Program-made: the position numbers and the translations under genes
Shown here: one piece after another, positions 1 through 64,000 of the stretch
Numbering within the stretch: position 1 is the first letter of the stretch
How the letters are laid out: every line of letters begins with the position of its first letter
NCBI RefSeq assembly: GCF_003590145.2
Contig: NZ_CP060436.1
Location: 2,857,001 to 2,921,000 of the forward strand
DNA from: Pseudooceanicola algae
GTDB lineage: Bacteria > Pseudomonadota > Alphaproteobacteria > Rhodobacterales > Rhodobacteraceae
Length of the DNA stretch: 64,000 nt
Direction of reading: 5' to 3'
The notes under the pieces: model-generated
Database searches by the model: none
Told to the model about the DNA's origin: nothing
What the model saw: the letters and a program-made list of their open reading frames with translations, nothing else

Positions 1-1068
1 ACCGGCCCGGCGGATCACGTGCTGGGCCTGCGGGCTGCCGGTATAGGCCAGGAAGTCGCGGGCCAGTTTCGGCAGGCGGCGGGCCGGCTGATAAAGAAAG
101 ACGGGCGTCGTCAGGGGGTAATCCTCGGTCTTGGCATCGCGGCGACTGGCCTGAAGCGCGACGCCGCAGGGACCGCCCACGCCCAGCCCCACAGCCCCGC
201 CAACCGCGCTGGACCGGGTGATCCCGATGGCAAAGGGGTCGTCCAGCACCGCCTGCAACAAGGCGCTGTCGCTGTCATGTTCGACCACGTCCCCCCCGAT
301 CACCGCGCCGCCAGTCAGGAACTTGTCCTCTACCGCCTGCCCCGGACCCGACCCGAGGTGGCGCAGATGCACGGCGACCGGCGCATCCGGCCCGCCAAGC
401 GCCTGCCAGTTGCGGATGTCACCGCTGAGGACATCGGCCAGTTGCGGCATCGAGATCCGCGTGACCGGATTGCCCGGCCAGACGATCGGCACCAGCGCAT
501 CCAGCGCCAGAACCCTCAGCCGGCCCGGCCGATCAAGGTCGCCCAGCCCTTCCTCACGCGCCGCCACAAGCTCGGCCGGACGGATTTCGCGCAGGGCCAT
601 GACAAGGTCGGTGCCCTCGCTCAGCAGGTCGCGAAACCCGTCATCGGTGTTGGAACTGCGGATGGTGAATTCGCCCGCCAGCCGGTCGCCTTCGAACAGT
701 TGATACAGCACCACGCCGCCGGAACGATCCTCGCGGCGCAGGGACAGTCCCTGGCGCAGACCGAACCCTTCGATCAGGGCGGGCATCAGGACGGTGCCGA
801 TACTGGCCGCACCGGAAATCGTCAGCCGGGCGACGAAATCCTGCAGATCGGGGCATCCCGGCCCGTCACAGAGCACACCCGAGCCATCCAGCGTCAGCAC
901 GCCGAATTCCGAATCGACGCGATAGAATTCGCCGTCAAAGCCCAGCAGATCGCCCGCAACGGCGACCGTCCCGTCACGCGAGGTCAGCGTGACATCCTGT
1001 GCGCGAAGGGGTGACAGGCCAAGAACAAGGAAAAGAACGGCAAGGCCCGCCGAACGGAAAAATCGCAT
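1..1068 (-). CDS. Phosphate-binding (PstS-like) periplasmic protein, 3' part cut by window edge
   Basis: The first 356 codons of a minus-strand gene are visible, from an ATG at 1,068 to the window edge with no stop. The N-terminus is a clear Sec signal peptide (RSAGLAVLFLVLGLSP, then LRAQD), so the product is exported. From about residue 130 the sequence resembles PstS-type solute-binding domains: FTIRSSNTDDGFRDLL, VWPGNPVTRISMPQLADVL, then a VGGPCGVALQAS stretch and the DYPLTTPVFLYQ motif near the end. In Rhodobacteraceae such proteins often continue into a C-terminal OmpA-like domain; that part is outside the window. It lies downstream of secA on the same strand, now separated from it by the transposon. 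The exact ligand is not shown by the sequence. Confidence 0.75.
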   Translation of the reverse strand, partial: MRFFRSAGLAVLFLVLGLSPLRAQDVTLTSRDGTVAVAGDLLGFDGEFYRVDSEFGVLTLDGSGVLCDGPGCPDLQDFVARLTISGAASIGTVLMPALIEGFGLRQGLSLRREDRSGGVVLYQLFEGDRLAGEFTIRSSNTDDGFRDLLSEGTDLVMALREIRPAELVAAREEGLGDLDRPGRLRVLALDALVPIVWPGNPVTRISMPQLADVLSGDIRNWQALGGPDAPVAVHLRHLGSGPGQAVEDKFLTGGAVIGGDVVEHDSDSALLQAVLDDPFAIGITRSSAVGGAVGLGVGGPCGVALQASRRDAKTEDYPLTTPVFLYQPARRLPKLARDFLAYTGSPQAQHVIRRAG

Positions 1069-1168
1069 CTATGCCCCCCGGCCCGGATCAGTCACCGGCG
1101 AAGTCTCGGGGGTATGAAGAGGATTTTCAACCGGGCGCGACGCCCATGCGCCCTTGCCCGGTCAGACG

Positions 1169-1203
1169 TTGCCCCCGCGCCATGGACCACGGCACGGGGG
1201 CAA
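1169..1203 (-). terminator. Hairpin, probable original secA terminator displaced by the transposon
   Basis: TTGCCCCCGCGCC and GGCACGGGGGCAA form 13-bp arms with one G-T type mismatch around a 9-nt loop. It lies just outside the left transposon end. If the element and one 5-bp duplication are removed, the hairpin falls about 20-55 nt past the secA stop codon. There is no clear U-tract on either strand, so assignment as a terminator is inferred from stem strength and position. Confidence 0.55.
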
Positions 1204-1215
1204 TCTTGCCGGGAT

Positions 1216-1220
1216 ACGTC
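1216..1220. repeat. Target-site duplication, left copy (ACGTC)
   Basis: Five bases immediately outside the TGTA tip at 1,221. They are identical to 18,292-18,296 at the other end. Confidence 0.9.
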
Positions 1221-1368
1221 TGTAGAACTACTTCGAGATTTTCCCAAGCATCGAAAACTCTCAGAAAAAATGCTTGAAATCAAATAGTTGGATTTGCCCC
1301 CAGAGGCGAAACCCTAAGATCTTCCCATGTGACGGCTAAGTTCATGCCAAGGATAGGATTTTCCGGAA
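1221..1368. repeat. Left transposon end with three TnsB-site-like boxes
   Basis: The tip is TGTAGAACTAC. Three related 14-bp boxes follow: GAGATTTTCCCAAG at 1,235-1,248, AAGATCTTCCCATG at 1,316-1,329, and the weaker AGGATTTTCCGGAA at 1,355-1,368. The first begins at nucleotide 15 from the tip, as at the other end. Tn7 ends carry several TnsB-binding sites, three in the left end, so these are the natural candidates for this TnsB. Confidence 0.8.
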
Positions 1369-1433
1369 ACCACACATGAAAAAGGGCCCGCAACGCGGAC
1401 CCCGAGGCGATTCCAGATCTGTAGGTGCGGAGC

Positions 1434-2897
1434 TTACCCTGCGCGGATCGCCGTCACCTCCTTCAACGGCAACAAGACAGACGCCAAGCCGTCTCCGTCA
1501 GGACAGCGGAAGGCCGGTAGCTCGTTGGCAAGAAGAGCCCTCACGACATCGGACGTCGTGCCAATCTTCCGCTGACAGATTGCCCCGACTGGGTGCAGGT
1601 CAATTTGCCCGGCACTTTCTGAATCCGGCAAGGCGGCAAGCTGAGCGAGAAAGGCGTCGAGACTTCGACGCGAGAAGACGACATGGCGAATGGCACCGGG
1701 AGACCCCGCCGGCACCACGGGCTTCAAGACGCCATCCCGATACAGGGCTCTCGCCTGCGAAAAGCTGGCGCCGATGTACTCGTCCAGATCGGCCAGGGGG
1801 ATACCCGTCTTGAAATCCTGCACCAGTTGCGCAATCTCCCTGGCATCGAACCGGATAAGGCCACAGTCGTCCATGCTCGCATCGTGGGGAATATGCCCGA
1901 TCTTCTTGAGCATACGCGCCATGCTGGAGGTCTTGTGACCGAGGGCCTCACCAAGGCTCTGAACGCTGTGGAATCGCCGATATTTGAGCTCCTCACCCAG
2001 GACCTTTGTTCCGGCCTCCAGTACATCGTGTTCGATGATATGGTCCCGCAAGATGCCGAGGAGAGGTCCGGGGTCGCGGGTTTGCCACTGACGGTTCATC
2101 CATTCGTATAGCTTCCCATATTTTGCGAGCGGTCCGGCTTGTGCCGCTTGTGCAGGCGAGGCCTCACGGATCCGATCCAGCGCAGCGACCAGCGCCTCAG
2201 GGCCTTGGGAATAGACCCGGAAGCCCTCCTCCAATGCGGCTTCATGGCGCAGGACCGACAGCCTGTTGGGAGCGATCTTGTGGCCTTCGCGCATGACCAC
2301 CCCAAGGAGCAGCGACGCATCGAGAACCTGCTCCAGCCCCTGTTCATCCAGCCAAGAGTCCCTTTCCGGCACGTTTTGCAGTCGTGCTTCCAGCCACTGC
2401 AGATAGCAGGGCACGGGGTCAGACACAGTATGAGAGACTGACGCCGGAATGATGCCCGTCGCCTCCTGAAGCGTCCTTGCAGGCTTTTCCGACCGCTGCA
2501 GCCAGATGCCATGGCGTGGGCACCTGTGAGCCGCAGCAACGCACCAGATCAGGCGCTGACGCCAGTTGCGGTGTTCGCCGTCCTCGGCGAGGCAGGCAGG
2601 ACAGTACTTGTCCGCCGCGCGCGAAAGGGAGCCTGAATGGAACTGCTCTCCGCGGAACTCCATGCCTTTCCGGATTCCACGCATAGTAACCCTCAGAAGG
2701 TCGGCCTCATCGATCCCGGCAATGGCGGCGAACCGGGAAATGGCCTCGGGACGGCCAAGGGTGAAAGCCTCGCCATTGATCCGCATGTCAGCCAGCATCC
2801 AGTGAAGCGGCTGGCCCGTATGGATCGCGGCGAGGCGCCCGGCGAAGGACATCGCCGTTTCCTGCGTGTCGAGCGTGACATAGGGACGGAGGCGCAT
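1434..2897 (-). CDS. tniQ: TniQ/TnsD-family transposition target selector
   Basis: 487 residues from ATG 2,897. TniQ proteins recruit TnsC to a target and so choose the insertion site. Visible features are the N-terminal RLRPYVTLDTQETAMSFAGRLA, typical of the family, and a zinc-finger pattern beginning KYCPACLAEDGEHRNWR, then LIWCVAAAHRCPRHGI. The length is nearer to TnsD-like selectors that read a fixed chromosomal site than to short TniQs, and it is the only TniQ in the element. The start is set by a TGATG overlap with the tnsC stop; a longer frame exists upstream but would overlap tnsC further. It is the last gene of the operon and lies about 200 bp from the left tip. Given the insertion point, it may recognise the 3' end of secA; this is inference. 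Confidence 0.88.
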   Translation of the reverse strand: MRLRPYVTLDTQETAMSFAGRLAAIHTGQPLHWMLADMRINGEAFTLGRPEAISRFAAIAGIDEADLLRVTMRGIRKGMEFRGEQFHSGSLSRAADKYCPACLAEDGEHRNWRQRLIWCVAAAHRCPRHGIWLQRSEKPARTLQEATGIIPASVSHTVSDPVPCYLQWLEARLQNVPERDSWLDEQGLEQVLDASLLLGVVMREGHKIAPNRLSVLRHEAALEEGFRVYSQGPEALVAALDRIREASPAQAAQAGPLAKYGKLYEWMNRQWQTRDPGPLLGILRDHIIEHDVLEAGTKVLGEELKYRRFHSVQSLGEALGHKTSSMARMLKKIGHIPHDASMDDCGLIRFDAREIAQLVQDFKTGIPLADLDEYIGASFSQARALYRDGVLKPVVPAGSPGAIRHVVFSRRSLDAFLAQLAALPDSESAGQIDLHPVGAICQRKIGTTSDVVRALLANELPAFRCPDGDGLASVLLPLKEVTAIRAG

Positions 2898-3871
2898 CAC
2901 CGGCTCCAGCCCGCCTCTGTAAGAGACACCCGCACGGTGTCCCACGGCGCCTCCGCGAAGGGCGTTGTCTGCATCGCGCCATATTCCCTCGAGAAGACAT
3001 GCCCCGCATCCCGCAGGGTCACCTTGCTGCGCCCCTCCTCCAGAGCGGCCACGAGAATGGTCTTAGCCAGATGGATCGCACGTCCGGGCTCGCCATTCTC
3101 GGCGAAGAGCACGCGGTCGGGCATCGCCTCTCCATCAAGGGAAAGACCCACTTTCTCTGCGCAAAGCTGCATGCTTCGCGCAAAGGTACGTGCCTCCTTG
3201 CTGCCTTCGGCGATGCGGGTAAGCTGGAACCTGGGGAAGCGTCGGTCGGTTTCGGGGTCCGTCATCACCCCCTGCCGGAGCTTGTCGACGCCGGCTGCGA
3301 TGACCGCAACAGGCCAGTCACCCTGCAGCAGGCTCTTGAGCCTCTGGATCGCCCCTTCGACATCGCGGCCCGATCCCTTGCGGAGCAGATGATGTGCTTC
3401 GTCGATGACCAACAGGCGAACCCCGCGTTCACGCATCCGGTGGCGCGCCACGTCCCACGCCTGATCGGCGTTCGCGCGCGAGTTCATATCGAGGTATCCC
3501 AGTTTCTTGGCAATGCGGGACGCGAAGCTCTTGATCGTCGCTTCTGGAGGGACGGTGACGTAGAATGTGTTCCCGTCGTTTTCCCTGTCGGCCAGATGGA
3601 TCATCGGTACTGTGCGCAAGGTTCTCCGGAGCAACGACGATTTGCCGGCACCGGACTCTCCGATAAGCATCAGGCCGCGGGTTTCACCGTTGAGCCGGTC
3701 GATCTTCGGCTTGGGTGTCAGCTGCCCTTCTTTGTCGGTCTTGAACAGACGCCCGAGGCGGGCGATCAGGGCATCATCGCGGTCGAGGCGGACATACCTG
3801 TCCTCCAGCCATTCGATCTTCTCTGGCAGGGATGCATCGGCAGGCAGGGCGGTCATCGTCTTGGTGATCAT
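2897..3871 (-). CDS. tnsC: TnsC/TniB-type AAA+ ATPase, transposition regulator
   Basis: 324 residues. The AAA+ ATPase that forms filaments on target DNA and links TniQ to the TnsA-TnsB transposase. Walker A GESGAGKSS lies near residues 71-79, and Walker B LLVIDEAHHLL near 153-163. The start at 3,871 is chosen because AAGGAACCAAG precedes that ATG; the frame runs 27 codons further upstream with no comparable ribosome site. Its stop overlaps the tniQ start (TGATG). Unlike the other junctions in the operon, about 260 nt separate it from tnsB. Confidence 0.88.
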   Translation of the reverse strand: MITKTMTALPADASLPEKIEWLEDRYVRLDRDDALIARLGRLFKTDKEGQLTPKPKIDRLNGETRGLMLIGESGAGKSSLLRRTLRTVPMIHLADRENDGNTFYVTVPPEATIKSFASRIAKKLGYLDMNSRANADQAWDVARHRMRERGVRLLVIDEAHHLLRKGSGRDVEGAIQRLKSLLQGDWPVAVIAAGVDKLRQGVMTDPETDRRFPRFQLTRIAEGSKEARTFARSMQLCAEKVGLSLDGEAMPDRVLFAENGEPGRAIHLAKTILVAALEEGRSKVTLRDAGHVFSREYGAMQTTPFAEAPWDTVRVSLTEAGWSR

Positions 3872-4135
3872 CTTGGTTCCTTGGATTGAGCATGACTTCT
3901 CCGGTCTCCGGGGCATGGCCACGAAGCTGGGAGGGCACGGTGTTAGGTTCACAGGCTGGGTGACGGGGTCAGGTGGAGCTGTTTGTTCAGGTGAAGTTGG
4001 TCCTTTGCGTTGGCCCTGAGGGGCGTGGATATCGGTGCGGTCGAGTTATGCGTGGGGTGCGAAAGTTGGCAGGCCTGAAGGCGAACTGTTTGCCGTCGGG
4101 AGAAGAAACGACGGAATTCTTCGGTCGCCCCGGCA

Positions 4136-6331
4136 CTATTCCAGCAGGTCTTCATCGTCGGGTCCTTCGGCCGCTTCCAGCGTGGCCATCGTTTCCGGTT
4201 CAGCCGCGGGCTGACTTTCATCCAGAACCTCGTCAGCAAGGAGGTCACGGTACGGTTCGGCAGTGTAGCGGCGCTCCGAAGTATCTATGTGCCGCGCGAA
4301 ATGTGCCTCCGTCAGCTCGACTCCATTTGCCGTCCTCGGGCGCGCGAACAGCCCCTTCGCCAGTTTCAGCGCCTTGGTATGTGCGTCGATGTCGTGGATC
4401 AGCGCGAGGCGGGCCGCCTCTGCTTCAGGGTCCTTGGTTTGACGTTGCTCCAGCCAGACATGAAGGTCGCTTTCATCCTTGCCGATCCAGCGCTCATCAG
4501 TGGCTGGTACGGTGACCCACTCCCCGTTTCCGGCACGCACTTCGATCGCGCCGATGTCCCCGCCCCAATGGCAGATCTCGAGGCGCTCACCTCCATGGGC
4601 GAACCACCTCTGCGTCAGCGCATCGCTTTGGTAGGTGACGTGCATCACCTTCAGCCCGTGCCGCCCGAGGGTCCTGTGAACTCGGGTGCCAAAGGCGAGG
4701 CGCATCTCCCGGTTGGTAATCTGACGAACCGGCATGTGGCTGGTCGCCTCTTCCCAGGCCTGCAACGGGGTCATGCCCAGCCCCTCGTGACGGCGGTTGT
4801 GGTATCCGTCGACGGTCCAGCGGACGAGCCAGCCGAGAAACTCCTCGATGGTCAGCGTGGCACGGGCCGCCGGGTCGTTGTCTCCGCGCTTCACCGGATT
4901 CTCGAAATTCCTGCCCGAGAACCTTTGCAGGAAGGTGCTGTGCAACGTCCTGAAGGTTCTTTCAATGAACGGCTTGAGCCAGGGTTTGCCGGCCGGGCTG
5001 CCGATGTTCGTGATCCCGAGAGAAGCAAGGATGTGGTACGCCTCGTCAGAGACGTAGGGACTGCCTCGATCGAGAACGGCCTCCTCCGGTGCGCCATGCT
5101 GAACCCAGTCAAAGCGGCAGCCGACAGCATCGGAGAGCGGCGTCTTGTCGGTATAGATCATCTCCAGCGTCTGGCGCAGCGTATCCGGGGTTCCCTCCGG
5201 CACGATCTGGAGCGCGAGAAGGCAACGCGTGTGAACATCGATCGCGGCCGAGATGACCACGCGCCTGGCAGCGCCATCAAATCCCAGGGCCACGATCTCG
5301 TGCGGGGCCAGAAGCTTGAAAATCCCGGTCAGCCTCAGAAGAAGCGTCAGGTCGATGGTGTATTCGTCGATCTCCACGCGCTCGAGCGCCCGGTACGTCG
5401 TGATGCCGACCCCCAAGGCATGCATGTCGCGATAGGCTCTGTCGAAGCCGGTCGACCTGATGGCATAGGCCGCGCACCCCAGTCGATCGGCCTGCCGTTT
5501 CACGAATGCCTTGCTGACCCTGTTCGACAGGCTCGGCAGAGGGAAATCGGCGCTGAACCGGCGGGCATTCTCCGCCTGGATCGCAGCAAGGACACTGTCG
5601 TGCAAGGAGCTGATGGATGGACGTTCCATATCGGCCAGATCATCGACCACACCGGCCACGAAATCCGCGAGTTCCGCCGTGTGCCCTGCCTTCCCACCAC
5701 ATCGGCGATAGGCATCGAACAGGCTATCCTCCCCCTTTGTCCGCAGCTTGCGCAGCCAGTTGTAGATCGAGGCGCCCTTGGAGGCAGGGTTGTCGTTCTT
5801 CACCTCGAGCTCGAAGAGGAACGGAGGCCGATTGGCATTCGAGCCGTAGACAGCCCGTTTTCGCCTTCCACGGGTCGAGCGGCCCATTGCCGCAACGAGG
5901 CGAGCATGGGCGGTTCTGGCGCGGGCGACGATAAGTTCCGCATGCTCCTCGAAGTCACGCCTCCGGTGCCCCATCCGGTCCTCCGCGATCAGCTCTTCGG
6001 CCGCGAGGGCACAGGCCTTGCGGACGAGCATGCGAGAGGTTTCCTCATGCGTCCGCAAGTGACGAAGGATGTCGTCGGGATCGGTCTCCATTGCGCGCGG
6101 CCGCGACAGGATAACCAGCTGGCCGTGGCGGTTGTCCGCCTCCACATGTTCGTGCGTCAGCAGCCGGTGCGCACGCTCGGTGATCACGCCGGTTTCGGGA
6201 TCGCTCCATTCCTCCCAGACGACCAAGAAGCCTTCCGGTCTGGCTTCGACGACCGAGCCATGGCGTGGTCCGACGCGGAAATTGCAGCCAACCTCCAGCA
6301 GGTGGTGGCGCTGTACCAAGGAAACTGCCAT
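4136..6331 (-). CDS. tnsB: TnsB-like DDE transposase (Mu/TniA family)
   Basis: 731 residues from ATG 6,331. Retroviral-integrase-fold transposase that binds the element ends and joins them to target DNA. The triad can be read directly: Asp322 in EIDEYTIDL, Asp421 in LDRGSPYVSD and Glu457 in KPFIERTFR. The last two are 35 residues apart, the D,D-35-E arrangement of the superfamily. The C-terminal third resembles the Mu transposase C-terminal domain (for example GWLVRWTVDGYHNRRHEGLG). The start at 6,331 overlaps the tnsA stop as TGATG. The frame stays open 33 codons further, but those codons lie inside tnsA and encode Arg/His-rich sequence not expected of the family. Confidence 0.92.
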   Translation of the reverse strand: MAVSLVQRHHLLEVGCNFRVGPRHGSVVEARPEGFLVVWEEWSDPETGVITERAHRLLTHEHVEADNRHGQLVILSRPRAMETDPDDILRHLRTHEETSRMLVRKACALAAEELIAEDRMGHRRRDFEEHAELIVARARTAHARLVAAMGRSTRGRRKRAVYGSNANRPPFLFELEVKNDNPASKGASIYNWLRKLRTKGEDSLFDAYRRCGGKAGHTAELADFVAGVVDDLADMERPSISSLHDSVLAAIQAENARRFSADFPLPSLSNRVSKAFVKRQADRLGCAAYAIRSTGFDRAYRDMHALGVGITTYRALERVEIDEYTIDLTLLLRLTGIFKLLAPHEIVALGFDGAARRVVISAAIDVHTRCLLALQIVPEGTPDTLRQTLEMIYTDKTPLSDAVGCRFDWVQHGAPEEAVLDRGSPYVSDEAYHILASLGITNIGSPAGKPWLKPFIERTFRTLHSTFLQRFSGRNFENPVKRGDNDPAARATLTIEEFLGWLVRWTVDGYHNRRHEGLGMTPLQAWEEATSHMPVRQITNREMRLAFGTRVHRTLGRHGLKVMHVTYQSDALTQRWFAHGGERLEICHWGGDIGAIEVRAGNGEWVTVPATDERWIGKDESDLHVWLEQRQTKDPEAEAARLALIHDIDAHTKALKLAKGLFARPRTANGVELTEAHFARHIDTSERRYTAEPYRDLLADEVLDESQPAAEPETMATLEAAEGPDDEDLLE

Positions 6332-6999
6332 CACGCGGTTCCTGGGCTGCTGATGATGGAATGCTCGGTGATTGGCTCCTCGTCCGCGACCACGATGATG
6401 CCTGAACGGATCGCGCGGATGACGCTCCACCAGCCGTCACGACCGACAGGCGTCTGGTCAAGGAAATCACGGATGGTCCGAGGTCGTTCCATTCCCGCCA
6501 GTTCGGATCGCACGAGCAGATCCAGTTTGGGGTTCGGGTGCCGCGCCGCATGAAACAGCTTGACCCGAGAAAGGCGGATCGGATCGATGTTCCGTTCCGT
6601 GACCACGTGGACATGATCTGCCATCGCTGGAACCGCGACATGGCGGATTACCTGCATCGCGTGCTGAAACTTGTAGGTTCTGGCAACCTGCTCGGGCTTC
6701 ACCGAGATCGCGATCCGCTGGCCCGACGCCAATGTCAGCCGCAGATCGAACCAGTACGCGGTTGCCGCAACGCCTTGCGTCCGTGCCATGATCGGGGCGA
6801 GCTGCTCTTCCAGGTCGTGGAAGTCGGTGCGGTAGATGCAGCAGAGCGCGGCCTTGTATTCAAGCAGGCTGCCAAAGCCCAGGGCACGGGACTTGCCCGC
6901 AGCATTCAGGAAGGTCAGCTGGCCGACGAAGTGGTATTTGGACGCCCTTGGAATAGCGCGCCTGGCGCGGGATGGAAGATAGGTATCGTCGAAGCTCAT
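6331..6999 (-). CDS. tnsA: TnsA-like endonuclease subunit of the transposase
   Basis: 222 residues from ATG 6,999, preceded by AGAAAGAGA; an in-frame TTG 24 nt upstream is possible but has no good ribosome site. TnsA cuts the 5' ends of the element, turning TnsB joining into cut-and-paste. The restriction-enzyme-like fold is visible in the order GSLLE (Glu47), LEEQ, YWFDLRLT (Asp85) and ISVKP (Lys101), matching the Glu-Asp-Gln-Lys arrangement of Tn7 TnsA. First gene of the operon, overlapping tnsB by TGATG. A 9-bp palindrome lies 34 nt upstream and may be its operator. Confidence 0.85.
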   Translation of the reverse strand: MSFDDTYLPSRARRAIPRASKYHFVGQLTFLNAAGKSRALGFGSLLEYKAALCCIYRTDFHDLEEQLAPIMARTQGVAATAYWFDLRLTLASGQRIAISVKPEQVARTYKFQHAMQVIRHVAVPAMADHVHVVTERNIDPIRLSRVKLFHAARHPNPKLDLLVRSELAGMERPRTIRDFLDQTPVGRDGWWSVIRAIRSGIIVVADEEPITEHSIISSPGTA

Positions 7000-7032
7000 G
7001 TTATCTCTTTCTGCTGGCCACAACTCTCCCGG

Positions 7033-7056
7033 CGGCTGAAACGGACATTTCAGCCG
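7033..7056. promoter_or_regulatory. Palindrome upstream of tnsA, possible operator or leader hairpin
   Basis: CGGCTGAAA and TTTCAGCCG are perfect 9-bp arms around CGGACA, with further partial pairing outside. It lies 34 nt before the tnsA ATG, where a regulator of the transposition operon would bind. No cognate regulator is identified. Confidence 0.4.
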
Positions 7057-7130
7057 GGGGATGCGACGTGGTTCTGGGTGAGGCAGCGCGTTTGCCCGCG
7101 TCTGCCGTCTACTGCATTTTACGTAGGCGC

Positions 7131-7155
7131 AAAATTTTCAGCCCATCAGGGGCTG
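7131..7155 (-). terminator. Possible terminator of the 170-residue orphan
   Basis: Read on the minus strand, CAGCCC and GGGCTG pair around a 5-nt loop and are followed by AAAATTTT. It starts about 35 nt past the stop of the upstream gene. Just before it is an A/T mirror, GAAAAAAA-4-TTTTTTTC. The short stem makes the call tentative. Confidence 0.35.
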
Positions 7156-7189
7156 GCGGGAAAAAAATTCATTTTTTTCAGGGCCTAAG

Positions 7190-7702
7190 CTACTTGAAAC
7201 ACGATTTTTCTTGGCATACGGGCCAGGCTCTTGCCAACCGGCTCAGCTCAGGGATCAGGTCATCGTAGCCGGCCTTGAAAGCCAGATCGAAGACTTGCTG
7301 AGTACGTCGGGCGATACATTTCAGGGCAACGTGAATCGGTAAGCTGATGACACCTTTGTCGACGGCGACAAGGTATCCGGGAAGGACATCGTCCAGATAT
7401 TCCCCCGGGAGCTTGGGCACGAAGGCGGGCCCGAGCTTGTACCACCGTGACAACGTCCGGGCCCACTCTCGGTCCGGCGACAAGTGTATCAGAGTGGATG
7501 TCTGGATCCGCCGGTCACCCAACACGGGATGACCGGTGACGCTGCCGACAAGGAACACTTCCCGACCCCGCATTGCAGCAGTCCAATTGTCGAGGAAAGG
7601 CGCTTCCAGTTCGGAACGATCTGGATCCACACCAAGGCAAACAGCGCGGAAAGCAGTCAGGTACATTTCGACAAGTTTTCGAGGAGACGGTGAAGAGTGC
7701 AT
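7190..7702 (-). CDS. Uncharacterised protein between transposition and defence modules
   Basis: 170 residues from ATG 7,702; an in-frame TTG four codons earlier is an alternative. No catalytic motif, signal peptide or membrane segment is visible. Landmarks are KLVEMYLTAFRAVCLGVDP near the start, REVFLVGSVTGHPVLGDRRI, then EWARTLSRWYKLG and a C-terminal IARRTQQVFDLAFKAGYDDL. The two EWxR/RWY segments and basic patches suggest a small soluble, possibly nucleic-acid-associated protein. I believe similar proteins recur in rhodobacterial mobile elements (a DUF6634-like family), but I cannot confirm this. It stands alone, with about 190 bp to tnsA and almost 600 bp to the helicase. Confidence 0.6.
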   Translation of the reverse strand: MHSSPSPRKLVEMYLTAFRAVCLGVDPDRSELEAPFLDNWTAAMRGREVFLVGSVTGHPVLGDRRIQTSTLIHLSPDREWARTLSRWYKLGPAFVPKLPGEYLDDVLPGYLVAVDKGVISLPIHVALKCIARRTQQVFDLAFKAGYDDLIPELSRLARAWPVCQEKSCFK

Positions 7703-8299
7703 GTTCAGGTCCAAGCATGGAACAACGCCCCCGGCGCCATTGGAAATACACCGGGTGGGTTAGATCAGTTTCAGGATGAACGCGCGTGTTCTGAGAAGCC
7801 GCATAGGTCGGTCCGCAGTTGCAAGGAAGTCGAAAGTATTGCGAAAACAGGGACTTTCGACACTTTCCATGGGCGAATTACCCAAGACTGTCTCGTCAGC
7901 ATGCCGATCCAGATGGTCTTTTCGCACGGAGTTTCGGCGTAACTTTTTCTCGGCCGTGCAGAAGCCAAACTCGCATGGCCGCTTCGGCAACTACCCGCGG
8001 TTGTCGAAAGAGTCAGATAGAGCTCCTTATAGGTGCCCTTGAGAATCATGCGCCGGAGGCGCGCTCACCTCCCGCTGGTCTCGTCATCACACCGTGTTCT
8101 CAGTCTTGACAGACTGCATCTATGCCACCGGCGATAAGGAACCTCTTCTACCGCAATCGGATCGCGTTGTGACGAACTCGGAAATGACCGTCAGAAGAAG
8201 CATCACCGGAAGACTCTGTGGCTCTGGATGCCGAGAAAATGAGGGACCGATAGGTAAGCCCTAGCGTGCCCTGCTCCGAATGCCGTCATGGACAACCCA
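7703..8299. other. 597-bp gene-free stretch inside the transposon
   Basis: Only short overlapping frames without family resemblance or good ribosome sites occur. One clear structure is the inverted repeat GTCGAAAGT/ACTTTCGAC at 7,829-7,861 (9-bp arms, 15-nt gap). A third GTCGAAAG occurs near 7,998. It separates the 170-residue orphan from the end of the restriction-modification operon and may be the scar of lost cargo. Confidence 0.5.
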
Positions 8300-10297
8300 T
8301 CATCGCACAAGCAAATCGGCGAAATACTCGGACGTCGGCGCCACGCCAGACATCCATAGATGATCCCTTGCCCGAGTGGCCGCAACGTAAAGCAGATGCC
8401 GCTCGGTATTCATGACTTCATCTAATTGCGCTTCGTCCTTCGCTGCCAAAAGGCGGCTCTCGTCAGGCAGAACGCCATCATTCAACATGGCGATGGCGAC
8501 AGCCCGGTATTCCGCGCCTTTTGCATCATGCATCGGCAATACCTGCACCTTGGGCAGATCAAGCGCACTCTCCACGCCAGGGACATCGCTTGCGTGACGC
8601 ACGAGAACCGCGAGTTCCGTTGCAGGTACATTGTCGTATGCTAACCGGTCTTGGATCCACGATCTTAGGCCAGAAATCTCATCCTGAATGGTGCGAAATT
8701 CCCTGAAGGTAGGTGCCGGGCCATCAAATATCGACGTGATTCCAGTCCTGCTTTCCTCGTTTCCATCCGCCTCGATCAATGTCTCTGGCAGCAGTCGATC
8801 GCTCTGAGAACGTATCTGGTGGGAGGTTCGGTAATTGACCTTCAGGCTCCGAGAGCGACCGCGCAGTTCTATGCCGGCGGCTGACCAAGGGAACGGAGCC
8901 CGGAAAATGCGCTGCCCAATGTCGCCGGCGAAAAAAAGGCCATTCGGCCTGCCTCCGAGAGAAGCCCCTAAAAGCTTCAGTTCCGCAACCGAAACGTCCT
9001 GTGCTTCATCGATCAAGACGTTGTCGAAAGGAAAATCGCCGGCTTTGGAGAGATCATGGGCGAGCTGCGCTTCGGTCTTGAGTCCTGCGTGGTTCAGTCT
9101 GTCGCTTACAGCCCTGAAAACCTCCCAAAGTGCATCCCGGCGTGAAGCTGCCATGCGGACTTTGCGACCTAGCCTAGGGAGCTCCCGGTAGGCGCCCTTG
9201 GTCGCAACATCCCAAGCGTCCACTACGAGAGTCCATTCGTCGAACAGGAAGTCCGGATCCACCGCAATTCCCTGCGCGCTCGCCGCCTCCTCAAGGAAAT
9301 GGCGCAGCGATGTCTCGTCGACGATCTCGACGTCACCGAACCTCTCTTGATGCAAGCGTGAGATCAACACGGGTAGAGCTTCAACAGTGATACGGCCAAG
9401 CGTACCCGCAGACGCAACCTGAGGCAGCTTTTGGGCGAGGCTATCCGCGAGCTTGCGGTTGAATGTCGTCAGCAACACCCGACCATTGGTGTTTTCCGCA
9501 AGGCGAGCCGCCCTGTGCAGTGCCACCACTGTCTTGCCAGTTCCCGCCGAACCGATCACCCGTGCCGGGCCGTTGAAATTCCGGTCGACATATTCCTGCT
9601 GGGCAGGATGCAGGAATACCGCCCATTTCTCCCAAGGAGCATCCAGTGCCGCCTGGAGTTCCTCCAGGTTATCCAGCACACGGAATCTGCGCTTGGTGTC
9701 CGGATGCTCCCAGGGATCCGCACCATTCTCCGAAATCGTTGCTGGAATGGGTGTTTCCCCGACGGCTGCAGAAAGGACAGCATTGGCGGCTTCCGTTGGA
9801 AGGTGGCCCGCGATATCAAGAACAGTCTCATCGGTCACATCACGCACCGTATCGATCCAGTCGGTCGGGATGCCCCAAGACAACAACGTATCGTCATCCA
9901 GGTGGGACAAGGGGCGCGGCAGCTCGACAGCCTTTTCGACGTAGCGCTGAACGATCACCTCTTCGATTGTCTCGCGGGCCTCGACGATCTGAATGGCCCC
10001 CGTGCGCGGATGACTTTCGATCCGGCGCGTTTCGGCCCAGCGGTAGGCCGCATCGTGATGGCCGACCCAGGCGAGGAGGCTTTGCCCGGCCTTCTTGTGA
10101 ATAACCATACGGATGTCACGGTTCACCCGAGCAGTCCAGAAATCCGGATCACGGGCGCGGTCGACGCGGTGCATCCCAAGGCCAGGCAAGCTTGGATCCA
10201 TCTGAAAATCGAAGGCCGAGGTCTTGACCTGCTTCTGCTCCTGGGGCGTCAGTTTGGCCAACGCGTCGTAAAAGGTGTCGGCGATACGGTGGGTCAT
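8300..10297 (-). CDS. UvrD/Rep-type helicase with N-terminal RelE-like domain
   Basis: 665 residues. Residues 1-95 resemble RelE/HigB-type fold proteins: LGMHRVDRARDPDFWTARVN, RDIRMVIHKK, then the signature VGHHDAAYRWAETRR. From about 225 a superfamily 1A helicase begins: Q-motif HPAQQEYV, Walker A GSAGTGKTVV (249-258), Walker B VLIDEAQDVS, motif III LFFAGDIGQRIF, motif IV VNYRTSHQIRS, and motif VI YVAATRARDHLW. The core is shorter than UvrD or RecB, so large 1B/2B insertions are probably reduced. Last gene of the six-gene operon, starting in an ATGA overlap with the 71-residue gene. Whether the RelE-like part cleaves RNA or is only a structural module cannot be told from sequence. Confidence 0.85.
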   Translation of the reverse strand: MTHRIADTFYDALAKLTPQEQKQVKTSAFDFQMDPSLPGLGMHRVDRARDPDFWTARVNRDIRMVIHKKAGQSLLAWVGHHDAAYRWAETRRIESHPRTGAIQIVEARETIEEVIVQRYVEKAVELPRPLSHLDDDTLLSWGIPTDWIDTVRDVTDETVLDIAGHLPTEAANAVLSAAVGETPIPATISENGADPWEHPDTKRRFRVLDNLEELQAALDAPWEKWAVFLHPAQQEYVDRNFNGPARVIGSAGTGKTVVALHRAARLAENTNGRVLLTTFNRKLADSLAQKLPQVASAGTLGRITVEALPVLISRLHQERFGDVEIVDETSLRHFLEEAASAQGIAVDPDFLFDEWTLVVDAWDVATKGAYRELPRLGRKVRMAASRRDALWEVFRAVSDRLNHAGLKTEAQLAHDLSKAGDFPFDNVLIDEAQDVSVAELKLLGASLGGRPNGLFFAGDIGQRIFRAPFPWSAAGIELRGRSRSLKVNYRTSHQIRSQSDRLLPETLIEADGNEESRTGITSIFDGPAPTFREFRTIQDEISGLRSWIQDRLAYDNVPATELAVLVRHASDVPGVESALDLPKVQVLPMHDAKGAEYRAVAIAMLNDGVLPDESRLLAAKDEAQLDEVMNTERHLLYVAATRARDHLWMSGVAPTSEYFADLLVR

Positions 10298-10509
10298 TTT
10301 TCGACGACGTGTCGCGCCAGGTTGATACCTTTTCGAACTTCAGTCTGATAGCTCTTCGGAAGCCCGGCCCGGATAACGATTTCCTCCAGTGGCATGCCCT
10401 TCAGGCTATCCGCATAGCGGATGCCGAACAGATGAATGGATACGGCCTTCCCTGTAGCCGGATCATCATACATGGCGCGAAGCGCCTTGGCTGCGTCTTC
10501 CAGTCTCAT
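10294..10509 (-). CDS. Small DNA-binding-like protein of the defence operon
   Basis: 71 residues: starts LEDAAKALRAMYDD, continues KAVSIHLFGIRYAD and EEIVIRAGLPKSYQTEVRKG, and ends NLARHVVEK. The helical middle part and the EIVIRAGLPKSYQTEVRKG segment look like a helix-turn-helix, but no named family is certain. It sits 2 nt after the methyltransferase stop and overlaps the helicase start by ATGA, so it is translated with both. A small helical protein beside a RelE-like domain suggests an antitoxin-like or adaptor role, which is inference only. Confidence 0.7.
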   Translation of the reverse strand: MRLEDAAKALRAMYDDPATGKAVSIHLFGIRYADSLKGMPLEEIVIRAGLPKSYQTEVRKGINLARHVVEK

Positions 10510-10511
10510 AC

Positions 10512-13397
10512 CTAAACCCCCAACACCTTCATCACCTCATCGCCAAGGTGGTTAATCACCTTCACCGCCACTCGCCCAGACTTCGGACGGGCGAACGGAC
10601 GCGAGACCGTCCGCTTCAAAGACTCCCACGCCTCCTCGTCCACTTCCCCCTTCAGCGTGGTCTTCAACTGCTTGTAGGGGATCTCGGCGCCCGGGAAATA
10701 GGCATGGCGGACGAAGAACGATTCCTCGTTGTAATCCGTGTCGATGAACCAGCAAGCGATGTCGTCGGGTTCAGAGGACACAACCTTACCGCTCGCAGGC
10801 TTGAAGATGTCGACGCCCAGCAATTCGATCCGCAGTTTGTCACCGTCTTGCCGAACCTCGATGTCCGGCTCGCCGAAGACGACGAACAGGTTCCCGCCAC
10901 CCGCCTTCAGCTCGTCCGCCATGTGCAGGTCGGGGTTCATCCGGGCCTGAAGAATCGGCAGACGGCCAAGCTTGCGAAACTCGGCGGTGTGGGCGTCGTA
11001 GTTGAAGGCGCAGGTGATGAGGATGTCGAACCCAGCATCCACCGCCTCGCGCGCTGCGGCGGTCAGGTCGGCGCGTTGCAGGGTGCCGTACTCCGGGCCG
11101 ATCAGGATACCGGCGCGGCGTTCGATGTCGCCCTCCATGTACCGCCCCTCGGCCGCCAGCCATTCACCCGGCCAGGGCTGAAGCTGGGTGAACTCTACCT
11201 TGTCGGCCTTGTCGGCCTGCTGGACACCGGCCTTGCGCAGATTGTCGAGGATGGCAGCGCGGTAGTTGTCGGCTTCGGTGGCGGCCTTGCTGCGCTTGCC
11301 CTGGGCGGCGTCGACCTCCTCGATCAGCTCGCCATGTTCGTTTACCGCCTGGGTGCGGTGGGGCGAGAGGCTTTCGACGGTGAAGGGGCCGGCGACGCGG
11401 ACGCGTTTCCTGTCCTCGTAGGGCTTGTCGTAGAGGTATTCGTGATCGGCCTTGGCGGCGATGCTGGCGTCGATCTCTTTCTGGCGGGCGATGCGGGCCT
11501 CCCAGAACGCGCGCAGCGCCGTCTTGGCCACGTCGGGCCAGTGGTCGGGGGCCTCGCGCGGGATTTCCCATTCCATGAAGCCGTTTGCCGGGGCCATCTC
11601 TTCGCTGGGCAATTCGACCACACCGCTGGCGGTGAAGTCGATCTTCTTGCTCTTGCGGCCGCCGGTTTGGACCTCAAACGGCGTGGAGTGGCCTTGCAGT
11701 GCGGTGTTGAGCGCTGCGCGGGCGTCTTCGACGGAGGGCTGCATCGCCTCCCAGATCTTGTCGATCTCGGTGTTGTTGGCGATACTTTTCAGCGTGATGT
11801 GGGGCACGCGCTGGTAGACGAAGCCGTGGCGGATGTCGTTGTAGGTGTCGGCGGTCGAGGGGCTTCGCCGCGTGACCTCGGCCTCCTTCTTCTGCCCGGC
11901 CTCAGAGTCCTTGAGCAGATACCAGGGGTACTTCGCGCCCATGATCCGCGCGCGGGCAAGCGCGAGGGCCACCCGGGAGGTGTCGATGGTGATCCAGCGC
12001 CGCCCCCATTGCTCGGCGACGTAAGCCGTTGTGCCGGAGCCGCAAGTGGGATCGAGTACGAGGTCGCCAGGATCGGTGCTCATGAGGAGGCAGCGTTCAA
12101 TGACCTTGGTGGAGGTTTCAACGACGTATCTTTTTTCGCTTATATAACCTGCGCGATTTGTGTCCGCCCAAACATTGGAAATTGGTTCGATTTGAAAGTC
12201 TGAGAGGTAACGAACGTACCGAATACTATTCGTCGAAGGATCAATGCGCTCAGATTGATCAAGTCTCCGCATTCCTTGGAGGTGTGTTTTCCAGTGAGAG
12301 TTTTTCGCCGGATCATAGAATCGTCCAAAAGCTTGGAAAGACTTTGAGCCTTCTGGTGTTGCTCCTTGTGAAGATAGGTTATCTTGGTAGTAGGGATCAA
12401 TATTCTCGCCAGCGTTGACCCTTCGAGCGACTTCATCCTTTCCCAAGTTCGCTTTAGCGCCATCCTCCAATCGCGCGCGGGAATGGCTCCAGCCGCCACC
12501 GCCTCGCAATTCACGTATTTGATAAGGCTGTCGATACTTAATTTTCGTCTTGTCCTTTGAACACCAGAGGACAAGGTCGAAGATATTTCCGAGCCCAAGC
12601 GTTGACTGCCCCCCAGTAGTAACAAAGGGGATCATATTGACGAAATTCTCCTCCCCAAAAACCTCATCCATCAGAGCCCGCACCCGGTGGACGTTCTCGT
12701 CTCCGATCTGGACGAAGCACGACCCGCTCTCGGTCAGCAGCTCCCGCGCCACTACCAGCCGGTCGCGCAGGTATTGCAGGTAGGAATGGATGCCGTCGCG
12801 CCAGGTGTCGCGAAAGGCCTTCACCTGCTCGGGCTCGCGGGTCAGATGCTCCAGCTTGCCGTCCTTCACATCGCGCGAGGTGGTGGACCACTGGAAGTTG
12901 GAGTTGAACTTGATGCCATAGGGCGGGTCGATATAGATCGCCTGTACCTGGCCCTTGAGCCCCTCGCGCTCGGCCAGCGACGCCATGACCTGCAGCCCGT
13001 CGCCCAGGATCATCCGGTTCGACCACTTGCGCTGGTGGCGGTAGAACTCGATCTCCGCCTCGCGGTCGTCGTCCGTGATGCCGAAATGGTCAAACAGGTC
13101 CGCGCCGCTGCCTTCGCCGTTGCGCTTGTTGCCGGCGCGCAAGTCCTCGATGATCGCCTTGGGGTGGACCTGTTCCTGCAGGTAGATCGGCGGTGCGTCG
13201 ACGGTCACCGCCTCCTGGTCGATGTCCTTGCCGCGCCAGATCAGCTGCGGGTCAAGGTCCGGGTTGCGCTGCTGGTAGGTGACCTTGATCGGGCGGGCAT
13301 CTTCGGGATCCATCATCGGCGCAAGTTCCGGCGTGGGAATGTTCACCCGGCTGTCGTCATGGGTGATGGGCTCGATCGGGGTTTTCTTGTTGGTCAT
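10512..13397 (-). CDS. Beta-class site-specific DNA methyltransferase (type III Mod-like), extended C-terminus
   Basis: 961 residues. Methyl-transfer motif IV IDPPYGIKFNSNF (DPPY at 157-160) comes first and the SAM-binding motif I DPTCGSGT follows near 447. This order marks beta-class N6-adenine methyltransferases, including type III Mod. Residues about 250-420 between them correspond to the target recognition domain and are unusually AT-rich (hand count 45% G+C over 12,181-12,420, against clearly higher flanks). After motif I there are about 500 further residues, much more than in classical Mod proteins, rich in charged segments and ending RPFARPKSGRVAVKVINHLG. The start overlaps the upstream nuclease gene (ATGA). 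Probably protects host DNA from the operon's nuclease; the recognition sequence is unknown. Confidence 0.9.
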   Translation of the reverse strand: MTNKKTPIEPITHDDSRVNIPTPELAPMMDPEDARPIKVTYQQRNPDLDPQLIWRGKDIDQEAVTVDAPPIYLQEQVHPKAIIEDLRAGNKRNGEGSGADLFDHFGITDDDREAEIEFYRHQRKWSNRMILGDGLQVMASLAEREGLKGQVQAIYIDPPYGIKFNSNFQWSTTSRDVKDGKLEHLTREPEQVKAFRDTWRDGIHSYLQYLRDRLVVARELLTESGSCFVQIGDENVHRVRALMDEVFGEENFVNMIPFVTTGGQSTLGLGNIFDLVLWCSKDKTKIKYRQPYQIRELRGGGGWSHSRARLEDGAKANLGKDEVARRVNAGENIDPYYQDNLSSQGATPEGSKSFQAFGRFYDPAKNSHWKTHLQGMRRLDQSERIDPSTNSIRYVRYLSDFQIEPISNVWADTNRAGYISEKRYVVETSTKVIERCLLMSTDPGDLVLDPTCGSGTTAYVAEQWGRRWITIDTSRVALALARARIMGAKYPWYLLKDSEAGQKKEAEVTRRSPSTADTYNDIRHGFVYQRVPHITLKSIANNTEIDKIWEAMQPSVEDARAALNTALQGHSTPFEVQTGGRKSKKIDFTASGVVELPSEEMAPANGFMEWEIPREAPDHWPDVAKTALRAFWEARIARQKEIDASIAAKADHEYLYDKPYEDRKRVRVAGPFTVESLSPHRTQAVNEHGELIEEVDAAQGKRSKAATEADNYRAAILDNLRKAGVQQADKADKVEFTQLQPWPGEWLAAEGRYMEGDIERRAGILIGPEYGTLQRADLTAAAREAVDAGFDILITCAFNYDAHTAEFRKLGRLPILQARMNPDLHMADELKAGGGNLFVVFGEPDIEVRQDGDKLRIELLGVDIFKPASGKVVSSEPDDIACWFIDTDYNEESFFVRHAYFPGAEIPYKQLKTTLKGEVDEEAWESLKRTVSRPFARPKSGRVAVKVINHLGDEVMKVLGV

Positions 13398-14323
13398 TGG
13401 TCTACATCCAGTGCTGCGGACAGCGCCGCGAGGTATATTTGCCGCCGTTCTTCTAGCCAGCGGAGCATGGCAGGCCAGTTGGCCCTGTCCTTGTAGGAAA
13501 GGTCATGGCGGTCGCCGAAGACATGGCCGAAGCGGGTGGGGTCGAAAAGCTCTGCTTCAAGCTCCGCGGCCAGCGGTTCCGCCATGGGGCCTAGCCGCGT
13601 GGCAGCGGATTGCTTGTCGGCACCTCGGGCCCCCCCCACATAGATGCCGCACTGGCGCTCTCCTATCCAGACGGAGACCCAGATCTTTTCGCCGGGCAGT
13701 TGGGAGTAGCTGTTCCAGGCGCGAGTGGGCTTGAAGCCCTCTTCGAGGACCTCGGGGAAGGTATCAATGTAGGTGTCCCAGAAGGCTTGTCGCAGGTCGG
13801 AAAGTTCGTCCGTTGCCGTGCTTGTCTCCTTCTTCCTCGACATCACGCGCCGCTCCCAGCCGTTCGGCTTTTCCACGACTTCGAAGATGGGCGCGAAGGG
13901 GCTGTCGCCGATGCGGACGACGCGCGCCTTGACGGCGAAGAAGGAAAATCCGTCCGAAGTGTGTTCGTTCAGCCAGCGGATGGCCGAAAGGTGCGGTTCG
14001 CGGAAGGCAGGGGCGATCCAGACGACGGTCTGCGCCTCGAGCCCCGCGAGGTAGGTCATGATCTGCCCAAGGTGGGTGTGATCGGTGGTTTCAAGCTGGT
14101 TCTCGATCAGGACGGTGGTGTCGTCCATCGGGTTCCGGGCGAGGATATCGGCAGAAAAGCTTTCCACCGCGACCTCTGTGCCGGTCAATTCCAGCGGGAT
14201 TCCGATGACCTCTGACAGGTGGTCGATGTTCTGAGAAAGCCAGGGAGTAAACTGGTGCGCCTCATGTGGCCAGGCATCGCGAAGGGGAAGGTCCACGAGG
14301 CGGCCGAATTGGATATCTGTCAT
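13394..14323 (-). CDS. PD-(D/E)XK-like nuclease with C-terminal DUF4268-like domain
   Basis: 309 residues from ATG 14,323, placed by an ATGA overlap with the gene upstream. The N-terminal half has the pattern VESFSADILARN, then TVLIENQLETTDHTHLGQI, the Asp...Glu-x-Gln layout of restriction-endonuclease-like folds. The C-terminal half, from about residue 180 (LRQAFWDTYIDTF to the tail LRWLEERRQIY), matches the separate 142-residue protein encoded just upstream: both have L-R-x-x-F-W-x-x-Y near the start and a W-P-x-x-x-x-W segment near the end. This supports the DUF4268 assignment. It may act as a second nuclease or a recognition subunit. Function untested. Confidence 0.75.
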   Translation of the reverse strand: MTDIQFGRLVDLPLRDAWPHEAHQFTPWLSQNIDHLSEVIGIPLELTGTEVAVESFSADILARNPMDDTTVLIENQLETTDHTHLGQIMTYLAGLEAQTVVWIAPAFREPHLSAIRWLNEHTSDGFSFFAVKARVVRIGDSPFAPIFEVVEKPNGWERRVMSRKKETSTATDELSDLRQAFWDTYIDTFPEVLEEGFKPTRAWNSYSQLPGEKIWVSVWIGERQCGIYVGGARGADKQSAATRLGPMAEPLAAELEAELFDPTRFGHVFGDRHDLSYKDRANWPAMLRWLEERRQIYLAALSAALDVDQ

Positions 14324-14748
14324 GATGGTTTCAGAACCTCGGAGAGTACCTTGCGGTAAAGGAGCACCGATTTGTCGAACCAGTCGATGACGATAGGCCA
14401 TCGGCTTGGAAGCGAAAAGTCGGCCTTGGGATTGGCTTTGCGGAAGTAGTAAGGGTGCTTGGCATCCCCTTCATGTTTGTATGCCGTCGACAGTTTCTTT
14501 CTTAGCGCGGCTTCATGTGGCGCAAGCCGAGGGCCAGCCGTATCCACCGGATCATTGATGCGCCCGCGCAAAAAGACTGTCGCACCACCTGTCTGCCGGA
14601 TTCCCAAAGACAGGATAACAGCATTGTCTTCCGTCATCGGGACCCAGAGGTTGCTGTCGAACTTCGGCTTCTCGTCGACGACCTTTGTATTTTGCAGGTA
14701 CTGGGTCCAGAACTTCCGGCGAAGGTCCTCTATCGTCCTGTCGCTCAT
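14320..14748 (-). CDS. Stand-alone DUF4268-like protein
   Basis: 142 residues from ATG 14,748, set by an ATGA overlap with the restriction helicase stop; a longer frame runs back into that gene and is not used. The sequence begins SDRTIEDLRRKFWTQYLQN and ends WPIVIDWFDKSVLLYRKVL. The whole protein matches only the C-terminal half of the next gene; there is no PD-(D/E)XK part. It could be an inhibitor, a hetero-oligomer partner or a duplicated recognition module. Confidence 0.7.
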   Translation of the reverse strand: MSDRTIEDLRRKFWTQYLQNTKVVDEKPKFDSNLWVPMTEDNAVILSLGIRQTGGATVFLRGRINDPVDTAGPRLAPHEAALRKKLSTAYKHEGDAKHPYYFRKANPKADFSLPSRWPIVIDWFDKSVLLYRKVLSEVLKPS

Positions 14749-17700
14749 GCGGGCACCTTTCCAAGCATGTCGTTGATCGCCTGGTCCAGCCCCGGCCCAA
14801 AGTCGTTCACGTCGCGCAGTTCGGCAAAGCCCCAGTGACCATAGGTGCCAAGGCGGTTGACGGCCGGAATCCACTTCGCGCGTGTCGTTTCTGCCTTAAG
14901 CATGGCGTCGTGGCCACGGTATCCCTTGACCTCGACGATGAGGGTCGTCGGCTGGGGCGCGTCCAGACGAATGAGAAAGTCCGGTCGATAGGCCCGGGGC
15001 TCCCCTTCCTTGAGGTAGGGGACGTCGAAGCCGAGGTTGTGGTTCTTGGCATAGGAGAGAACCGCGGGATGGTCTTCGATACAGGCGGCCAGCTTGTCCT
15101 CCCAATCGCTGTCGGTGATGATCCAGTTGAGGTGACTGCGGTCGGGCCGTGGCCAGTAGCGCGTGGCGACAGAAGTGTTGAACTGGACGCCCAGGGTCGA
15201 ACCTTCCGGATTGTATGGATCCAGCACGGCGCGCAGCACGCTAACCCCTCGGACCGGGTCCGTCAGGGCATTGAAGATGACATCACAGACCTCGTCGGCA
15301 AGTTCCCGGTAGAGCAGTTGGGCAGGTACGGTGTCGCCTTTGCATTCGAAATGCCCTTCCTTGAGCCATTGCAGGACGATCCGCTTGGCCGGTATGAGCA
15401 GGTGCATCTTCGGCGCGCCATTCTCGTCGCGTAACTTCTCGAAGATCATGTGCTTGGCGACATTGTATGCGATGGTCGAGAGACGCGCGGTTCTCAGATA
15501 ATCCAGAGAGAGCCTTTCGCTCTCTCCCACGATGCCTTGCATTGTGACCAGGGTCGCGGAGACCTTCTCGGGGGTCAGGACGTATTTTTCGGTGTTGGAG
15601 AAGTCTACTTCGAGCTTATCGGAAGGAAGATCGACGACGTAGCCCTGGACGCGGGGAAAGTTTATTTCGAGGTGATCGCGCTCGGGTGACACGGCGCGGA
15701 CCTGGATGACTTGACGCGGCTGCTGCGGCGGCGCGACGCGAGCCTTGTCGGAGAAGTTCAGTCCGTCGATCCCCATGATGTCGGCGTATTCCGTACGGAA
15801 CAGTTTCGTGTCGGGGTCAATGTCATAGGACAGCCGGCGCAGCGCTCGGCCGATGACCTGCTCGCATATGAGCTGGGTCCCGAATGCACGCAGTCCGAGG
15901 ATGTGGGTTACGTTGTTCGCGTCCCATCCTTCGGTCAACATGGAGACAGATACAACGCAGCGCACCTGCTCACCCAAACGGTCCTTCTTGCCGACGGTAT
16001 TCATGACTTCTCGCAGGATGTCGGCATCGGTCAGGTCTTCGTGCGCGCCTCGTTCGGCCTGTTCTCGTCGGAAGGCCTCGATCTCCTCTGCATGTGTATC
16101 GCGGAAAGATTTATCGATATCTCCTCCGGCTTCGAGCGTCGCGCTGTCGATCAGGACAGTCCGAGGCCGGGTGAGCCTTTCGCCATCGGTGGCGAAGTTC
16201 GAGAACAGCTCGCACTTCCCGGGGACTGTTTCGAGCGTACCATCCGGGTTCTCGCGCTCGTACCCGGACATGTAGTCCCTGAGCAGTTCCGAGTTCGTCG
16301 TGTTGTTGCACACCACGATGAACACCGGGGGGATACCGACGCCTTCCTTCTTCCACAGATTGAAGGTTTTCTCGTAGTGACCGTAAAGAGCATCGATCGC
16401 AGTCTTGAGCGGTATCGGCAGGCTCTGCGGATCGGGCTTCACCTTCCCGCGCGCCTTCTTCGGCATCTTCTTACCGATCTCTTTCCAGAGATCGCGGTAC
16501 AGGGGCACCTCCCCGCTTGGAAGATTGTCCGCAACGGGCACTCGTGGCAGCTTCACGATCCCGCACTCGATGGCATCCATCAGAGAAAAGTCAGAGACGA
16601 CCCATGGGAAAAGCGTCCCCTCCACCCAACCCGAGCCCGCCAAGAAGAACGGCGTCGCGGAAAGATCATAGACGATCTGCACGCCGATCTGACGTTTTGC
16701 GGCTTCCAGACCAGAGATCCACAAGCGGGCTGCCTCAGCGTTTTCCTCGGCTTCCTTCTTTTCCTCACCAGTCAGACGCTCGGTTTCTGTGGCAGCCCGC
16801 TCCCTGTAGCAGTGATGCGCCTCGTCGTTGACGACGTTGATCTTCCCCAAGCCCATCAACTCGGGCATGACGCGCTTGACCATCTGCCCTTCGGTCTCGA
16901 GCGTCTTCATCTTATGCCCATGTCCTTCGAGGGCGGACCGAGTGCCTTTGGCGAGCTGCAAAGTCTCGCGCTGTTTGAAGGCGTGATAGTTCGTCAGGAC
17001 GATCTTCGCCCGTTGCATATCCTGCATCAGGTCAGTTGGTACCAAATTGATGCGAGTGTAATAATTGTTGGCATCGTTTGGCAAAAGCACCCGCAGACGA
17101 TCCTTAATCGTGATCCCCGGCGTGACGATTAGGAAGCCACGAGAGTAAGATCTGGAGTTCGGGCTGCGAACTGCATTGAGCGTTTGCCAGGCAATCAACA
17201 TGGCCATGACAGTGGTCTTGCCGGCACCCGTCGCCAGCTTCATCGCCATGCGGAAGAGGTCAGGGTTGGCCTCGGCATTCGCGGCCTCAAGCCTTGTTCG
17301 GAAACGCTTGCCCCGCGGCCCAAGTTTCGGCGCGACCTCTGCTAGGAAAATCGCGGTTTCGACTGCCTCTAGCTGGCAGAAGAACGGTCGGATAACTTGG
17401 GTTTCATCCTTCTGCAGGGCACGCCAGTGTTGAAGCAGTCGCTGGGTCGTTGGCGTTACCTGCCAGTCGTTCGGATTCGGAAGGGCACGCCAGCTATCGA
17501 CCTGGCTGCGCAATTCGTTGACGAACTCTGTCACATTATAGGCCATTTCCTGGGTTTCGAGCCCAGCCTCATTCAGACCCAGTTCCGGCTGTTGGCCGGA
17601 TCTCTTCTTCACGCTCTTGGCTTTTGGCATGGCAGAAACGAGATCCGATCTGCGTCGGCTTCTCACGATTTGATCGGTGGGCCGACCATCCGCGTCCAAT

Positions 17701-17789
17701 TCCCAATGTTGATCTGGATTGAAATAAGGGGAATTAAGAATCGGCTTTTCAAAAAAGGACACGGGCTGCCTCACAATGCTTTTCTTCAA
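14745..17789 (-). CDS. Type III-like restriction endonuclease (DEAD/DEAH helicase plus C-terminal nuclease)
   Basis: 1014 residues. N-terminal PILNSPYFNPDQHWELD and RSRRRSDLV are signatures of the BPTD_3080-type restriction family. Superfamily 2 helicase: Walker A KLATGAGKTTVM near 184-195, DEAH box VVNDEAHHCYRE near 320, second RecA lobe with VSVSMLTEGWDANNVTHILG and the QVIGRALRR motif. Near 935-955 the C-terminus has YRPDFLIRL, then LIVEVKGYRG, a PD-(D/E)XK nuclease. Together this gives an ATP-driven translocase that cuts DNA, like Res of type III systems. The frame starts at TTG 17,789; a GTG five codons in is an alternative, and neither has a strong ribosome site. First gene of the operon. 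Confidence 0.88.
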   Translation of the reverse strand: MKKSIVRQPVSFFEKPILNSPYFNPDQHWELDADGRPTDQIVRSRRRSDLVSAMPKAKSVKKRSGQQPELGLNEAGLETQEMAYNVTEFVNELRSQVDSWRALPNPNDWQVTPTTQRLLQHWRALQKDETQVIRPFFCQLEAVETAIFLAEVAPKLGPRGKRFRTRLEAANAEANPDLFRMAMKLATGAGKTTVMAMLIAWQTLNAVRSPNSRSYSRGFLIVTPGITIKDRLRVLLPNDANNYYTRINLVPTDLMQDMQRAKIVLTNYHAFKQRETLQLAKGTRSALEGHGHKMKTLETEGQMVKRVMPELMGLGKINVVNDEAHHCYRERAATETERLTGEEKKEAEENAEAARLWISGLEAAKRQIGVQIVYDLSATPFFLAGSGWVEGTLFPWVVSDFSLMDAIECGIVKLPRVPVADNLPSGEVPLYRDLWKEIGKKMPKKARGKVKPDPQSLPIPLKTAIDALYGHYEKTFNLWKKEGVGIPPVFIVVCNNTTNSELLRDYMSGYERENPDGTLETVPGKCELFSNFATDGERLTRPRTVLIDSATLEAGGDIDKSFRDTHAEEIEAFRREQAERGAHEDLTDADILREVMNTVGKKDRLGEQVRCVVSVSMLTEGWDANNVTHILGLRAFGTQLICEQVIGRALRRLSYDIDPDTKLFRTEYADIMGIDGLNFSDKARVAPPQQPRQVIQVRAVSPERDHLEINFPRVQGYVVDLPSDKLEVDFSNTEKYVLTPEKVSATLVTMQGIVGESERLSLDYLRTARLSTIAYNVAKHMIFEKLRDENGAPKMHLLIPAKRIVLQWLKEGHFECKGDTVPAQLLYRELADEVCDVIFNALTDPVRGVSVLRAVLDPYNPEGSTLGVQFNTSVATRYWPRPDRSHLNWIITDSDWEDKLAACIEDHPAVLSYAKNHNLGFDVPYLKEGEPRAYRPDFLIRLDAPQPTTLIVEVKGYRGHDAMLKAETTRAKWIPAVNRLGTYGHWGFAELRDVNDFGPGLDQAINDMLGKVPA

Positions 17790-18209
17790 TCAACCAGCGG
17801 AGTGCCCCGTTTGCAATAGGTTGCGAAATGGCGTGCCACGGAAGGATCCGGCTGTTGCCTCACTTTTTTCTCGCCGGAGGTTGCCTGCTGTTCAGGCGCA
17901 ATGTTGGGGTGGGCCTTCCCGACAAGCGTTTATGCGCTCAGCTGTCACCAGGTCGACGCTACGCAATGTATATCTCGCCCGGATGATAGAGGCTGCATTC
18001 TCGATGATGAACCGGGGAAATATGCTTGGTCTGTAGGGCAACCCTTCTAAAGCCGCTTAGCGACAGGAAGGTCTGATTCAGGGAACTGCTTTGTTGCCGT
18101 TCCGACGAACCGCCCGAAGGCTGCCAGTTTGCGACGAAGTTGCTGCAAGTACTGGGCTTATTGCCTTGACGACCATGCATCTCAAGACAGACGATGTTCC
18201 CAGATATAG

Positions 18210-18234
18210 GTAGGGCGCCCATTGGGCGCCCTAC
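18210..18234. repeat. Perfect 11-bp inverted repeat near the right transposon end
   Basis: GTAGGGCGCCC and GGGCGCCCTAC pair around ATT. It lies 57 bp inside the right tip and just past the inner TnsB-like box. The stem is strong, but no T-run follows on either strand. It could block read-through from secA into the transposon, replacing the displaced hairpin, or act as a protein site. Confidence 0.6.
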
Positions 18235-18242
18235 ATGTAGAT

Positions 18243-18291
18243 CTTGGGAAAATCTTAGCCTTCCACGGGAAAAACTCAGGTGTCCCTTACA
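18243..18291. repeat. Right transposon end with two TnsB-site-like boxes
   Basis: Read inward (minus strand) the end starts TGTAAGGGACACC. GAGTTTTTCCCGTG lies at 18,277-18,264 and AAGATTTTCCCAAG at 18,256-18,243. The second matches the first left box in 13 of 14 bases. The outer box starts at nucleotide 15 from the tip, exactly as at the left end. The boxes are closer together than on the left, an asymmetry also known in Tn7. Confidence 0.82.
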
Positions 18292-18296
18292 ACGTC
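18292..18296. repeat. Target-site duplication, right copy (ACGTC)
   Basis: Five bases directly after the right tip, identical to the left copy. Eight bases separate it from the secA stop codon. Confidence 0.9.
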
Positions 18297-18304
18297 ACGG
18301 CCTG

Positions 18305-21025
18305 TCAGGTGATAGCGCCGTGGCAGTGCTTGAACTTCTTGCCCGACCCACAGGGACAAAGCGAATTGCGGCCCGGATTGCCCCAGGTTTCGGGGTTGTT
18401 CTCGTCAAAGCCCGGCAGGGCATCCTCGGCAGCGGCAGCGGGGACGCTGTCGCCCTCGGCCCGGTGATAGGCTTCGTCAACGGCGGCCTGCTGACGGGTC
18501 ATGCGGTCCTGCAGGGCCTGAACCTGAGCCTGGCGTTCTTCTTCGGTCAGGGGACGCACGCGGGACAGGGTGGTGGTCACCTCTTCGCGCAGGGAATTGA
18601 GCATGGATTCGAACAGGGTGAAGGCTTCGTTCTTGTATTCGTTCAGCGGATCGCGCTGCGCATAACCCCGGAAACCCACGACCGAGCGCAGATGTTCAAG
18701 CGTCAGCAAGTGTTCGCGCCACTTGGCGTCGATACTTTGCAGGAGGATCTGCTTTTCGATCACCCGCATCGTATCAACCCCAAAGGCCGCAGCCTTGCGC
18801 GCCATGGCCTCGTCGCTGGCGGTTTCGAGCCGTTCGGTCACGGCTTCGTCGTCAACGCCTTCTTCCGCCGCCCAGTCGGTGACCGGCACGTCGATCCCCA
18901 GTTTTTCGCGGCAGGCCTCTTGCAGACCTTCGGTATCCCACTGATCCGCGTAGGTCTTCGGCGGCATATGTTCGGTGACAAGATCCTGGATCACCTCGTA
19001 GCGCATGTCCTGCGCGATCTCGGCAATCTCTTCGGCTTCCATGATCTCGCGGCGTTGCGAGAAGACAAGTTTCCGCTGATCGTTCATCACGTCGTCGAAC
19101 TTCAGCACGTTCTTGCGCATGTCGAAGTTGCGACCTTCGACCTTGGCCTGCGCGCGTTCGAGCGACTTGTTGACCCAAGGGTGAACGATCGCCTCGCCTT
19201 CCTTCATGCCCAGACCCGACAGGACCTTGTCCAGCCGTTCAGAGCCGAAGATGCGCATCAGGTCGTCTTCGAGGCTAAGGAAGAAGCTCGACCGTCCCGG
19301 ATCGCCCTGACGGCCCGACCGGCCGCGCAGCTGGTTGTCAATGCGGCGGCTTTCGTGGCGTTCCGTCGCCAGGACAAACAGCCCGCCGGCGTCGAGAACC
19401 TTTTGTTTCTCTTCGGCATGCTCGGCCTCGATCTGCTTGCGCAGTTCGTCGGGGTTGGCATCGGGGCTGGCGGCCAGGGCCTCCATCACCTTCATGTCGA
19501 CGTTGCCGCCCAGCTGAATGTCGGTCCCGCGCCCGGCCATGTTGGTGGCGATGGTGATCGCCCCCAGTTTGCCCGCGTCAGCAACGATTTGCGCCTCTTG
19601 TTCGTGGTGGCGCGCGTTCAGAACGTTGTGCGGCAGTTCGGCGGCGCTAAGCATCTGGCTGAGCAGTTCGGATTTCTCGATGGAGGTCGTGCCGACCAGC
19701 GCCGGCTGGCCCTTGGCATGGGCGACCTTCAGTTCCTCGACGATGGCTTCGTATTTCTCGCGCGCGGTGCGGTAGATCGCGTCATCATCATCGATCCGGG
19801 CAATCGGCCGGTTGGTGGGCACTTCGACCACGCCGAGGCTGTAGATCTCTTCGAATTCATCGGCCTCGGTCATAGCCGTGCCGGTCATACCGCCCAGCTT
19901 GTTGTAAAGCCGGAAGTAGTTCTGGAAAGTGACCTGCGCCAGGGTGACGTTCTCGGGCTGGATGGTCGCGCCTTCTTTCGCCTCGATGGCCTGGTGCAGA
20001 CCTTCGGACAGCCGCCGCCCGGACATCATCCGCCCGGTGAATTCATCGACCAGCACGACCTCGCCGTTGCGCACGATGTAATGCTGGTCCCGGATGAACA
20101 GCTTGTGCGCCCGCAGGCCTTGGTTGACGTGATGGACGATGGTCGTGCTTTCGGGATCGTAAAGCGTCTGACCCTCTTCCAGCAGCCCGGCGTTGTGCAG
20201 CAGTTCTTCCAGCTTTTCGTTGCCCTCTTCGGTGAAGGTGACAGAGCGCTGCTTTTCATCGACCGTGTAGCCGTCTTCGTCCAGCGCCGGGATCAGCGCA
20301 TCGATGGCGGTGTAAAGCTCACTGCGGTCCTGGCTGGGCCCCGAGATGATCAGCGGGGTCCGCGCTTCGTCGATCAGGATCGAGTCGACCTCGTCCACAA
20401 TCGCGAAGTTGTGTTCGCGCTGGTAGAGATCGCTCAGTTCGGACTTCATGTTATCGCGCAGATAATCAAAGCCGAGTTCGTTGTTCGTGGCGTAGGTGAT
20501 GTCGCAACGATAGGCCGCCCGCTTGTCCGCATCACCCTGACCGGGATGCACGACACCGGTGGTCAGACCGAGGAAACCGTAGACCTTGGACATCCATTCG
20601 GCGTCCCGCTTGGCGAGGTAATCGTTCACAGTGACGACATGGACACCCTTGCCCGACAGCGCGTTCAGATAGGCCGGGAAGGTGGCGACAAGGGTCTTGC
20701 CCTCACCGGTCTTCATCTCGGCGATATTGCCCTCGTGCAGGAAGATGCCGCCCAGAAGCTGCATGTCGAAAGCCCGCAAACCAAGCGCCCGGCGTGCGCC
20801 TTCGCGGCAATTGGCAAAGGCTTCCGGCAGGATATCGTCCAGGCTTTCACCCTCGGCCACGCGCTTTTTGAAGGCTTCGGTCTTGTCGCGCAGACCCTCG
20901 TCCGTCAGCGCCTGGAACTCGGGTTCGAGCGCGTTGATCTTGTCGACCAGCGGGCGGGACGCCTTTACCTTGCGGTCGTTCGGGGTCCCGAAGACCTTCT
21001 TGGCGATTGTTCCGATACCCAGCAT
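18305..21025 (-). CDS. secA: Protein translocase ATPase SecA
   Basis: 906 residues, the usual full length. Motor that pushes unfolded proteins through SecYEG at the inner membrane. Walker A MKTGEGKT lies at 104-111, followed by [20 protein letters not shown]; the [20 protein letters not shown] segment follows, and the second nucleotide fold contains [14 protein letters not shown]. The C-terminus [18 protein letters not shown] is the zinc-binding SecB-contact tail. This conserved tail is encoded immediately beside the transposon, whose duplication starts 8 nt after the stop, and may be what the TniQ reads. A -35/-10 pair lies at 21,163-21,135. Confidence 0.98.
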
Positions 21026-21134
21026 GCTCTACTTTCCGCTCTATGACGCCATCGTGCTCGGGCCGTGCTTGTGCGGAGGGTTCAAGCCCCTTAGACAGGG
21101 CCGGAACGGGCCGCTCGGCCCTTTGCCATAAGGC

Positions 21135-21163
21135 GATGTAGTGGGCGGACCCTAAAGTGTCAA
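21135..21163 (-). promoter_or_regulatory. Sigma70-type promoter of secA
   Basis: Read on the minus strand: TTGACA, 17-bp spacer, TACATC. The -35 box is a perfect consensus. It lies 110 nt upstream of the secA start and faces away from the divergent peptidyl-prolyl isomerase gene. Confidence 0.6.
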
Positions 21164-21199
21164 CGCCGCGCCCCAGCGCGGTCAAGGGAAGGAAAAACC

Positions 21200-22081
21200 A
21201 TGTTGCATCGTCTCGCCACTGCCGCCTTCGTCGCGGCGGCCCTGCCCGTGCTCGCCATCGCCCAGGACCAGACCGAGGCCCCCGCCGCCTCGACCGAGAC
21301 CGCCGCGCCCGTCGACCCGGCCACCGTTCTGGCAAAAGTCGGCGACACAGAGATCACCCTTGGCCACCTTGTCGCGGCCCGCAGCGGCCTGCCCGAACAG
21401 TTCGCGCAGATGCCCGCGTCGGTGCTGTTCGACGGCTTGCTGGACCAGATTGTGAACCAGGAATTGCTGAAGCAGGCCTATACGGGCGAAGAGCCGGATT
21501 CGGTCAAGGTGACCATCGACAATTCGCGCCGCTCGCTGATGGCCGCCGCCTCGCTGGCTGAATACCTTGAAGCCAATGTGACCGAGGAGGCCGTGCAAAA
21601 GGCCTATAACGACGCCTATGGCGACGGCTACGAGCCCGAGATGGAATACCACGCCTCGCATGTACTGGTGGAAACCGAAGAAGAAGCCAGCGACATCATC
21701 GCGCAATACGAGGACGGCGCCGAATTCGCCAAGCTGGCGCGGGACAATTCCACCGGCCCGAGCGCACCGAACGGTGGCGACCTGGGCTGGATGACCGCCG
21801 GCATGACCGTCGAACCCTTCGACATGGCCATGCAGGCGCTGGAACCGGGCGAAATCTCGGGTCCCGTGCAGTCGAACTTCGGCTGGCATGTCATCAAGAT
21901 GAACGAAACGCGTGAACAGGCCCCTGCCTTCGAAGACGTTCAGGCCGAGCTGCGCGCCAAGGTTCAGGAAGATGTCACGATGGCCTATATTGACGTGCTC
22001 AACGAGTCCGGCAATGTCGACAAGAGCGGCGCCGAGGGCATCGACCCGGCCGTTCTCGACTCGATGACCCCTCAGGAGTGA
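21200..22081 (+). CDS. Periplasmic peptidyl-prolyl cis-trans isomerase (parvulin, PpiC/SurA type)
   Basis: 293 residues preceded by GGAAGGAAAAACC. A signal peptide (LATAAFVAAALPVLAIAQD) sends it to the periplasm. Residues about 145-245 are a rotamase domain: YHASHVLVETEEEASDI, AEFAKLARDNSTGPSAP, GGDLGWMTAGMTVEPFD, then GPVQSNFGWHVIKM. It probably helps folding of exported and outer-membrane proteins, fitting its position divergent from secA. argJ starts 6 nt after its stop, so they are probably co-transcribed. Confidence 0.93.
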   Translation: MLHRLATAAFVAAALPVLAIAQDQTEAPAASTETAAPVDPATVLAKVGDTEITLGHLVAARSGLPEQFAQMPASVLFDGLLDQIVNQELLKQAYTGEEPDSVKVTIDNSRRSLMAAASLAEYLEANVTEEAVQKAYNDAYGDGYEPEMEYHASHVLVETEEEASDIIAQYEDGAEFAKLARDNSTGPSAPNGGDLGWMTAGMTVEPFDMAMQALEPGEISGPVQSNFGWHVIKMNETREQAPAFEDVQAELRAKVQEDVTMAYIDVLNESGNVDKSGAEGIDPAVLDSMTPQE

Positions 22082-22087
22082 CCCCCC

Positions 22088-23317
22088 ATGGCCGGTAAGA
22101 TCCCGACCTCGCCGCTGGCGCCTGCCGCCTTTCCCGACCTTCCGGTGATCGAGGGCGTGCGTTTCGCCACGATCGAGGCCGGCGTGCGCTACAAGGGCCG
22201 CCGCGACGTGATGCTGGCCGAGCTTGCGCCCGGCAGCACGGTGGCCGGGGTCTTTACCCGGTCGAAAACCCGTGCCGCGCCGGTGCTGGATTGCCAGGAA
22301 AAGATCGGGCTGGACAGCGCGGGCGGTGCGGCCATCGTGGTCAATTCCGGCAATGCCAACGCCTTTACGGGTCGTAACGGAACCGAGGCCACCCGCGCGG
22401 TGACCTCGGCCACCGCTGCCGCCCTGGGGCTGGACGAAACGCGGGTCTTCTCGTCCTCCACCGGGGTGATCGGGGAACCGCTGCCACATGACCGGGTGAC
22501 GGCGAAACTGGGCGACCTGAAGGCCGCCCTGGACCCCGCCAAGATCGAAGAAGCCGCCCGCGCCATCATGACCACCGACACCTTCCCCAAGGGGGCCAAG
22601 GCCGAGGTGGTGATGGAAGGCGGTCGGGTGAAGATCGCCGGGATCGCCAAGGGCTCCGGCATGATCGCGCCCGACATGGCGACGATGCTGGTCTATATCT
22701 TTACCGATGCGCAGATCGAACGTTCCGTCCTGCAGGACATGCTGGGCGCGCTGACCGACGTGACCTTCAACTGCATCACCGTGGACAGCGACACATCGAC
22801 CTCGGACACGCTGCTGATGGCTGCCACGGGCGCCTCCGGCGTCGTGGTGACCGAGGAAAGCACGGGCTTCATCGAGGCGCTGCGAGGCGTGATGCTGGAC
22901 CTGGCGCATCAGGTGGTGAAGGACGGCGAGGGGGCGACGAAATTCGTCGAGATCCATGTGACCGGCGCGGCCTCGGATGCCGATGCCCGCACACATGCCA
23001 TGGCCATCGCCAATTCCCCCCTGATCAAGACCGCCATCGCCGGTGAGGACCCCAACTGGGGCCGCGTCGTCATGGCGATCGGCAAGAGCGGCGCCGATGC
23101 GGACCGGGACCTTCTGACCATCCGCTTTGGCGATGTGCTGGTCGCGGAAAACGGCTGGGTGTCCCCCGACTACCGGGAAGAGCAGGGTGCTGCGGTGATG
23201 AAACGGCAGGAGATCCCGATCTCCGTCGATCTTGGCCTTGGCGGCGGAACGGCGACGGTCTGGACCTGCGATCTGACCCATGGGTACATTTCGATCAACG
23301 CGGATTACCGGTCTTGA
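22088..23317 (+). CDS. argJ: Bifunctional glutamate N-acetyltransferase / amino-acid acetyltransferase ArgJ
   Basis: 409 residues. Transfers acetyl from N-acetylornithine to glutamate, and in bifunctional forms also uses acetyl-CoA, for cyclic arginine synthesis in the cytoplasm. The self-cleavage site is visible in KGSGMIAPDMATMLVY: cutting before Thr199 gives the alpha and beta chains and makes that Thr the nucleophile. Other landmarks are VVNSGNANAFTG, EDPNWGRVVMAIGKSGAD and the C-terminal DLTHGYISINADYRS. Its stop overlaps the next gene's TTG start. Confidence 0.97.
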   Translation: MAGKIPTSPLAPAAFPDLPVIEGVRFATIEAGVRYKGRRDVMLAELAPGSTVAGVFTRSKTRAAPVLDCQEKIGLDSAGGAAIVVNSGNANAFTGRNGTEATRAVTSATAAALGLDETRVFSSSTGVIGEPLPHDRVTAKLGDLKAALDPAKIEEAARAIMTTDTFPKGAKAEVVMEGGRVKIAGIAKGSGMIAPDMATMLVYIFTDAQIERSVLQDMLGALTDVTFNCITVDSDTSTSDTLLMAATGASGVVVTEESTGFIEALRGVMLDLAHQVVKDGEGATKFVEIHVTGAASDADARTHAMAIANSPLIKTAIAGEDPNWGRVVMAIGKSGADADRDLLTIRFGDVLVAENGWVSPDYREEQGAAVMKRQEIPISVDLGLGGGTATVWTCDLTHGYISINADYRS

Positions 23318-23715
23318 CCAAGGTCCTGCTGGTATCTGCCGTTGCGCTGATCGACGTGGATGGCCGGGTGCTGCTGGCGCAGCGCCCGGAAGGCAAGTCG
23401 CTGGCCGGGCTGTGGGAATTTCCCGGCGGCAAGGTCGAAGCCGGGGAAAGCCCCGAAGCGGCCCTGGTGCGCGAATTGCACGAAGAGCTGGGGATCGAGA
23501 CGTGGAATTCCTGCCTGGCACCCCTGACCTTCGCCAGCCACGCCTACGACGATTTCCACCTGCTGATGCCGCTGTTCGCCTGCCGTCGCTGGGACGGCAT
23601 TCCCAGGGGCCGCGAGGGCCAGGTGCTGAAGTGGGTGCGCGCGGCGGACCTGAAGAATTATCCGATGCCGCCTGCCGATGTGCCGCTGATTCCGATCCTG
23701 CGCGACTGGCTTTGA
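23314..23715 (+). CDS. mutT: 8-oxo-dGTP pyrophosphatase MutT (Nudix)
   Basis: 133 residues. Hydrolyses oxidised dGTP to the monophosphate and so prevents A:T to C:G mutations. The Nudix box GGKVEAGESPEAAL-VRELHEELGI lies at 38-61, and LAQRPEGKSLAGLWEFPGGK is typical of MutT proper. The start is TTG at 23,314, overlapping the argJ stop; no better start lies nearby. Coupled to argJ. Confidence 0.93.
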   Translation: MTKVLLVSAVALIDVDGRVLLAQRPEGKSLAGLWEFPGGKVEAGESPEAALVRELHEELGIETWNSCLAPLTFASHAYDDFHLLMPLFACRRWDGIPRGREGQVLKWVRAADLKNYPMPPADVPLIPILRDWL

Positions 23716-24034
23716 CCGCAACTTTGGCGGCCGGAAGCGAATCACCTGCCGGGACCGCCGGGTGAAGCGCCTGCTACACAGGGCCGCGCGCCGTACGATC
23801 CATGACAAATCCAAGATATTGGGCGATTGCTCAAGTATGCGGCACAATTCCGCTTGCACACATCTGAAAGGTCAACCGATTTTCGCGGCGGTGCAGCGAG
23901 GTTTCTGCGGTGCGGCGGATTTTTATGCAGTTAATATGTCCTGAATGTGAATTTTGCGTAATTATTAGATGCCACGTTAACAATTCCTCGCTTATAAAGG
24001 TCTCAGGAATACAGATCATATGGGAGAGGACACC
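23716..24034 (+). other. Gene-free AT-rich leader of the 46-residue gene
   Basis: No credible frame. The second half is AT-rich for this genome (for example TTGCGTAATTATTAGATG, then TTATAAAGG), consistent with a promoter for the small gene that follows, though no single box pair stands out. Confidence 0.4.
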
Positions 24035-24175
24035 ATGCTTAAGACCATCACCTTCGGTACTTGCGTCTCTGTTCAGGGCACTTTCGTGCGCGCCCTCCCG
24101 AACGGAAAAGTTGAAGTCCGTGTCGGGCAGAAACTGTTTGCCGGTTCGCCGGTTGGACAGACCGCTGCAGCCTGA
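24035..24175 (+). CDS. Conserved-looking 46-residue microprotein, function unknown
   Basis: ATG at 24,035 follows the strong ribosome site GGGAGAGGACACC. The product starts LKTITFGTCVSVQGTFVR, continues LPNGKVEVRVGQKLFAG and ends SPVGQTAAA. The alternating pattern around a Gly/Asn turn suggests a small beta structure. It has no signal peptide or membrane segment. A strong intrinsic terminator follows 22 nt after its stop, so it is a self-contained transcription unit, which argues for a real gene. I do not know a function. Confidence 0.75.
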   Translation: MLKTITFGTCVSVQGTFVRALPNGKVEVRVGQKLFAGSPVGQTAAA

Positions 24176-24197
24176 ACAAAGCCAAGACATAACTTTC

Positions 24198-24231
24198 GAA
24201 AAGGGGCAGCCGGCGCTGCCCCTTTTCTTTT
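24198..24231 (+). terminator. Intrinsic terminator of the 46-residue gene
   Basis: GAAAAGGGGCAGC and GCTGCCCCTTTTC are perfect 13-bp arms around CGGC, with TTTT in the distal arm and TTTT after it. Confidence 0.9.
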
Positions 24232-24295
24232 GTGCCATGTCCCTGCGAAATCCCAGCCACGGCAAACCCTGACAGGAAAGCCCCGAAAGAAACGA

Positions 24296-24328
24296 AAAAG
24301 GCCCGGCGAAACCGCCGGGCCTTTTCTT
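24296..24328 (-). terminator. Intrinsic terminator downstream of infB
   Basis: AAAAGGCCCGGCG and CGCCGGGCCTTTT pair perfectly around AAAC. Read on the minus strand the stem ends in a run of T. It lies 18 nt past the infB stop and is symmetrical enough to stop transcription from both sides. Confidence 0.88.
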
Positions 24329-24342
24329 CAAGTTCTGTCGGA

Positions 24343-26850
24343 TCAAAGCGTCCGGGTGACCTCTTCGCGGGTGAAGATCTCGATCACATCGCCGGGACGG
24401 ATGTCTTCGTAGTTCTCGAAGGCCATACCGCATTCCTGACCGGATTGAACCTCGGACACTTCGTCCTTGAAGCGCTTCAGGGTCTTCAGCGTGCCTTCGT
24501 GGATCACCACGTCGTCGCGCAGCAGACGCACACCGGCGGACCGACGCGCCACACCTTCGGTGACCAGGCAACCGGCGACCTTGCCGACGTTGGAGACCTT
24601 GAAGACCTCCTTGATGCTGGCATAACCGATGAAGTTCTCGCGGATCTCGTTGGACAGCAGGCCCGAGGCCGCCGCCTTCACGTCGTCCACGAGGTCATAG
24701 ATCACGCTGTAATAGCGGATCTCGACACCCTTCTGGTTGGCCGCCTGACGCGCAGGCGCATTGGCCCGGACGTTGAAGCCGAAGACTGGCGCACCGGAGG
24801 CTTCCGCCAGGCCGATATCGCTTTCCGTGATGGCGCCGACACCCGAATGCAGAACCCGCACGCGGACCTCGTCGTTGCCGATCTTTTCCATCGCCTGAAC
24901 GATCGCCTCGGCAGAGCCCTGCACGTCGGCTTTCATGATGATCGGCAGTTCGGTGACGTTCTTGTCGTCCTTCGCCTTGGCCATCAATTGTTCCAGCGTC
25001 GTGGCTGCGCCCGCCGCCGCACGTTTTTCACGTGCGAGGTTGGAACGGTATTCCGCGATCTCGCGGGCCTGCGCTTCGGTCGCGACGACGTTCAAGACGT
25101 CACCGGCTTCGGGTGTGCCGTTGAGGCCGAGGACCTCGACCGGAACCGAGGGGCCGGCTTCGGGGACACGTTCGCCCTTGTCGTTCACCAGGGCGCGGAC
25201 CTTGCCGTATTGCTCACCGACGACAAAGATGTCGCCCTGACGCAGCGTGCCGCGCTGAACGAGAACCGTCGCGACGGGGCCACGGCCTACGTCAAGCTGG
25301 GCTTCGATCACGGCACCTTCGGCGGCCCGGTTCGGGTTCGCCTTCAGTTCCAGGATCTCGGATTGCAGCGCGATGGCTTCCAGCAGCGTGTCCAGACCGG
25401 TGCCGTTGATGGCCGAAACTTCGACATCCTGCACTTCGCCGGACATCTTTTCGACCACAACTTCGTGTTGCAGCAGTTCTGCACGCACCTTGTCGGCGTT
25501 GGCAGCCGGGCGGTCGATCTTGTTGATCGCCACGATCATCGGAACACCGGCGGCCTTGGCGTGATTGATCGCCTCGACCGTCTGCGGCATGACCGAATCA
25601 TCCGCGGCAACAACCAGAACCACGATATCCGTCACCTGCGCGCCACGGGAGCGCATGGAGGTGAAGGCCGCGTGGCCGGGCGTGTCGAGGAAGCTCAGCA
25701 CGGTGCCGGAGTCGGTCGTGACCTGGTAGGCGCCGATGTGCTGGGTGATCCCGCCGGCTTCGCCCGACACGACCTTGGTCTTGCGGATCGCATCCAGAAG
25801 CGAGGTCTTGCCGTGGTCGACGTGGCCCATGATCGTGATGACCGGGGGACGCGATTGCAGATCTTCGGCGGCGTCGTCTTCGGTCTTGGTGATGACGTCT
25901 TCGACATCGGCATCCGACACACGCTGCATGCGGTGGCCGAATTCCTCGACGATCAGATCAGCGGTATCCTGGTCGATGGTCTGGTTCTGCGTGACCATCA
26001 TGCCCATGTTCATGAGCGACTTGATCACGTCGCCGACCCGTTCGGCCATCCGGTTGGCAAGTTCTGCCACGGTGATCGCGTCAGGGACCTGGACGTCGCG
26101 CACGACTTTCTCGCGATGGACGGGGCCGCCCATGGCCTTCTGACGGGCGCGTTCCTGCTTGCGTTTCATCGCAGCCATGGATTTCTGACGCCCGCCTTCG
26201 CCGCCCGAAAGCGCCTGGTTCAGGGTCAGTTTACCGGAACGGCGGCCATCGTCGCCACGATTCTTGCGGCTGTTGCGATCGTCGCGGTCATTGGCGCGCT
26301 CGGGGCCGGGCTTCGCCTTGTTGCCGGGCACGGCCTTGCCGGGGCCGCCACGTGCGGCTGCCGGGGCGGCTTCTTCGGCGGGGGCGGCAGCGGCCTGGGC
26401 AGCGCGCTTGGCGGCCTCTTCGGTCTCGCGGCGCTTGCGATCTTCTTCTTCCGCCTTGGCGCGTGCCTTTTCCTCGGCCTCGCGCTGTTCGCGTTCCTTC
26501 AGCTCCGCCTCTTCACGGCGGCGCATACGTTCTTCTTCGCGGGCCTTTTCGTGGGCCTCACGTTGCGCGGCCTCGACGACCTCACGTGCCTTGGCGGCCT
26601 GGACTGCCTTCAGACGGCGTTCCATCTCGGAATCGGTAATGCCGGCGGGCCGGCGCGACGGATCACCGCCCACCATCCCGACGCCCTTGCCCGAGCTCGG
26701 CTTGGGTGCGACGACGCGTTTGCGCTTGGTCTCGACCACGACATTCTTGGTGCGGCCATGGCTGAAGCTCTGCTTCACGTTCCCCGGACGGGACCCGCCA
26801 CCACGTACACCCAATGTCTTTTTGCCGTCGTTATCGCTCATGTGGCTCAT
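24343..26850 (-). CDS. infB: Translation initiation factor IF-2
   Basis: 835 residues. GTPase that places fMet-tRNA on the 30S subunit and promotes 70S joining. A long charged N-terminal region (R/E/A-rich, about 85-150) precedes the N2 domain and the G domain: G1 [15 protein letters not shown] near 341-355, G3 DTPGHAAF, G4 NKID. The C-terminal part ends [19 protein letters not shown]. Last gene of the rimP-nusA-ylxR-infB operon. Confidence 0.97.
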
Positions 26851-26887
26851 TCTTCCTTTCAGGCGGGACCCTCCCGCCTCTGCGTCG

Positions 26888-27478
26888 TCAGACCCGCAGA
26901 CCCTTGAGTCTTGCGGCCTCCTCTACAACACGTTTGCTCAAACCGCCAGTTCCTAAGGCGGCGTGTATGACAGTTTCCCGGCCAAAGGCCAAGCCCAGCT
27001 CGTTTGCGGTCAACCAGCCTATGAAATCGCCACCGTAAGGGGTCGACAATTTCGATTTGCCGCGACCGGATCCGTCCGAGGCCTGGATCAGCACCGAGGC
27101 CTCTTCCTTGTACAGCCAATCCTTGACCTTCTCGTATCCTCCGACCGCGTGGCCCGACTTGCGGGCCAGGGCCAGCAGGTCAGTCACACGGCGCAGAAGC
27201 TGGGCCTCGATCACCCCGATGACGTCATCGGGCAGCGTGACCTTGGTCCGGGCCGCCTTGGCGAAGAGCTTTTTCTTCACCGCAGTTTCGAGAACCTCGC
27301 GCTGCGAGGAAACCCAGATGCCCCGGCCGGGCAGTTTTTCCATGATGTCGGGCACGATCAGATCGTCGGGCCCGACAACGAACCGGATGAGGCCGCCTTT
27401 CGGCTGAACCTCTCCGGTCACGATGCATTTGCGTTCCGGACCGTCTTCGCGGTCCTTATCCGTTCCACCGCGCGACAT
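26888..27478 (-). CDS. YlxR (DUF448) and L7Ae-like fused RNA-binding protein
   Basis: 196 residues from ATG 27,478, preceded by CCGGAGGCGCC; a longer frame runs back into nusA and lacks this site. Residues about 10-90 are a YlxR domain ([20 protein letters not shown], then LPGRGIWVS). Residues about 100-190 resemble the L7Ae/L30e RNA-binding fold ([21 protein letters not shown]). The two-domain form is normal in Rhodobacterales. Its place between nusA and infB suggests a role in transcription-translation coupling or RNase P/ribosome contacts, as proposed for YlxR. Confidence 0.88.
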
Positions 27479-27503
27479 ATCAGGCGCCTCCGGTTCCAGG
27501 GCC

Positions 27504-29126
27504 CTAGACCCCGGTCTCCTCGGAATCGCTGTCCTCCGCGTCGTCGTCTTCGACGTCCGGGTCCAGTTCTTCCGGGGCCACCCAGCCAAGCAGGACACGG
27601 GCGGTCATGATCAGGGTCTGTGCCTCTTCGAGGGACATCTCGAATTTCTCGAGCAAACCGTCGTCCTTGACGCGTTCCCCGTCGACCGTCGTCCAGCCAC
27701 CGGCCAGTTCCCAGTCCGCACAGGTCGCGAAATCTTCGAGGGTCTTCACGCCGTCCTCGGCAAGTGCCTCTACCATCTGGGGTGTCAGGCCTTCGAATTC
27801 AACAAGGCTGTCCTCGACACCCAGTTCGCGGGCGTGATCGAGCGCTGCCTTGGCCTGAGCTTCCAAGTGATCGCGGGCACGGGCCTGCAGTTCGCCGGCG
27901 GTGTCTTCGTCGACGCCGTCGATGACCAGAAGCTCACCCGCTTCGACATAGGCGACTTCTTCGAGGTTGGTGAAGCCTTCGGAGACCAGGAGCTGGGCAA
28001 AGAATTCGTCGACGTCCAGGGTATCCATGAACAGCTGCGTGCGCAGTTCGAATTCCTTCTGGCGACGCGCGGATTCTTCTTCCTCGGTCATGATGTCGAT
28101 GTCGAGCGCGGTGAGCTGCGAGGCAAGACGCACGTTCTGACCGCGACGACCGATGGCCAGCGACAGCTGTTCCTCGGGCACCACGACTTCGATCCGCTCG
28201 GCGTCTTCATCGAAGACAACCTTGGAGACCTCGGCCGGTTGCAGCGCGTTGACCAGGAAGGTCGGCAGATCTTCGGACCAGGGGATGATATCGATCTTTT
28301 CGCCCTGCAGTTCGTTCACCACGGCCTGCACGCGGGAACCCCGCATGCCGACGCAGGCGCCGACAGGGTCGATCGAACTGTCATAGGAGATCACGGCGAT
28401 CTTGGCGCGCGAACCGGGGTCACGGGCCACGGCCTTGATCTCGATGATGCCGTCGTAGATCTCGGGCACTTCCATCTTGAACAATTCGGCCATGAATTCC
28501 GGCGCGGTGCGCGACAGGAAGATCTGCGGACCACGGGCCTCGCGGCGCACGTCCTTGATGAAACAGCGGATCCGGTCGTTGGGACGATAGGCTTCGCGGC
28601 CGATCTTTTCGTTGCGGCGCAGGATGGCTTCGCCACGGCCCACGTCGACGATGACGTTGCCGTATTCCTCGCGCTTGACGACGCCGTTGATGATCGTGCC
28701 GGCGCGGTCCTTGAATTCTTCGAACTGGCGATCACGCTCGGCTTCGCGGACCTTCTGCAGGATGACCTGCTTGGCCGATTGTGCGGCGATCCGACCCATT
28801 TCGACGGGCGGGACCTCTTCCACGAAGGTCTGACCGATCTGGGGGTCGGCCATGTATTGCTTGGCTTGCTTGACGGTCATCTCGGACTGGTAGTTTTCCA
28901 GATCCTCGTCTTCGACCACGGTGCGCACGCGGGTAAAGGTCGCCCGGCCCGTCTTGCGGTCGATGGCCACGCGGATGTCCATTTCCGAGCCGTAGCGCGA
29001 CTTGGCCGCGCGGGCGAGGGATTCTTCCATCGCCTCGACCACGAGGCCGGGGTCGATCATCTTTTCGCGTGCGACGGCTTCCGCGGTCTGCAGCAGTTCT
29101 AGCTGGTTGGCTGAGGTGATGGCCAT
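27504..29126 (-). CDS. nusA: Transcription termination/antitermination factor NusA
   Basis: 540 residues. Binds RNA polymerase and RNA to modulate pausing, termination and antitermination. Order: N-terminal polymerase-binding domain, S1 domain ([21 protein letters not shown]), two KH domains with the [15 protein letters not shown] and [15 protein letters not shown] motifs, then the C-terminal acidic repeats found in many alphaproteobacteria ([20 protein letters not shown] and [19 protein letters not shown]) and a very acidic tail. Five nt separate it from rimP. Confidence 0.97.
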
Positions 29127-29131
29127 TGTAC

Positions 29132-29719
29132 TCAGTTCTCCTCGGAACCCGGATCGGTGTCGATCTCGTCAAATTGGTCTTCGTTCAGGATGCCCGCATC
29201 CTTGCGGGCCTTCAGCATCTGTTTGATGAGCTCGTCGGTCAGGACCAGCTTGGCCTCGGCGAGCCAGTCGAAGGACAGGCCAACGGTAACTTCCGCGCCC
29301 TGGTCTTCGATGTTGATCAGCACGTCATTGCCTTCGATCCCCGCCAACACGCCCTTGAACCGCTTGCGGCCGTCGATCAGTTCGGAAGTCTCTATCCGGG
29401 CGTCGTAGCCTTCGTAGGTGTCGAAATCCTTTAGACGGGTCAGCGGGCGGTCGATGCCGGGGCTGGACACCTCGAGGTTATAGGTCTCGGTGATGGGGTC
29501 CTCGACATCGAGCGTTGCGGCAACGGCGTTCGAGATCCGGGCACATTCGTCGACCTCGATCCCGCCGCCGGGGCGCTCGGACATGATTTGAAGAGTTTTC
29601 ACCGAATTGTTCCCGCCCAGCAGGCGGACCCGAACGAGTTCGAACCCCAGGTCTTCGATGACTGGGGTAATGATCTCGGCCAGGCGGCGGTCGATAGCGG
29701 TCTTGGCGATAAGGTCCAT
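29132..29719 (-). CDS. rimP: Ribosome maturation factor RimP
   Basis: 195 residues from ATG 29,719 ([19 protein letters not shown]); a longer frame runs 15 codons upstream without family sequence. Needed for 30S maturation. Family landmarks are [31 protein letters not shown], and [20 protein letters not shown]. First gene of the nusA-infB operon. Confidence 0.95.
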
Positions 29720-29900
29720 GCGGACTCCGGGCACAAAAAAACGGGCGCGCGGCCCGTCGTGCATCCGGTTGGAGCGTCAGTCCGAGAGGCCCGACACGCC
29801 GCTGTTGAGGGGGATATACGCCTGCTTTGCACGAATCGCAAGGGGGGCTGGAAAGCGGGTCGGGAAATGGCCGGGGCGGGACCCTCGGCAAGCGGGTTCT

Positions 29901-29958
29901 GGGGCTCTGCCCCGCCTCCCTGCGGGAGCCTCCCCGGGATATTTGGAACAGGGAAACG
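29901..29958 (+). repeat. Rhodobacterial palindromic element, copy A
   Basis: Three blocks in order: GGGGCTCTGCCCC; the hairpin CTCCCTGCGGGAG; then CCTCCCCGGGATATTTGGAA. The same block order is at 57,411-57,470 and, reversed, at 51,380-51,450. It lies between the divergent... rimP upstream region and the 3' end of pip, in a stretch with no gene. Confidence 0.7.
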
Positions 29959-29978
29959 GGGCCGGGGTCGCCCCCGTG

Positions 29979-30947
29979 TCAGCCGCGTCCGATGGTGTTC
30001 ATGATCTCTACCAGGCGGGCGGAAATGCCGGGTTCGGAAAGGGCGTGGCCAGCGTCGCGGATCATCGACAATTCTGCGCCGGGCCAGGCGCGGGCGATGG
30101 CATGGGCGGTTTGCGGCGGGCAGATCATGTCGTAGCGGCCCTGCACGATATGGCCGGGAATATGAGCAATGCGCGGCATGTGGGCGAGGATCTGGCCTTC
30201 TTCGAGCCAGCCGAGGTGGGTGAAGTAGTGGTTTTCCAGCCGGGCGAAGGCGCGGGCGTACTGGCCGGGCGGTTCGCCGCCGTTTCCTGTGGATCGGACA
30301 GAAGCCAGCGCATTTTCCCAGGCCGACCAGGTCTTGGCATATCGGATCTCTTCGGCCTGATCGCCACTGAACAGGCGGCGGTGGTAGGCGCCGATCATGT
30401 CGCTGCGTTCGGATTGCGGGATCGGGTCCGCAAAACGGGCCCAGGTTTCGGGCCAGAAGGCCGCGGCGCCACCGCCATAGAACCAGTCGAGTTCCGGCGT
30501 GGTCATGGTGAAGACGCCGCGCAGGATCAGGTGAGTCGTGCGCTCGGGGTGTTCCTGCGCGTAGATCAGCGACAGGGTCGCGCCCCAGCTGCCGCCGAAG
30601 ACAGCCCAGGCCGCGATACCGAGGGTTTCGCGGATCTTTTCAATGTCGCGCACCAGATGCCAGGTGGTATTGGCCTCGACACTGGCATGGGGGCGCGAAC
30701 GGCCGCAGCCGCGCTGGTCGAACAGCACCACGCGGTAGATCTCGGGGTCGAAATAGCGCCGCATCGCCGGAGAGCAGCCGCCGCCCGGACCGCCATGCAG
30801 CACCACGACAGGTATGCCATCGGGGTTGCCGGCCTGTTCGACATAAATGGAATGCCCCTCGCCCACCTCCAGCATCCGCTGGTCGAAAGGGTCGATCGGG
30901 GGAAACAGCAGCTGGCTTGCGCTTTTCTGACCCGAGTTCTTGTCCAT
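29979..30947 (-). CDS. pip: Proline iminopeptidase
   Basis: 322 residues from ATG 30,947 (site AAGGGACGACG); five more codons upstream are possible. Alpha/beta hydrolase that removes N-terminal proline. The oxyanion loop LHGGPGGGCSP, DQRGCGRS and the nucleophile elbow GGSWGATLSL are visible, with the late Asp and His in QGRYDMICPP and DAGHALSEP. Divergent from ubiG. Confidence 0.95.
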   Translation of the reverse strand: MDKNSGQKSASQLLFPPIDPFDQRMLEVGEGHSIYVEQAGNPDGIPVVVLHGGPGGGCSPAMRRYFDPEIYRVVLFDQRGCGRSRPHASVEANTTWHLVRDIEKIRETLGIAAWAVFGGSWGATLSLIYAQEHPERTTHLILRGVFTMTTPELDWFYGGGAAAFWPETWARFADPIPQSERSDMIGAYHRRLFSGDQAEEIRYAKTWSAWENALASVRSTGNGGEPPGQYARAFARLENHYFTHLGWLEEGQILAHMPRIAHIPGHIVQGRYDMICPPQTAHAIARAWPGAELSMIRDAGHALSEPGISARLVEIMNTIGRG

Positions 30948-31039
30948 CGTCGTCCCTTGCATAGATGCTTGTTACCGGGGGCCGAAACATGGCAGGCCCA
31001 ATGGCAGGCAAGGGTCAGAATGACCGCAAGGAGCGCGGA

Positions 31040-31786
31040 ATGCAAACCGACATAAACACCATCGATCCCGCCGAAGTCGCCAAGTTCGAAGCCATGGCGG
31101 CCGAATGGTGGGACCCGGCGGGCAAGTTCAAGCCACTGCACATGATGAACCCCGTGCGGCTGGATTACATCACCCGCCAGATCGCGGCGGAATTCGACCG
31201 CGACATGACCACGAAGACCCCGTTCGTCGGCATCCGCATCCTGGATATCGGCTGCGGCGGCGGGTTGCTGTGCGAACCCATGGCGCGGCTGGGTGCCACG
31301 GTCGTGGGCGCCGATGCGGCCGGGGGCAACATCCCCGTGGCGCAGGTCCATGCCGAACAATCGGGGCTGGAGATCGACTATCGCCACACCAGCGCCGAGG
31401 CCATGGCCCGGGACGGCGAGCAGTTCGACGTGGTCCTGAACATGGAGGTCGTCGAACATGTCGCCGATCCGCAGGCCTATCTGAACGCCTGCCACGATCT
31501 GCTGAAACCCGGCGGGTTGCACCTGTGTTCGACCATCAACCGCAATCCGAAAAGTTTCGGCATGGCGATTCTGGGTGCGGAATGGGTCATGCGCTGGCTG
31601 CCCAAGGGCACCCATGACTGGCAGAAATTCATCACCCCGGACGAGCTATACGGGCTGCTGCGCAAGGCCGGGTTGGAGCCGGTGGATCGCAAGGGCTATG
31701 TCTTCAACCCTTTGAGCTGGCAGTGGAAGATCAGCGACCGGGATCTGAGCGTGAACTACGTGACCGCCGCCCTGCGTCCCATCTGA
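31040..31786 (+). CDS. ubiG: Ubiquinone biosynthesis O-methyltransferase UbiG
   Basis: 248 residues from ATG 31,040 after AAGGAGCGCGG; the frame is open 25 codons further but lacks family sequence. SAM-dependent methylation at both O-methyl steps of ubiquinone synthesis. Landmarks: [19 protein letters not shown], motif [30 protein letters not shown] and [14 protein letters not shown]. Confidence 0.96.
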
Positions 31787-31808
31787 GGGCTGCGGCGCGC
31801 GGTTTGCG

Positions 31809-31836
31809 CGGGGGGCTTGCCCCCCGGGGATCGGGC
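31809..31836 (+). repeat. Partial rhodobacterial palindromic element
   Basis: Only the first block is clear: GGGGGGCTTGCCCCCC, 25 nt after ubiG. The hairpin and TATTT blocks are absent or decayed. It may act as the ubiG terminator. Confidence 0.45.
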
Positions 31837-31922
31837 GGGGCTCGATGCCCGGCGGGATCCCGTCGGCTGGAACAGCGCCGCAAGAAAGCGGAACCGGCAG
31901 CGGGTCGGGGCGTTGAGGCGCC

Positions 31923-32957
31923 ATGATCGCTTCTCTTCCGCTGCCCGCCCTGCTTGCCATTTTCGCTGTTTCCGGTCTGGTGATTGCCGTGTCCGGCGTC
32001 ATCATGACCGGCTATGCCGACAAGATTGCTGATCGTACCGGGTTGGGCGAAGCCATTGCGGGGGCCGTGATCCTCGGTGCGGCAACCTCGCTTTCGGGCA
32101 CCGTGGTGTCGGTGAATGCGGCGCTGGAAGGGCGGGCGTCGCTCGCCTTCTCGAATTCGGTTGGAGGGATCGCGGCGCAGACGGCCTTTCTGGCGCTGGC
32201 CGACCTGGCGTTTCGGCGCGCCAATCTGGAACATGCCGCGGCAGAGTTGACCAATGTCGTGCAGGGTATCCTGCTGATCTTCCTGCTGTTGTTGCCCTTG
32301 TCCGCGCTCGTCACACCCGAGGTGACGCTTTTCGCCATTCACCCGGTCTCTTTCCTTATTCCGACGCTTTATATCGCGGGGCTGATGATCAGTCAGGCGG
32401 TGCGGGAAGAGCCCATGTGGCACCCGGTGAAAACCCGCGAAACGCGCACCGATGCGCCCGAGGAAGAAGAAGCCGGGACCGCCGACAAATCCAATATTCG
32501 GTTGTATGGCGAATTCGGCGGGTTGATGGGGCTGATGGCCCTGTCCGGCTGGGCAATCGGGCAAAGCGCCGGGGCCCTGACGGATATGCTGGACCTGTCG
32601 GGCGCACTGGTCGGCGCGCTGATGACGGCGGTTGTTACATCGCTGCCCGAGCTGGTCACGACGCTGGCCGCCGTGCGGCGTGGCGCGCTGCAGCTGGCCG
32701 TGGGGGGTATTATCGGGGGCAACACCTTTGACACGCTGTTCCTGCCGCTGTCGGATGCAGCCTATCGCGATGGGTCGCTTTACCACGCAGTCGGCATGGA
32801 CGATTATTTCTGGATCGTGACCGCGCTGCTGATGACCGTGGCCCTGTTGGGCGGGCTGATCGTGCGCGAACGTCAGGGGCCGGCGGGGATCGGGTTCGAT
32901 TCCCTTGCACTGCTGGGGATCTACGGCGGGGCGGCTGCGCTGACGATCCTCGCCTGA
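31923..32957 (+). CDS. Cation/Ca2+ exchanger-family (CaCA) membrane protein
   Basis: 344 residues, about ten hydrophobic segments. The two inverted alpha repeats of the superfamily are visible: GAATSLSGTVVSVNAALEG near 58-76 with SVGGIAAQT after it, and AVVTSLPELVTTLAAVR near 240-256 with GGIIGGNTFDTLF after it. A charged cytoplasmic loop (EEEEAG) separates the halves. It probably exchanges a divalent cation for Na+ or H+ at the inner membrane; the ion is not predictable. The start follows GAGGCGCC. Confidence 0.85.
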   Translation: MIASLPLPALLAIFAVSGLVIAVSGVIMTGYADKIADRTGLGEAIAGAVILGAATSLSGTVVSVNAALEGRASLAFSNSVGGIAAQTAFLALADLAFRRANLEHAAAELTNVVQGILLIFLLLLPLSALVTPEVTLFAIHPVSFLIPTLYIAGLMISQAVREEPMWHPVKTRETRTDAPEEEEAGTADKSNIRLYGEFGGLMGLMALSGWAIGQSAGALTDMLDLSGALVGALMTAVVTSLPELVTTLAAVRRGALQLAVGGIIGGNTFDTLFLPLSDAAYRDGSLYHAVGMDDYFWIVTALLMTVALLGGLIVRERQGPAGIGFDSLALLGIYGGAAALTILA

Positions 32958-32967
32958 AAGCAACGCC

Positions 32968-33411
32968 CTAGCGGTCTTCCTCCAGCTTGGCGCGCAATTC
33001 GCGCAGCAGGGGCAGAACGGCGCGGATCTTGTCTTCGCCCAGATCGTCGAGGACCCCGGCAAACATCGGCGCAACTGCCGTCAGCGCATTGTCACGGGCT
33101 TGCCGACCAGCCGGGCTGATCGCCACCATCTTGCGCCGCGCATCGTCCCAATCGGGGCGGATATGGACGTAGCCGGCCCATTCCAGCTTTGACAGCGTGT
33201 TGGTCATCGCGCCGCGCGTGACGTGAAAGCTTTGGGCAAGCTGCGCCGGGCTTCGTTCCGCGTTGGCCCGGGCCAGATGGTTCAGCACGGAAAAATGCGA
33301 CAGCTCCATTCCCTTGGGAAGAACTTTGCTCAGCCGGTTCCGGGTCATCTGGTCGGCGGCCAGGATTTCGGAGAACAACGCGATGGCTAGGGAACTACGG
33401 GCGTCGCTCAT
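32968..33411 (-). CDS. MarR-family transcriptional regulator
   Basis: 147 residues. The winged helix is visible as SHFSVLNHLARANAERSPAQLAQSFHVTRGAMTNTLSKLEWAGYV with the wing RPDWDDARRKMVAISPAGR. The start overlaps the stop of the amidase gene by ATGA, so it belongs to the amidase-glutaredoxin operon and may regulate it or the convergent exchanger. Its ligand is unknown. Confidence 0.92.
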   Translation of the reverse strand: MSDARSSLAIALFSEILAADQMTRNRLSKVLPKGMELSHFSVLNHLARANAERSPAQLAQSFHVTRGAMTNTLSKLEWAGYVHIRPDWDDARRKMVAISPAGRQARDNALTAVAPMFAGVLDDLGEDKIRAVLPLLRELRAKLEEDR

Positions 33412-34241
33412 CGGTCTAGGCGGATCTCTCGGTCGTGGGTCAGGGTCGGCACGCGCGACCGGGCCGAGGCGACGGCCCCCGGATCAAGGTCGACATAACC
33501 GATGCCCGGCGCGGTGCCCATGTCCAGCAGCACCTCGCCCCAGGGGGCCACGGCCAGCGAATGACCATAGGTCTTGCGTTCGCGCCCTTCGGTACGGGGA
33601 TGGGTACCGGTCTGAGCCGGGGCCAGCACATAGCAGCCGGTCTCGATGGCGCGGGCCCGCAACAGGGTGTGCCAATGCGCGGCACCCGTGACCGGCGAAA
33701 AGGCCGCCGGGCCGGTCAGGATCGTCGCCCCCGCCTGGGCCAGCATCCGGTGCAGGTAGGGAAAACGCACATCATAACAGACCGTCAGACCCAGCGTGCC
33801 AAAGGGCGTCTGGGCGACAACGGCGCGGGACCCGGGGCGGTAGCCGTCGGATTCGCGATAGGTCTCGGTCTCCGACACATCGACGTCGAACATGTGGATC
33901 TTGTCATACCAGGCCGCGATCTCGCCTTCCGGGGAAATCAGGAAGGACCGGTTGGCAAAACGCCCGTCCGCATCACCGGTCTTCACCCCGAGGGAGCCGA
34001 TCAGCAACCAGATGCCAAGGTCTGCTGCCGTTTCGCGCAGCCCGGCAAGGGTGGGGTCGTCTTTCTGCAGGCACAGCACCGCATTCTGGCGGCTGCGCGA
34101 CGAGGACAGGCAATTGCTGACCTCGGGCGTCAGCACGAAACCGGCGCCATTCTGCGCCGCCTCGACCACCATTGCGCGGATCATGGCCAGGTTGTCCTCC
34201 GGGCTGTCAGAGGAGGTGATCTGCAGAAGCGCGGCCTTCAT
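33408..34241 (-). CDS. Carbon-nitrogen hydrolase (Nit2/omega-amidase-like)
   Basis: 277 residues. The nitrilase triad is visible: Glu in VLTPEVSNCL, Lys in YDKIHMFDVDV and Cys in GLTVCYDVRFPYLHR. The FDVDV and CYDVRFP signatures fit the Nit1/Nit2 group, which hydrolyse alpha-keto amides or deaminated glutathione. A glutaredoxin gene directly upstream (ATGA overlap) supports a link to glutathione repair, as inference. Confidence 0.9.
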   Translation of the reverse strand: MKAALLQITSSDSPEDNLAMIRAMVVEAAQNGAGFVLTPEVSNCLSSSRSRQNAVLCLQKDDPTLAGLRETAADLGIWLLIGSLGVKTGDADGRFANRSFLISPEGEIAAWYDKIHMFDVDVSETETYRESDGYRPGSRAVVAQTPFGTLGLTVCYDVRFPYLHRMLAQAGATILTGPAAFSPVTGAAHWHTLLRARAIETGCYVLAPAQTGTHPRTEGRERKTYGHSLAVAPWGEVLLDMGTAPGIGYVDLDPGAVASARSRVPTLTHDREIRLDR

Positions 34242-34498
34242 ACGCCTGAAATCAGGCTGTCGAGCTTGCCGGAACTGTCCAGCGCATAAAGGTCATCGCA
34301 GCCCCCGACATGGGTCGTGCCGACAAAGATCTGCGGCACCGATGTTCGGCCCGCAGCGCGTTGGGTCATCGCCGCGCGGCCTTCGGAATCGCCGGTCACG
34401 TCGATCTCGGAATAGGCCAGGCCCCTTTCGTCAAGCAGGCGCTTGGCGGCATGGCAGAAGCCGCAGAAGCGGGTGGTGTAGATCTCGATCTCTTGCAT
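34238..34498 (-). CDS. grxC: Glutaredoxin 3-type thiol reductase
   Basis: 86 residues. Active site TTRFCGFCHAAKRLL has CGFC in place of the usual CPYC. The cis-Pro (TSVPQIFV) and the glutathione-binding GGCDDLYAL are present. A cytoplasmic, glutathione-dependent disulfide reductase. Overlaps the amidase gene by 4 nt. Confidence 0.93.
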   Translation of the reverse strand: MQEIEIYTTRFCGFCHAAKRLLDERGLAYSEIDVTGDSEGRAAMTQRAAGRTSVPQIFVGTTHVGGCDDLYALDSSGKLDSLISGV

Positions 34499-34531
34499 GG
34501 GAACTCCGACGGTCGTGCATTCGGCCCCAAC

Positions 34532-35290
34532 CTAAGGCGCTTTGACCGCCCGCGCCAGAGCCAGCACCGAAACCGGCCCCGAACCGGCGTCGAGGCAGGC
34601 CCGCGTCGCCGCCGAAAATGTCGCCCCCGAGGTCATCACGTCGTCGATCAACAGCACCGGGCGGCCCACCAGCGCGGCGCGCCGGGCCGGGGTCACGACC
34701 AGGCGGTCCCCAAGGGCGGCAAAGCGGTCAGCCGCACTTTTGCCATCAAGGCTGGGCGTCGCGCGGGGACGGCACAGCAGGTCCGGCAGATCCAGCGCCC
34801 CGCGATCCTGCAAACGGCGCGCCAGTCGGCGCGAGATTTCGGCCGATTGGTTGTAGCCCCGGCTGACCCGTCGCCGCCAATGCAGCGGAATCGGCGCAAC
34901 GATCATGCCGTCCTGCAAGAGTGGCGCGGCGGTATCGACCATCCAGAAGGCCGCCGGCGCGGCAATGTCCAGCCGGTCGCCATGTTTCAGGCCCAGCACC
35001 AACCGGCGGCCGAGGTCTTCGTAAAGCATCACCGCGCGGCCCCGATGCCAGGGGCGCGGCGTACGCAGGCAATCGTCGCAATGGGCGATCTCGTCCGGGT
35101 CGCCGCCGGGCAGCGGCGCGCCGCACAGGTCGCAGGCCAGCCCGCCGATGAAGGGCGTCTCGGCCCAGCAGGGACCGCAAAGGCCGAAATCGCTTTCCAC
35201 GATGCCACCACAGCCAAGACAGCGCGCCGGGTAGACCAGTCGCAATGCCGTTTGAACTGCCCGGCCCAAGCGCCTATCTATCCGACCCAT
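34532..35290 (-). CDS. comF: ComF family phosphoribosyltransferase-like protein
   Basis: 252 residues from ATG 35,290, after AGAAGGGGCGTTGTC. The N-terminal zinc-finger region has four CxxC pairs (RCLGCGG, LCGPCWA, ACDLCGA, HCDDCLR). The PRPP-binding signature VLLIDDVMTSGATF lies near residue 215, after HWRRRVSRGYNQS. ComF proteins are linked to DNA uptake and recombination; the substrate is unknown. Its start codon shares two bases with the divergent methyltransferase ATG in a CATG. Confidence 0.92.
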   Translation of the reverse strand: MGRIDRRLGRAVQTALRLVYPARCLGCGGIVESDFGLCGPCWAETPFIGGLACDLCGAPLPGGDPDEIAHCDDCLRTPRPWHRGRAVMLYEDLGRRLVLGLKHGDRLDIAAPAAFWMVDTAAPLLQDGMIVAPIPLHWRRRVSRGYNQSAEISRRLARRLQDRGALDLPDLLCRPRATPSLDGKSAADRFAALGDRLVVTPARRAALVGRPVLLIDDVMTSGATFSAATRACLDAGSGPVSVLALARAVKAP

Positions 35291-36116
35291 GACAACGCCC
35301 CTTCTGACCGATCCCAAAGCCCTCGCCGCCCGCCGCGCCCGCGCAACAGCGGACGGGCTGTTCCTGCATCACCGCGTGGCGGAGGATCTTCAGGATCGGA
35401 TCAGTATCGTTAACAAGTCATTTACAGAGCCGGCCCTCGTCACGCCCTTCCCCGCGTTCTGGCAGGATCTGGCACAGGACTTCCCTGTCCGGCCCCGGCT
35501 GGTGCCCGCCACAGAAGTCCTTGATTTGGAATTGGAAAGCGCCGACCTGGTGTTGCATGTTCTGGACCTCCACTGGGCGAATGACCCGGTGGGGCAATTG
35601 ATTCAGTGTCGGCGGGCCCTGCGGCCAGACGGGCTTTTCCTTGGGGTGCTGTTCGGCGGACGCACCCTGACCGAATTGCGCGAATGCCTTGGCCAGGCAG
35701 AGATCGAGGTAACCGGCGGGCTGTCACCACGCATCGCCCCCATGGGCGAAGTTCGCGACCTTGGCGGATTGCTGCAACGCGCCGGGCTGGCCCTGCCGGT
35801 GGCCGACAGCGAATTGGTGACGGTCAGCTTCAGTTCTCCCTACAAGCTGCTGGCGGATCTGCGCGCCATGGGCGAGGCCAATGCCCTGGCCGGTCGCCTG
35901 CGTCAGCCAACGCGCCGCGCGGTGATCCTGCGCGCAATGGCGCTTTACCTGCAGACCTACGGCGACAGCGACGGACGGGTCCCCGCGACCTTTGAAATGG
36001 TCACCCTGACCGGCTGGTCCCCCGATGCCTCGCAGCAGCAACCCCTGCGCCCCGGCTCGGCCAGGGCCTCGCTTGCGGATGCGCTCGGGACGCGGGAAAC
36101 CCCGTTGAAAAGCTGA
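35289..36116 (+). CDS. NDUFAF5/BioC-like SAM-dependent methyltransferase
   Basis: 275 residues. The N-terminal LAARRARATADGLFLHHRVAEDLQDR is typical of mitochondrial NDUFAF5 relatives in alphaproteobacteria. Other landmarks: ADLVLHVLDLHWANDPVGQ, RRALRPDGLFLGVLFGG, ALYLQTYGDSDGRVPATFE. The classic glycine-rich motif I is weak. NDUFAF5 modifies an arginine of complex I in mitochondria; the bacterial role is inferred. The ribosome site is poor, so it may be leaderless. Confidence 0.85.
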   Translation: MTTPLLTDPKALAARRARATADGLFLHHRVAEDLQDRISIVNKSFTEPALVTPFPAFWQDLAQDFPVRPRLVPATEVLDLELESADLVLHVLDLHWANDPVGQLIQCRRALRPDGLFLGVLFGGRTLTELRECLGQAEIEVTGGLSPRIAPMGEVRDLGGLLQRAGLALPVADSELVTVSFSSPYKLLADLRAMGEANALAGRLRQPTRRAVILRAMALYLQTYGDSDGRVPATFEMVTLTGWSPDASQQQPLRPGSARASLADALGTRETPLKS

Positions 36117-36191
36117 AACGCTACGACAGGCCGCATTGACCGGGGGTCTGGAATCCCTATTTGCGGACAAGACAGCAGCAGGAGACCGAAG

Positions 36192-37223
36192 ATGGACCGA
36201 ACCCAGGCGCCCGCCGATCACCCGAAGATTCCCGTCGAAAAGGTCGGGATCCTGCTGGCCAACCTCGGGACGCCGGACGGGACCGATTACTGGTCGATGC
36301 GGCGATACCTGTCTGAGTTCCTTTCGGATCAACGGGTTATCGACTACCCAAAATGGAAATGGCAACCCATCCTGCAGGGCATCATCCTGAGCATACGGCC
36401 CCAGAAAAGCGGTGCTGCCTATCGGTCGATCTGGAACGAAGAGGCCGATGAGAGCCCGCTTCTGACGATCACCAAGCAACAGCACGCGGCGTTGTCGGAC
36501 AGCCTTCACGCGCGCTACGGCGACCAGGTGTTGGTCGATTACTGCATGCGTTATGGAAACCCATCGACGGCCTCCAAGGTCCGCGCGATGGTCGAGGCCG
36601 GGTGCAGCAAGATCCTGTTCTGCCCGCTGTATCCACAATATGCCGGGGCCACGACCGCCACCGCCAACGACCAGTTCTTTCGCGCACTGATGCAGGAAAC
36701 CTGGCAACCGGCGGCCCGCACCCTGCCGCCCTATTTCGACAATCCCGCCTTTATCGACGCGCTGGCGCAGTCGGTGACCCGCGCCCTGCCGGATGGCCAG
36801 CCCGACCTGCTGATCTGTTCCTACCACGGGCTGCCGGAACGCTACCTGACGGCGGGTGACCCCTATCATTGCCACTGTCAGAAGACGACGCGACTGCTGC
36901 GCGAGAAGCTCGGCTGGGACAAGGACCGTGTACTGACGACCTTCCAGTCGAAGTTCGGCCCCGAAGAATGGCTGAAGCCTGCCACGGTGGACGAAGTCGC
37001 CCGGCAGGCAAAAGCCGGCAACCGGCGAATCGCGATCTGTGCCCCGGCGTTTTCGGCCGATTGCATCGAAACGCTGGAAGAGATCAATGAAGAGATTCGC
37101 GACAGCTTCATCGAAGCCGGCGGCGAAAGTTTTACCTATATCCCCTGCCTCAACGACGATGCTGCCCATATCGCAGCGCTGACGGATCGAATCGTGGCGA
37201 ATCTGGCAGGTTGGCTGGACTAG
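36192..37223 (+). CDS. hemH: Ferrochelatase
   Basis: 343 residues. Inserts Fe2+ into protoporphyrin IX, the last step of haem b synthesis. Landmarks: KVGILLANLGTPDGTDYWSMRRYL near the start, CMRYGNPS, LYPQYAGATTA, the catalytic-His segment LLICSYHGLPERYL, and the late CAPAFSADCIETLEEI. The start follows AGGAGACCGAAG. Confidence 0.97.
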   Translation: MDRTQAPADHPKIPVEKVGILLANLGTPDGTDYWSMRRYLSEFLSDQRVIDYPKWKWQPILQGIILSIRPQKSGAAYRSIWNEEADESPLLTITKQQHAALSDSLHARYGDQVLVDYCMRYGNPSTASKVRAMVEAGCSKILFCPLYPQYAGATTATANDQFFRALMQETWQPAARTLPPYFDNPAFIDALAQSVTRALPDGQPDLLICSYHGLPERYLTAGDPYHCHCQKTTRLLREKLGWDKDRVLTTFQSKFGPEEWLKPATVDEVARQAKAGNRRIAICAPAFSADCIETLEEINEEIRDSFIEAGGESFTYIPCLNDDAAHIAALTDRIVANLAGWLD

Positions 37224-37305
37224 GGACTGAAGCACCGGGGACTCGCGTACCGGGGACTGGCCCTGGCGCCCGAATCAGGCGGCGGAAGGCATTGGGCAAA
37301 GAAAA

Positions 37306-37330
37306 AAGGCGGTGGCAAAACCACCGCCTT
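37306..37330 (-). terminator. Terminator shared by the 60-residue gene and hemH
   Basis: AAGGCGGTGG and CCACCGCCTT pair perfectly around a 5-nt loop. On the minus strand it ends in TTTTTTC, the ideal form for the small gene whose stop is 25 nt away. It also lies about 80 nt past hemH on the plus strand. Confidence 0.88.
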
Positions 37331-37354
37331 CTCCATTTCCGACCAGGTCGAAAA

Positions 37355-37537
37355 TTATTCGCTTGCAGCAACAGCTGCGATAACAGCCAGCAGGATCAGC
37401 GGCAGGATGATGCCGGACGACGAGCTGGTGGTTTCTTCGACGATGACCGGAGCTTCGATCACCGGCTCGGAATATGCACCGGCGGTGGCGGAAGTTGCGG
37501 CACCGGCCAGAACAGCGGCGAGAACGAGTTTCTTCAT
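37355..37537 (-). CDS. 60-residue membrane-anchored or exported small protein
   Basis: ATG at 37,537 after GGAGGATAAA; the longer upstream frame is not used. Layout: signal-like KKLVLAAVLAGAATSATAG, a short acidic linker (EPVIEAPVIVEE), TTSSSSG, then the hydrophobic C-terminus IILPLILLAVIAAVAASE. Either the leader is cleaved and the tail anchors the protein, or both segments span the membrane. Function unknown. Its own strong terminator and ribosome site support a real gene. Confidence 0.8.
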   Translation of the reverse strand: MKKLVLAAVLAGAATSATAGAYSEPVIEAPVIVEETTSSSSGIILPLILLAVIAAVAASE

Positions 37538-37554
37538 TTTATCCTCCAGATAAA
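37538..37554 (-). promoter_or_regulatory. Ribosome site held in a small stem-loop
   Basis: On the minus strand TTTATC and GATAAA flank TGGAG, directly before the ATG of the 60-residue gene, so most of the GGAGG site is in the loop and its last G starts the stem. A second small hairpin (CTATC-GCGT-GATAG) lies just upstream. It could modulate translation. Confidence 0.35.
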
Positions 37555-37682
37555 GGCCTATCACGCGATAGTTGTACGCATACAGGCACCCAAGACGTAC
37601 CTCGTGATTCAGATGTAAGCGGGACGGCCTGGAAAAATCAAATGGAAGATCGTTAAGACCCACTGACCACAGGGAAATGTCG

Positions 37683-38318
37683 TCAAATTAGCAACACCTG
37701 CGTACCGACATTGGTCAGCTCGAACAGCTCGGTGATATGCTCGTTGTAGAGCCCGATACAGCCATTGGAGGAACGGCGGCCGATCTTGCGAGTGTCGTGC
37801 GTGCCGTGGATACGGTAGTAGGTCCAGCTGAGATACAGCGCCAGCGGGCCCAGCGGATTGTCCGGCGCGCCGCCTTCGACGACCAGCGGCCATTCCGGGT
37901 TTCTTTCCCGCATCGACGGCGTCGGACGCCACGTAGGCGCGACCACCTTCTGGATGACCGAAGTCCGGCCACGGCGGGTCAGATCCTCGTTCAACGGCAC
38001 CGATGTCGGGTACAGCTTGTAGATCGACTGGTCATCAGACCAGAAATGTAGTGCCCGCGACGAGAGATCGACAAGAACGGCGCCGTTCCTGGTGTTGTCG
38101 AAATAGGGCCGCCAATCCAACGTCCGGAAGGACGATATATTGTGACGGACCACCTCGTTCGGGTCACGCTCGACCTCGGTCGAGTTCTCGAAAGGGGTCG
38201 CATAATCGGACCCCTCGCCTGAGGACTGGCTTTGCGCCAGGGCCGGGCTGGCCAGCAGGGCCGCGCTGCCCGCAAGGAAGCCGCGGCGGGTCGGAAATTT
38301 AAACGGGGGGATGCTCAT
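37683..38318 (-). CDS. L,D-transpeptidase (YkuD), exported with Tat-like signal
   Basis: 211 residues from ATG 38,318 (GGAGACAGTG before it). The leader TRRGFLAGSAALLASPALAQ has the twin-arginine form, so Tat export is likely. The YkuD catalytic region is YRIHGTHDTRKIGRRSSNGCI with the nucleophile Cys in SSNGCIGLYNEH. Such enzymes make 3-3 peptidoglycan cross-links or attach proteins to the wall. Confidence 0.92.
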   Translation of the reverse strand: MSIPPFKFPTRRGFLAGSAALLASPALAQSQSSGEGSDYATPFENSTEVERDPNEVVRHNISSFRTLDWRPYFDNTRNGAVLVDLSSRALHFWSDDQSIYKLYPTSVPLNEDLTRRGRTSVIQKVVAPTWRPTPSMRERNPEWPLVVEGGAPDNPLGPLALYLSWTYYRIHGTHDTRKIGRRSSNGCIGLYNEHITELFELTNVGTQVLLI

Positions 38319-38480
38319 CACTGTCTCCGGCTTATCGGACGCTCCTGCTTATGGTATTGCGCTTTTGACGCGGTCGCAAATCAAACAAGTGTCAATGAAC
38401 CAAATCACGGGCTTGTGCGTTTGAATCTGCTCATGCAGCACGGTAGTGCTAAACGAAGGCTATTCCCAAGCAGGATTTTC

Positions 38481-39047
38481 ATGCGTCTTACCATTCTGAT
38501 CTCGACCGCCCTCATCGCTCTCTCCGCTTGTGGACCTTCGCCGTCTTCACAGCCCCAGAGGCTTGGATCGGACGGAAAGCCGCTGCCGAAGCTGTACCGG
38601 ATCCCGTCGCGCGCCGAAAATACCATCCCCTACGAGATGCTGGATTCGATCAACACCCTGCGCGCCGCCTCCGGCGCCGGTGCCGTGCAGCTGAATTCAG
38701 AGCTGACAGCCGCTGCAGCCACGCATGCAAAGGATATGTCGAACCAGAACCGCCCCTGGCACTTCGGGTCCGACGGGTCTTCGCCCATCGATCGGGTCCG
38801 CCGTGTCGGTTATTCCGGCGAACTGGTCGGAGAGACAATTTCCGAAACCTACGAGACCGAGCTGGAGACGCTTTCGGCCTGGATGGATCAGGAAGACACC
38901 CGGCGGATCATCCTGGACCCCGACGCCACCGACATGGGCTTCGCATGGTACCAGGAGAACACCGGCAAGATCTGGTGGACCATGGTCCTAGGGTCCTCCG
39001 GCACCATGGGTGCGGCGATGTCGCTGGCGCAATACACCACCGAATAG
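38481..39047 (+). CDS. CAP-domain (SCP/PR1-like) lipoprotein
   Basis: 188 residues from ATG 38,481; the longer frame upstream overlaps the divergent gene. The lipobox ALSACG at 14-19 marks a lipoprotein. The CAP domain has MLDSINTLRAASGAGAVQLN, THAKDMSNQNRPWHFG with the conserved His, VGETISETYE and a late MGFAWYQENTGKIWW. In bacteria these domains occur near wall enzymes; activity is unclear. Confidence 0.9.
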   Translation: MRLTILISTALIALSACGPSPSSQPQRLGSDGKPLPKLYRIPSRAENTIPYEMLDSINTLRAASGAGAVQLNSELTAAAATHAKDMSNQNRPWHFGSDGSSPIDRVRRVGYSGELVGETISETYETELETLSAWMDQEDTRRIILDPDATDMGFAWYQENTGKIWWTMVLGSSGTMGAAMSLAQYTTE

Positions 39048-39103
39048 GGTGATTCGGTCCCTCGGAAAATGCCGATCCGGACCCCATGACCCCCTCGCGA
39101 TAC

Positions 39104-39140
39104 CGCCCGGAGAGACGCTGAACGGCGCTCCGGGCGTTTT
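39104..39140 (+). terminator. Intrinsic terminator of the CAP lipoprotein gene
   Basis: CGCCCGGAG and CTCCGGGCG are perfect 9-bp arms around a 15-nt loop, followed by TTTTCGTTT. It lies 56 nt past the stop. Confidence 0.8.
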
Positions 39141-39194
39141 CGTTTGCGATTTTCCGCCGAGGGGAAATGCCCCGCAAGGGGCCGGCTTTCGCCC

Positions 39195-39680
39195 TCAGGG
39201 ATAGATGGCGATCTGGGTTCCGTCGCCGATCATCGCATAGATTTCCTCGATCTCTTCATTGGTCACGGCGATGCAGCCCGCGGTCCAGTCGTTGCCGGCG
39301 TTGCGGTACTTGTCCGGCTTGCCGTGGATGAAGATATCCCCGCCGGCATTTTGCCCATTGGCCTGCGCGAAGGCGAGGTCGTTGGGGTTGGGATAGGAAA
39401 TCCCCACCGAAAGGTGAAACTGAGAATTCGGATTGCGCCGGTCGATGTAGTAGACCCCTTCCGGAGTCTTGCCATCGCCGCGGAACTGCTTGGCGCCGGT
39501 CGGCGCGAAGCCCAGCCCGATGTCATAGGCCTTCAGCACCTGATTGCCGTGCATAAGGTACATGCGGCGCTCTTGCTTGAAGACATAGACGCGGGTCACT
39601 TCCGGTCCGTCATAGGTCTCGAATTTGGAACAACTCGCCATGGTCAGCACCAGGACGAGGATCAACACTGCCCGTATCAT
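39195..39680 (-). CDS. L,D-transpeptidase (YkuD) family lipoprotein
   Basis: 161 residues. The leader RAVLILVLVLTMASCSK has the lipobox MASC, so it is membrane-anchored. YkuD features: RVYVFKQERRMYLM, TPEGVYYIDRRNPNSQFH, then DIFIHGKPDKYRNAG and the nucleophile Cys in DWTAGCIAVTNEEI. It is shorter than the other YkuD protein 1.4 kb away and not closely similar. Probably acts on peptidoglycan. Confidence 0.92.
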   Translation of the reverse strand: MIRAVLILVLVLTMASCSKFETYDGPEVTRVYVFKQERRMYLMHGNQVLKAYDIGLGFAPTGAKQFRGDGKTPEGVYYIDRRNPNSQFHLSVGISYPNPNDLAFAQANGQNAGGDIFIHGKPDKYRNAGNDWTAGCIAVTNEEIEEIYAMIGDGTQIAIYP

Positions 39681-39758
39681 CGTTTTTCCATCTGTTTTTT
39701 GATGTTTTCCGATGAAATTAGCAGAATCACGCCGATCAAAGAAGCCGCTAAATCGCCT

Positions 39759-40991
39759 TCACGCGGTTGTGAGAGTGAAACCGGCCACAAGTTCCACGTG
39801 AGACGACCAGCGGAACTGATCCACGACCTGAACCGTGCCCATGGAATAGCCCGCATCCAGTAGCACACGCGCGTCGCGGGCAAAGGTCACCGGGTTGCAG
39901 GACACGAAGGCGATCACCGGCACACCCGACAGGGCAAGTTCGCGGGTCTGTGCCTCGGCTCCGGCGCGGGGCGGGTCGATGACCACGGCGTCGATGCCCT
40001 TCAGATCCTCGGCCGCCAGCGGATTGCGGAACAGGTCACGCGCCCGCGCCTCAAGCCGATGCAGACCCCCGGCCCGCTTCCAGCCCGCCACCAGGGCCTC
40101 GGTCATGGCCGGGTCGCCTTCGACAGCCAGAACCTCGGCCCGTTCGGACAGGGGCAGGGCGAAGGTGCCGCAGCCGGCAAACAGGTCGGCCAGCTTGCGG
40201 GCGCCGGCGGTAATCTCGGTCACGGCGGCCAGCAGCGCGGCTTCGCCTTCCGCGGTCGCCTGCAGAAAGGCGCCCGGCGGCGGGGTCACACGCGCGCGAC
40301 CAAAGCGTTGATCGGGGGACTGCCGGGTAACGATCACTTCGCCGTCCCAGGCCAGCCGGGCGATATCCTGCGCCTGCGCAGTTTCGGTCAAGGCAAAGCG
40401 CAGGGGTTCGTCCAGCGGCCTGCCCCCGGTGGCCGAGATGTCCAGCCCGCCTTCGGTCAGGGTCGCCTGCACGGCCAGTTCCCCCTTGCGACCACAGCCG
40501 GTCATGGCCAGCGCCTCGGCCACGGGGCGGGCGCGCATCAGGGCCGGATGCAGCAGTTTGCAGTCGGGGATTTCGACGATGACGCCAGAGGCACGACCGT
40601 GGAAACCAGACATCGCGCCGCCCTTGGTGCGCCGGGCCGACAGGGTGGCGCGCCGCCGCGATGCCGCCGGAGAGGTCACGACCGGGGCAAACTCCGCTGC
40701 GATCCCCTGGGCCTTCAGCGCCGTTTCGACGATGCCGCGTTTCCATGTCGCGACATAGCCATCACCCGCATGTTGCACCACGCAGCCACCGCAGGACCGG
40801 AAATGCCGACAGGGCGCCGCGACGCGGTCCTGCGAGGGCAGCACAATCTTGACGTTTTCCAGACGGTCGCCGTTCAGCGTGCCGGTGACGCGTTCGCCGG
40901 GCAGGGTCATCGGGGCAAAGACCGGGGTACGATCCGCGCCATGGGCCATGCCATCGCCATGATGGCCAAGTTTCTCGATCAGATATTCCAT
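39759..40991 (-). CDS. TrmA/RlmD-family RNA 5-methyluridine methyltransferase
   Basis: 410 residues from ATG 40,991. The iron-sulfur cysteines are PCRHFRSCGGCVVQ plus IPDCKL, as in RlmD. SAM motif I is LADLFAGCGTFALPLSE. The catalytic motifs are VIDPPRAGAEAQ and the nucleophile Cys in FVSCNPVTFARD. The C-terminus carries the usual VDQFRWSSHVELV. There is no clear TRAM domain beyond the first 60 residues. It methylates a uridine of rRNA or tRNA; which position is not predictable. Confidence 0.92.
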   Translation of the reverse strand: MEYLIEKLGHHGDGMAHGADRTPVFAPMTLPGERVTGTLNGDRLENVKIVLPSQDRVAAPCRHFRSCGGCVVQHAGDGYVATWKRGIVETALKAQGIAAEFAPVVTSPAASRRRATLSARRTKGGAMSGFHGRASGVIVEIPDCKLLHPALMRARPVAEALAMTGCGRKGELAVQATLTEGGLDISATGGRPLDEPLRFALTETAQAQDIARLAWDGEVIVTRQSPDQRFGRARVTPPPGAFLQATAEGEAALLAAVTEITAGARKLADLFAGCGTFALPLSERAEVLAVEGDPAMTEALVAGWKRAGGLHRLEARARDLFRNPLAAEDLKGIDAVVIDPPRAGAEAQTRELALSGVPVIAFVSCNPVTFARDARVLLDAGYSMGTVQVVDQFRWSSHVELVAGFTLTTA

Positions 40992-41030
40992 GGCCGTCTG
41001 GTTAAATGAGCCGCCGCCCACAGCAAAGCC

Positions 41031-42869
41031 CTATTCCGCCGCATCCCGTGTATCAAGGAAACCGCCCGACTGCCGCGACCAGTAGCGGGCATAGACGCCC
41101 TGTTGCTCCAGAAGGTCGCTGTGGCTGCCGATCTCGACGATCTCGCCGCCTTCCAGAACCACGATCCGATCCATGTGGGCGATCGTGGACAGGCGGTGCG
41201 CGATGGCCAGCACCGTCTTGCCCTCCATCACCCGTTCAAGAGCGGTCTGGATCTGCGCCTCGACTTCGCTGTCCAGCGCCGAGGTCGCCTCGTCCAGCAC
41301 GAGAATCGGCGCATCCTTCAGAATGGCGCGGGCTAGGGCGATGCGCTGACGCTGCCCGCCGGACAGCTTCACACCGCGTTCGCCCAGCCGGGCCTCGTAG
41401 CCCTTGCGACCGCCGAAATCGATCAGATCGCGGATGAAATGATCCGCCTCGGCCTTGCGGGCGGCCTCGATCATCTGCTCTTCGCTGGCGTCGGGGCGAC
41501 CATAGAGGATGTTTTCGCGGGCCGAGCGGTTGAACATGGCCGTGTCCTGCGTGACCAGGGCGATCTTCTGGCGCAGGCTGTCCTGCGTGACGGCGCTGAT
41601 GTCCTGCCCGTCGATCACCACCTTGCCGCCCTCGGGGTCGTAAAGCCGCAGCAGCAGCGAAACCAGCGTCGACTTCCCCGCCCCCGAGGCACCGACGATG
41701 CCGATCTTTTCGCCCGGCGCGATGTCCAGATCGACTTGCTTCACGCCGCCCTTTTCCTGACCATAGGCGAAATTCACGTGATCGAAATGCACACGACCAG
41801 CCGGCACCTGCAGCGCCGTCGCGCCGTCGCGATCATACAGTCGCACAGCGCGACCCAGGGTCTCCATGCCATCCTCAACCTCGCCAATCGACCCATAGAT
41901 CCCCATCAGGGAAAAGCTGACCCAACCGGTCATCTGTGCCATGCGCACGGAAATCGCCCCGGCGGCGACGATGTCGCCGACGCTGGCGGTGCCATTGGCC
42001 CAGAAGGCCAGCGCGCCGCCGACCAGAATCACCGGCAGGACGCCCCCCATCAGGGTCAGGATCGTGCGAAAGACCGAGGACAGGCGCCCAAAGCTGAGCG
42101 CGGCTTCGCGGAACCCCGAAAGCGCCTCCAGCGCCGCCTTGTCCTCGTGATCCGCGTGGGCGAACAACTTGACCGTCTTGATGTTGGTGATCGTGTCGAC
42201 GATCTGCCCCGAGACCATGGCCCGCGCCGCCGCCCGCAGCCCCGCGCGCTGACGAATGCGCGGCATGAACCAGGCGATCAGCCCCAGGTACCCCACCAGC
42301 CAGATCGCGAAACCGACCCCGAGCCAGGCATTGATCGACAACATCAGCGCCACGGCCCCGCCGACCGAGGCAAGGGCAAAGGCCACCACGTTGATGCATT
42401 CGAAGGCCACATCGGTCATCGCCCGCGCCGTCTGCATCTGCTTCTGGCTGATCCGCCCGGCGAAATCATTGTCGAAATAGGTGACCGACTGGCCCATGGT
42501 CCAGCGATGCAGCCGCGACAGCACCAGCGTAAAGACATTCGGCTGGATGATCATCGCATTGGCCATGGTCGAGGCCCCGAAGAACAACGGCCGCGCGATC
42601 AGGAAGAACCCGACAGATCCGGCCAGCAGCACGATATTCTCCATCGAGAAAAAGCCTTCGGGCCCGGCGGCATCGGCGCCATCGACGACGCGGCCCAGAA
42701 TCCAAGCCGTCCCGGCCTCCATCCCGCCGGCAAGGGCAGCCAGACATGCGGCCAGCGTCAACGCGGGAAAGGCCCCGCGCAGAAGCCAGATCATGAATTT
42801 CAACAGGGTGTCAGGAGGTGCGGTCCGGGCGATCTGGAACGGATCGATAAGCTTTTCTGGTTTCAACAT
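41031..42869 (-). CDS. ABC-type exporter, fused permease and ATPase
   Basis: 612 residues from ATG 42,869. N-terminal six-helix permease (FPALTLAACLAALAGG, SVGFFLIARPLFFG, and so on) joined to one ATPase domain: Walker A GASGAGKSTLVSL, signature LSGGQRQRIALARA, Walker B ILVLDEATSALD and H-loop AIAHRLSTI. A half-transporter that works as a dimer. Its substrate (lipid, drug or peptide) cannot be told. Upstream frame codons lack family sequence. Confidence 0.94.
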   Translation of the reverse strand: MLKPEKLIDPFQIARTAPPDTLLKFMIWLLRGAFPALTLAACLAALAGGMEAGTAWILGRVVDGADAAGPEGFFSMENIVLLAGSVGFFLIARPLFFGASTMANAMIIQPNVFTLVLSRLHRWTMGQSVTYFDNDFAGRISQKQMQTARAMTDVAFECINVVAFALASVGGAVALMLSINAWLGVGFAIWLVGYLGLIAWFMPRIRQRAGLRAAARAMVSGQIVDTITNIKTVKLFAHADHEDKAALEALSGFREAALSFGRLSSVFRTILTLMGGVLPVILVGGALAFWANGTASVGDIVAAGAISVRMAQMTGWVSFSLMGIYGSIGEVEDGMETLGRAVRLYDRDGATALQVPAGRVHFDHVNFAYGQEKGGVKQVDLDIAPGEKIGIVGASGAGKSTLVSLLLRLYDPEGGKVVIDGQDISAVTQDSLRQKIALVTQDTAMFNRSARENILYGRPDASEEQMIEAARKAEADHFIRDLIDFGGRKGYEARLGERGVKLSGGQRQRIALARAILKDAPILVLDEATSALDSEVEAQIQTALERVMEGKTVLAIAHRLSTIAHMDRIVVLEGGEIVEIGSHSDLLEQQGVYARYWSRQSGGFLDTRDAAE

Positions 42870-42983
42870 GAGCGGCCTTTCCGGGCAGAATAAGGGACCG
42901 GGGCACGACCGGTTGCAAGGGCGAAGGCTGCAAGGCCGTCCTTGTGGCGGGATCGGGACCACGGGACTTGCCGCGACGGGGCG

Positions 42984-44168
42984 CTATTCCGGACCCTGAT
43001 CGTCCCTCAGCAGCGCCGCGCGGTCCAGTGCGAAACCGGAATCGATCCACTTCGCCTCAAGCGCCTGCAACTTTGCGCCGATGGCAGCCCCACTGTAGCG
43101 CGGCATCAGGTCCCGCGCGGTGATGGGAAAGACCTGACCTGCGCCTTGCGCCGCAAGAGGCAGGGTCGCGGAATCGAACGGAACCTCGAACAGGGCGGCG
43201 CGCAGCACCAGAATCTGCGTCGCCAGGCTGCCGTTGCGATAGCCGAGTTCGGCCGGGCTCGCGGTTCCCGCCGCCTGCTCGCGCAGGGCTGCGATCAGCG
43301 CGGCATCGCGTTTGGACAAGCGTAGCGCGGCGCTCGGGTCCTCGGCGCAGATTGCGGCAAGACGGCAACGCCAGTCGGGCGCAAGACCGGCAAGGGCCTC
43401 GCCATGGATCAGGGGGCCAAGCGCGCGCGGCCCGGACCCCGGCAGAAGGCGCGTCAGAATGCCAAGCTGCGCCATGGTCGCCACCGCAGGAGCGGGATCG
43501 GCGGTAGCCAGCAAGCGCGTGATCTCGACCCCGACCCGTTCGCGCGACAGGCCGTCCAGCCCTTCGGCATTGGCGGCGATGGCGGCAAGGGTATCGGCAT
43601 CGAACCCGGCCTCGCGATCGGCAAATCGCGCGTGGAAGCGGAAAAAACGCAGGATGCGCAGGTAATCTTCGCGGATGCGCTGATCGGGGTCTTCGATGAA
43701 CCGCAACCGACCGGCCGCAAGGTCGGTGATCCCCTGCCCCAGCGGATCGACAACCCGGCCATCGGGCGCCGCATAAAGCGCATTCATGGTGAAATCACGC
43801 CGCCGGGCGTCTTCTTCGATGTGCTCGGCAAAGGCCACGACAGCGCGGCGGCCATCAGTTTCGACATCGCGGCGAAAGGTGGTGACCTCATGCGGGATAC
43901 CACCTGAAACAACGGTGATCGTGCCGTGGTCGATCCCGGTCGGCACCGGTTTCAGACCCACCGCGCGGGCCAGGCGCTGGACCTCTTCGGGACGGGCATC
44001 CGTGGCGATGTCGATATCCCCGAGCGGGATGCCCAGCAGCGCATCGCGCACGCAGCCACCGACGAACCAGGCCTGATGCCCGGCCCCGGTCAACATGGCG
44101 CAGACCGCCTGGGTGGCTGGTGCCTGCATTTCCGCCACGCAAACGGATTTGGGCATGGGCCGGGTCAT
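42984..44168 (-). CDS. cca: CCA tRNA nucleotidyltransferase / poly(A) polymerase family
   Basis: 394 residues. Class II nucleotidyltransferase: AWFVGGCVRDALLGI, then GDIDIATDARPEEV with the metal-binding DxD, GIDHGTITVV, and DFTMNALYA followed by the RFIEDPDQRIREDYLRILR motif. Adds or repairs the CCA end of tRNA. Starts in an ATGA overlap with the Nudix gene. Confidence 0.93.
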   Translation of the reverse strand: MTRPMPKSVCVAEMQAPATQAVCAMLTGAGHQAWFVGGCVRDALLGIPLGDIDIATDARPEEVQRLARAVGLKPVPTGIDHGTITVVSGGIPHEVTTFRRDVETDGRRAVVAFAEHIEEDARRRDFTMNALYAAPDGRVVDPLGQGITDLAAGRLRFIEDPDQRIREDYLRILRFFRFHARFADREAGFDADTLAAIAANAEGLDGLSRERVGVEITRLLATADPAPAVATMAQLGILTRLLPGSGPRALGPLIHGEALAGLAPDWRCRLAAICAEDPSAALRLSKRDAALIAALREQAAGTASPAELGYRNGSLATQILVLRAALFEVPFDSATLPLAAQGAGQVFPITARDLMPRYSGAAIGAKLQALEAKWIDSGFALDRAALLRDDQGPE

Positions 44169-44809
44169 CGGATGTCTTCGCCGGGCGCGCCGTTCCCCGC
44201 CGGATCCCCCGCCATGGCCGAGGCCAGCACCCGCAGCATCCGCGCCGTGGCGCCCCAGATGTAATAGGGCCCCCAGGGCACGGTGAAATATTGCCGGTCA
44301 CTGCCGCGCCAACGGCGGCTTTGCACCGTGTAGTTTTCGGGTGTCAGAAGATGGGACAGCGGCACGGTAAAGACCTCGGCCACCTCGCCGGGTTCGGGCC
44401 GCGGGATAAAAGGCCGACGCACGCGCCCCACCACCGGCAGGACCGAAAAGCCGGTTACGGTTTCATGGGTGGAAAGGGTGCCCAGCACCTCGACATTGTC
44501 CGGGTCGAGACCGATCTCCTCCTGTGCCTCGCGCAGGGCGGCGGCGGTCGGGTCGGCATCAACCGGATCCTGCTTGCCACCGGGAAAGGCGATCTGGCCC
44601 GGATGATGCTTCAACGCCGAACTGCGCACGGTCAGGATGACACGCAGGTCCCCGTCCTGTTCCATCAAAGCACAAAGCACACCCGCCGGGCGCAGCTTGC
44701 GCCCCGCGGGCAGGACCGTTTCGGGGTTCAGATCAAAATCCGACGACGGCGCCTGCGCGCTGCGCAGGGCCGTGGCGATCGCTGCAAAACTCTGGTGATC
44801 AGCCTTCAT
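44165..44809 (-). CDS. CoA pyrophosphatase-type Nudix hydrolase
   Basis: 214 residues from ATG 44,809 after AGGAAAG. CoA-type Nudix features: RSSALKHHPGQIAFPGGK directly followed by the Nudix box with AALREAQEEIGL. The UPF0035 signature before the box points to CoA or acyl-CoA as substrate. Its start overlaps the end of hslO by 11 nt; its stop overlaps cca. Confidence 0.92.
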   Translation of the reverse strand: MKADHQSFAAIATALRSAQAPSSDFDLNPETVLPAGRKLRPAGVLCALMEQDGDLRVILTVRSSALKHHPGQIAFPGGKQDPVDADPTAAALREAQEEIGLDPDNVEVLGTLSTHETVTGFSVLPVVGRVRRPFIPRPEPGEVAEVFTVPLSHLLTPENYTVQSRRWRGSDRQYFTVPWGPYYIWGATARMLRVLASAMAGDPAGNGAPGEDIR

Positions 44810-45785
44810 CTTTCCTGGCTTCAAAACCGACCGTGGCCGGATCAAGTTCGTAATGCGCACCGCAGAATTGGCAATCGGCGGTGACGATGCCCTCATCCGT
44901 GGTCATCTTCTCGATGTCGCGGGCCGAATAGATCGACAGCGACTGGCGCACCTTGTCCTCGGAACAGGAACAGCCGAAGCGGACCGGCTGGGCGTCGAAG
45001 ACCCGTGGCGTTTCCTCGTGGAACAGGCGCACCAGAAGGTCCGTCGGCGCGACCGAGGGGCCGATCAGCTCCAGCTGATCCACCGTGTCGAGGTGGAAGT
45101 TCACGCGGTTCCAGTTTTCCTCGGCATCGCCGGACACGAGGTCCTGCGCCTGCAGCAATCCGCCTTCGCCGGAGCCTTCGCTGACATGCATCCCGGCCTT
45201 GGGCATGGTCTGGATCATCATCCCGCCGGCGCGCCAATGTTCCGGCGCATCCTGTTCGGTCGATTTGCCAAAGGACAAGGCGAAGCGCGTCGGGATCTGT
45301 TCGGACTGCGCGAAATACGCCTCGGCACAGGAGGTCAGCGAGCCACCCGCCAGCGGCGTGATCCCCTGATAGGGCTGCATGCCCTGTCCCTGGTCGATCA
45401 TGATGGCGAAATAGCCCTCACCGACCTGGTCGAAGGGCGCGCCATCCTCGGTCAGGCGATCCTTGTCGAAACTGGCATAGGCACGGATTCGCGCCGGTTC
45501 GCCATCGTTCTGCGGACCGTAGTAATCGGTAGAGATCATCCGCACCGGGCCCTTGCTTTGGACCTGCAACTGCAGCTTCCAACGCAGCTTGATCGTCTGG
45601 CCGATCAGGGCGGTCAGCAAGGCCATTTCGGCCACCAGGGCCTCGACCTGCGGCGGATAGGCGTGTTGTTTCAGGATGCCATCCAGCACCCCGTCCAACC
45701 GTGCGACACGGCCCCGGATGTCCGCGCCGTCCAGTTGAAACGGCAAAACGGTGTCGTCCCAGGCAATCTTGGTGCTGAGGGTCAT
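44799..45785 (-). CDS. hslO: Redox-regulated chaperone Hsp33
   Basis: 328 residues. Holdase that is activated by oxidants when its zinc site is lost. The C-terminal zinc cysteines are FGCSCSEDKV and ADCQFCGAHYELD, the CxC and CxxC pair of the family. Early landmarks are LDGILKQHAYPPQVEALVAE and GQTIKLRWKLQLQVQSKGPV. First gene of the hslO-nudix-cca chain. Confidence 0.95.
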   Translation of the reverse strand: MTLSTKIAWDDTVLPFQLDGADIRGRVARLDGVLDGILKQHAYPPQVEALVAEMALLTALIGQTIKLRWKLQLQVQSKGPVRMISTDYYGPQNDGEPARIRAYASFDKDRLTEDGAPFDQVGEGYFAIMIDQGQGMQPYQGITPLAGGSLTSCAEAYFAQSEQIPTRFALSFGKSTEQDAPEHWRAGGMMIQTMPKAGMHVSEGSGEGGLLQAQDLVSGDAEENWNRVNFHLDTVDQLELIGPSVAPTDLLVRLFHEETPRVFDAQPVRFGCSCSEDKVRQSLSIYSARDIEKMTTDEGIVTADCQFCGAHYELDPATVGFEARKDEG

Positions 45786-45864
45786 TGGAAATATCCTATA
45801 AGCTTGCTCTTGGCATACAGCGGTGCGAGGTAAGGGGCAAGCAAGCCCGCTTCAAGGAGAGACC

Positions 45865-46296
45865 ATGCGCCGCTATGGTAACCCCCCGATTTCCGGTCAG
45901 AAATACACGCTGCGGCCGGGGGCCTACGCGGTTCTGCCGCGGGACGGAAAGCTGCTGGTGACCTTTCAGGCGACGCCCGAGGCCGAATTTCAGCTGCCCG
46001 GCGGTGGAATCGATCCCGGTGAAGGGGCCGTTCAGGCGCTGCATCGCGAAGTCTGGGAAGAGACCGGCTGGGCCATTTCCGGCGCGCGTCGGCTGGGCGC
46101 CTACCGGCGGTTCGTCTGGATGCCCGAGTACGAAATCTTTGCCGAAAAACTGTGCCACGTCTACCTTGCCCGCCCAGTCCTGCGGCGGGACGACCCGATG
46201 GAGCCGGCCCATACCGCCGTCTGGCTTGAACCCGACGTGGCGCTGGAATTGATCGCCTCGGACGGCGACAGGGCGTTTCTGGCTTCGCTAATCTGA
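45865..46296 (+). CDS. Nudix hydrolase
   Basis: 143 residues from ATG 45,865 after AAGGAGAGACC. The Nudix box is GGGIDPGEGAVQALHREVWEE with TGW after it. The basic N-terminus (RRYGNPPISGQKYTLRPGAY) and the WMPEYEIFAEKLCHVYLARP core do not identify the substrate. Divergent from hslO and convergent with the phosphatase gene. Confidence 0.92.
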   Translation: MRRYGNPPISGQKYTLRPGAYAVLPRDGKLLVTFQATPEAEFQLPGGGIDPGEGAVQALHREVWEETGWAISGARRLGAYRRFVWMPEYEIFAEKLCHVYLARPVLRRDDPMEPAHTAVWLEPDVALELIASDGDRAFLASLI

Positions 46297-46311
46297 TCCT
46301 TCGGGGGCCGA

Positions 46312-47637
46312 TCAATTGCCGGGATATTCCACCAGTACGGCCGAAATATCGTCGGGAAACTCTGTCCCGCCGTTGTATTCCGCCAGCCGCCAGACCACGG
46401 CCTCAAGCAGGGCCGTGCCGCGCACATCACGCAGCCCGTCAAGGATCCGCGCCAACCCGTCACTGTCCAGAAGCCGCCCCCGGCTGTCCGGACATTCCGA
46501 GATTCCGTCGGATTGTATCAACAGACGATCACCCGGCGACAGGGTCAGGGCGACCTCCTGGAAGGTCATGCCGGGCAGAAGCCCGATCGGCGGCCCGCCT
46601 TCGCCGAAGTCACGGGTCGTGCCATCGGCCCTTTGCAGCATCGGGTGTGGATGCCCGGCCTGCACCATGCGCACCCGTCCGGTCGCCATATCGACCTGCG
46701 CCAGGACCATGGTGAAATAATGCTCGGTCGTCACCTCGTCCAGAACGAGGGCATTCAGATGCTCGGCCACATCAATCAGCGGGCGCGAGGCAAAGCTGCC
46801 ATCGGGCAGCCTTCGCAGGGCAACATTCTGCTCCGGTACGGCGGGTGACAGGTAGCCGGCGATCCGCGCCGTCAACAGGGCCGAACTGATGCCGTGGCCC
46901 GACACGTCGATTGCGAAACAGCCGAAGCTGTTGCCATCTATCGGGTAATAGCCCACCAGATCACCGCCCACGCGCCCCGCCGGTTGCAGCAGCAGGGAGA
47001 TCTGTGCAGCGCCGAAATCTCGGTGGCGTTCACGCACCAGGCTTTGTTGCAGCTTCTTTGCCTCGATCAGGTCGCTGTCGATGGAATCATGCGCCGCCTG
47101 CAATTTATCCAGCGTCTGGTGGATGATCCGGTTCTTCTCGGTCAGCAGGCGCTGCATGTCGAGGATCCGTTGACCGGCATTCAGACGAGCGCGCAATTCG
47201 TCCTTGTTCACCGGCTTGGTCAGGAAATCGTCGGCCCCGGCATCCAGCCCCTCGGCGGCGTGGGTCTTTTCGTTCTTTGAGGTCAGAAGGATGAAATAAC
47301 CGTAGTCCTCGGTCTCAAGCCCCCGGAAGGCCTTGCAGAACTCCAGCCCGTCCATGCCCGGCATCATCCAGTCGCTGATCACGAAGTCCGGCGCAGTGTC
47401 ACGACAGATCGCGAGGGCCTGTTCGCCGCCCTCGGCCTGCATCACCTCGAACCCCCAGGCGGTCAACAGCTTGGCAAGGATGCGGCGCTGCAGACGGCTG
47501 TCGTCCACCACCAGAACCCGGCGGGTCCGCAACGTGGCATCCCGCAGCCCCGCCACAGCCCCCCGCCCCATCGCGGCCATTGCCACAGGGTCATCCGCCT
47601 GCTCCGTCTTGTCTCCTTGCGCCGGTTCGGCCCGCAT
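46312..47637 (-). CDS. Response regulator fused to PP2C-type (SpoIIE/RsbU) serine phosphatase
   Basis: 441 residues if the ATG at 47,637 is used (AGCAGGTGAACAG before it); ATG 47,676 is an alternative. Receiver domain: RRVLVVDDSRLQRRILAKL, phospho-Asp in PDFVISDWMMPGMDG, LTSK, and KPVNKDELRARL. A helical linker rich in E/K/Q follows. The PP2C domain has GRVGGDLVGYYPI, GCFAIDVSGHGISSALL, YFTMVLAQVDMATGRV and LIQSDGISECPD. Such proteins dephosphorylate an anti-sigma-factor antagonist in general stress signalling. An Hpt gene starts 260 bp away on the opposite strand, possibly its phosphodonor. Confidence 0.92.
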   Translation of the reverse strand: MRAEPAQGDKTEQADDPVAMAAMGRGAVAGLRDATLRTRRVLVVDDSRLQRRILAKLLTAWGFEVMQAEGGEQALAICRDTAPDFVISDWMMPGMDGLEFCKAFRGLETEDYGYFILLTSKNEKTHAAEGLDAGADDFLTKPVNKDELRARLNAGQRILDMQRLLTEKNRIIHQTLDKLQAAHDSIDSDLIEAKKLQQSLVRERHRDFGAAQISLLLQPAGRVGGDLVGYYPIDGNSFGCFAIDVSGHGISSALLTARIAGYLSPAVPEQNVALRRLPDGSFASRPLIDVAEHLNALVLDEVTTEHYFTMVLAQVDMATGRVRMVQAGHPHPMLQRADGTTRDFGEGGPPIGLLPGMTFQEVALTLSPGDRLLIQSDGISECPDSRGRLLDSDGLARILDGLRDVRGTALLEAVVWRLAEYNGGTEFPDDISAVLVEYPGN

Positions 47638-47897
47638 CTGTTCACCTGCTGGTTCTGAACGATCACGCAGGGGCATCGCCGGACTACCGGGCCCACCCTT
47701 GCAAGGGACCGTCTTTCCCCGATAACGCAGGCTGTTTAAAGGCCACTTAAAGGTCAAATTGTTCAGGTCCTGCCCGGCCCTGAGGGGCCACCCGGAAACC
47801 TCCCCGCCGGCAGACACGCCATCACGTGCCTGCCCCGAACTTCAGATTTCGGTAAGCGACACGTGCCAGGGTTGCGCGAGTCAAAAGGGGACAGAGG

Positions 47898-48230
47898 ATG
47901 ATTTGCTGGAGCCAGGTCACTGAACTGCGCGACGATGTCGGGCACGAGGATTTCCCCGAGGTGGTGGAAATCTTTCTTGAGGAAGTTGCGGAAAACCTTG
48001 CCTCGCTTGCACATGATCCGGCGCTCGAGGAGGTGCTTCATGCGCTCAAGGGCAATGCACTGAACCTTGGCTTTGACCGGTTTGCCACGCTTTGCGCGGA
48101 CGCGGAGCGTCTGGCCACGGCCGGTGGCGGCGATGCGGTGGACCTGAAGACGATCCGCCAGACATTCGACGAAAGTCGGGCGCTGTTCCTCACCGAACTC
48201 CCGCAAAGACTGGCTGACCAGGCCCGCTAG
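47898..48230 (+). CDS. Histidine phosphotransfer (Hpt) domain protein
   Basis: 110 residues. A single helical Hpt domain: VVEIFLEEVAENLASLAH, then the phospho-His motif HALKGNALNLGFDRFATLC and the DLKTIRQTFDESRALF helix. A cytoplasmic phosphorelay intermediate, probably working with the divergent REC-PP2C protein. Its TAG stop and that of the convergent ilvA share the palindrome CTAG. Confidence 0.88.
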   Translation: MICWSQVTELRDDVGHEDFPEVVEIFLEEVAENLASLAHDPALEEVLHALKGNALNLGFDRFATLCADAERLATAGGGDAVDLKTIRQTFDESRALFLTELPQRLADQAR

Positions 48231-49465
48231 ATCAGGAATTCGGCCAATACGGGATCGCGGGTGATGTCGATGTATGTCATCCCTGCATCGGTCATCTCGG
48301 CTGTGATGCGGGTGAAATTCTCGGCCTTGAGGGTCTCGATTCCGATCAGGACAGACCCGAAGTTGCGGGCCGATTTCTTCAGGTATTCGAACCGGCTGAT
48401 GTCGTCTTCCGGCCCCAATATGTCCAGAAAATCACGGAGGGCACCGGGCCGTTGCGGCAGGCGCAGGATGAAATATTTCTTCACCCCGTTGAACCGCTGC
48501 GCCCGTTCCTTGACCTCGGGCAGGCGTTCGAAATCGAAGTTGCCCCCCGAGGTGACGCAAATCACCCGCTTGCCGCGGATCTCGTCGCGCAGATCCTCCA
48601 GCGCGTTGATCGACAGGGCCCCGGCGGGTTCCAGCACGATGCCCTCGACGTTGAGCATTTCCAGTATGGTGACGCAGATCCGGTCTTCGGGCGCGGTCAG
48701 CACATGGGCAGGATCGACCCCGGCAAGCTGCGCGAACGGCTGCGCACCGATCCGGGCCACCGCGGCGCCATCGACGAAACTGTCGACCTTCGGCAGGGTC
48801 ACGGGCTGCTCGGCAGCCAGACCGGCCCGCAGGGACGCGCCGCCTTCGGGTTCGACATAGCGGATCGACATCCGCCCATCGAGGTAGCGCGTCACCCCGG
48901 CGGACAAGCCGCCACCGCCCACCGGCAGCAGGATCATGTCGGCCAGACCGGGCATCTCTGCCTCGATTTCCGCCATGACAGAGGCCTGACCTTCGATCAC
49001 GTCAGCATCGTCAAAAGGCGCCAGGAAATGCCCCCCGGTTTCGGCGCAATAAGCCTGCGCCTCGGCCAGGGTATCGTCGAAATAATCTCCGGTCAGCCGG
49101 ATCTCGATGAATTCCCCGCCAAAGGTGCGGGTCTTGCCGATCTTCTGCTGCGGCGTGGTGATCGGCATGAAGATCACACCGGGCACCTGAAAATGGCGGC
49201 ACATGAAAGCCATGCCCTGCGCATGATTTCCCGCCGAGGCGCAGACAAAGGACGAAGCCCCACCCGCACTGCCCATCACCTTGCGCATCGCATTGAAGGC
49301 CCCGCGCAGCTTGTAACTGCGCACCGGGCTCAGATCCTCGCGTTTCAGCCAGATATCGGCTTCATACTTCGCCGAAAGGTGATCGTTGCGCAGCAGCGGC
49401 GTGGCGGGAAAGACATCCCGCATGGCGACCATGGCAGCGCGTGCATTGTCCTGAAACTGGGTCAT
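48227..49465 (-). CDS. ilvA: Threonine ammonia-lyase (threonine deaminase)
   Basis: 412 residues from ATG 49,465 (TQFQDNARAAMVAMRDVFP). The open frame runs much further upstream through antisense of argG; that part is not coding. PLP enzyme making 2-oxobutanoate for isoleucine. PLP-Lys in SPVRSYKLRGAFNAM, SAGNHAQGMAF, GGGGLSAGVTRYL, and a C-terminal ACT-like domain from about 330 (KKYFILRLPQRPGALRDFL). The size with one ACT domain fits the short biosynthetic form. Confidence 0.94.
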   Translation of the reverse strand: MTQFQDNARAAMVAMRDVFPATPLLRNDHLSAKYEADIWLKREDLSPVRSYKLRGAFNAMRKVMGSAGGASSFVCASAGNHAQGMAFMCRHFQVPGVIFMPITTPQQKIGKTRTFGGEFIEIRLTGDYFDDTLAEAQAYCAETGGHFLAPFDDADVIEGQASVMAEIEAEMPGLADMILLPVGGGGLSAGVTRYLDGRMSIRYVEPEGGASLRAGLAAEQPVTLPKVDSFVDGAAVARIGAQPFAQLAGVDPAHVLTAPEDRICVTILEMLNVEGIVLEPAGALSINALEDLRDEIRGKRVICVTSGGNFDFERLPEVKERAQRFNGVKKYFILRLPQRPGALRDFLDILGPEDDISRFEYLKKSARNFGSVLIGIETLKAENFTRITAEMTDAGMTYIDITRDPVLAEFLI

Positions 49466-49747
49466 GCCCTGTCTTGCAGCGCCGCGTTCAGGGTTGCAAG
49501 GCCCTCGGGTCGGTGCCGCGCCCCTAGCCGTCATAGCCGTGCAACGTCGCCACCTGCCAAAATTTCGCAAGACGATGGCGAAGGCATGGGGGAACAATGC
49601 CCCTGATAGTGATGACCTCATACTCTGGTGGCCGCCCCCTCTGCCTTGCCGTGAAAGCACGCTCGGCCAAGCCTCAAAGGGCTCAGTTGCTTGCCCTGAT
49701 GGCAAAAACCCGCTATCGCGCCAGAAAATCCGAATAAGGAAATGCAA

Positions 49748-50971
<1,224 letters not shown>

Positions 50972-51028
50972 CACCCTGACGTAACGTTGACGCGGGCCTT
51001 CCTGACGTCAACCTTGCCAGATCCCGAG

Positions 51029-51060
51029 CGCCCCTTCACCCCTTGGTGGAGGGGCGTTTT
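51029..51060 (+). terminator. Intrinsic terminator of argG
   Basis: CGCCCCTTCACC and GGTGGAGGGGCG (one mismatch) around CCTT, followed by TTTT. It lies 57 nt past argG and only 20 nt before the next start codon, so it may also limit read-through into the SCP2 gene. Confidence 0.8.
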
Positions 51061-51079
51061 CATGAGGGGGAACAATACC

Positions 51080-51364
51080 ATGGAACTTGAAGAGATCCGG
51101 GCGAAGATCCAGCGCGGGCTGGACAAAAAGCCCATCGAGGACAGCCTGAAATTCGACTGCGGCACCGAAGGTGCAATTTCCATCCATGGCGGCACGGCCC
51201 GTCTGGCCGATGACCCGGCAGATTGCACCATCCACATCAGCCGCGAAAACCTCGCAAAACTCATGATGGGCGACCTGAACCCGCTGACCGCCTTCACCTT
51301 CGGCAAGATCAAGGTCTCCGGCGATATGGCCATCGCGATGAAGCTCGGGAAATTGCTCGGCTAG
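51080..51364 (+). CDS. SCP2 sterol-binding-like domain protein
   Basis: 94 residues from ATG 51,080. The single-domain SCP2 fold shows as IEDSLKFDCGTEGAISIHGG, DCTIHISRENLAKLMMGDLNP and FGKIKVSGDMAIAMKLGKLL. Binds a hydrophobic ligand, probably a lipid or acyl-CoA; partners unknown. Confidence 0.92.
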   Translation: MELEEIRAKIQRGLDKKPIEDSLKFDCGTEGAISIHGGTARLADDPADCTIHISRENLAKLMMGDLNPLTAFTFGKIKVSGDMAIAMKLGKLLG

Positions 51365-51379
51365 ACGACCCCGACCTAT

Positions 51380-51450
51380 GTTGCCCTGTGGAAAATATCC
51401 TCGGGGGGTGAATTGCGGCAAAGCCGCAAGAGGGGGGCAGACAGCCCCCC
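51380..51450 (-). repeat. Rhodobacterial palindromic element, copy C (reverse orientation)
   Basis: Read on the minus strand: GGGGGGCTGTCTGCCCCCC, then a hairpin CTTGCGGC-TTT-GCCGCAA, then CACCCCCCGAGGATATTTTC. Same block order as copies at 29,901 and 57,411. It lies between the convergent SCP2 and ribokinase genes. Confidence 0.7.
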
Positions 51451-51477
51451 TTGCCTCGCCCGGCCCCCAGATCGCCC

Positions 51478-52344
51478 TCAGACGTCAGAAACCTCATCGC
51501 GCCGAGGAATGACATCCGCCGTTCCCAGTCGCGTTACCATCAGCGCCGCCGCCCTCTGGGCCAGTCCAATCGCGGCGCTCATGGAATGCCCCTGGTCGAT
51601 CCCGGCCAACAGGTAGCCGGTAAAGGTATCCCCGGCCCCGGTGGTATCCACCGGCACCACCTTCGGCGCGGCGAAATCCTCGGACCTTCCACTGGCGGTC
51701 GCGATCCAGCGACAGCCGCGCGCGCCAAAGGTGATCACAACATCCGCGACCGGCAGGGCCTCTGGCGCCAGACCAAGCGCCGCTTCCAGTTGCGCCGCCT
51801 CCACCTCGTTCATCACCAGCAGATCGAGGTCCGGCAGGACTGCCGCCACCGCCGCCGCCTCGAAGGGGGCCGCGGCATGGGCCAGCCGCAGACCGGCGGC
51901 CTTTGCGGATCGGGCAAAGTCCACCTGCCCCGAGGTCTCGTTCTGGAACACCGCGATATCGCCCGAACTTGCCCCGGCCAAGGCGGCCGTGATCATCGCA
52001 CGGTCGATTTCCCGGTTGGAACCGGGCAGGATCACGATCTCGTTCTCCCCCGCCGCGTCGAGCAGGATCATCGCCTGCCCCGTGGGGCCCGCGATTTCCG
52101 CCAAATGACCCACCCCGACCCCATATTCGGTCAGCCGGGCCTTCAGCCAAAGACCATCCTCGCCCACGGCCCCGATATGTTCCACGTGACTTCCGGCACG
52201 GGTGGCGGCGACGGACATGTTGGCGCCCTTGCCCCCGAGCCCGCGCTGAAACCCCGTCGCAGCAAGCGTCTCGCCCGGCGCGGGCATATGCGGCACGCGA
52301 TAGACCAGATCGGCATTCACCGAGCCAAGATTGAAGATCGCCAT
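51478..52344 (-). CDS. Ribokinase-family (PfkB) sugar kinase
   Basis: 288 residues. N-terminal [20 protein letters not shown] and [15 protein letters not shown] fit ribokinase. The catalytic motif [16 protein letters not shown] with its base Asp is present, and [13 protein letters not shown] matches the family. Phosphorylates a sugar such as ribose. No sugar transporter is nearby, so the substrate is uncertain. It starts directly after the maeB stop. Confidence 0.9.
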
Positions 52345-54600
52345 CTACTTGACCTTGCAGGCGGCCAGCACGGCCATGTTCAGGATGTCGTTGACGGTCG
52401 AGCCCGTCGAACACAGCTGGATCGGCTTGTCGACGCCGGACAGGATCGGCCCGATCACCGTCGCCCCGGCCATTTCCTGCATCAGCTTGACCGAGATCGA
52501 AGCCGAATGCCGCGCGGGCACCACCAGGATATTCGCATTCCCGGTCAGCCGCGAGAACGGATAATGCTGCCGCGCGGTGGCGTTCAGCGCCACATCCACG
52601 GTCATCTCGCCCTCGAACTCGAAATCAACGCCGCGCTTCTCCAGCACCTTGGGCGCCAGGTGCATCTTTTCAGCCCGTTCCGACACCGGATAGCCGAAGG
52701 TCGAGAAGCTGACAAAGGCCACCCGAGGCTCAAGCCCAAGATCCCGCGCCACTTCGGCCGAGCGTTCGGCGATATCTGCCAGATCCTGTTCATCGGGCCA
52801 TTCATGCACCAGCGTGTCAGAGATCAGCACGATCCGCCCCTTGTGCAGGATCGCCGTGGTCCCGACCGCGCCATGTTTTGCATCGGCATCGAAGACGTGG
52901 TTCACCAGCTCCATCACATGAGCCGATTTCCGGGTCGCACCGGTGATCAGCGCATCGCCATGGCCATGGGCCAGCATCAGGGCGGAGAACACGTGCCGGT
53001 CTCGAGCCGCCAGTCGGTGCACATCCTGCTGGTCATGGCCGCGACGTTGCAGGCGGTCGTAAAGGAACGACTTGTAGGTCTGCAGATGCTCCGTGGTGGC
53101 AGCGTTGACGATGGTCAGTTCCCCAACCGCATCGCCCAGACCGAGGCTGCGCAATTGTTCCTCCACATCCGAAGGACGCCCCACCACGATCGCCTCGCCA
53201 AGACCACCGCGCTGGTACATGACGGCGGCGCGCAGGATGCGGGGGTCGTCTCCTTCGGCAAAGATCATCCGCGCCTGCGCCTTGCGCGCCCGCGCGTTCA
53301 GCCCGCGCAGGATCGAGGCCGTCGGATCCATCCGCGACTTCAGGCTATGCTCATAGGCCTCCATGTCGATGATCGGGCGCCGCGCGGCGCCGGTGTCCAT
53401 GCCGGCCCTTGCCACGGCAGGCGGGATCACGTGGATCAGCCGCGGATCGAAGGGCGTCGGGATGATGTAATCCCGCCCGAAGGTCAGCGACCGACCATAG
53501 GCGAGAGCAACCTCGTCCGGGACGTCTTCGCGCGCCAGCCGCGCCAATGCTTCGGCGCAGGCGATCTTCATCTCGTCATTGATGGCACGGGCATGAATGT
53601 CCAGTGCGCCCCGGAACAGGTAAGGGAAGCCCAGCACATTATTGACCTGATTGGGATAATCCGACCGGCCGGTGGCGACGATCACGTCTTCACGCACCTC
53701 GTGGACCTCTTCCGGGGTAATCTCGGGATCCGGGTTGGCCATGGCAAAGATCACCGCGTTGGCGGCCATGGATTTCACCATGTCCTGCGTGACCGCGCCC
53801 TTGGCCGAGACGCCCAGGAAGACGTCAGCGCCATCCAGCGCTTCGGCCAGGGTCCGGGTGGACGTGTTGGCGGCATGGGCCGATTTCCATTGATTCATGC
53901 CCTCGGTGCGACCCTGGTAGATCACGCCCTTGGTGTCGCACATGATGCAATTATCGTGCCGCGCCCCCATGGATTTCAGCAGCTCGAGGCAGGCAATCCC
54001 GGCAGCGCCCGCGCCGTTCAACACGATCTTCACATCGCCGATCTTCTTGCCCGAGATATGCAGCGCATTGATCAGACCGGCGGCGCAGATCACCGCCGTG
54101 CCATGCTGGTCGTCATGGAAGACCGGGATATCCATCTCTTCCTTAAGGCGTTGTTCGATGATGAAGCATTCCGGCGCCTTGATGTCTTCGAGGTTGATAC
54201 CGCCGAAGGTCGGACCCATCAGCCGCACCGCCTCGATGATCTTCTCGGGGTCCTCAGTGTCCAGTTCGATGTCGATGGAGTTCACATCGGCAAAGCGTTT
54301 GAACAGAACCGACTTGCCCTCCATCACCGGCTTGGAGGCCAGCGCGCCAAGGTTCCCCAGCCCCAGAACCGCCGTCCCGTTCGAGATCACAGCGACCAGA
54401 TTGCCCTTGTTGGTGTAATCATAAGCCGTCTCGGGGCTGGCATGGATTTCCTCGCAAGGCACAGCGACACCCGGGGAATAGGCCAGGCTCAGATCCCGCT
54501 GCGTGGTCATCGGCACGGTGGCCGTGATCTCGAATTTTCCGGGCGTGGGCTCCAGGTGAAAGGCCAAGGCGTCTTCGCGGCTGATCCGGCTTTTCGTCAT
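52345..54600 (-). CDS. maeB: NADP-dependent malic enzyme with C-terminal phosphotransacetylase-like domain
   Basis: 751 residues, the length of MaeB-type fusions. The first 430 or so residues are malic enzyme: [32 protein letters not shown], the dinucleotide fold [15 protein letters not shown]. The remaining part resembles phosphotransacetylase ([18 protein letters not shown] and [18 protein letters not shown]), which is usually regulatory rather than catalytic. Converts malate to pyruvate, making NADPH. Confidence 0.96.
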
Positions 54601-54625
54601 CGTCTATCCTTCCAAGTGTTGGCGC

Positions 54626-54654
54626 CTCTTACCCGAGGTCCCCGAAGTTCTCAA
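54626..54654 (-). promoter_or_regulatory. Possible promoter of maeB
   Basis: On the minus strand: TTGAGA, 17-bp spacer, TAAGAG, ending 26 nt before the maeB ATG. Match and spacing are fair but unproven. Confidence 0.35.
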
Positions 54655-54732
54655 CAAGCACAGGACCAGCCCGCTATCGGCTTTCGCTGCCGGGCCGGTT
54701 TGGTTAATCTTGCCCAAACCCTGAGAGGCCCC

Positions 54733-57384
54733 ATGAATACCGCAGCACCGATCACCCCGATGATGGCGCAGTTCCTTGAAATTAAGGAAAAATATCCCCA
54801 TGCGCTGCTGTTCTACCGGATGGGTGATTTCTACGAGATGTTCTTTGACGATGCCGAAGCGGCGGCGGCGGCGCTGGACATCGCGCTGACCAAGCGCGGC
54901 AAGCATCTGGGCGAGGATATCCCGATGTGCGGCGTCCCCGTCCATGCCGCTGAAAACTATCTTCTGACGTTGATCCGCAAAGGGTTCCGGGTCGCGGTAT
55001 GCGAACAAATGGAAGACCCCGCCGAGGCCCGGAAACGCGGGTCGAAATCCGTGGTGAAACGCGACGTCGTGCGGCTGGTGACGCCCGGCACCCTGACCGA
55101 GGACACCCTGCTCGAGGCACGGCGTCACAACTTCCTGTCGGCATACGCCAGCGTACGGGACACGGCGGCGCTGGCCTGGGTAGACATCTCTACCGGGGCC
55201 TTTCACGCCATGCCGCTGCCGGCGGTCAAGCTGGGTCCGGAACTGGCGCGGCTGATGCCGTCCGAGTTGTTGATCAGCGACGCGGACGAAGCGGACCTGC
55301 GCGAATTGGTCGGGGAATTCGGCATCGCACTGACTCCGCTTTCACGTGGATCATTCGACAGCGCAGGGTCGGCGGACCGGCTGCAACGGCTGTTCCGGGT
55401 CGGCACGATGGACAGTTTTGCCGCCTTCACCCGCCCCGAAATGGCCGCCATGGGGGCGCTGGTCGACTACCTGGAGATCACGCAAAAGGGCAAGCTGCCG
55501 CTGCTGCGCGTGCCGCAACGCGAGGCCCTCGACGGCAACGTGCAGATCGACGCGGCCACCCGGCGCAACCTGGAAATCACCCATGCGATGAGCGGCGGGC
55601 GCGCGGGCTCTCTGCTGGCCGCTGTGGATCGCACGGTCACCGCCGCCGGCGCACGCCTGCTGGAACGGCGAATTTCGTCTCCATCTCGCGCGCTGGATCA
55701 AATCCGCGCCCGGCTGGACGCGGTCGACTTCGCCGTGGCCGAAGGACAGCTATCTGCCGATCTGCGCGCGCTGCTGCGCAAGGTGCCGGATCTGGACCGC
55801 GCCCTGTCGCGCCTGTCGCTGGACCGGGGCGGACCCCGCGACCTGGCCGCCATCCGCAATGCGCTGGCCCAGGCCGAGGCGCTGGCGCAACGGGTCGAGG
55901 GCACGCCGCTTCCTGCATTGCTGACCGAGGCCTCCGGGGCCCTGACAGGCCACGACGCCCTTCTGGGTCTTCTGGACGCCGCCCTGGTCGCTGAACCGCC
56001 CCTGCTGGCCCGCGATGGCGGCTTCATCGCACCCGACCATGACGAAGAGTTGGACGAGGTCCGCCGCCTGCGCGACGAAGGTCGGGGCGTCATCGCGGGC
56101 ATGCAGCGCGACTATGCCGAACAGACCGGCATCACGGCGCTGAAGATCAAGCACAACAATGTGCTCGGCTATTTCGTCGAGGTCACCGCCACCCATGCGG
56201 ACAAGATGCTGGCGCCGCCGCATTCCGAGGCCTTCAAGCACCGCCAGACCACCGCCAGTCAGGTGCGCTTTACCACCCCGGAGCTTTCGGAACTGGAAAC
56301 CCGGATCCTGAATGCCGCCGGACAGGCCCAGTCGATCGAGTTGCGCCTGTTCGCTTCCCTCCGCGAGGCCGTGATCGACGCGGCCGCCGCCCTGACCGAC
56401 CTGTCCCGAGCGCTGGCCGAATTCGACCTGGCCGCAGGATTGGCGGACCTTTCACGGGCCGAAAACTGGACCCGCCCCGACGTTGACGACAGCCGCGCGC
56501 TGAAGATCGAGGGCGGGCGGCACCCGGTTGTCGAACAGGCCCTGCGCAAACAAGGCGCGCCCTTCATCGCCAATGACTGCGCGCTGGTGCCGGGCGGCGA
56601 TGCGGCAGCGGTCTGGTTGCTGACGGGTCCGAACATGGCTGGTAAATCGACCTTCCTGCGCCAGAACGCCCTGATCGCCCTGCTGGCGCAGATGGGCAGC
56701 CATGTCCCCGCAGACCGGGCCCATATCGGCCTCGTCAGCCAGATCTTCTCGCGCGTGGGGGCCTCGGATGACCTGGCGCGCGGCCGGTCGACCTTCATGG
56801 TCGAAATGGTGGAAACGGCGGCCATCCTGAATCAGGCCGATGAACGCGCCCTGGTGATCCTGGACGAGATCGGGCGCGGCACTGCCACCTATGACGGGCT
56901 GTCCATCGCCTGGGCGGTTTTGGAACACCTGCACGAGGTGAACCGCGCCCGCGCCCTGTTCGCCACCCACTATCACGAGATGACGGAGCTGGCGAAACGC
57001 CTGTCGGGCGTGGAAAATGCGACCGTCGCGGTACGTGAACACGACGGCGACGTTATTTTCCTGCACGAAGTGCGCATGGGCGCCGCCGACCGCAGCTATG
57101 GCGTGCAGGTCGGGCGCCTGGCCGGCCTGCCCGAGAGCGTCGTCACCCGGGCCCGCGATGTCCTCGCCTCCCTGGAAGAAAACGCGCGCGGCGGAAAGGC
57201 ACCCCGCGCCATCATCGATGATCTGCCGCTCTTCGCCGCTGCCCCGCCGCCACCTGCCCCGACCAAGCTGCCCGAAGGATTACAGGCCATGGCTGCGCTT
57301 ATGGAGACTGTGCATCCCGACGATTTATCCCCGCGCGAGGCGCTCGAGTTGATTTACAAACTGAAAGAGGCGTCCCGCGATTAA
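54733..57384 (+). CDS. mutS: DNA mismatch repair ATPase MutS
   Basis: 883 residues from ATG 54,733 after GAGAGGCCCC. The open frame extends over 3 kb upstream, but only as antisense of maeB and the kinase gene. Mismatch-reading motif [12 protein letters not shown] near 28-39 contains the F-x-E. The ATPase has Walker [14 protein letters not shown], signature [15 protein letters not shown] and Walker [17 protein letters not shown]. The C-terminal tail ends [15 protein letters not shown], as in the dimer/tetramer region. Confidence 0.97.
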
Positions 57385-57410
57385 GCGGAACGCCTCTGGT
57401 GTCTGTTGCT

Positions 57411-57507
57411 GGGGGCTTTGCCCCCGTCTCCGTGTCGGAGACTCCCCCGGAGTATTTTCGGCCAGATGATGAAGAGCCTGGCTCTTTCATCTGGCAAGAA
57501 ATACTCT
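57411..57507. repeat. Double palindromic element (copy B) between convergent mutS and grpE
   Basis: First GGGGGCTTTGCCCCC, the hairpin GTCTCCGTGTCGGAGAC, then CCCCCGGAGTATTTTCGG, the same order as copies at 29,901 and 51,380. It runs on into the large inverted repeat CCAGATGATGAAGAGCC / GGCTCTTTCATCTGG (57,462-57,494), with GAGTATTT and AAATACTC outside. So two half-elements face each other. Probably works as a bidirectional terminator. Confidence 0.75.
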
Positions 57508-57526
57508 CGCCGAAGGCCTCCCGGCG

Positions 57527-58084
57527 TCAGCCGGGATTGGAGCTAACGCCGACCTGGGCCGGTCGCAGAAGGCGGTCGTGCAGCATGAAGCCTTCTGCCG
57601 AGACCTGGATGATCTCGCCGGCCTTGGTGCCGGGCAGCGGGGCTTCGAACATGGCCTCGTGGTGGTTCGGGTCGAACTTTTCGCCGACAGCCGGCGTAAT
57701 CGTCACGATGCCGTGTTTGCGGAAGACGTTGACCAGTTCGCGCATGGTCAGCTCGATGCCTTCCAGCAGGGCCGCGTTTTCTTCGGTCTTCTCGCCCATG
57801 GCTTCGAGCGCGCGCTTCATGTTGTCGTAGACCGGCAGCATGTCGCGGGACAGCTTGGAGCCGCCATATTGCTCGGCTTCCCTGCGTTGCTTTTCAGCCC
57901 GCTTGCGGGCGTTTTCCGCATCGGCCAGCACGCGCATGAACTTGTCGCGGAAGGCATCCCGTTCAGCGATCACCGCGTCAAGCTCGGCCGCCTCGCCGTC
58001 GATCTCTTCTTCTTCCGCAGCATAGGCTTCTGCCTCTGCCGCTTCGAGATCGTCCAGAAAGTCTTCGTCCTTCGGCTCTGCCAT
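57527..58084 (-). CDS. grpE: Nucleotide exchange factor GrpE
   Basis: 185 residues. Releases ADP from DnaK. Acidic N-terminus, a long coiled coil about 35-75 (DKFMRVLADAENARKRAEKQ), LPVYDNMKRALEAMG, then the beta domain with GVEKFDPNHHEAMFE-type sequence (VGEKFDPNHHEAMFEAP) and GFMLHDRLLRPAQVGV. It follows hrcA by 19 nt. Confidence 0.96.
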   Translation of the reverse strand: MAEPKDEDFLDDLEAAEAEAYAAEEEEIDGEAAELDAVIAERDAFRDKFMRVLADAENARKRAEKQRREAEQYGGSKLSRDMLPVYDNMKRALEAMGEKTEENAALLEGIELTMRELVNVFRKHGIVTITPAVGEKFDPNHHEAMFEAPLPGTKAGEIIQVSAEGFMLHDRLLRPAQVGVSSNPG

Positions 58085-58103
58085 TCTTCACCTCTTTCGT
58101 CGG

Positions 58104-59159
58104 TCACGCGCGGTCGGAGATCATCCGTCCGACCAGCTGTGCCGTGTAATCCACGATCGGAACGATCCGTCCGTAATTGAGCCGTGTGGGCCCGATCACG
58201 CCGACCGCACCGATGATCTTTCGATCCGCGTTCATATAGGGAGACACCACCAGAGAGGAACCGGAAAGTGAGAAAAGTTTGTTCTCTGAACCGATAAAAA
58301 TGCGCACACCGTCGCCATCCTCGGTCAGTTCGAGGAATTCAGCGATGTCCCGCTTGCGTTCCAGGTCATCGAACAGGATGCGGATGCGATCAAGGTCTTC
58401 CTGTTCGCCTTCCAGCAGATTCGCCCGACCGCGTACGATCAGCCGCTCCTCATGCACGCCCTCGCCTTCCCAGACCGCCAGGCCGCTGTCGACCAACGCC
58501 CGCGCCAGCCCGTCGATCTGCTGCTTTCGGGTGTCGATTTCCTGCGCGACGACGCCCTTGATGTCCGAAAGCGTGCGCCCCTCCAGCGCCGCGTTCAGGA
58601 AATTCGCGGCCTCGCGCATCGAACTGGGGGTTTGCCCCGGCGGCGGCGTGAAAAGCCGATTTTCCACGTGACCATCAGCAAAGACCAGCACCACCAGGGC
58701 GCGATCATGGCCCAGGGAAACGAATTCTATGTGCTTGATCGGTGCCTCGTGCTTGGGCGCCAGCACCAGAGACGCGCCCCGTGTGGCAAAGCTGAGCGCG
58801 GATCCGATCCGGTCCAGCATCGCCCCCACATCGCCGCCGTTGCCGACCGTTGCGTCGATCTTTTCGCGGTCCGACATGTCCAGATCACCCACCTCGAGCA
58901 GACCATCGACGAACATCCGCAGGCCGGACTGGGTCGGCACCCGCCCGGCGCTGATATGGGGACTGTCTAGCAAGCCGAGGTATTCCAGATCCTGCATCAC
59001 GTTGCGGATCGTGGCCGCCGAGACCTTTTCGCTCATCATCCGGGTCAGGGTGCGGGATCCAACGGGCTCTCCGTTCGCCAGATAGCCTTCGACAACCCGC
59101 CGAAACACCTCGCGCGAGCGGTCATTCATCTCATCAAGGATCGAATTTTTTGCTACCAT
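58104..59159 (-). CDS. hrcA: Heat-inducible transcription repressor HrcA
   Basis: 351 residues from ATG 59,159, shortly after the predicted promoter; an ATG ten codons later is possible. Represses chaperone genes by binding CIRCE. The N-terminal winged helix shows [26 protein letters not shown] and [19 protein letters not shown]; the end has [19 protein letters not shown]. No CIRCE (TTAGCACTC-N9-GAGTGCTAA) lies upstream, so self-regulation is not evident here. Confidence 0.95.
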
Positions 59160-59183
59160 TACCTCAACCACTACCGGAGGGTC

Positions 59184-59211
59184 ATTAAAGAGCACCCGGT
59201 ACAAAGGTCAA
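59184..59211 (-). promoter_or_regulatory. Sigma70-type promoter of hrcA-grpE
   Basis: On the minus strand: TTGACC, 16-bp spacer, TTTAAT. The -10 ends 24 nt before the hrcA ATG, giving a very short leader. Confidence 0.55.
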
Positions 59212-59271
59212 CGGGGCTTGCCTTCCAAGGGTCCCCGCGCCTATCAGGGACCGCAAATTCAGGGAGGCACC

Positions 59272-59988
59272 ATGCGACCGTCTGGTAGAGATTTAAGCGA
59301 AATGCGTCAGGTTTCAATCGAGATCGACGTGACGAAACATGCGGAAGGCTCCTGCCTGATCAAGGTTGGCGATACCCATGTGCTGTGCACCGCGACGCTG
59401 GAAGCCCGCGTGCCGCCCTTCATCAAGGGGTCCGGCCTGGGCTGGGTCACGGCAGAATACGGCATGCTGCCCCGGTCAACCACGTCGCGGATGCGGCGCG
59501 AGGCTGCTGCGGGCAAGCAAGGCGGAAGAACCGTTGAAATTCAAAGACTTATCGGAAGATCCCTGCGCGCTGGCGTGGATCGCGTTGCCCTTGGGGAACG
59601 CCAGATCACGATCGATTGCGATGTGTTGCAGGCCGATGGCGGGACGCGCTGCGCCTCGATCACCGGGGGCTGGGTTGCCCTGCGCCTAGCGGTCAACAAG
59701 CTGATGAAGGCCGGCGATGTGATCTCTGATCCGCTGGTCGACCCGGTGGCGGCCGTGTCTTGCGGGATCTATGCGGGGCAGCCGGTGCTGGACCTCGACT
59801 ACCCCGAGGACAGCGAAGCCGGCGTTGACGGAAACTTTGTCATGACCGGCACCGGCAAGCTGATCGAAGTGCAGATGTCCGCCGAAGGGTCTGTCTTTTC
59901 CCGCGATCAGATGAACCAGTTGATGGATCTGGCCGAAAAAGGCGTAGCAGAACTCGCCGCCCTGCAGAAAGAGGCCACCGGTGCGTAA
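59272..59988 (+). CDS. rph: Ribonuclease PH
   Basis: 238 residues from ATG 59,272 after AGGGAGGCACC. Phosphate-dependent trimming of tRNA 3' ends. Landmarks: [54 protein letters not shown], and [18 protein letters not shown]. rdgB starts before its stop (GTG at 59,981). Confidence 0.97.
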
Positions 59989-60586
59989 GTTCGACGGCGA
60001 AACGCTGGTCCTCGCCAGCCATAACAAGGGCAAGCTGCGCGAAATCGCGGAGCTTCTCGCCCCCTATGGCATCAAGGTCAGCTCTGCCGCCGATCATGGG
60101 CTGGAAGAGCCGGTCGAAGATCAGGATACCTTCATCGGCAATGCCCGTATCAAGGCGCATTACGCCGCCAAGGCCACCGGCCTGCCCGCCCTGTCCGATG
60201 ACAGCGGAATCTCGGTCGACGCGCTGGACGGTGCCCCTGGTGTCTATACCGCCGATTGGGCCGAAACACCGACGGGGCGCGACTTCCCCATGGCGATGCG
60301 AAAGACCTGGGATGCGCTGGAGGCCAAATCTGCACCCTCCCCGCGTCGCGCGGCCTTTAACTGCACCTTCTGTCTGGCCTGGCCGGATGGGCATGACGAA
60401 TTGTTCGTCGGCAAGGTCGATGGTCAGGTCGTGTGGCCCATGCGCGGCACCGATGGGCACGGCTATGACCCCATCTTCATGCCCGACGGTTACGACATCA
60501 CCTTCGGGGAAATGGATGGCGCCGAAAAGAACCGGATCTCGCACCGGGCAGATGCGTTCGCAAAGCTGAAGGCCTGCTTTGAGTGA
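59981..60586 (+). CDS. rdgB: XTP/dITP diphosphatase (RdgB/HAM1)
   Basis: 201 residues, GTG start overlapping rph by 8 nt. Removes ITP, XTP and dITP from the nucleotide pool. Landmarks: [37 protein letters not shown] and [20 protein letters not shown], ending with [14 protein letters not shown]. Confidence 0.96.
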
Positions 60587-61751
60587 CAGCCAGGCCCCTG
60601 ACGACTGGCAGAACGCAGGCTTTGGCATCTATGTCCATTGGCCCTTCTGCCAGTCGAAATGCCCCTATTGCGATTTCAATTCCCACGTAACATCCAATGT
60701 CGATCAGACCCGATGGGCGGCAGCACTGGTCAGTGAACTGGAACGTTACGCTGCCCTGACACCCGGTCGTGTCGTTGGATCCGTGTTCTTCGGCGGCGGC
60801 ACCCCCAGCCTGATGGAGCCCACAACAGTCGAGGCAGTTCTGAACGCCATTCGCCGTCTCTGGCCCCAGGCCAATGAGGTCGAAGTCACCCTGGAGGCCA
60901 ATCCCGGCTCTATCGAAGCGGACCGGTTTCGCGGGTATGCCGCCGCCGGGGTAAACCGCGTCTCCATGGGCTTTCAGGCCATGAATGACCGCGATCTGGC
61001 CCGACTGGGGCGGATGCACACGGTCAACGAAGCCCTCGCTGCTTTTGACATCGCCAGACGCCAGTTCGAGCGTGTCAGTTTCGATCTGATCTATGCCCGT
61101 CAGGACCAGACCCCAAGTGATTGGGAAGCAGAGCTTCGCCGCGCCCTCGACCTGTCGATCGATCACCTTTCCCTATACCAGTTGACGGTTGAAGACGGCA
61201 CCGCCTTCGCGGATCGTTATCGACGCGGTGGGCTGAAAGGCATGCCAAATCAAGATCTTGCGGCCGATATGTATGAGCTGACCCAACAAGTGACGGCTGA
61301 CTTCGGTTATGAAGGTTACGAGGTCTCGAACCACGCCCGCGACGGGGCGCGCAGCCGCCACAACGTGCTTTATTGGCGGTACGGCGATTACATTAGCGTC
61401 GGCCCGGGCGCCCATGGCCGCGTTACCCTGGACGGTCACCGCCACGCCACCGAAGCCTACCGGATGCCTGGCGACTGGATTGCACGCGCCGAGGCCGGAA
61501 ATGCGGACAAATTGCGCGACCCATTGACGGGGACCGAGCAAGCGCAGGAATATCTGCTGATGGGTCTGCGATTGCGCGAGGGAATCAGCCTTTCGCGCTA
61601 CCAGACCCTGAACGGCTCAGCCCTTTGCCAGGCCGGTCTTGATGACATGATTGGGATGGGGTTTGTGAGCAGGAACAATGACATACTTGCCACCACCGAT
61701 AGTGGCCGGCTGGTTCTGAATGCGGTTCTCGACAAACTTTTGGCGGATTGA
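60579..61751 (+). CDS. hemW: Radical SAM haem chaperone HemW (coproporphyrinogen III oxidase-like)
   Basis: 390 residues; TTG start overlaps rdgB by 8 nt. The radical SAM cysteines are FCQSKCPYCDFNSH (CxxxCxxC). SVFFGGGTPSLM, NRVSMGFQAMNDRDLARLGR and VGPGAHGRV are typical. HemW proteins deliver haem rather than oxidise coproporphyrinogen; the missing HemN-specific N-terminal residues fit this. Ends in TGATG with the next gene. Confidence 0.94.
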   Translation: MSDSQAPDDWQNAGFGIYVHWPFCQSKCPYCDFNSHVTSNVDQTRWAAALVSELERYAALTPGRVVGSVFFGGGTPSLMEPTTVEAVLNAIRRLWPQANEVEVTLEANPGSIEADRFRGYAAAGVNRVSMGFQAMNDRDLARLGRMHTVNEALAAFDIARRQFERVSFDLIYARQDQTPSDWEAELRRALDLSIDHLSLYQLTVEDGTAFADRYRRGGLKGMPNQDLAADMYELTQQVTADFGYEGYEVSNHARDGARSRHNVLYWRYGDYISVGPGAHGRVTLDGHRHATEAYRMPGDWIARAEAGNADKLRDPLTGTEQAQEYLLMGLRLREGISLSRYQTLNGSALCQAGLDDMIGMGFVSRNNDILATTDSGRLVLNAVLDKLLAD

Positions 61752-62110
61752 TGCGGTTAATCTGGCTGACGTTCGGGTGCCTGAGCGTGGCTTTGGGCGT
61801 TGTTGGCGTAGCGCTTCCGCTGCTGCCAACCGTACCCTTCATGCTGTTGGCCGCCTTTTGCTTTGCCCGGTCGTCAGAGCGCATGCATACTTGGCTGGTC
61901 ACCCATCCGCGCTTCGGTCCCGCAATCCGCGATTGGCAGGAAAACGGAGCCATTTCGCTGCGCGCAAAACGGCTGTCCACGGTGATGATCGCGGGGGTCT
62001 ACATGGTCTCGTTAATCATGGGCCTGAGGCCGATACTCTTGTTGATCCAGGGCGTAACACTGGCCCTTGTTCTGCTGTTTCTATGGACCCGGCCTAGCGG
62101 ACCCCGCTAA
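61751..62110 (+). CDS. DUF454 (YbaN-like) small membrane protein
   Basis: 119 residues; ATG overlaps the hemW stop (TGATG). Hydrophobic N-terminal region LGVVGVALPLLPTVPFMLLA with the family LPLLPTVPF signature, FCFARSSERMHTWLVTHP, and two further hydrophobic stretches at the C-terminus. Inner-membrane protein, function unknown. Its end overlaps parB by 17 nt, tail to tail. Confidence 0.9.
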   Translation: MRLIWLTFGCLSVALGVVGVALPLLPTVPFMLLAAFCFARSSERMHTWLVTHPRFGPAIRDWQENGAISLRAKRLSTVMIAGVYMVSLIMGLRPILLLIQGVTLALVLLFLWTRPSGPR

Positions 62111-62993
62111 GGATCTGACACAATTCGTCTAGATTTTCCAAGGACTTGTAACTAATCGTAAGACGACCAGCTTCCTGACCCGGCGAATGCTCGATCTCGA
62201 CATTCATACCAATCGCCGCCGAAAGATCCGCTTCCAACGCACGGGTGTCCGCATCCTTGTCGCCCGTAGGCTGGGATCGTACACGGGGCGCCTTGGGGGC
62301 CGAGTCCTGTTTTTTGAGCATCTGTTCGGTTGCCCGGACCGACAGACCTTCGGCAACGACCTTGCGCGCCATGCCCACAGGATCGTCTGAAGTAATCAGC
62401 GCCCGCGCATGGCCGGCGGAAAGATCGCCATCCTGGACCATCCCACGCACTTCGTCCGGCAGTTGCAGAAGACGCATCAAGTTGGCGATATGGCTCCGGC
62501 TCTTGCCCAACACCTGCGCCAAACGCTCCTGTGTATGACCGAATTTTTCCATCAATTGCCGAAAACCAGCCGCTTCTTCGATCGGATTGAGGTCGGCGCG
62601 CTGAATATTCTCGATAATCGCGACTTCCAGGACCTCTGTGTCGTCGAAGTCGCGTACAATTACCGGCAATTCGTGAAGTTGCGCCATCTGAGAGGCCCGC
62701 CACCGGCGCTCCCCTGCCACAATTTCATAGGCTTCAGGATGTCCGCGTTTTGGACGCACAATCAAGGGTTGAATAACGCCCTTTTCGCGGATCGACGCGG
62801 CCAGTTCTTCGAGCTGCGGCATCGTAAATGTGCGGCGTGGCTGGTCGGGATTGGGCGAAACGCTTTCGATCGGCACCATCATATCCGGCCGACGCGCGCC
62901 TGAACCGCCCTTGGCCCCCTCTTCAGAGGACACATCAGCCATCAACGCCGAAAGACCGCGTCCAAGGCCGCGCGGCTTTTTCTTCTTGTCCAT
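62094..62993 (-). CDS. parB: Chromosome partitioning protein ParB
   Basis: 299 residues from ATG 62,993 (DKKKKPRGLGRGLSALMAD); an ATG 12 codons earlier, inside parA, is the alternative. CTP-dependent clamp loaded at parS. The N-terminal box contains VRPKRGHPEAYEIVAGERRW; ENIQRADLNPIEEA and the helix-turn-helix THERLAQVLGKSRSHIANLMR-like segment (TQERLAQVLGKSRSHIANL) follow. No full parS palindrome was seen in the window. Confidence 0.95.
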   Translation of the reverse strand: MDKKKKPRGLGRGLSALMADVSSEEGAKGGSGARRPDMMVPIESVSPNPDQPRRTFTMPQLEELAASIREKGVIQPLIVRPKRGHPEAYEIVAGERRWRASQMAQLHELPVIVRDFDDTEVLEVAIIENIQRADLNPIEEAAGFRQLMEKFGHTQERLAQVLGKSRSHIANLMRLLQLPDEVRGMVQDGDLSAGHARALITSDDPVGMARKVVAEGLSVRATEQMLKKQDSAPKAPRVRSQPTGDKDADTRALEADLSAAIGMNVEIEHSPGQEAGRLTISYKSLENLDELCQILSGVR

Positions 62994-63009
62994 CGGGGTA
63001 TCTTCGGTC

Positions 63010-63819
63010 TCAGGCAATTGCGGGCTCATTCTTTTTCAAAACCTCTTCTGCGAGGGCACGGTAGGCCATTGCCCCCTTCGATGTCGGGTCAAAATTCAGC
63101 ACCGGCATCGCAAAGGACGGCGCCTCGCTTACCCGGACGTTACGCGGCACGATGGTGTGGAAAACCATGTCACCAAGATAGTCCCGCGCGTCCTGCTCCA
63201 CCTGCTGACTTAGATTATTGCGCGTGTCGAACATCGTCAGCACGATTCCTTCAATGCGCAGCTTGTCGTTGGCCGTCTGACGGACCTCTCGGATGGTCAT
63301 CATCAGTTGAGACAACCCTTCCAACGCAAAAAATTCGCTCTGCAGAGGGACCAGAACAGAATGCGCCGCCACCATTGCGTTGACAGTCAACAAACTGAGG
63401 GAAGGAGGGCAGTCAATAAGTACGAAATCAAAGCCAAAATCAGCCATTTGCGGTGACCGCAACTTGTCCCGCAACATCTGGACACGGTTCCCATTGGAAA
63501 CAAGCTCAAGATCCGCCGAAGCAAGGTCGACATTGGCCGGCACTATGTGCAAATTTGAGATGGAAGTTGGCTGAATAACGTCGTCCAACTCGACGTCGTC
63601 GAGGATCAGATCATAGGTCGTAACTTTTCGGTCTTCATTCGCAATCCCCAGACCAGTTGAGGCATTTCCCTGTGGATCGAGATCGACCACGAGAACCTTA
63701 CGTCCCTGCTCTACCAATGCTGCGCCAAGATTGATCGCCGTCGTGGTCTTGCCCACCCCACCCTTCTGGTTGGCAACCGCAATGATCCGCGGCACTAGAC
63801 TGGAGTCTGGATTATACAC
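63010..63819 (-). CDS. parA: Chromosome partitioning ATPase ParA
   Basis: 269 residues; GTG start at 63,819 after AAAGGAATCGTCC. Deviant Walker A AVANQKGGVGKTTTAINL near 14-31, VVDLDPQGNASTGLG, and FVLIDCPPSLSLLTVNAM. Works with ParB to move the origin region. Its start overlaps the end of rsmG by 8 nt. Confidence 0.97.
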   Translation of the reverse strand: MYNPDSSLVPRIIAVANQKGGVGKTTTAINLGAALVEQGRKVLVVDLDPQGNASTGLGIANEDRKVTTYDLILDDVELDDVIQPTSISNLHIVPANVDLASADLELVSNGNRVQMLRDKLRSPQMADFGFDFVLIDCPPSLSLLTVNAMVAAHSVLVPLQSEFFALEGLSQLMMTIREVRQTANDKLRIEGIVLTMFDTRNNLSQQVEQDARDYLGDMVFHTIVPRNVRVSEAPSFAMPVLNFDPTSKGAMAYRALAEEVLKKNEPAIA

Positions 63820-64000
63820 GGACGATTCCTTTGATTTTCAGGATCACGGCTTGTTCATCAGTTCTACTCGCCAAGCTCGTCCAGTTAAAGTGCCAATGGC
63901 GTTCTGCCTCTTCAACTTCCGCCTTCCAGCGGGCCCCCTTGGGGAAAACGGCCATCCCATCAGCAGAGAGATGCCGAGAGGCGAAATCGAGAAGCTCTGT
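63812..64000 (-). CDS. rsmG: 16S rRNA (guanine527-N7)-methyltransferase RsmG, C-terminal end
   Basis: The last 62 codons are visible, running off the window edge. The sequence starts TELLDFASRHLSADG, continues MAVFPKGARWKAEVEEAERHW and ends SRTDEQAVILKIKGIVRV. FPKG and the W-x-F...SRTD...ILKIK ending match the RsmG C-terminus. Its order before parA-parB is the usual one near alphaproteobacterial origins. It overlaps parA by 8 nt. Confidence 0.9.
   Translation of the reverse strand, partial: TELLDFASRHLSADGMAVFPKGARWKAEVEEAERHWHFNWTSLASRTDEQAVILKIKGIVRV

Follow-up and report, generated by a model that had tools for sequence, protein, structure and literature searches.

The window analysed here, 64,000 nucleotides of Pseudooceanicola algae, holds at positions 1,221-18,291 a structurally complete Tn7-like element, E1. 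We consider it probable that E1 is a cut-and-paste transposon of this kind, directed to the 3' end of secA by its single TniQ in the role of a TnsD. TniQ would bind conserved codons at the secA 3' end and, once bound, recruit TnsC; TnsAB would then insert the element just past the secA stop, with the right end facing the gene and a 5-bp duplication. At the sequence level this model is supported by the structure of the element, its insertion point, a right end at secA in Poseidonocella and the nesting of E1 among elements at ndufs4, while the small number of secA cases with an E1-type right end (n=2) counts against dedicated secA homing. The features are as follows.

1..1068, minus strand: left-flank gene, PBP-like, continuing beyond the window; adjoins secA in G018
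1170..1202, no strand: strong hairpin left of E1 (fold of 1155-1212, z -5.7)
1216..1220, no strand: target-site duplication ACGTC, left copy
1221..18291, no strand: whole Tn7-like element E1, 17,071 bp, placed by its tips and duplication and by a Thioclava relative with near-identical tips
1221..1365, plus strand: E1 left end, TGTA tip and box-like repeats at 1237, 1291, 1318 and 1357 (presumed TnsB binding)
1434..2945, minus strand: tniQ, TnsD-like single target selector, up to 503 aa (PF06527, E 4e-15)
2897..3952, minus strand: tnsC, TniB-type AAA ATPase, start probably 3871 (PF05621, E 4e-25; Walker A at 98)
4136..6331, minus strand: tnsB, DDE transposase, 731 aa from the ATG at 6331 (phmmer to solved TnsB chains)
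6331..7023, minus strand: putative tnsA-like endonuclease, start probably 6999 (by position and 64% identity to the Thioclava protein)
7190..7714, minus strand: DUF6634 gene (PF20339, E 2.5e-15)
8300..10297, minus strand: cargo, UvrD-like helicase
10512..13397, minus strand: cargo, type III-like DNA methyltransferase
13394..14401, minus strand: cargo, PADLOC candidate-defence family PDC-S11
14745..17789, minus strand: cargo, BPTD_3080-family restriction endonuclease (NCBIfam, 1205 bits)
18205..18239, no strand: right-end hairpin TAGGGCGCCCAnTGGGCGCCCTA (fold z -6.7)
18246..18291, minus strand: E1 right end, TGTA tip and two box-like repeats at 18275 and 18254 (presumed TnsB binding)
18292..18296, no strand: target-site duplication ACGTC, right copy, on the secA side
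18305..21025, minus strand: presumed attachment site, a gene that we take from its sequence to be secA; its 3' end faces the E1 right end, whose tip lies 13 nt past the stop codon

The tips of E1 read TGTA from 1221 and TACA up to 18291. A preliminary description of this DNA had aligned them without gaps at TGTA, GAG and TTTTCCC, and re-reading the sequence bears this out, with 14 of the outermost 25 nt identical; the match is by itself modest, as random pairs drawn from the window sequence reach at least that level in 0.25% of 200,000 draws. The ACGTC reported on both sides is likewise present. Boxes were correctly placed at both ends, with a left count that needs revision: three plus two had been given and we count four plus two, namely GATTTTCCC (1237), GATTTGCCC (1291), GATCTTCCC (1318) and GATTTTCCG (1357, the weakest) on the left, and GTTTTTCCC (18275) and GATTTTCCC (18254) on the minus strand on the right. 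The exact 12-mer GATTTTCCCAAG has two copies in the window, one per E1 end (1237-1248, plus; 18243-18254, minus). Stronger support for the ends than the E1 tip match comes from the closest intact relative, on plasmid p2 of Thioclava sp. 'Guangxiensis' (CP155823.1), whose left tip TGTAGAACTACTTTGAGTTTTTCCC equals that of E1 at 23 of 25 positions (counted by eye) and which has its own 5-bp duplication, GAGGG. Both elements thus show TGT/ACA tips, multiple end boxes and a 5-bp duplication, a Tn7-like hallmark, and the earlier view of E1 as a complete element holds for structure, boundaries and duplication, with tnsA backed only indirectly, through relatives.

All four transposition ORFs are open end to end, and TniQ and TnsC exceed their Pfam cutoffs (PF06527; PF05621, TniB). 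The Walker A of TnsC is GESGAGKS and the protein is 65% identical to Thioclava TnsC, aligned from residue 28. TniQ carries CPAC at 115 and CPRH at 142, likely zinc ligands, and the profile of its clade gives a weak match (E 0.0009) to the solved TniQ 8fcu. For TnsB, which matches PseTnsAB (E 2e-25) and Tn6677 TnsB (E 1e-14) by phmmer and PF00665 and PF09299 only weakly, below threshold, we place the catalytic residues at D355, D454 and E490 in longest-ORF numbering; the D322, D421 and E457 given previously agree with a start 33 codons downstream. Support for the window tnsA-like gene being tnsA is only indirect. Its product has no TnsA match in Pfam or PDB; by eye it shows what we presume to be an E..D..K motif. 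The E2 protein at the tnsA position (E2 is described below) and the Thioclava homologue match PF08722 with E 7e-5 and E 0.017, both under the curated cutoff.

Several observations bear on secA as the target. In G018, of the same genus, a homologue of the left-flank gene directly follows secA (by eye, from translations). The empty-site comparison proposed in the preliminary description thus finds the two genes adjacent, with an intergenic sequence too diverged to show a single ACGTC. By eye, 21 further secA loci of the genus lack a right end in the roughly 100-150 nt aligned past secA, and the secA right-end pattern was found in 0 of 393 other family genomes; a pattern match in L167 (Rhodobacteraceae F11138), with no second box or hairpin by eye, was judged to be chance. 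A second E1-type right end does lie 11 nt past secA in Poseidonocella, in the same orientation and with like boxes and hairpin. It is apparently a remnant. A left-end search in 66 kb returned the right end itself and two chance-level matches only, and TniQ is absent from its contig. The right-end sequence was absent from viral contigs, and a search of genome contigs for relatives by TniQ alone gave 33 pattern stretches, 0 of them confirmed.

The wider clade sits elsewhere. In 18 of 23 aligned rows its right ends lie 3-7 nt past the stop of ndufs4, which encodes a complex I subunit; one of these rows is that of E2, a second, 37-kb element of the window genome (G000:C1:3505612-3542753). E2 resembles E1 in tns gene order, in the DUF6634 gene beside tnsA and in the right-end hairpin; it differs in its ndufs4 site, in TnsB and TniQ (44% and 42% identical), in its left tip (TGAA) and in its boxes, which are of the ATCGGGGCAAAG type. 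The Thioclava element shares near-identical tips, like boxes and the hairpin with E1, whereas it is a tandem insertion 3 nt past an ndufs4 carried on the plasmid, and has other cargo. In a TniQ tree, E1 and Thioclava group at 100/99, as does the whole clade against three outgroups, for which the tree tool warned that long branches meet. Since E1 TniQ is nested within the group labelled ndufs4 (a link that is presumed in 7 of the 15 labelled cases, where the ndufs4 right end is on another contig), secA is best read, on this tree, as a derived site of the E1 lineage. The attachment-site question, E2 and the right-end hairpin go beyond what had been described previously.

TniQ also differs from its Thioclava counterpart more than TnsABC do. 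Identities between E1 and Thioclava are 64% (TnsA), 70% (TnsB), 65% (TnsC) and 53% (TniQ), and the TniQ branch is 0.77 long for E1 vs 0.43 for Thioclava. Two ndufs4 elements, E2 and G280, give 64/66/61/59% for TnsA/TnsB/TnsC/TniQ, this TnsABC control being one pair. By thirds, E1 and Thioclava TniQ are 62/48/49% identical; the middle third gives 66, 69, 82, 67 and 71% in five ndufs4 control pairs, and the C-terminal third of the E2-G280 pair (52%) is near the 49% of E1. We infer that TniQ itself reads the secA codons, and changes in its middle and C-terminal parts may have caused a switch of site. The secA codons concerned lie at a stretch matching the TnsD footprint in attTn7, +23 to +58 in the consulted part of PMC2918618. 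As a tentative scenario, which we would put at somewhat less than even, E1-lineage TniQ moved naturally from ndufs4 to secA, perhaps by way of a pre-existing GGC-N3-GGC-N-AGAA-N-TTC likeness of the two gene ends, in Gly-X-Gly-X-X-Phe codons equally far from the insertion point in both. Two sister transposons could then share one genome at two housekeeping-gene sites, and the hairpin would be a terminator brought along to serve the gene that loses its own.

A rather unlikely alternative, and the one that we take most seriously, is that TniQ still selects ndufs4 and that secA serves as a look-alike (pseudo-att) site once another element occupies and protects ndufs4. In both the window genome and Poseidonocella, ndufs4 in addition carries an E2-type right end, and because of this secA could be a second-choice site; Thioclava, on the other hand, has a tandem insertion at ndufs4. 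The secA site matches the majority ndufs4 sequence GGCTACGGCGAGAATTTC at 13 of 18 positions, 58 nt from the tip (the ndufs4 block starts at 55-59 nt), a score reached in 63 of 20,000 random 40-nt zones with a motif picked after looking; between the ndufs4 and the secA of the window genome itself, however, only 11 of 18 positions agree (by eye). Likewise, of ten weight-matrix sub-windows the best places the secA site 25th among 127,962 positions, but over the whole ndufs4 block it ranks only 694 of 127,796. The greater divergence of E1 TniQ from its ndufs4-sited sister also argues against this alternative.

Untargeted insertion that fell beside secA by chance would leave the same 5-bp duplication and intact ends. 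We regard it as very improbable, given that a second genus has a right end of E1 type in the same position and orientation, that the gene is spared and that the geometry mirrors the ndufs4 insertions. An element of the Tn5053/Tn402 type, with TniA/B/Q and targeting of plasmid res sites, is scarcely credible: TnsC does match Pfam TniB, yet E1 has a conserved TnsA-like gene and the insertions are at the ends of housekeeping genes. Tn5053/Tn402 elements have a TniR resolvase and are not known to carry TnsA; among the nine E1 proteins scanned in Pfam, NCBIfam and PADLOC no resolvase was found.

E1 is comparable with Tn7 (TnsABC+D, attTn7 at glmS), with which it shares a TnsA-like protein, TnsB, TnsC, TniQ/TnsD, the 5-bp duplication and insertion just past the stop with the right end toward the 3' end of an essential gene. 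E1 differs in lying past secA rather than glmS, in its TniB-type TnsC and in its tns genes, which occupy the end farther from the target gene; those of Tn7 are at the right end. No TnsE was found among the nine scanned proteins. Tn6022 and CAST elements share the TnsABC/TniQ core, and secA falls outside their sites (comM, guaC, yciA, ffs, rsmJ, tRNA) listed in the consulted part of PMC11406308. No TnsF or Cas protein was named among the same nine proteins, and a CRISPR-associated transposon was rejected for lack of a Cas effector there; the PADLOC TniQ model matched is labelled CAS-I-F associated.

The kind of element is thus known, and what appears new are the two homing sites, the apparent switch and the shared right-end hairpin. 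The literature searched did not yield secA or ndufs4 as Tn7-like homing sites, and as far as it goes both would be new. The way in which TniQ/TnsD proteins come to recognise new DNA targets is relevant to protein-guided DNA insertion. E1 and the Thioclava element are sisters whose tips are nearly identical and whose TnsC and TnsB share 65-70% identity, and they sit at two different gene ends, with the TniQ difference larger outside the N-terminal third, and chimeras of the two natural TniQ could map target recognition directly.

The right-end hairpin TAGGGCGCCCAnTGGGCGCCCTA is common to the E1, E2, Poseidonocella and Thioclava right ends and may replace a secA terminator displaced by insertion; the hairpin at 1170..1202 may be the 3' hairpin of secA, moved away from its gene by the element.

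The E1 cargo, by its family matches, consists of restriction/defence genes. DUF6634 had 13 matches in 8 of the 35 genomes searched, eight of them in or near tns loci (E1, E2 and a third TnsB locus of the window genome; G433, G606, G156, G280 and G565) and five elsewhere. As it is not universal, we rejected it as a core transposition gene; it is a frequent passenger of these Tn7-like elements, and the third TnsB, besides those of E1 and E2, has its DUF6634 match nearby.

The tips, ACGTC duplication and boxes reported in the preliminary description of E1, the Tn7-like element at 1,221-18,291, were all found where it had placed them. Ungapped, the two tips match at 14 of 25 positions, and because 0.25% of random pairs do as well, support for the ends comes from comparison with relatives. 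The closest intact relative, on plasmid p2 of Thioclava sp. 'Guangxiensis', has the left tip TGTAGAACTACTTTGAGTTTTTCCC, the right tip TGTAAAACTAACCTGAGTTTTTCCC and the duplication GAGGG; its identity to E1 is 69.9% for TnsB, 65% for TnsC, 64% for TnsA and 53% for TniQ. The TnsB catalytic residues proposed earlier (D322, D421, E457) are correct when the start is set at 6331. In its architecture E1 is a conventional Tn7-like transposon, as follows.

Near the left end, minus strand: tniQ, tnsC, tnsB and a tnsA-like gene
Remainder, minus strand: DUF6634, UvrD-like helicase, type III-like methyltransferase, PDC-S11 protein and BPTD_3080 restriction enzyme

Restriction cargo is described as common in Tn7-like elements in passages of PMC8649781. 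The DUF6634 gene (7190-7714) adjoins tnsA, likewise in the second element described below, and occurs inside several relatives; a full-text search found no paper on it.

The right tip of E1 lies 13 nt, counting the duplication, beyond the stop of a gene that we take from its own sequence to be secA. In G018, a congeneric genome, the gene immediately after secA is a homologue of the PBP-like gene that stands left of E1, and E1 therefore split the interval between these genes. Divergence at the junction is too great for a single ACGTC to be shown. At 21 other same-genus secA loci, inspection by eye of 100-150 nt of alignment revealed no right end.

TnsB and TniQ searches of the same genome found a second Tn7-like element, E2 (G000:C1:3505612-3542753; 44% and 42% identity, respectively), with a total length of approximately 37.1 kb and the following ends.

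L044:10613: left tip of E2, reading TGAA, duplication ACCTC
L096:7754: right tip of E2

The right end of E2 abuts ndufs4 at its 3' end; this gene encodes an NDUFS4-like protein of complex I, and its homologues in G280 and Thioclava match Pfam NDUS4. An extra right end, identical to that of E2 over the aligned stretch, lies directly left of the E2 left tip, and elements therefore stack at this site. We also observed a perfect inverted repeat of 2,248 nt (L044:6589-8836 and 17753-20000), one copy left of E2 and the other inside it, with genes that we named by eye as amidohydrolase-like and LysR-like.

The clade homes to ndufs4. We aligned ndufs4 3' ends from 22 genomes picked for clade or near-clade TniQ matches, together with that at E2, and 18 of the 23 rows (G606 included) have a transposon right end after the stop, at a gap of 3-7 nt wherever this was measured (17 rows); G565 has TATA as its tip and G602 has TGTT. 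The five rows with no right end after ndufs4 (G595, G540, G361, G566 and G231) have more remote TniQ proteins, at 28-30% identity to E1 TniQ in G361 and G231 and 480-502 bits against the profile in the others. Nine of the 22 genomes have tniQ and ndufs4 on a shared contig and in one orientation, and there tniQ is 5-57 kb past the 3' end of ndufs4. The closest Thioclava relative of E1 is itself 3 nt past ndufs4, and on four more Thioclava plasmids an annotated 'ETC complex I subunit' has right-end or hairpin matches next to it. One Thioclava plasmid stretch (L184, NZ_CP149516.1:122687-153700) carries ndufs4, restriction genes, TniQ and, close by, an annotated type I-E cas set (cas1, 2, 3, 5-7, casA, casB). 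The G340 element has an imperfect duplication, CTGAT versus CTGAG (L080:3403-3407 and 10082-10086).

In a TniQ tree with three outgroups, whose long branches were flagged by the tree tool, E1 and the Thioclava element group together (support 100/99) and fall within a clade (100/99) in which the remaining 15 members are labelled as ndufs4-sited; this label reflects a right end and tniQ on one contig for eight and a presumed link for seven (G097, G225, G027, G534, G606, G602 and G608). A tree without Thioclava gave E1 the same placement, with weaker support (85/80). This nesting makes it likely, as judged from sequence, that ndufs4 is the ancestral site and secA the derived one. E2 and G280, two ndufs4 elements compared as a control, share 66% (TnsB), 61% (TnsC), 64% (TnsA) and 59% (TniQ). 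By thirds, E1 and Thioclava TniQ are 62/48/49% identical, as against 61/66/52, 67/69/64, 75/82/86, 53/67/71 and 67/71/62 for five ndufs4 control pairs; E1 TniQ stands out in the middle third; in the C-terminal third one control pair is nearly as low as E1 and Thioclava. Because of its site and its relation to a sister element in its own genome, E1 is well suited as a natural test of target switching.

According to PMC2918618, Tn7 enters attTn7 about 20 bp beyond the stop, and TnsD leaves a footprint at +23 to +58, counted from the point of insertion. By analogy, conserved secA codons (11 residues) stand where a putative TniQ target would be expected. A majority ndufs4 18-mer, chosen post hoc, matches secA at 13/18, 58 nt from the tip, and 63 of 20,000 random zones do as well; the full ndufs4 block scored at secA ranks 694 of 127,796 and does not stand out. 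Full-text searches, with subscription papers mostly outside their scope, found no paper linking Tn7-like elements to secA (alone or with attachment site) or to 'complex I subunit', and words beginning 'secA' or 'NADH' are absent from the available main text of PMC10293859, PMC8649781 and PMC11406308.

A scan of 84,980 species for TGTA and a TTTNCC box after a secA 3' motif, a pattern blind to elements at secA with other box sequences, gave two matches; among 394 family genomes it matched that of the window alone. In one match, from Poseidonocella sp. HB161398, a right end of E1 type stands 11 nt beyond secA and has both boxes as well as the hairpin; the other was judged to be chance. The Poseidonocella copy looks like a remnant: its right end is followed by a fragment of a type I restriction enzyme (PF11867), no left end was found within 66 kb, and inspection by eye of the next 10 kb revealed no tns gene. 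TniQ matches in that genome are limited to two adjoining pieces on a different contig, flanked by an E2-type tip, and the genome also carries an E2-type right end at ndufs4.

E1 now lies between secA and a strong hairpin at about 1170-1202. In an alignment of 11 hand-picked right ends, the palindrome GGGCGCCCAnTGGGCGCCC, with small variations, was seen by eye just inside 8 of them, of both box types; the hairpin at the G606 end is different but paired, and no clear one was seen in G280 and G341. Fold z values are -6.7 for E1, -4.6 for Poseidonocella, -5.5 for Thioclava and -2.8 for E2. We infer that the element may carry this hairpin as a replacement terminator. The first gene inward from the right end is repeatedly a DUF6880 gene, again with both box types.

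L044:9002-10507: DUF6880 gene
L096:6150-7655: DUF6880 gene
L183:25114-26547: DUF6880 gene
L186:29074-30513: DUF6880 gene
L187:1639-3072: DUF6880 gene

The genome of the window holds two more remote TnsB-like and two remote TniQ-like matches (G000:C1:1989150-2008680 and 2325201-2351432), pairwise 17-25 kb apart, with a DUF6634 gene near the first TnsB.
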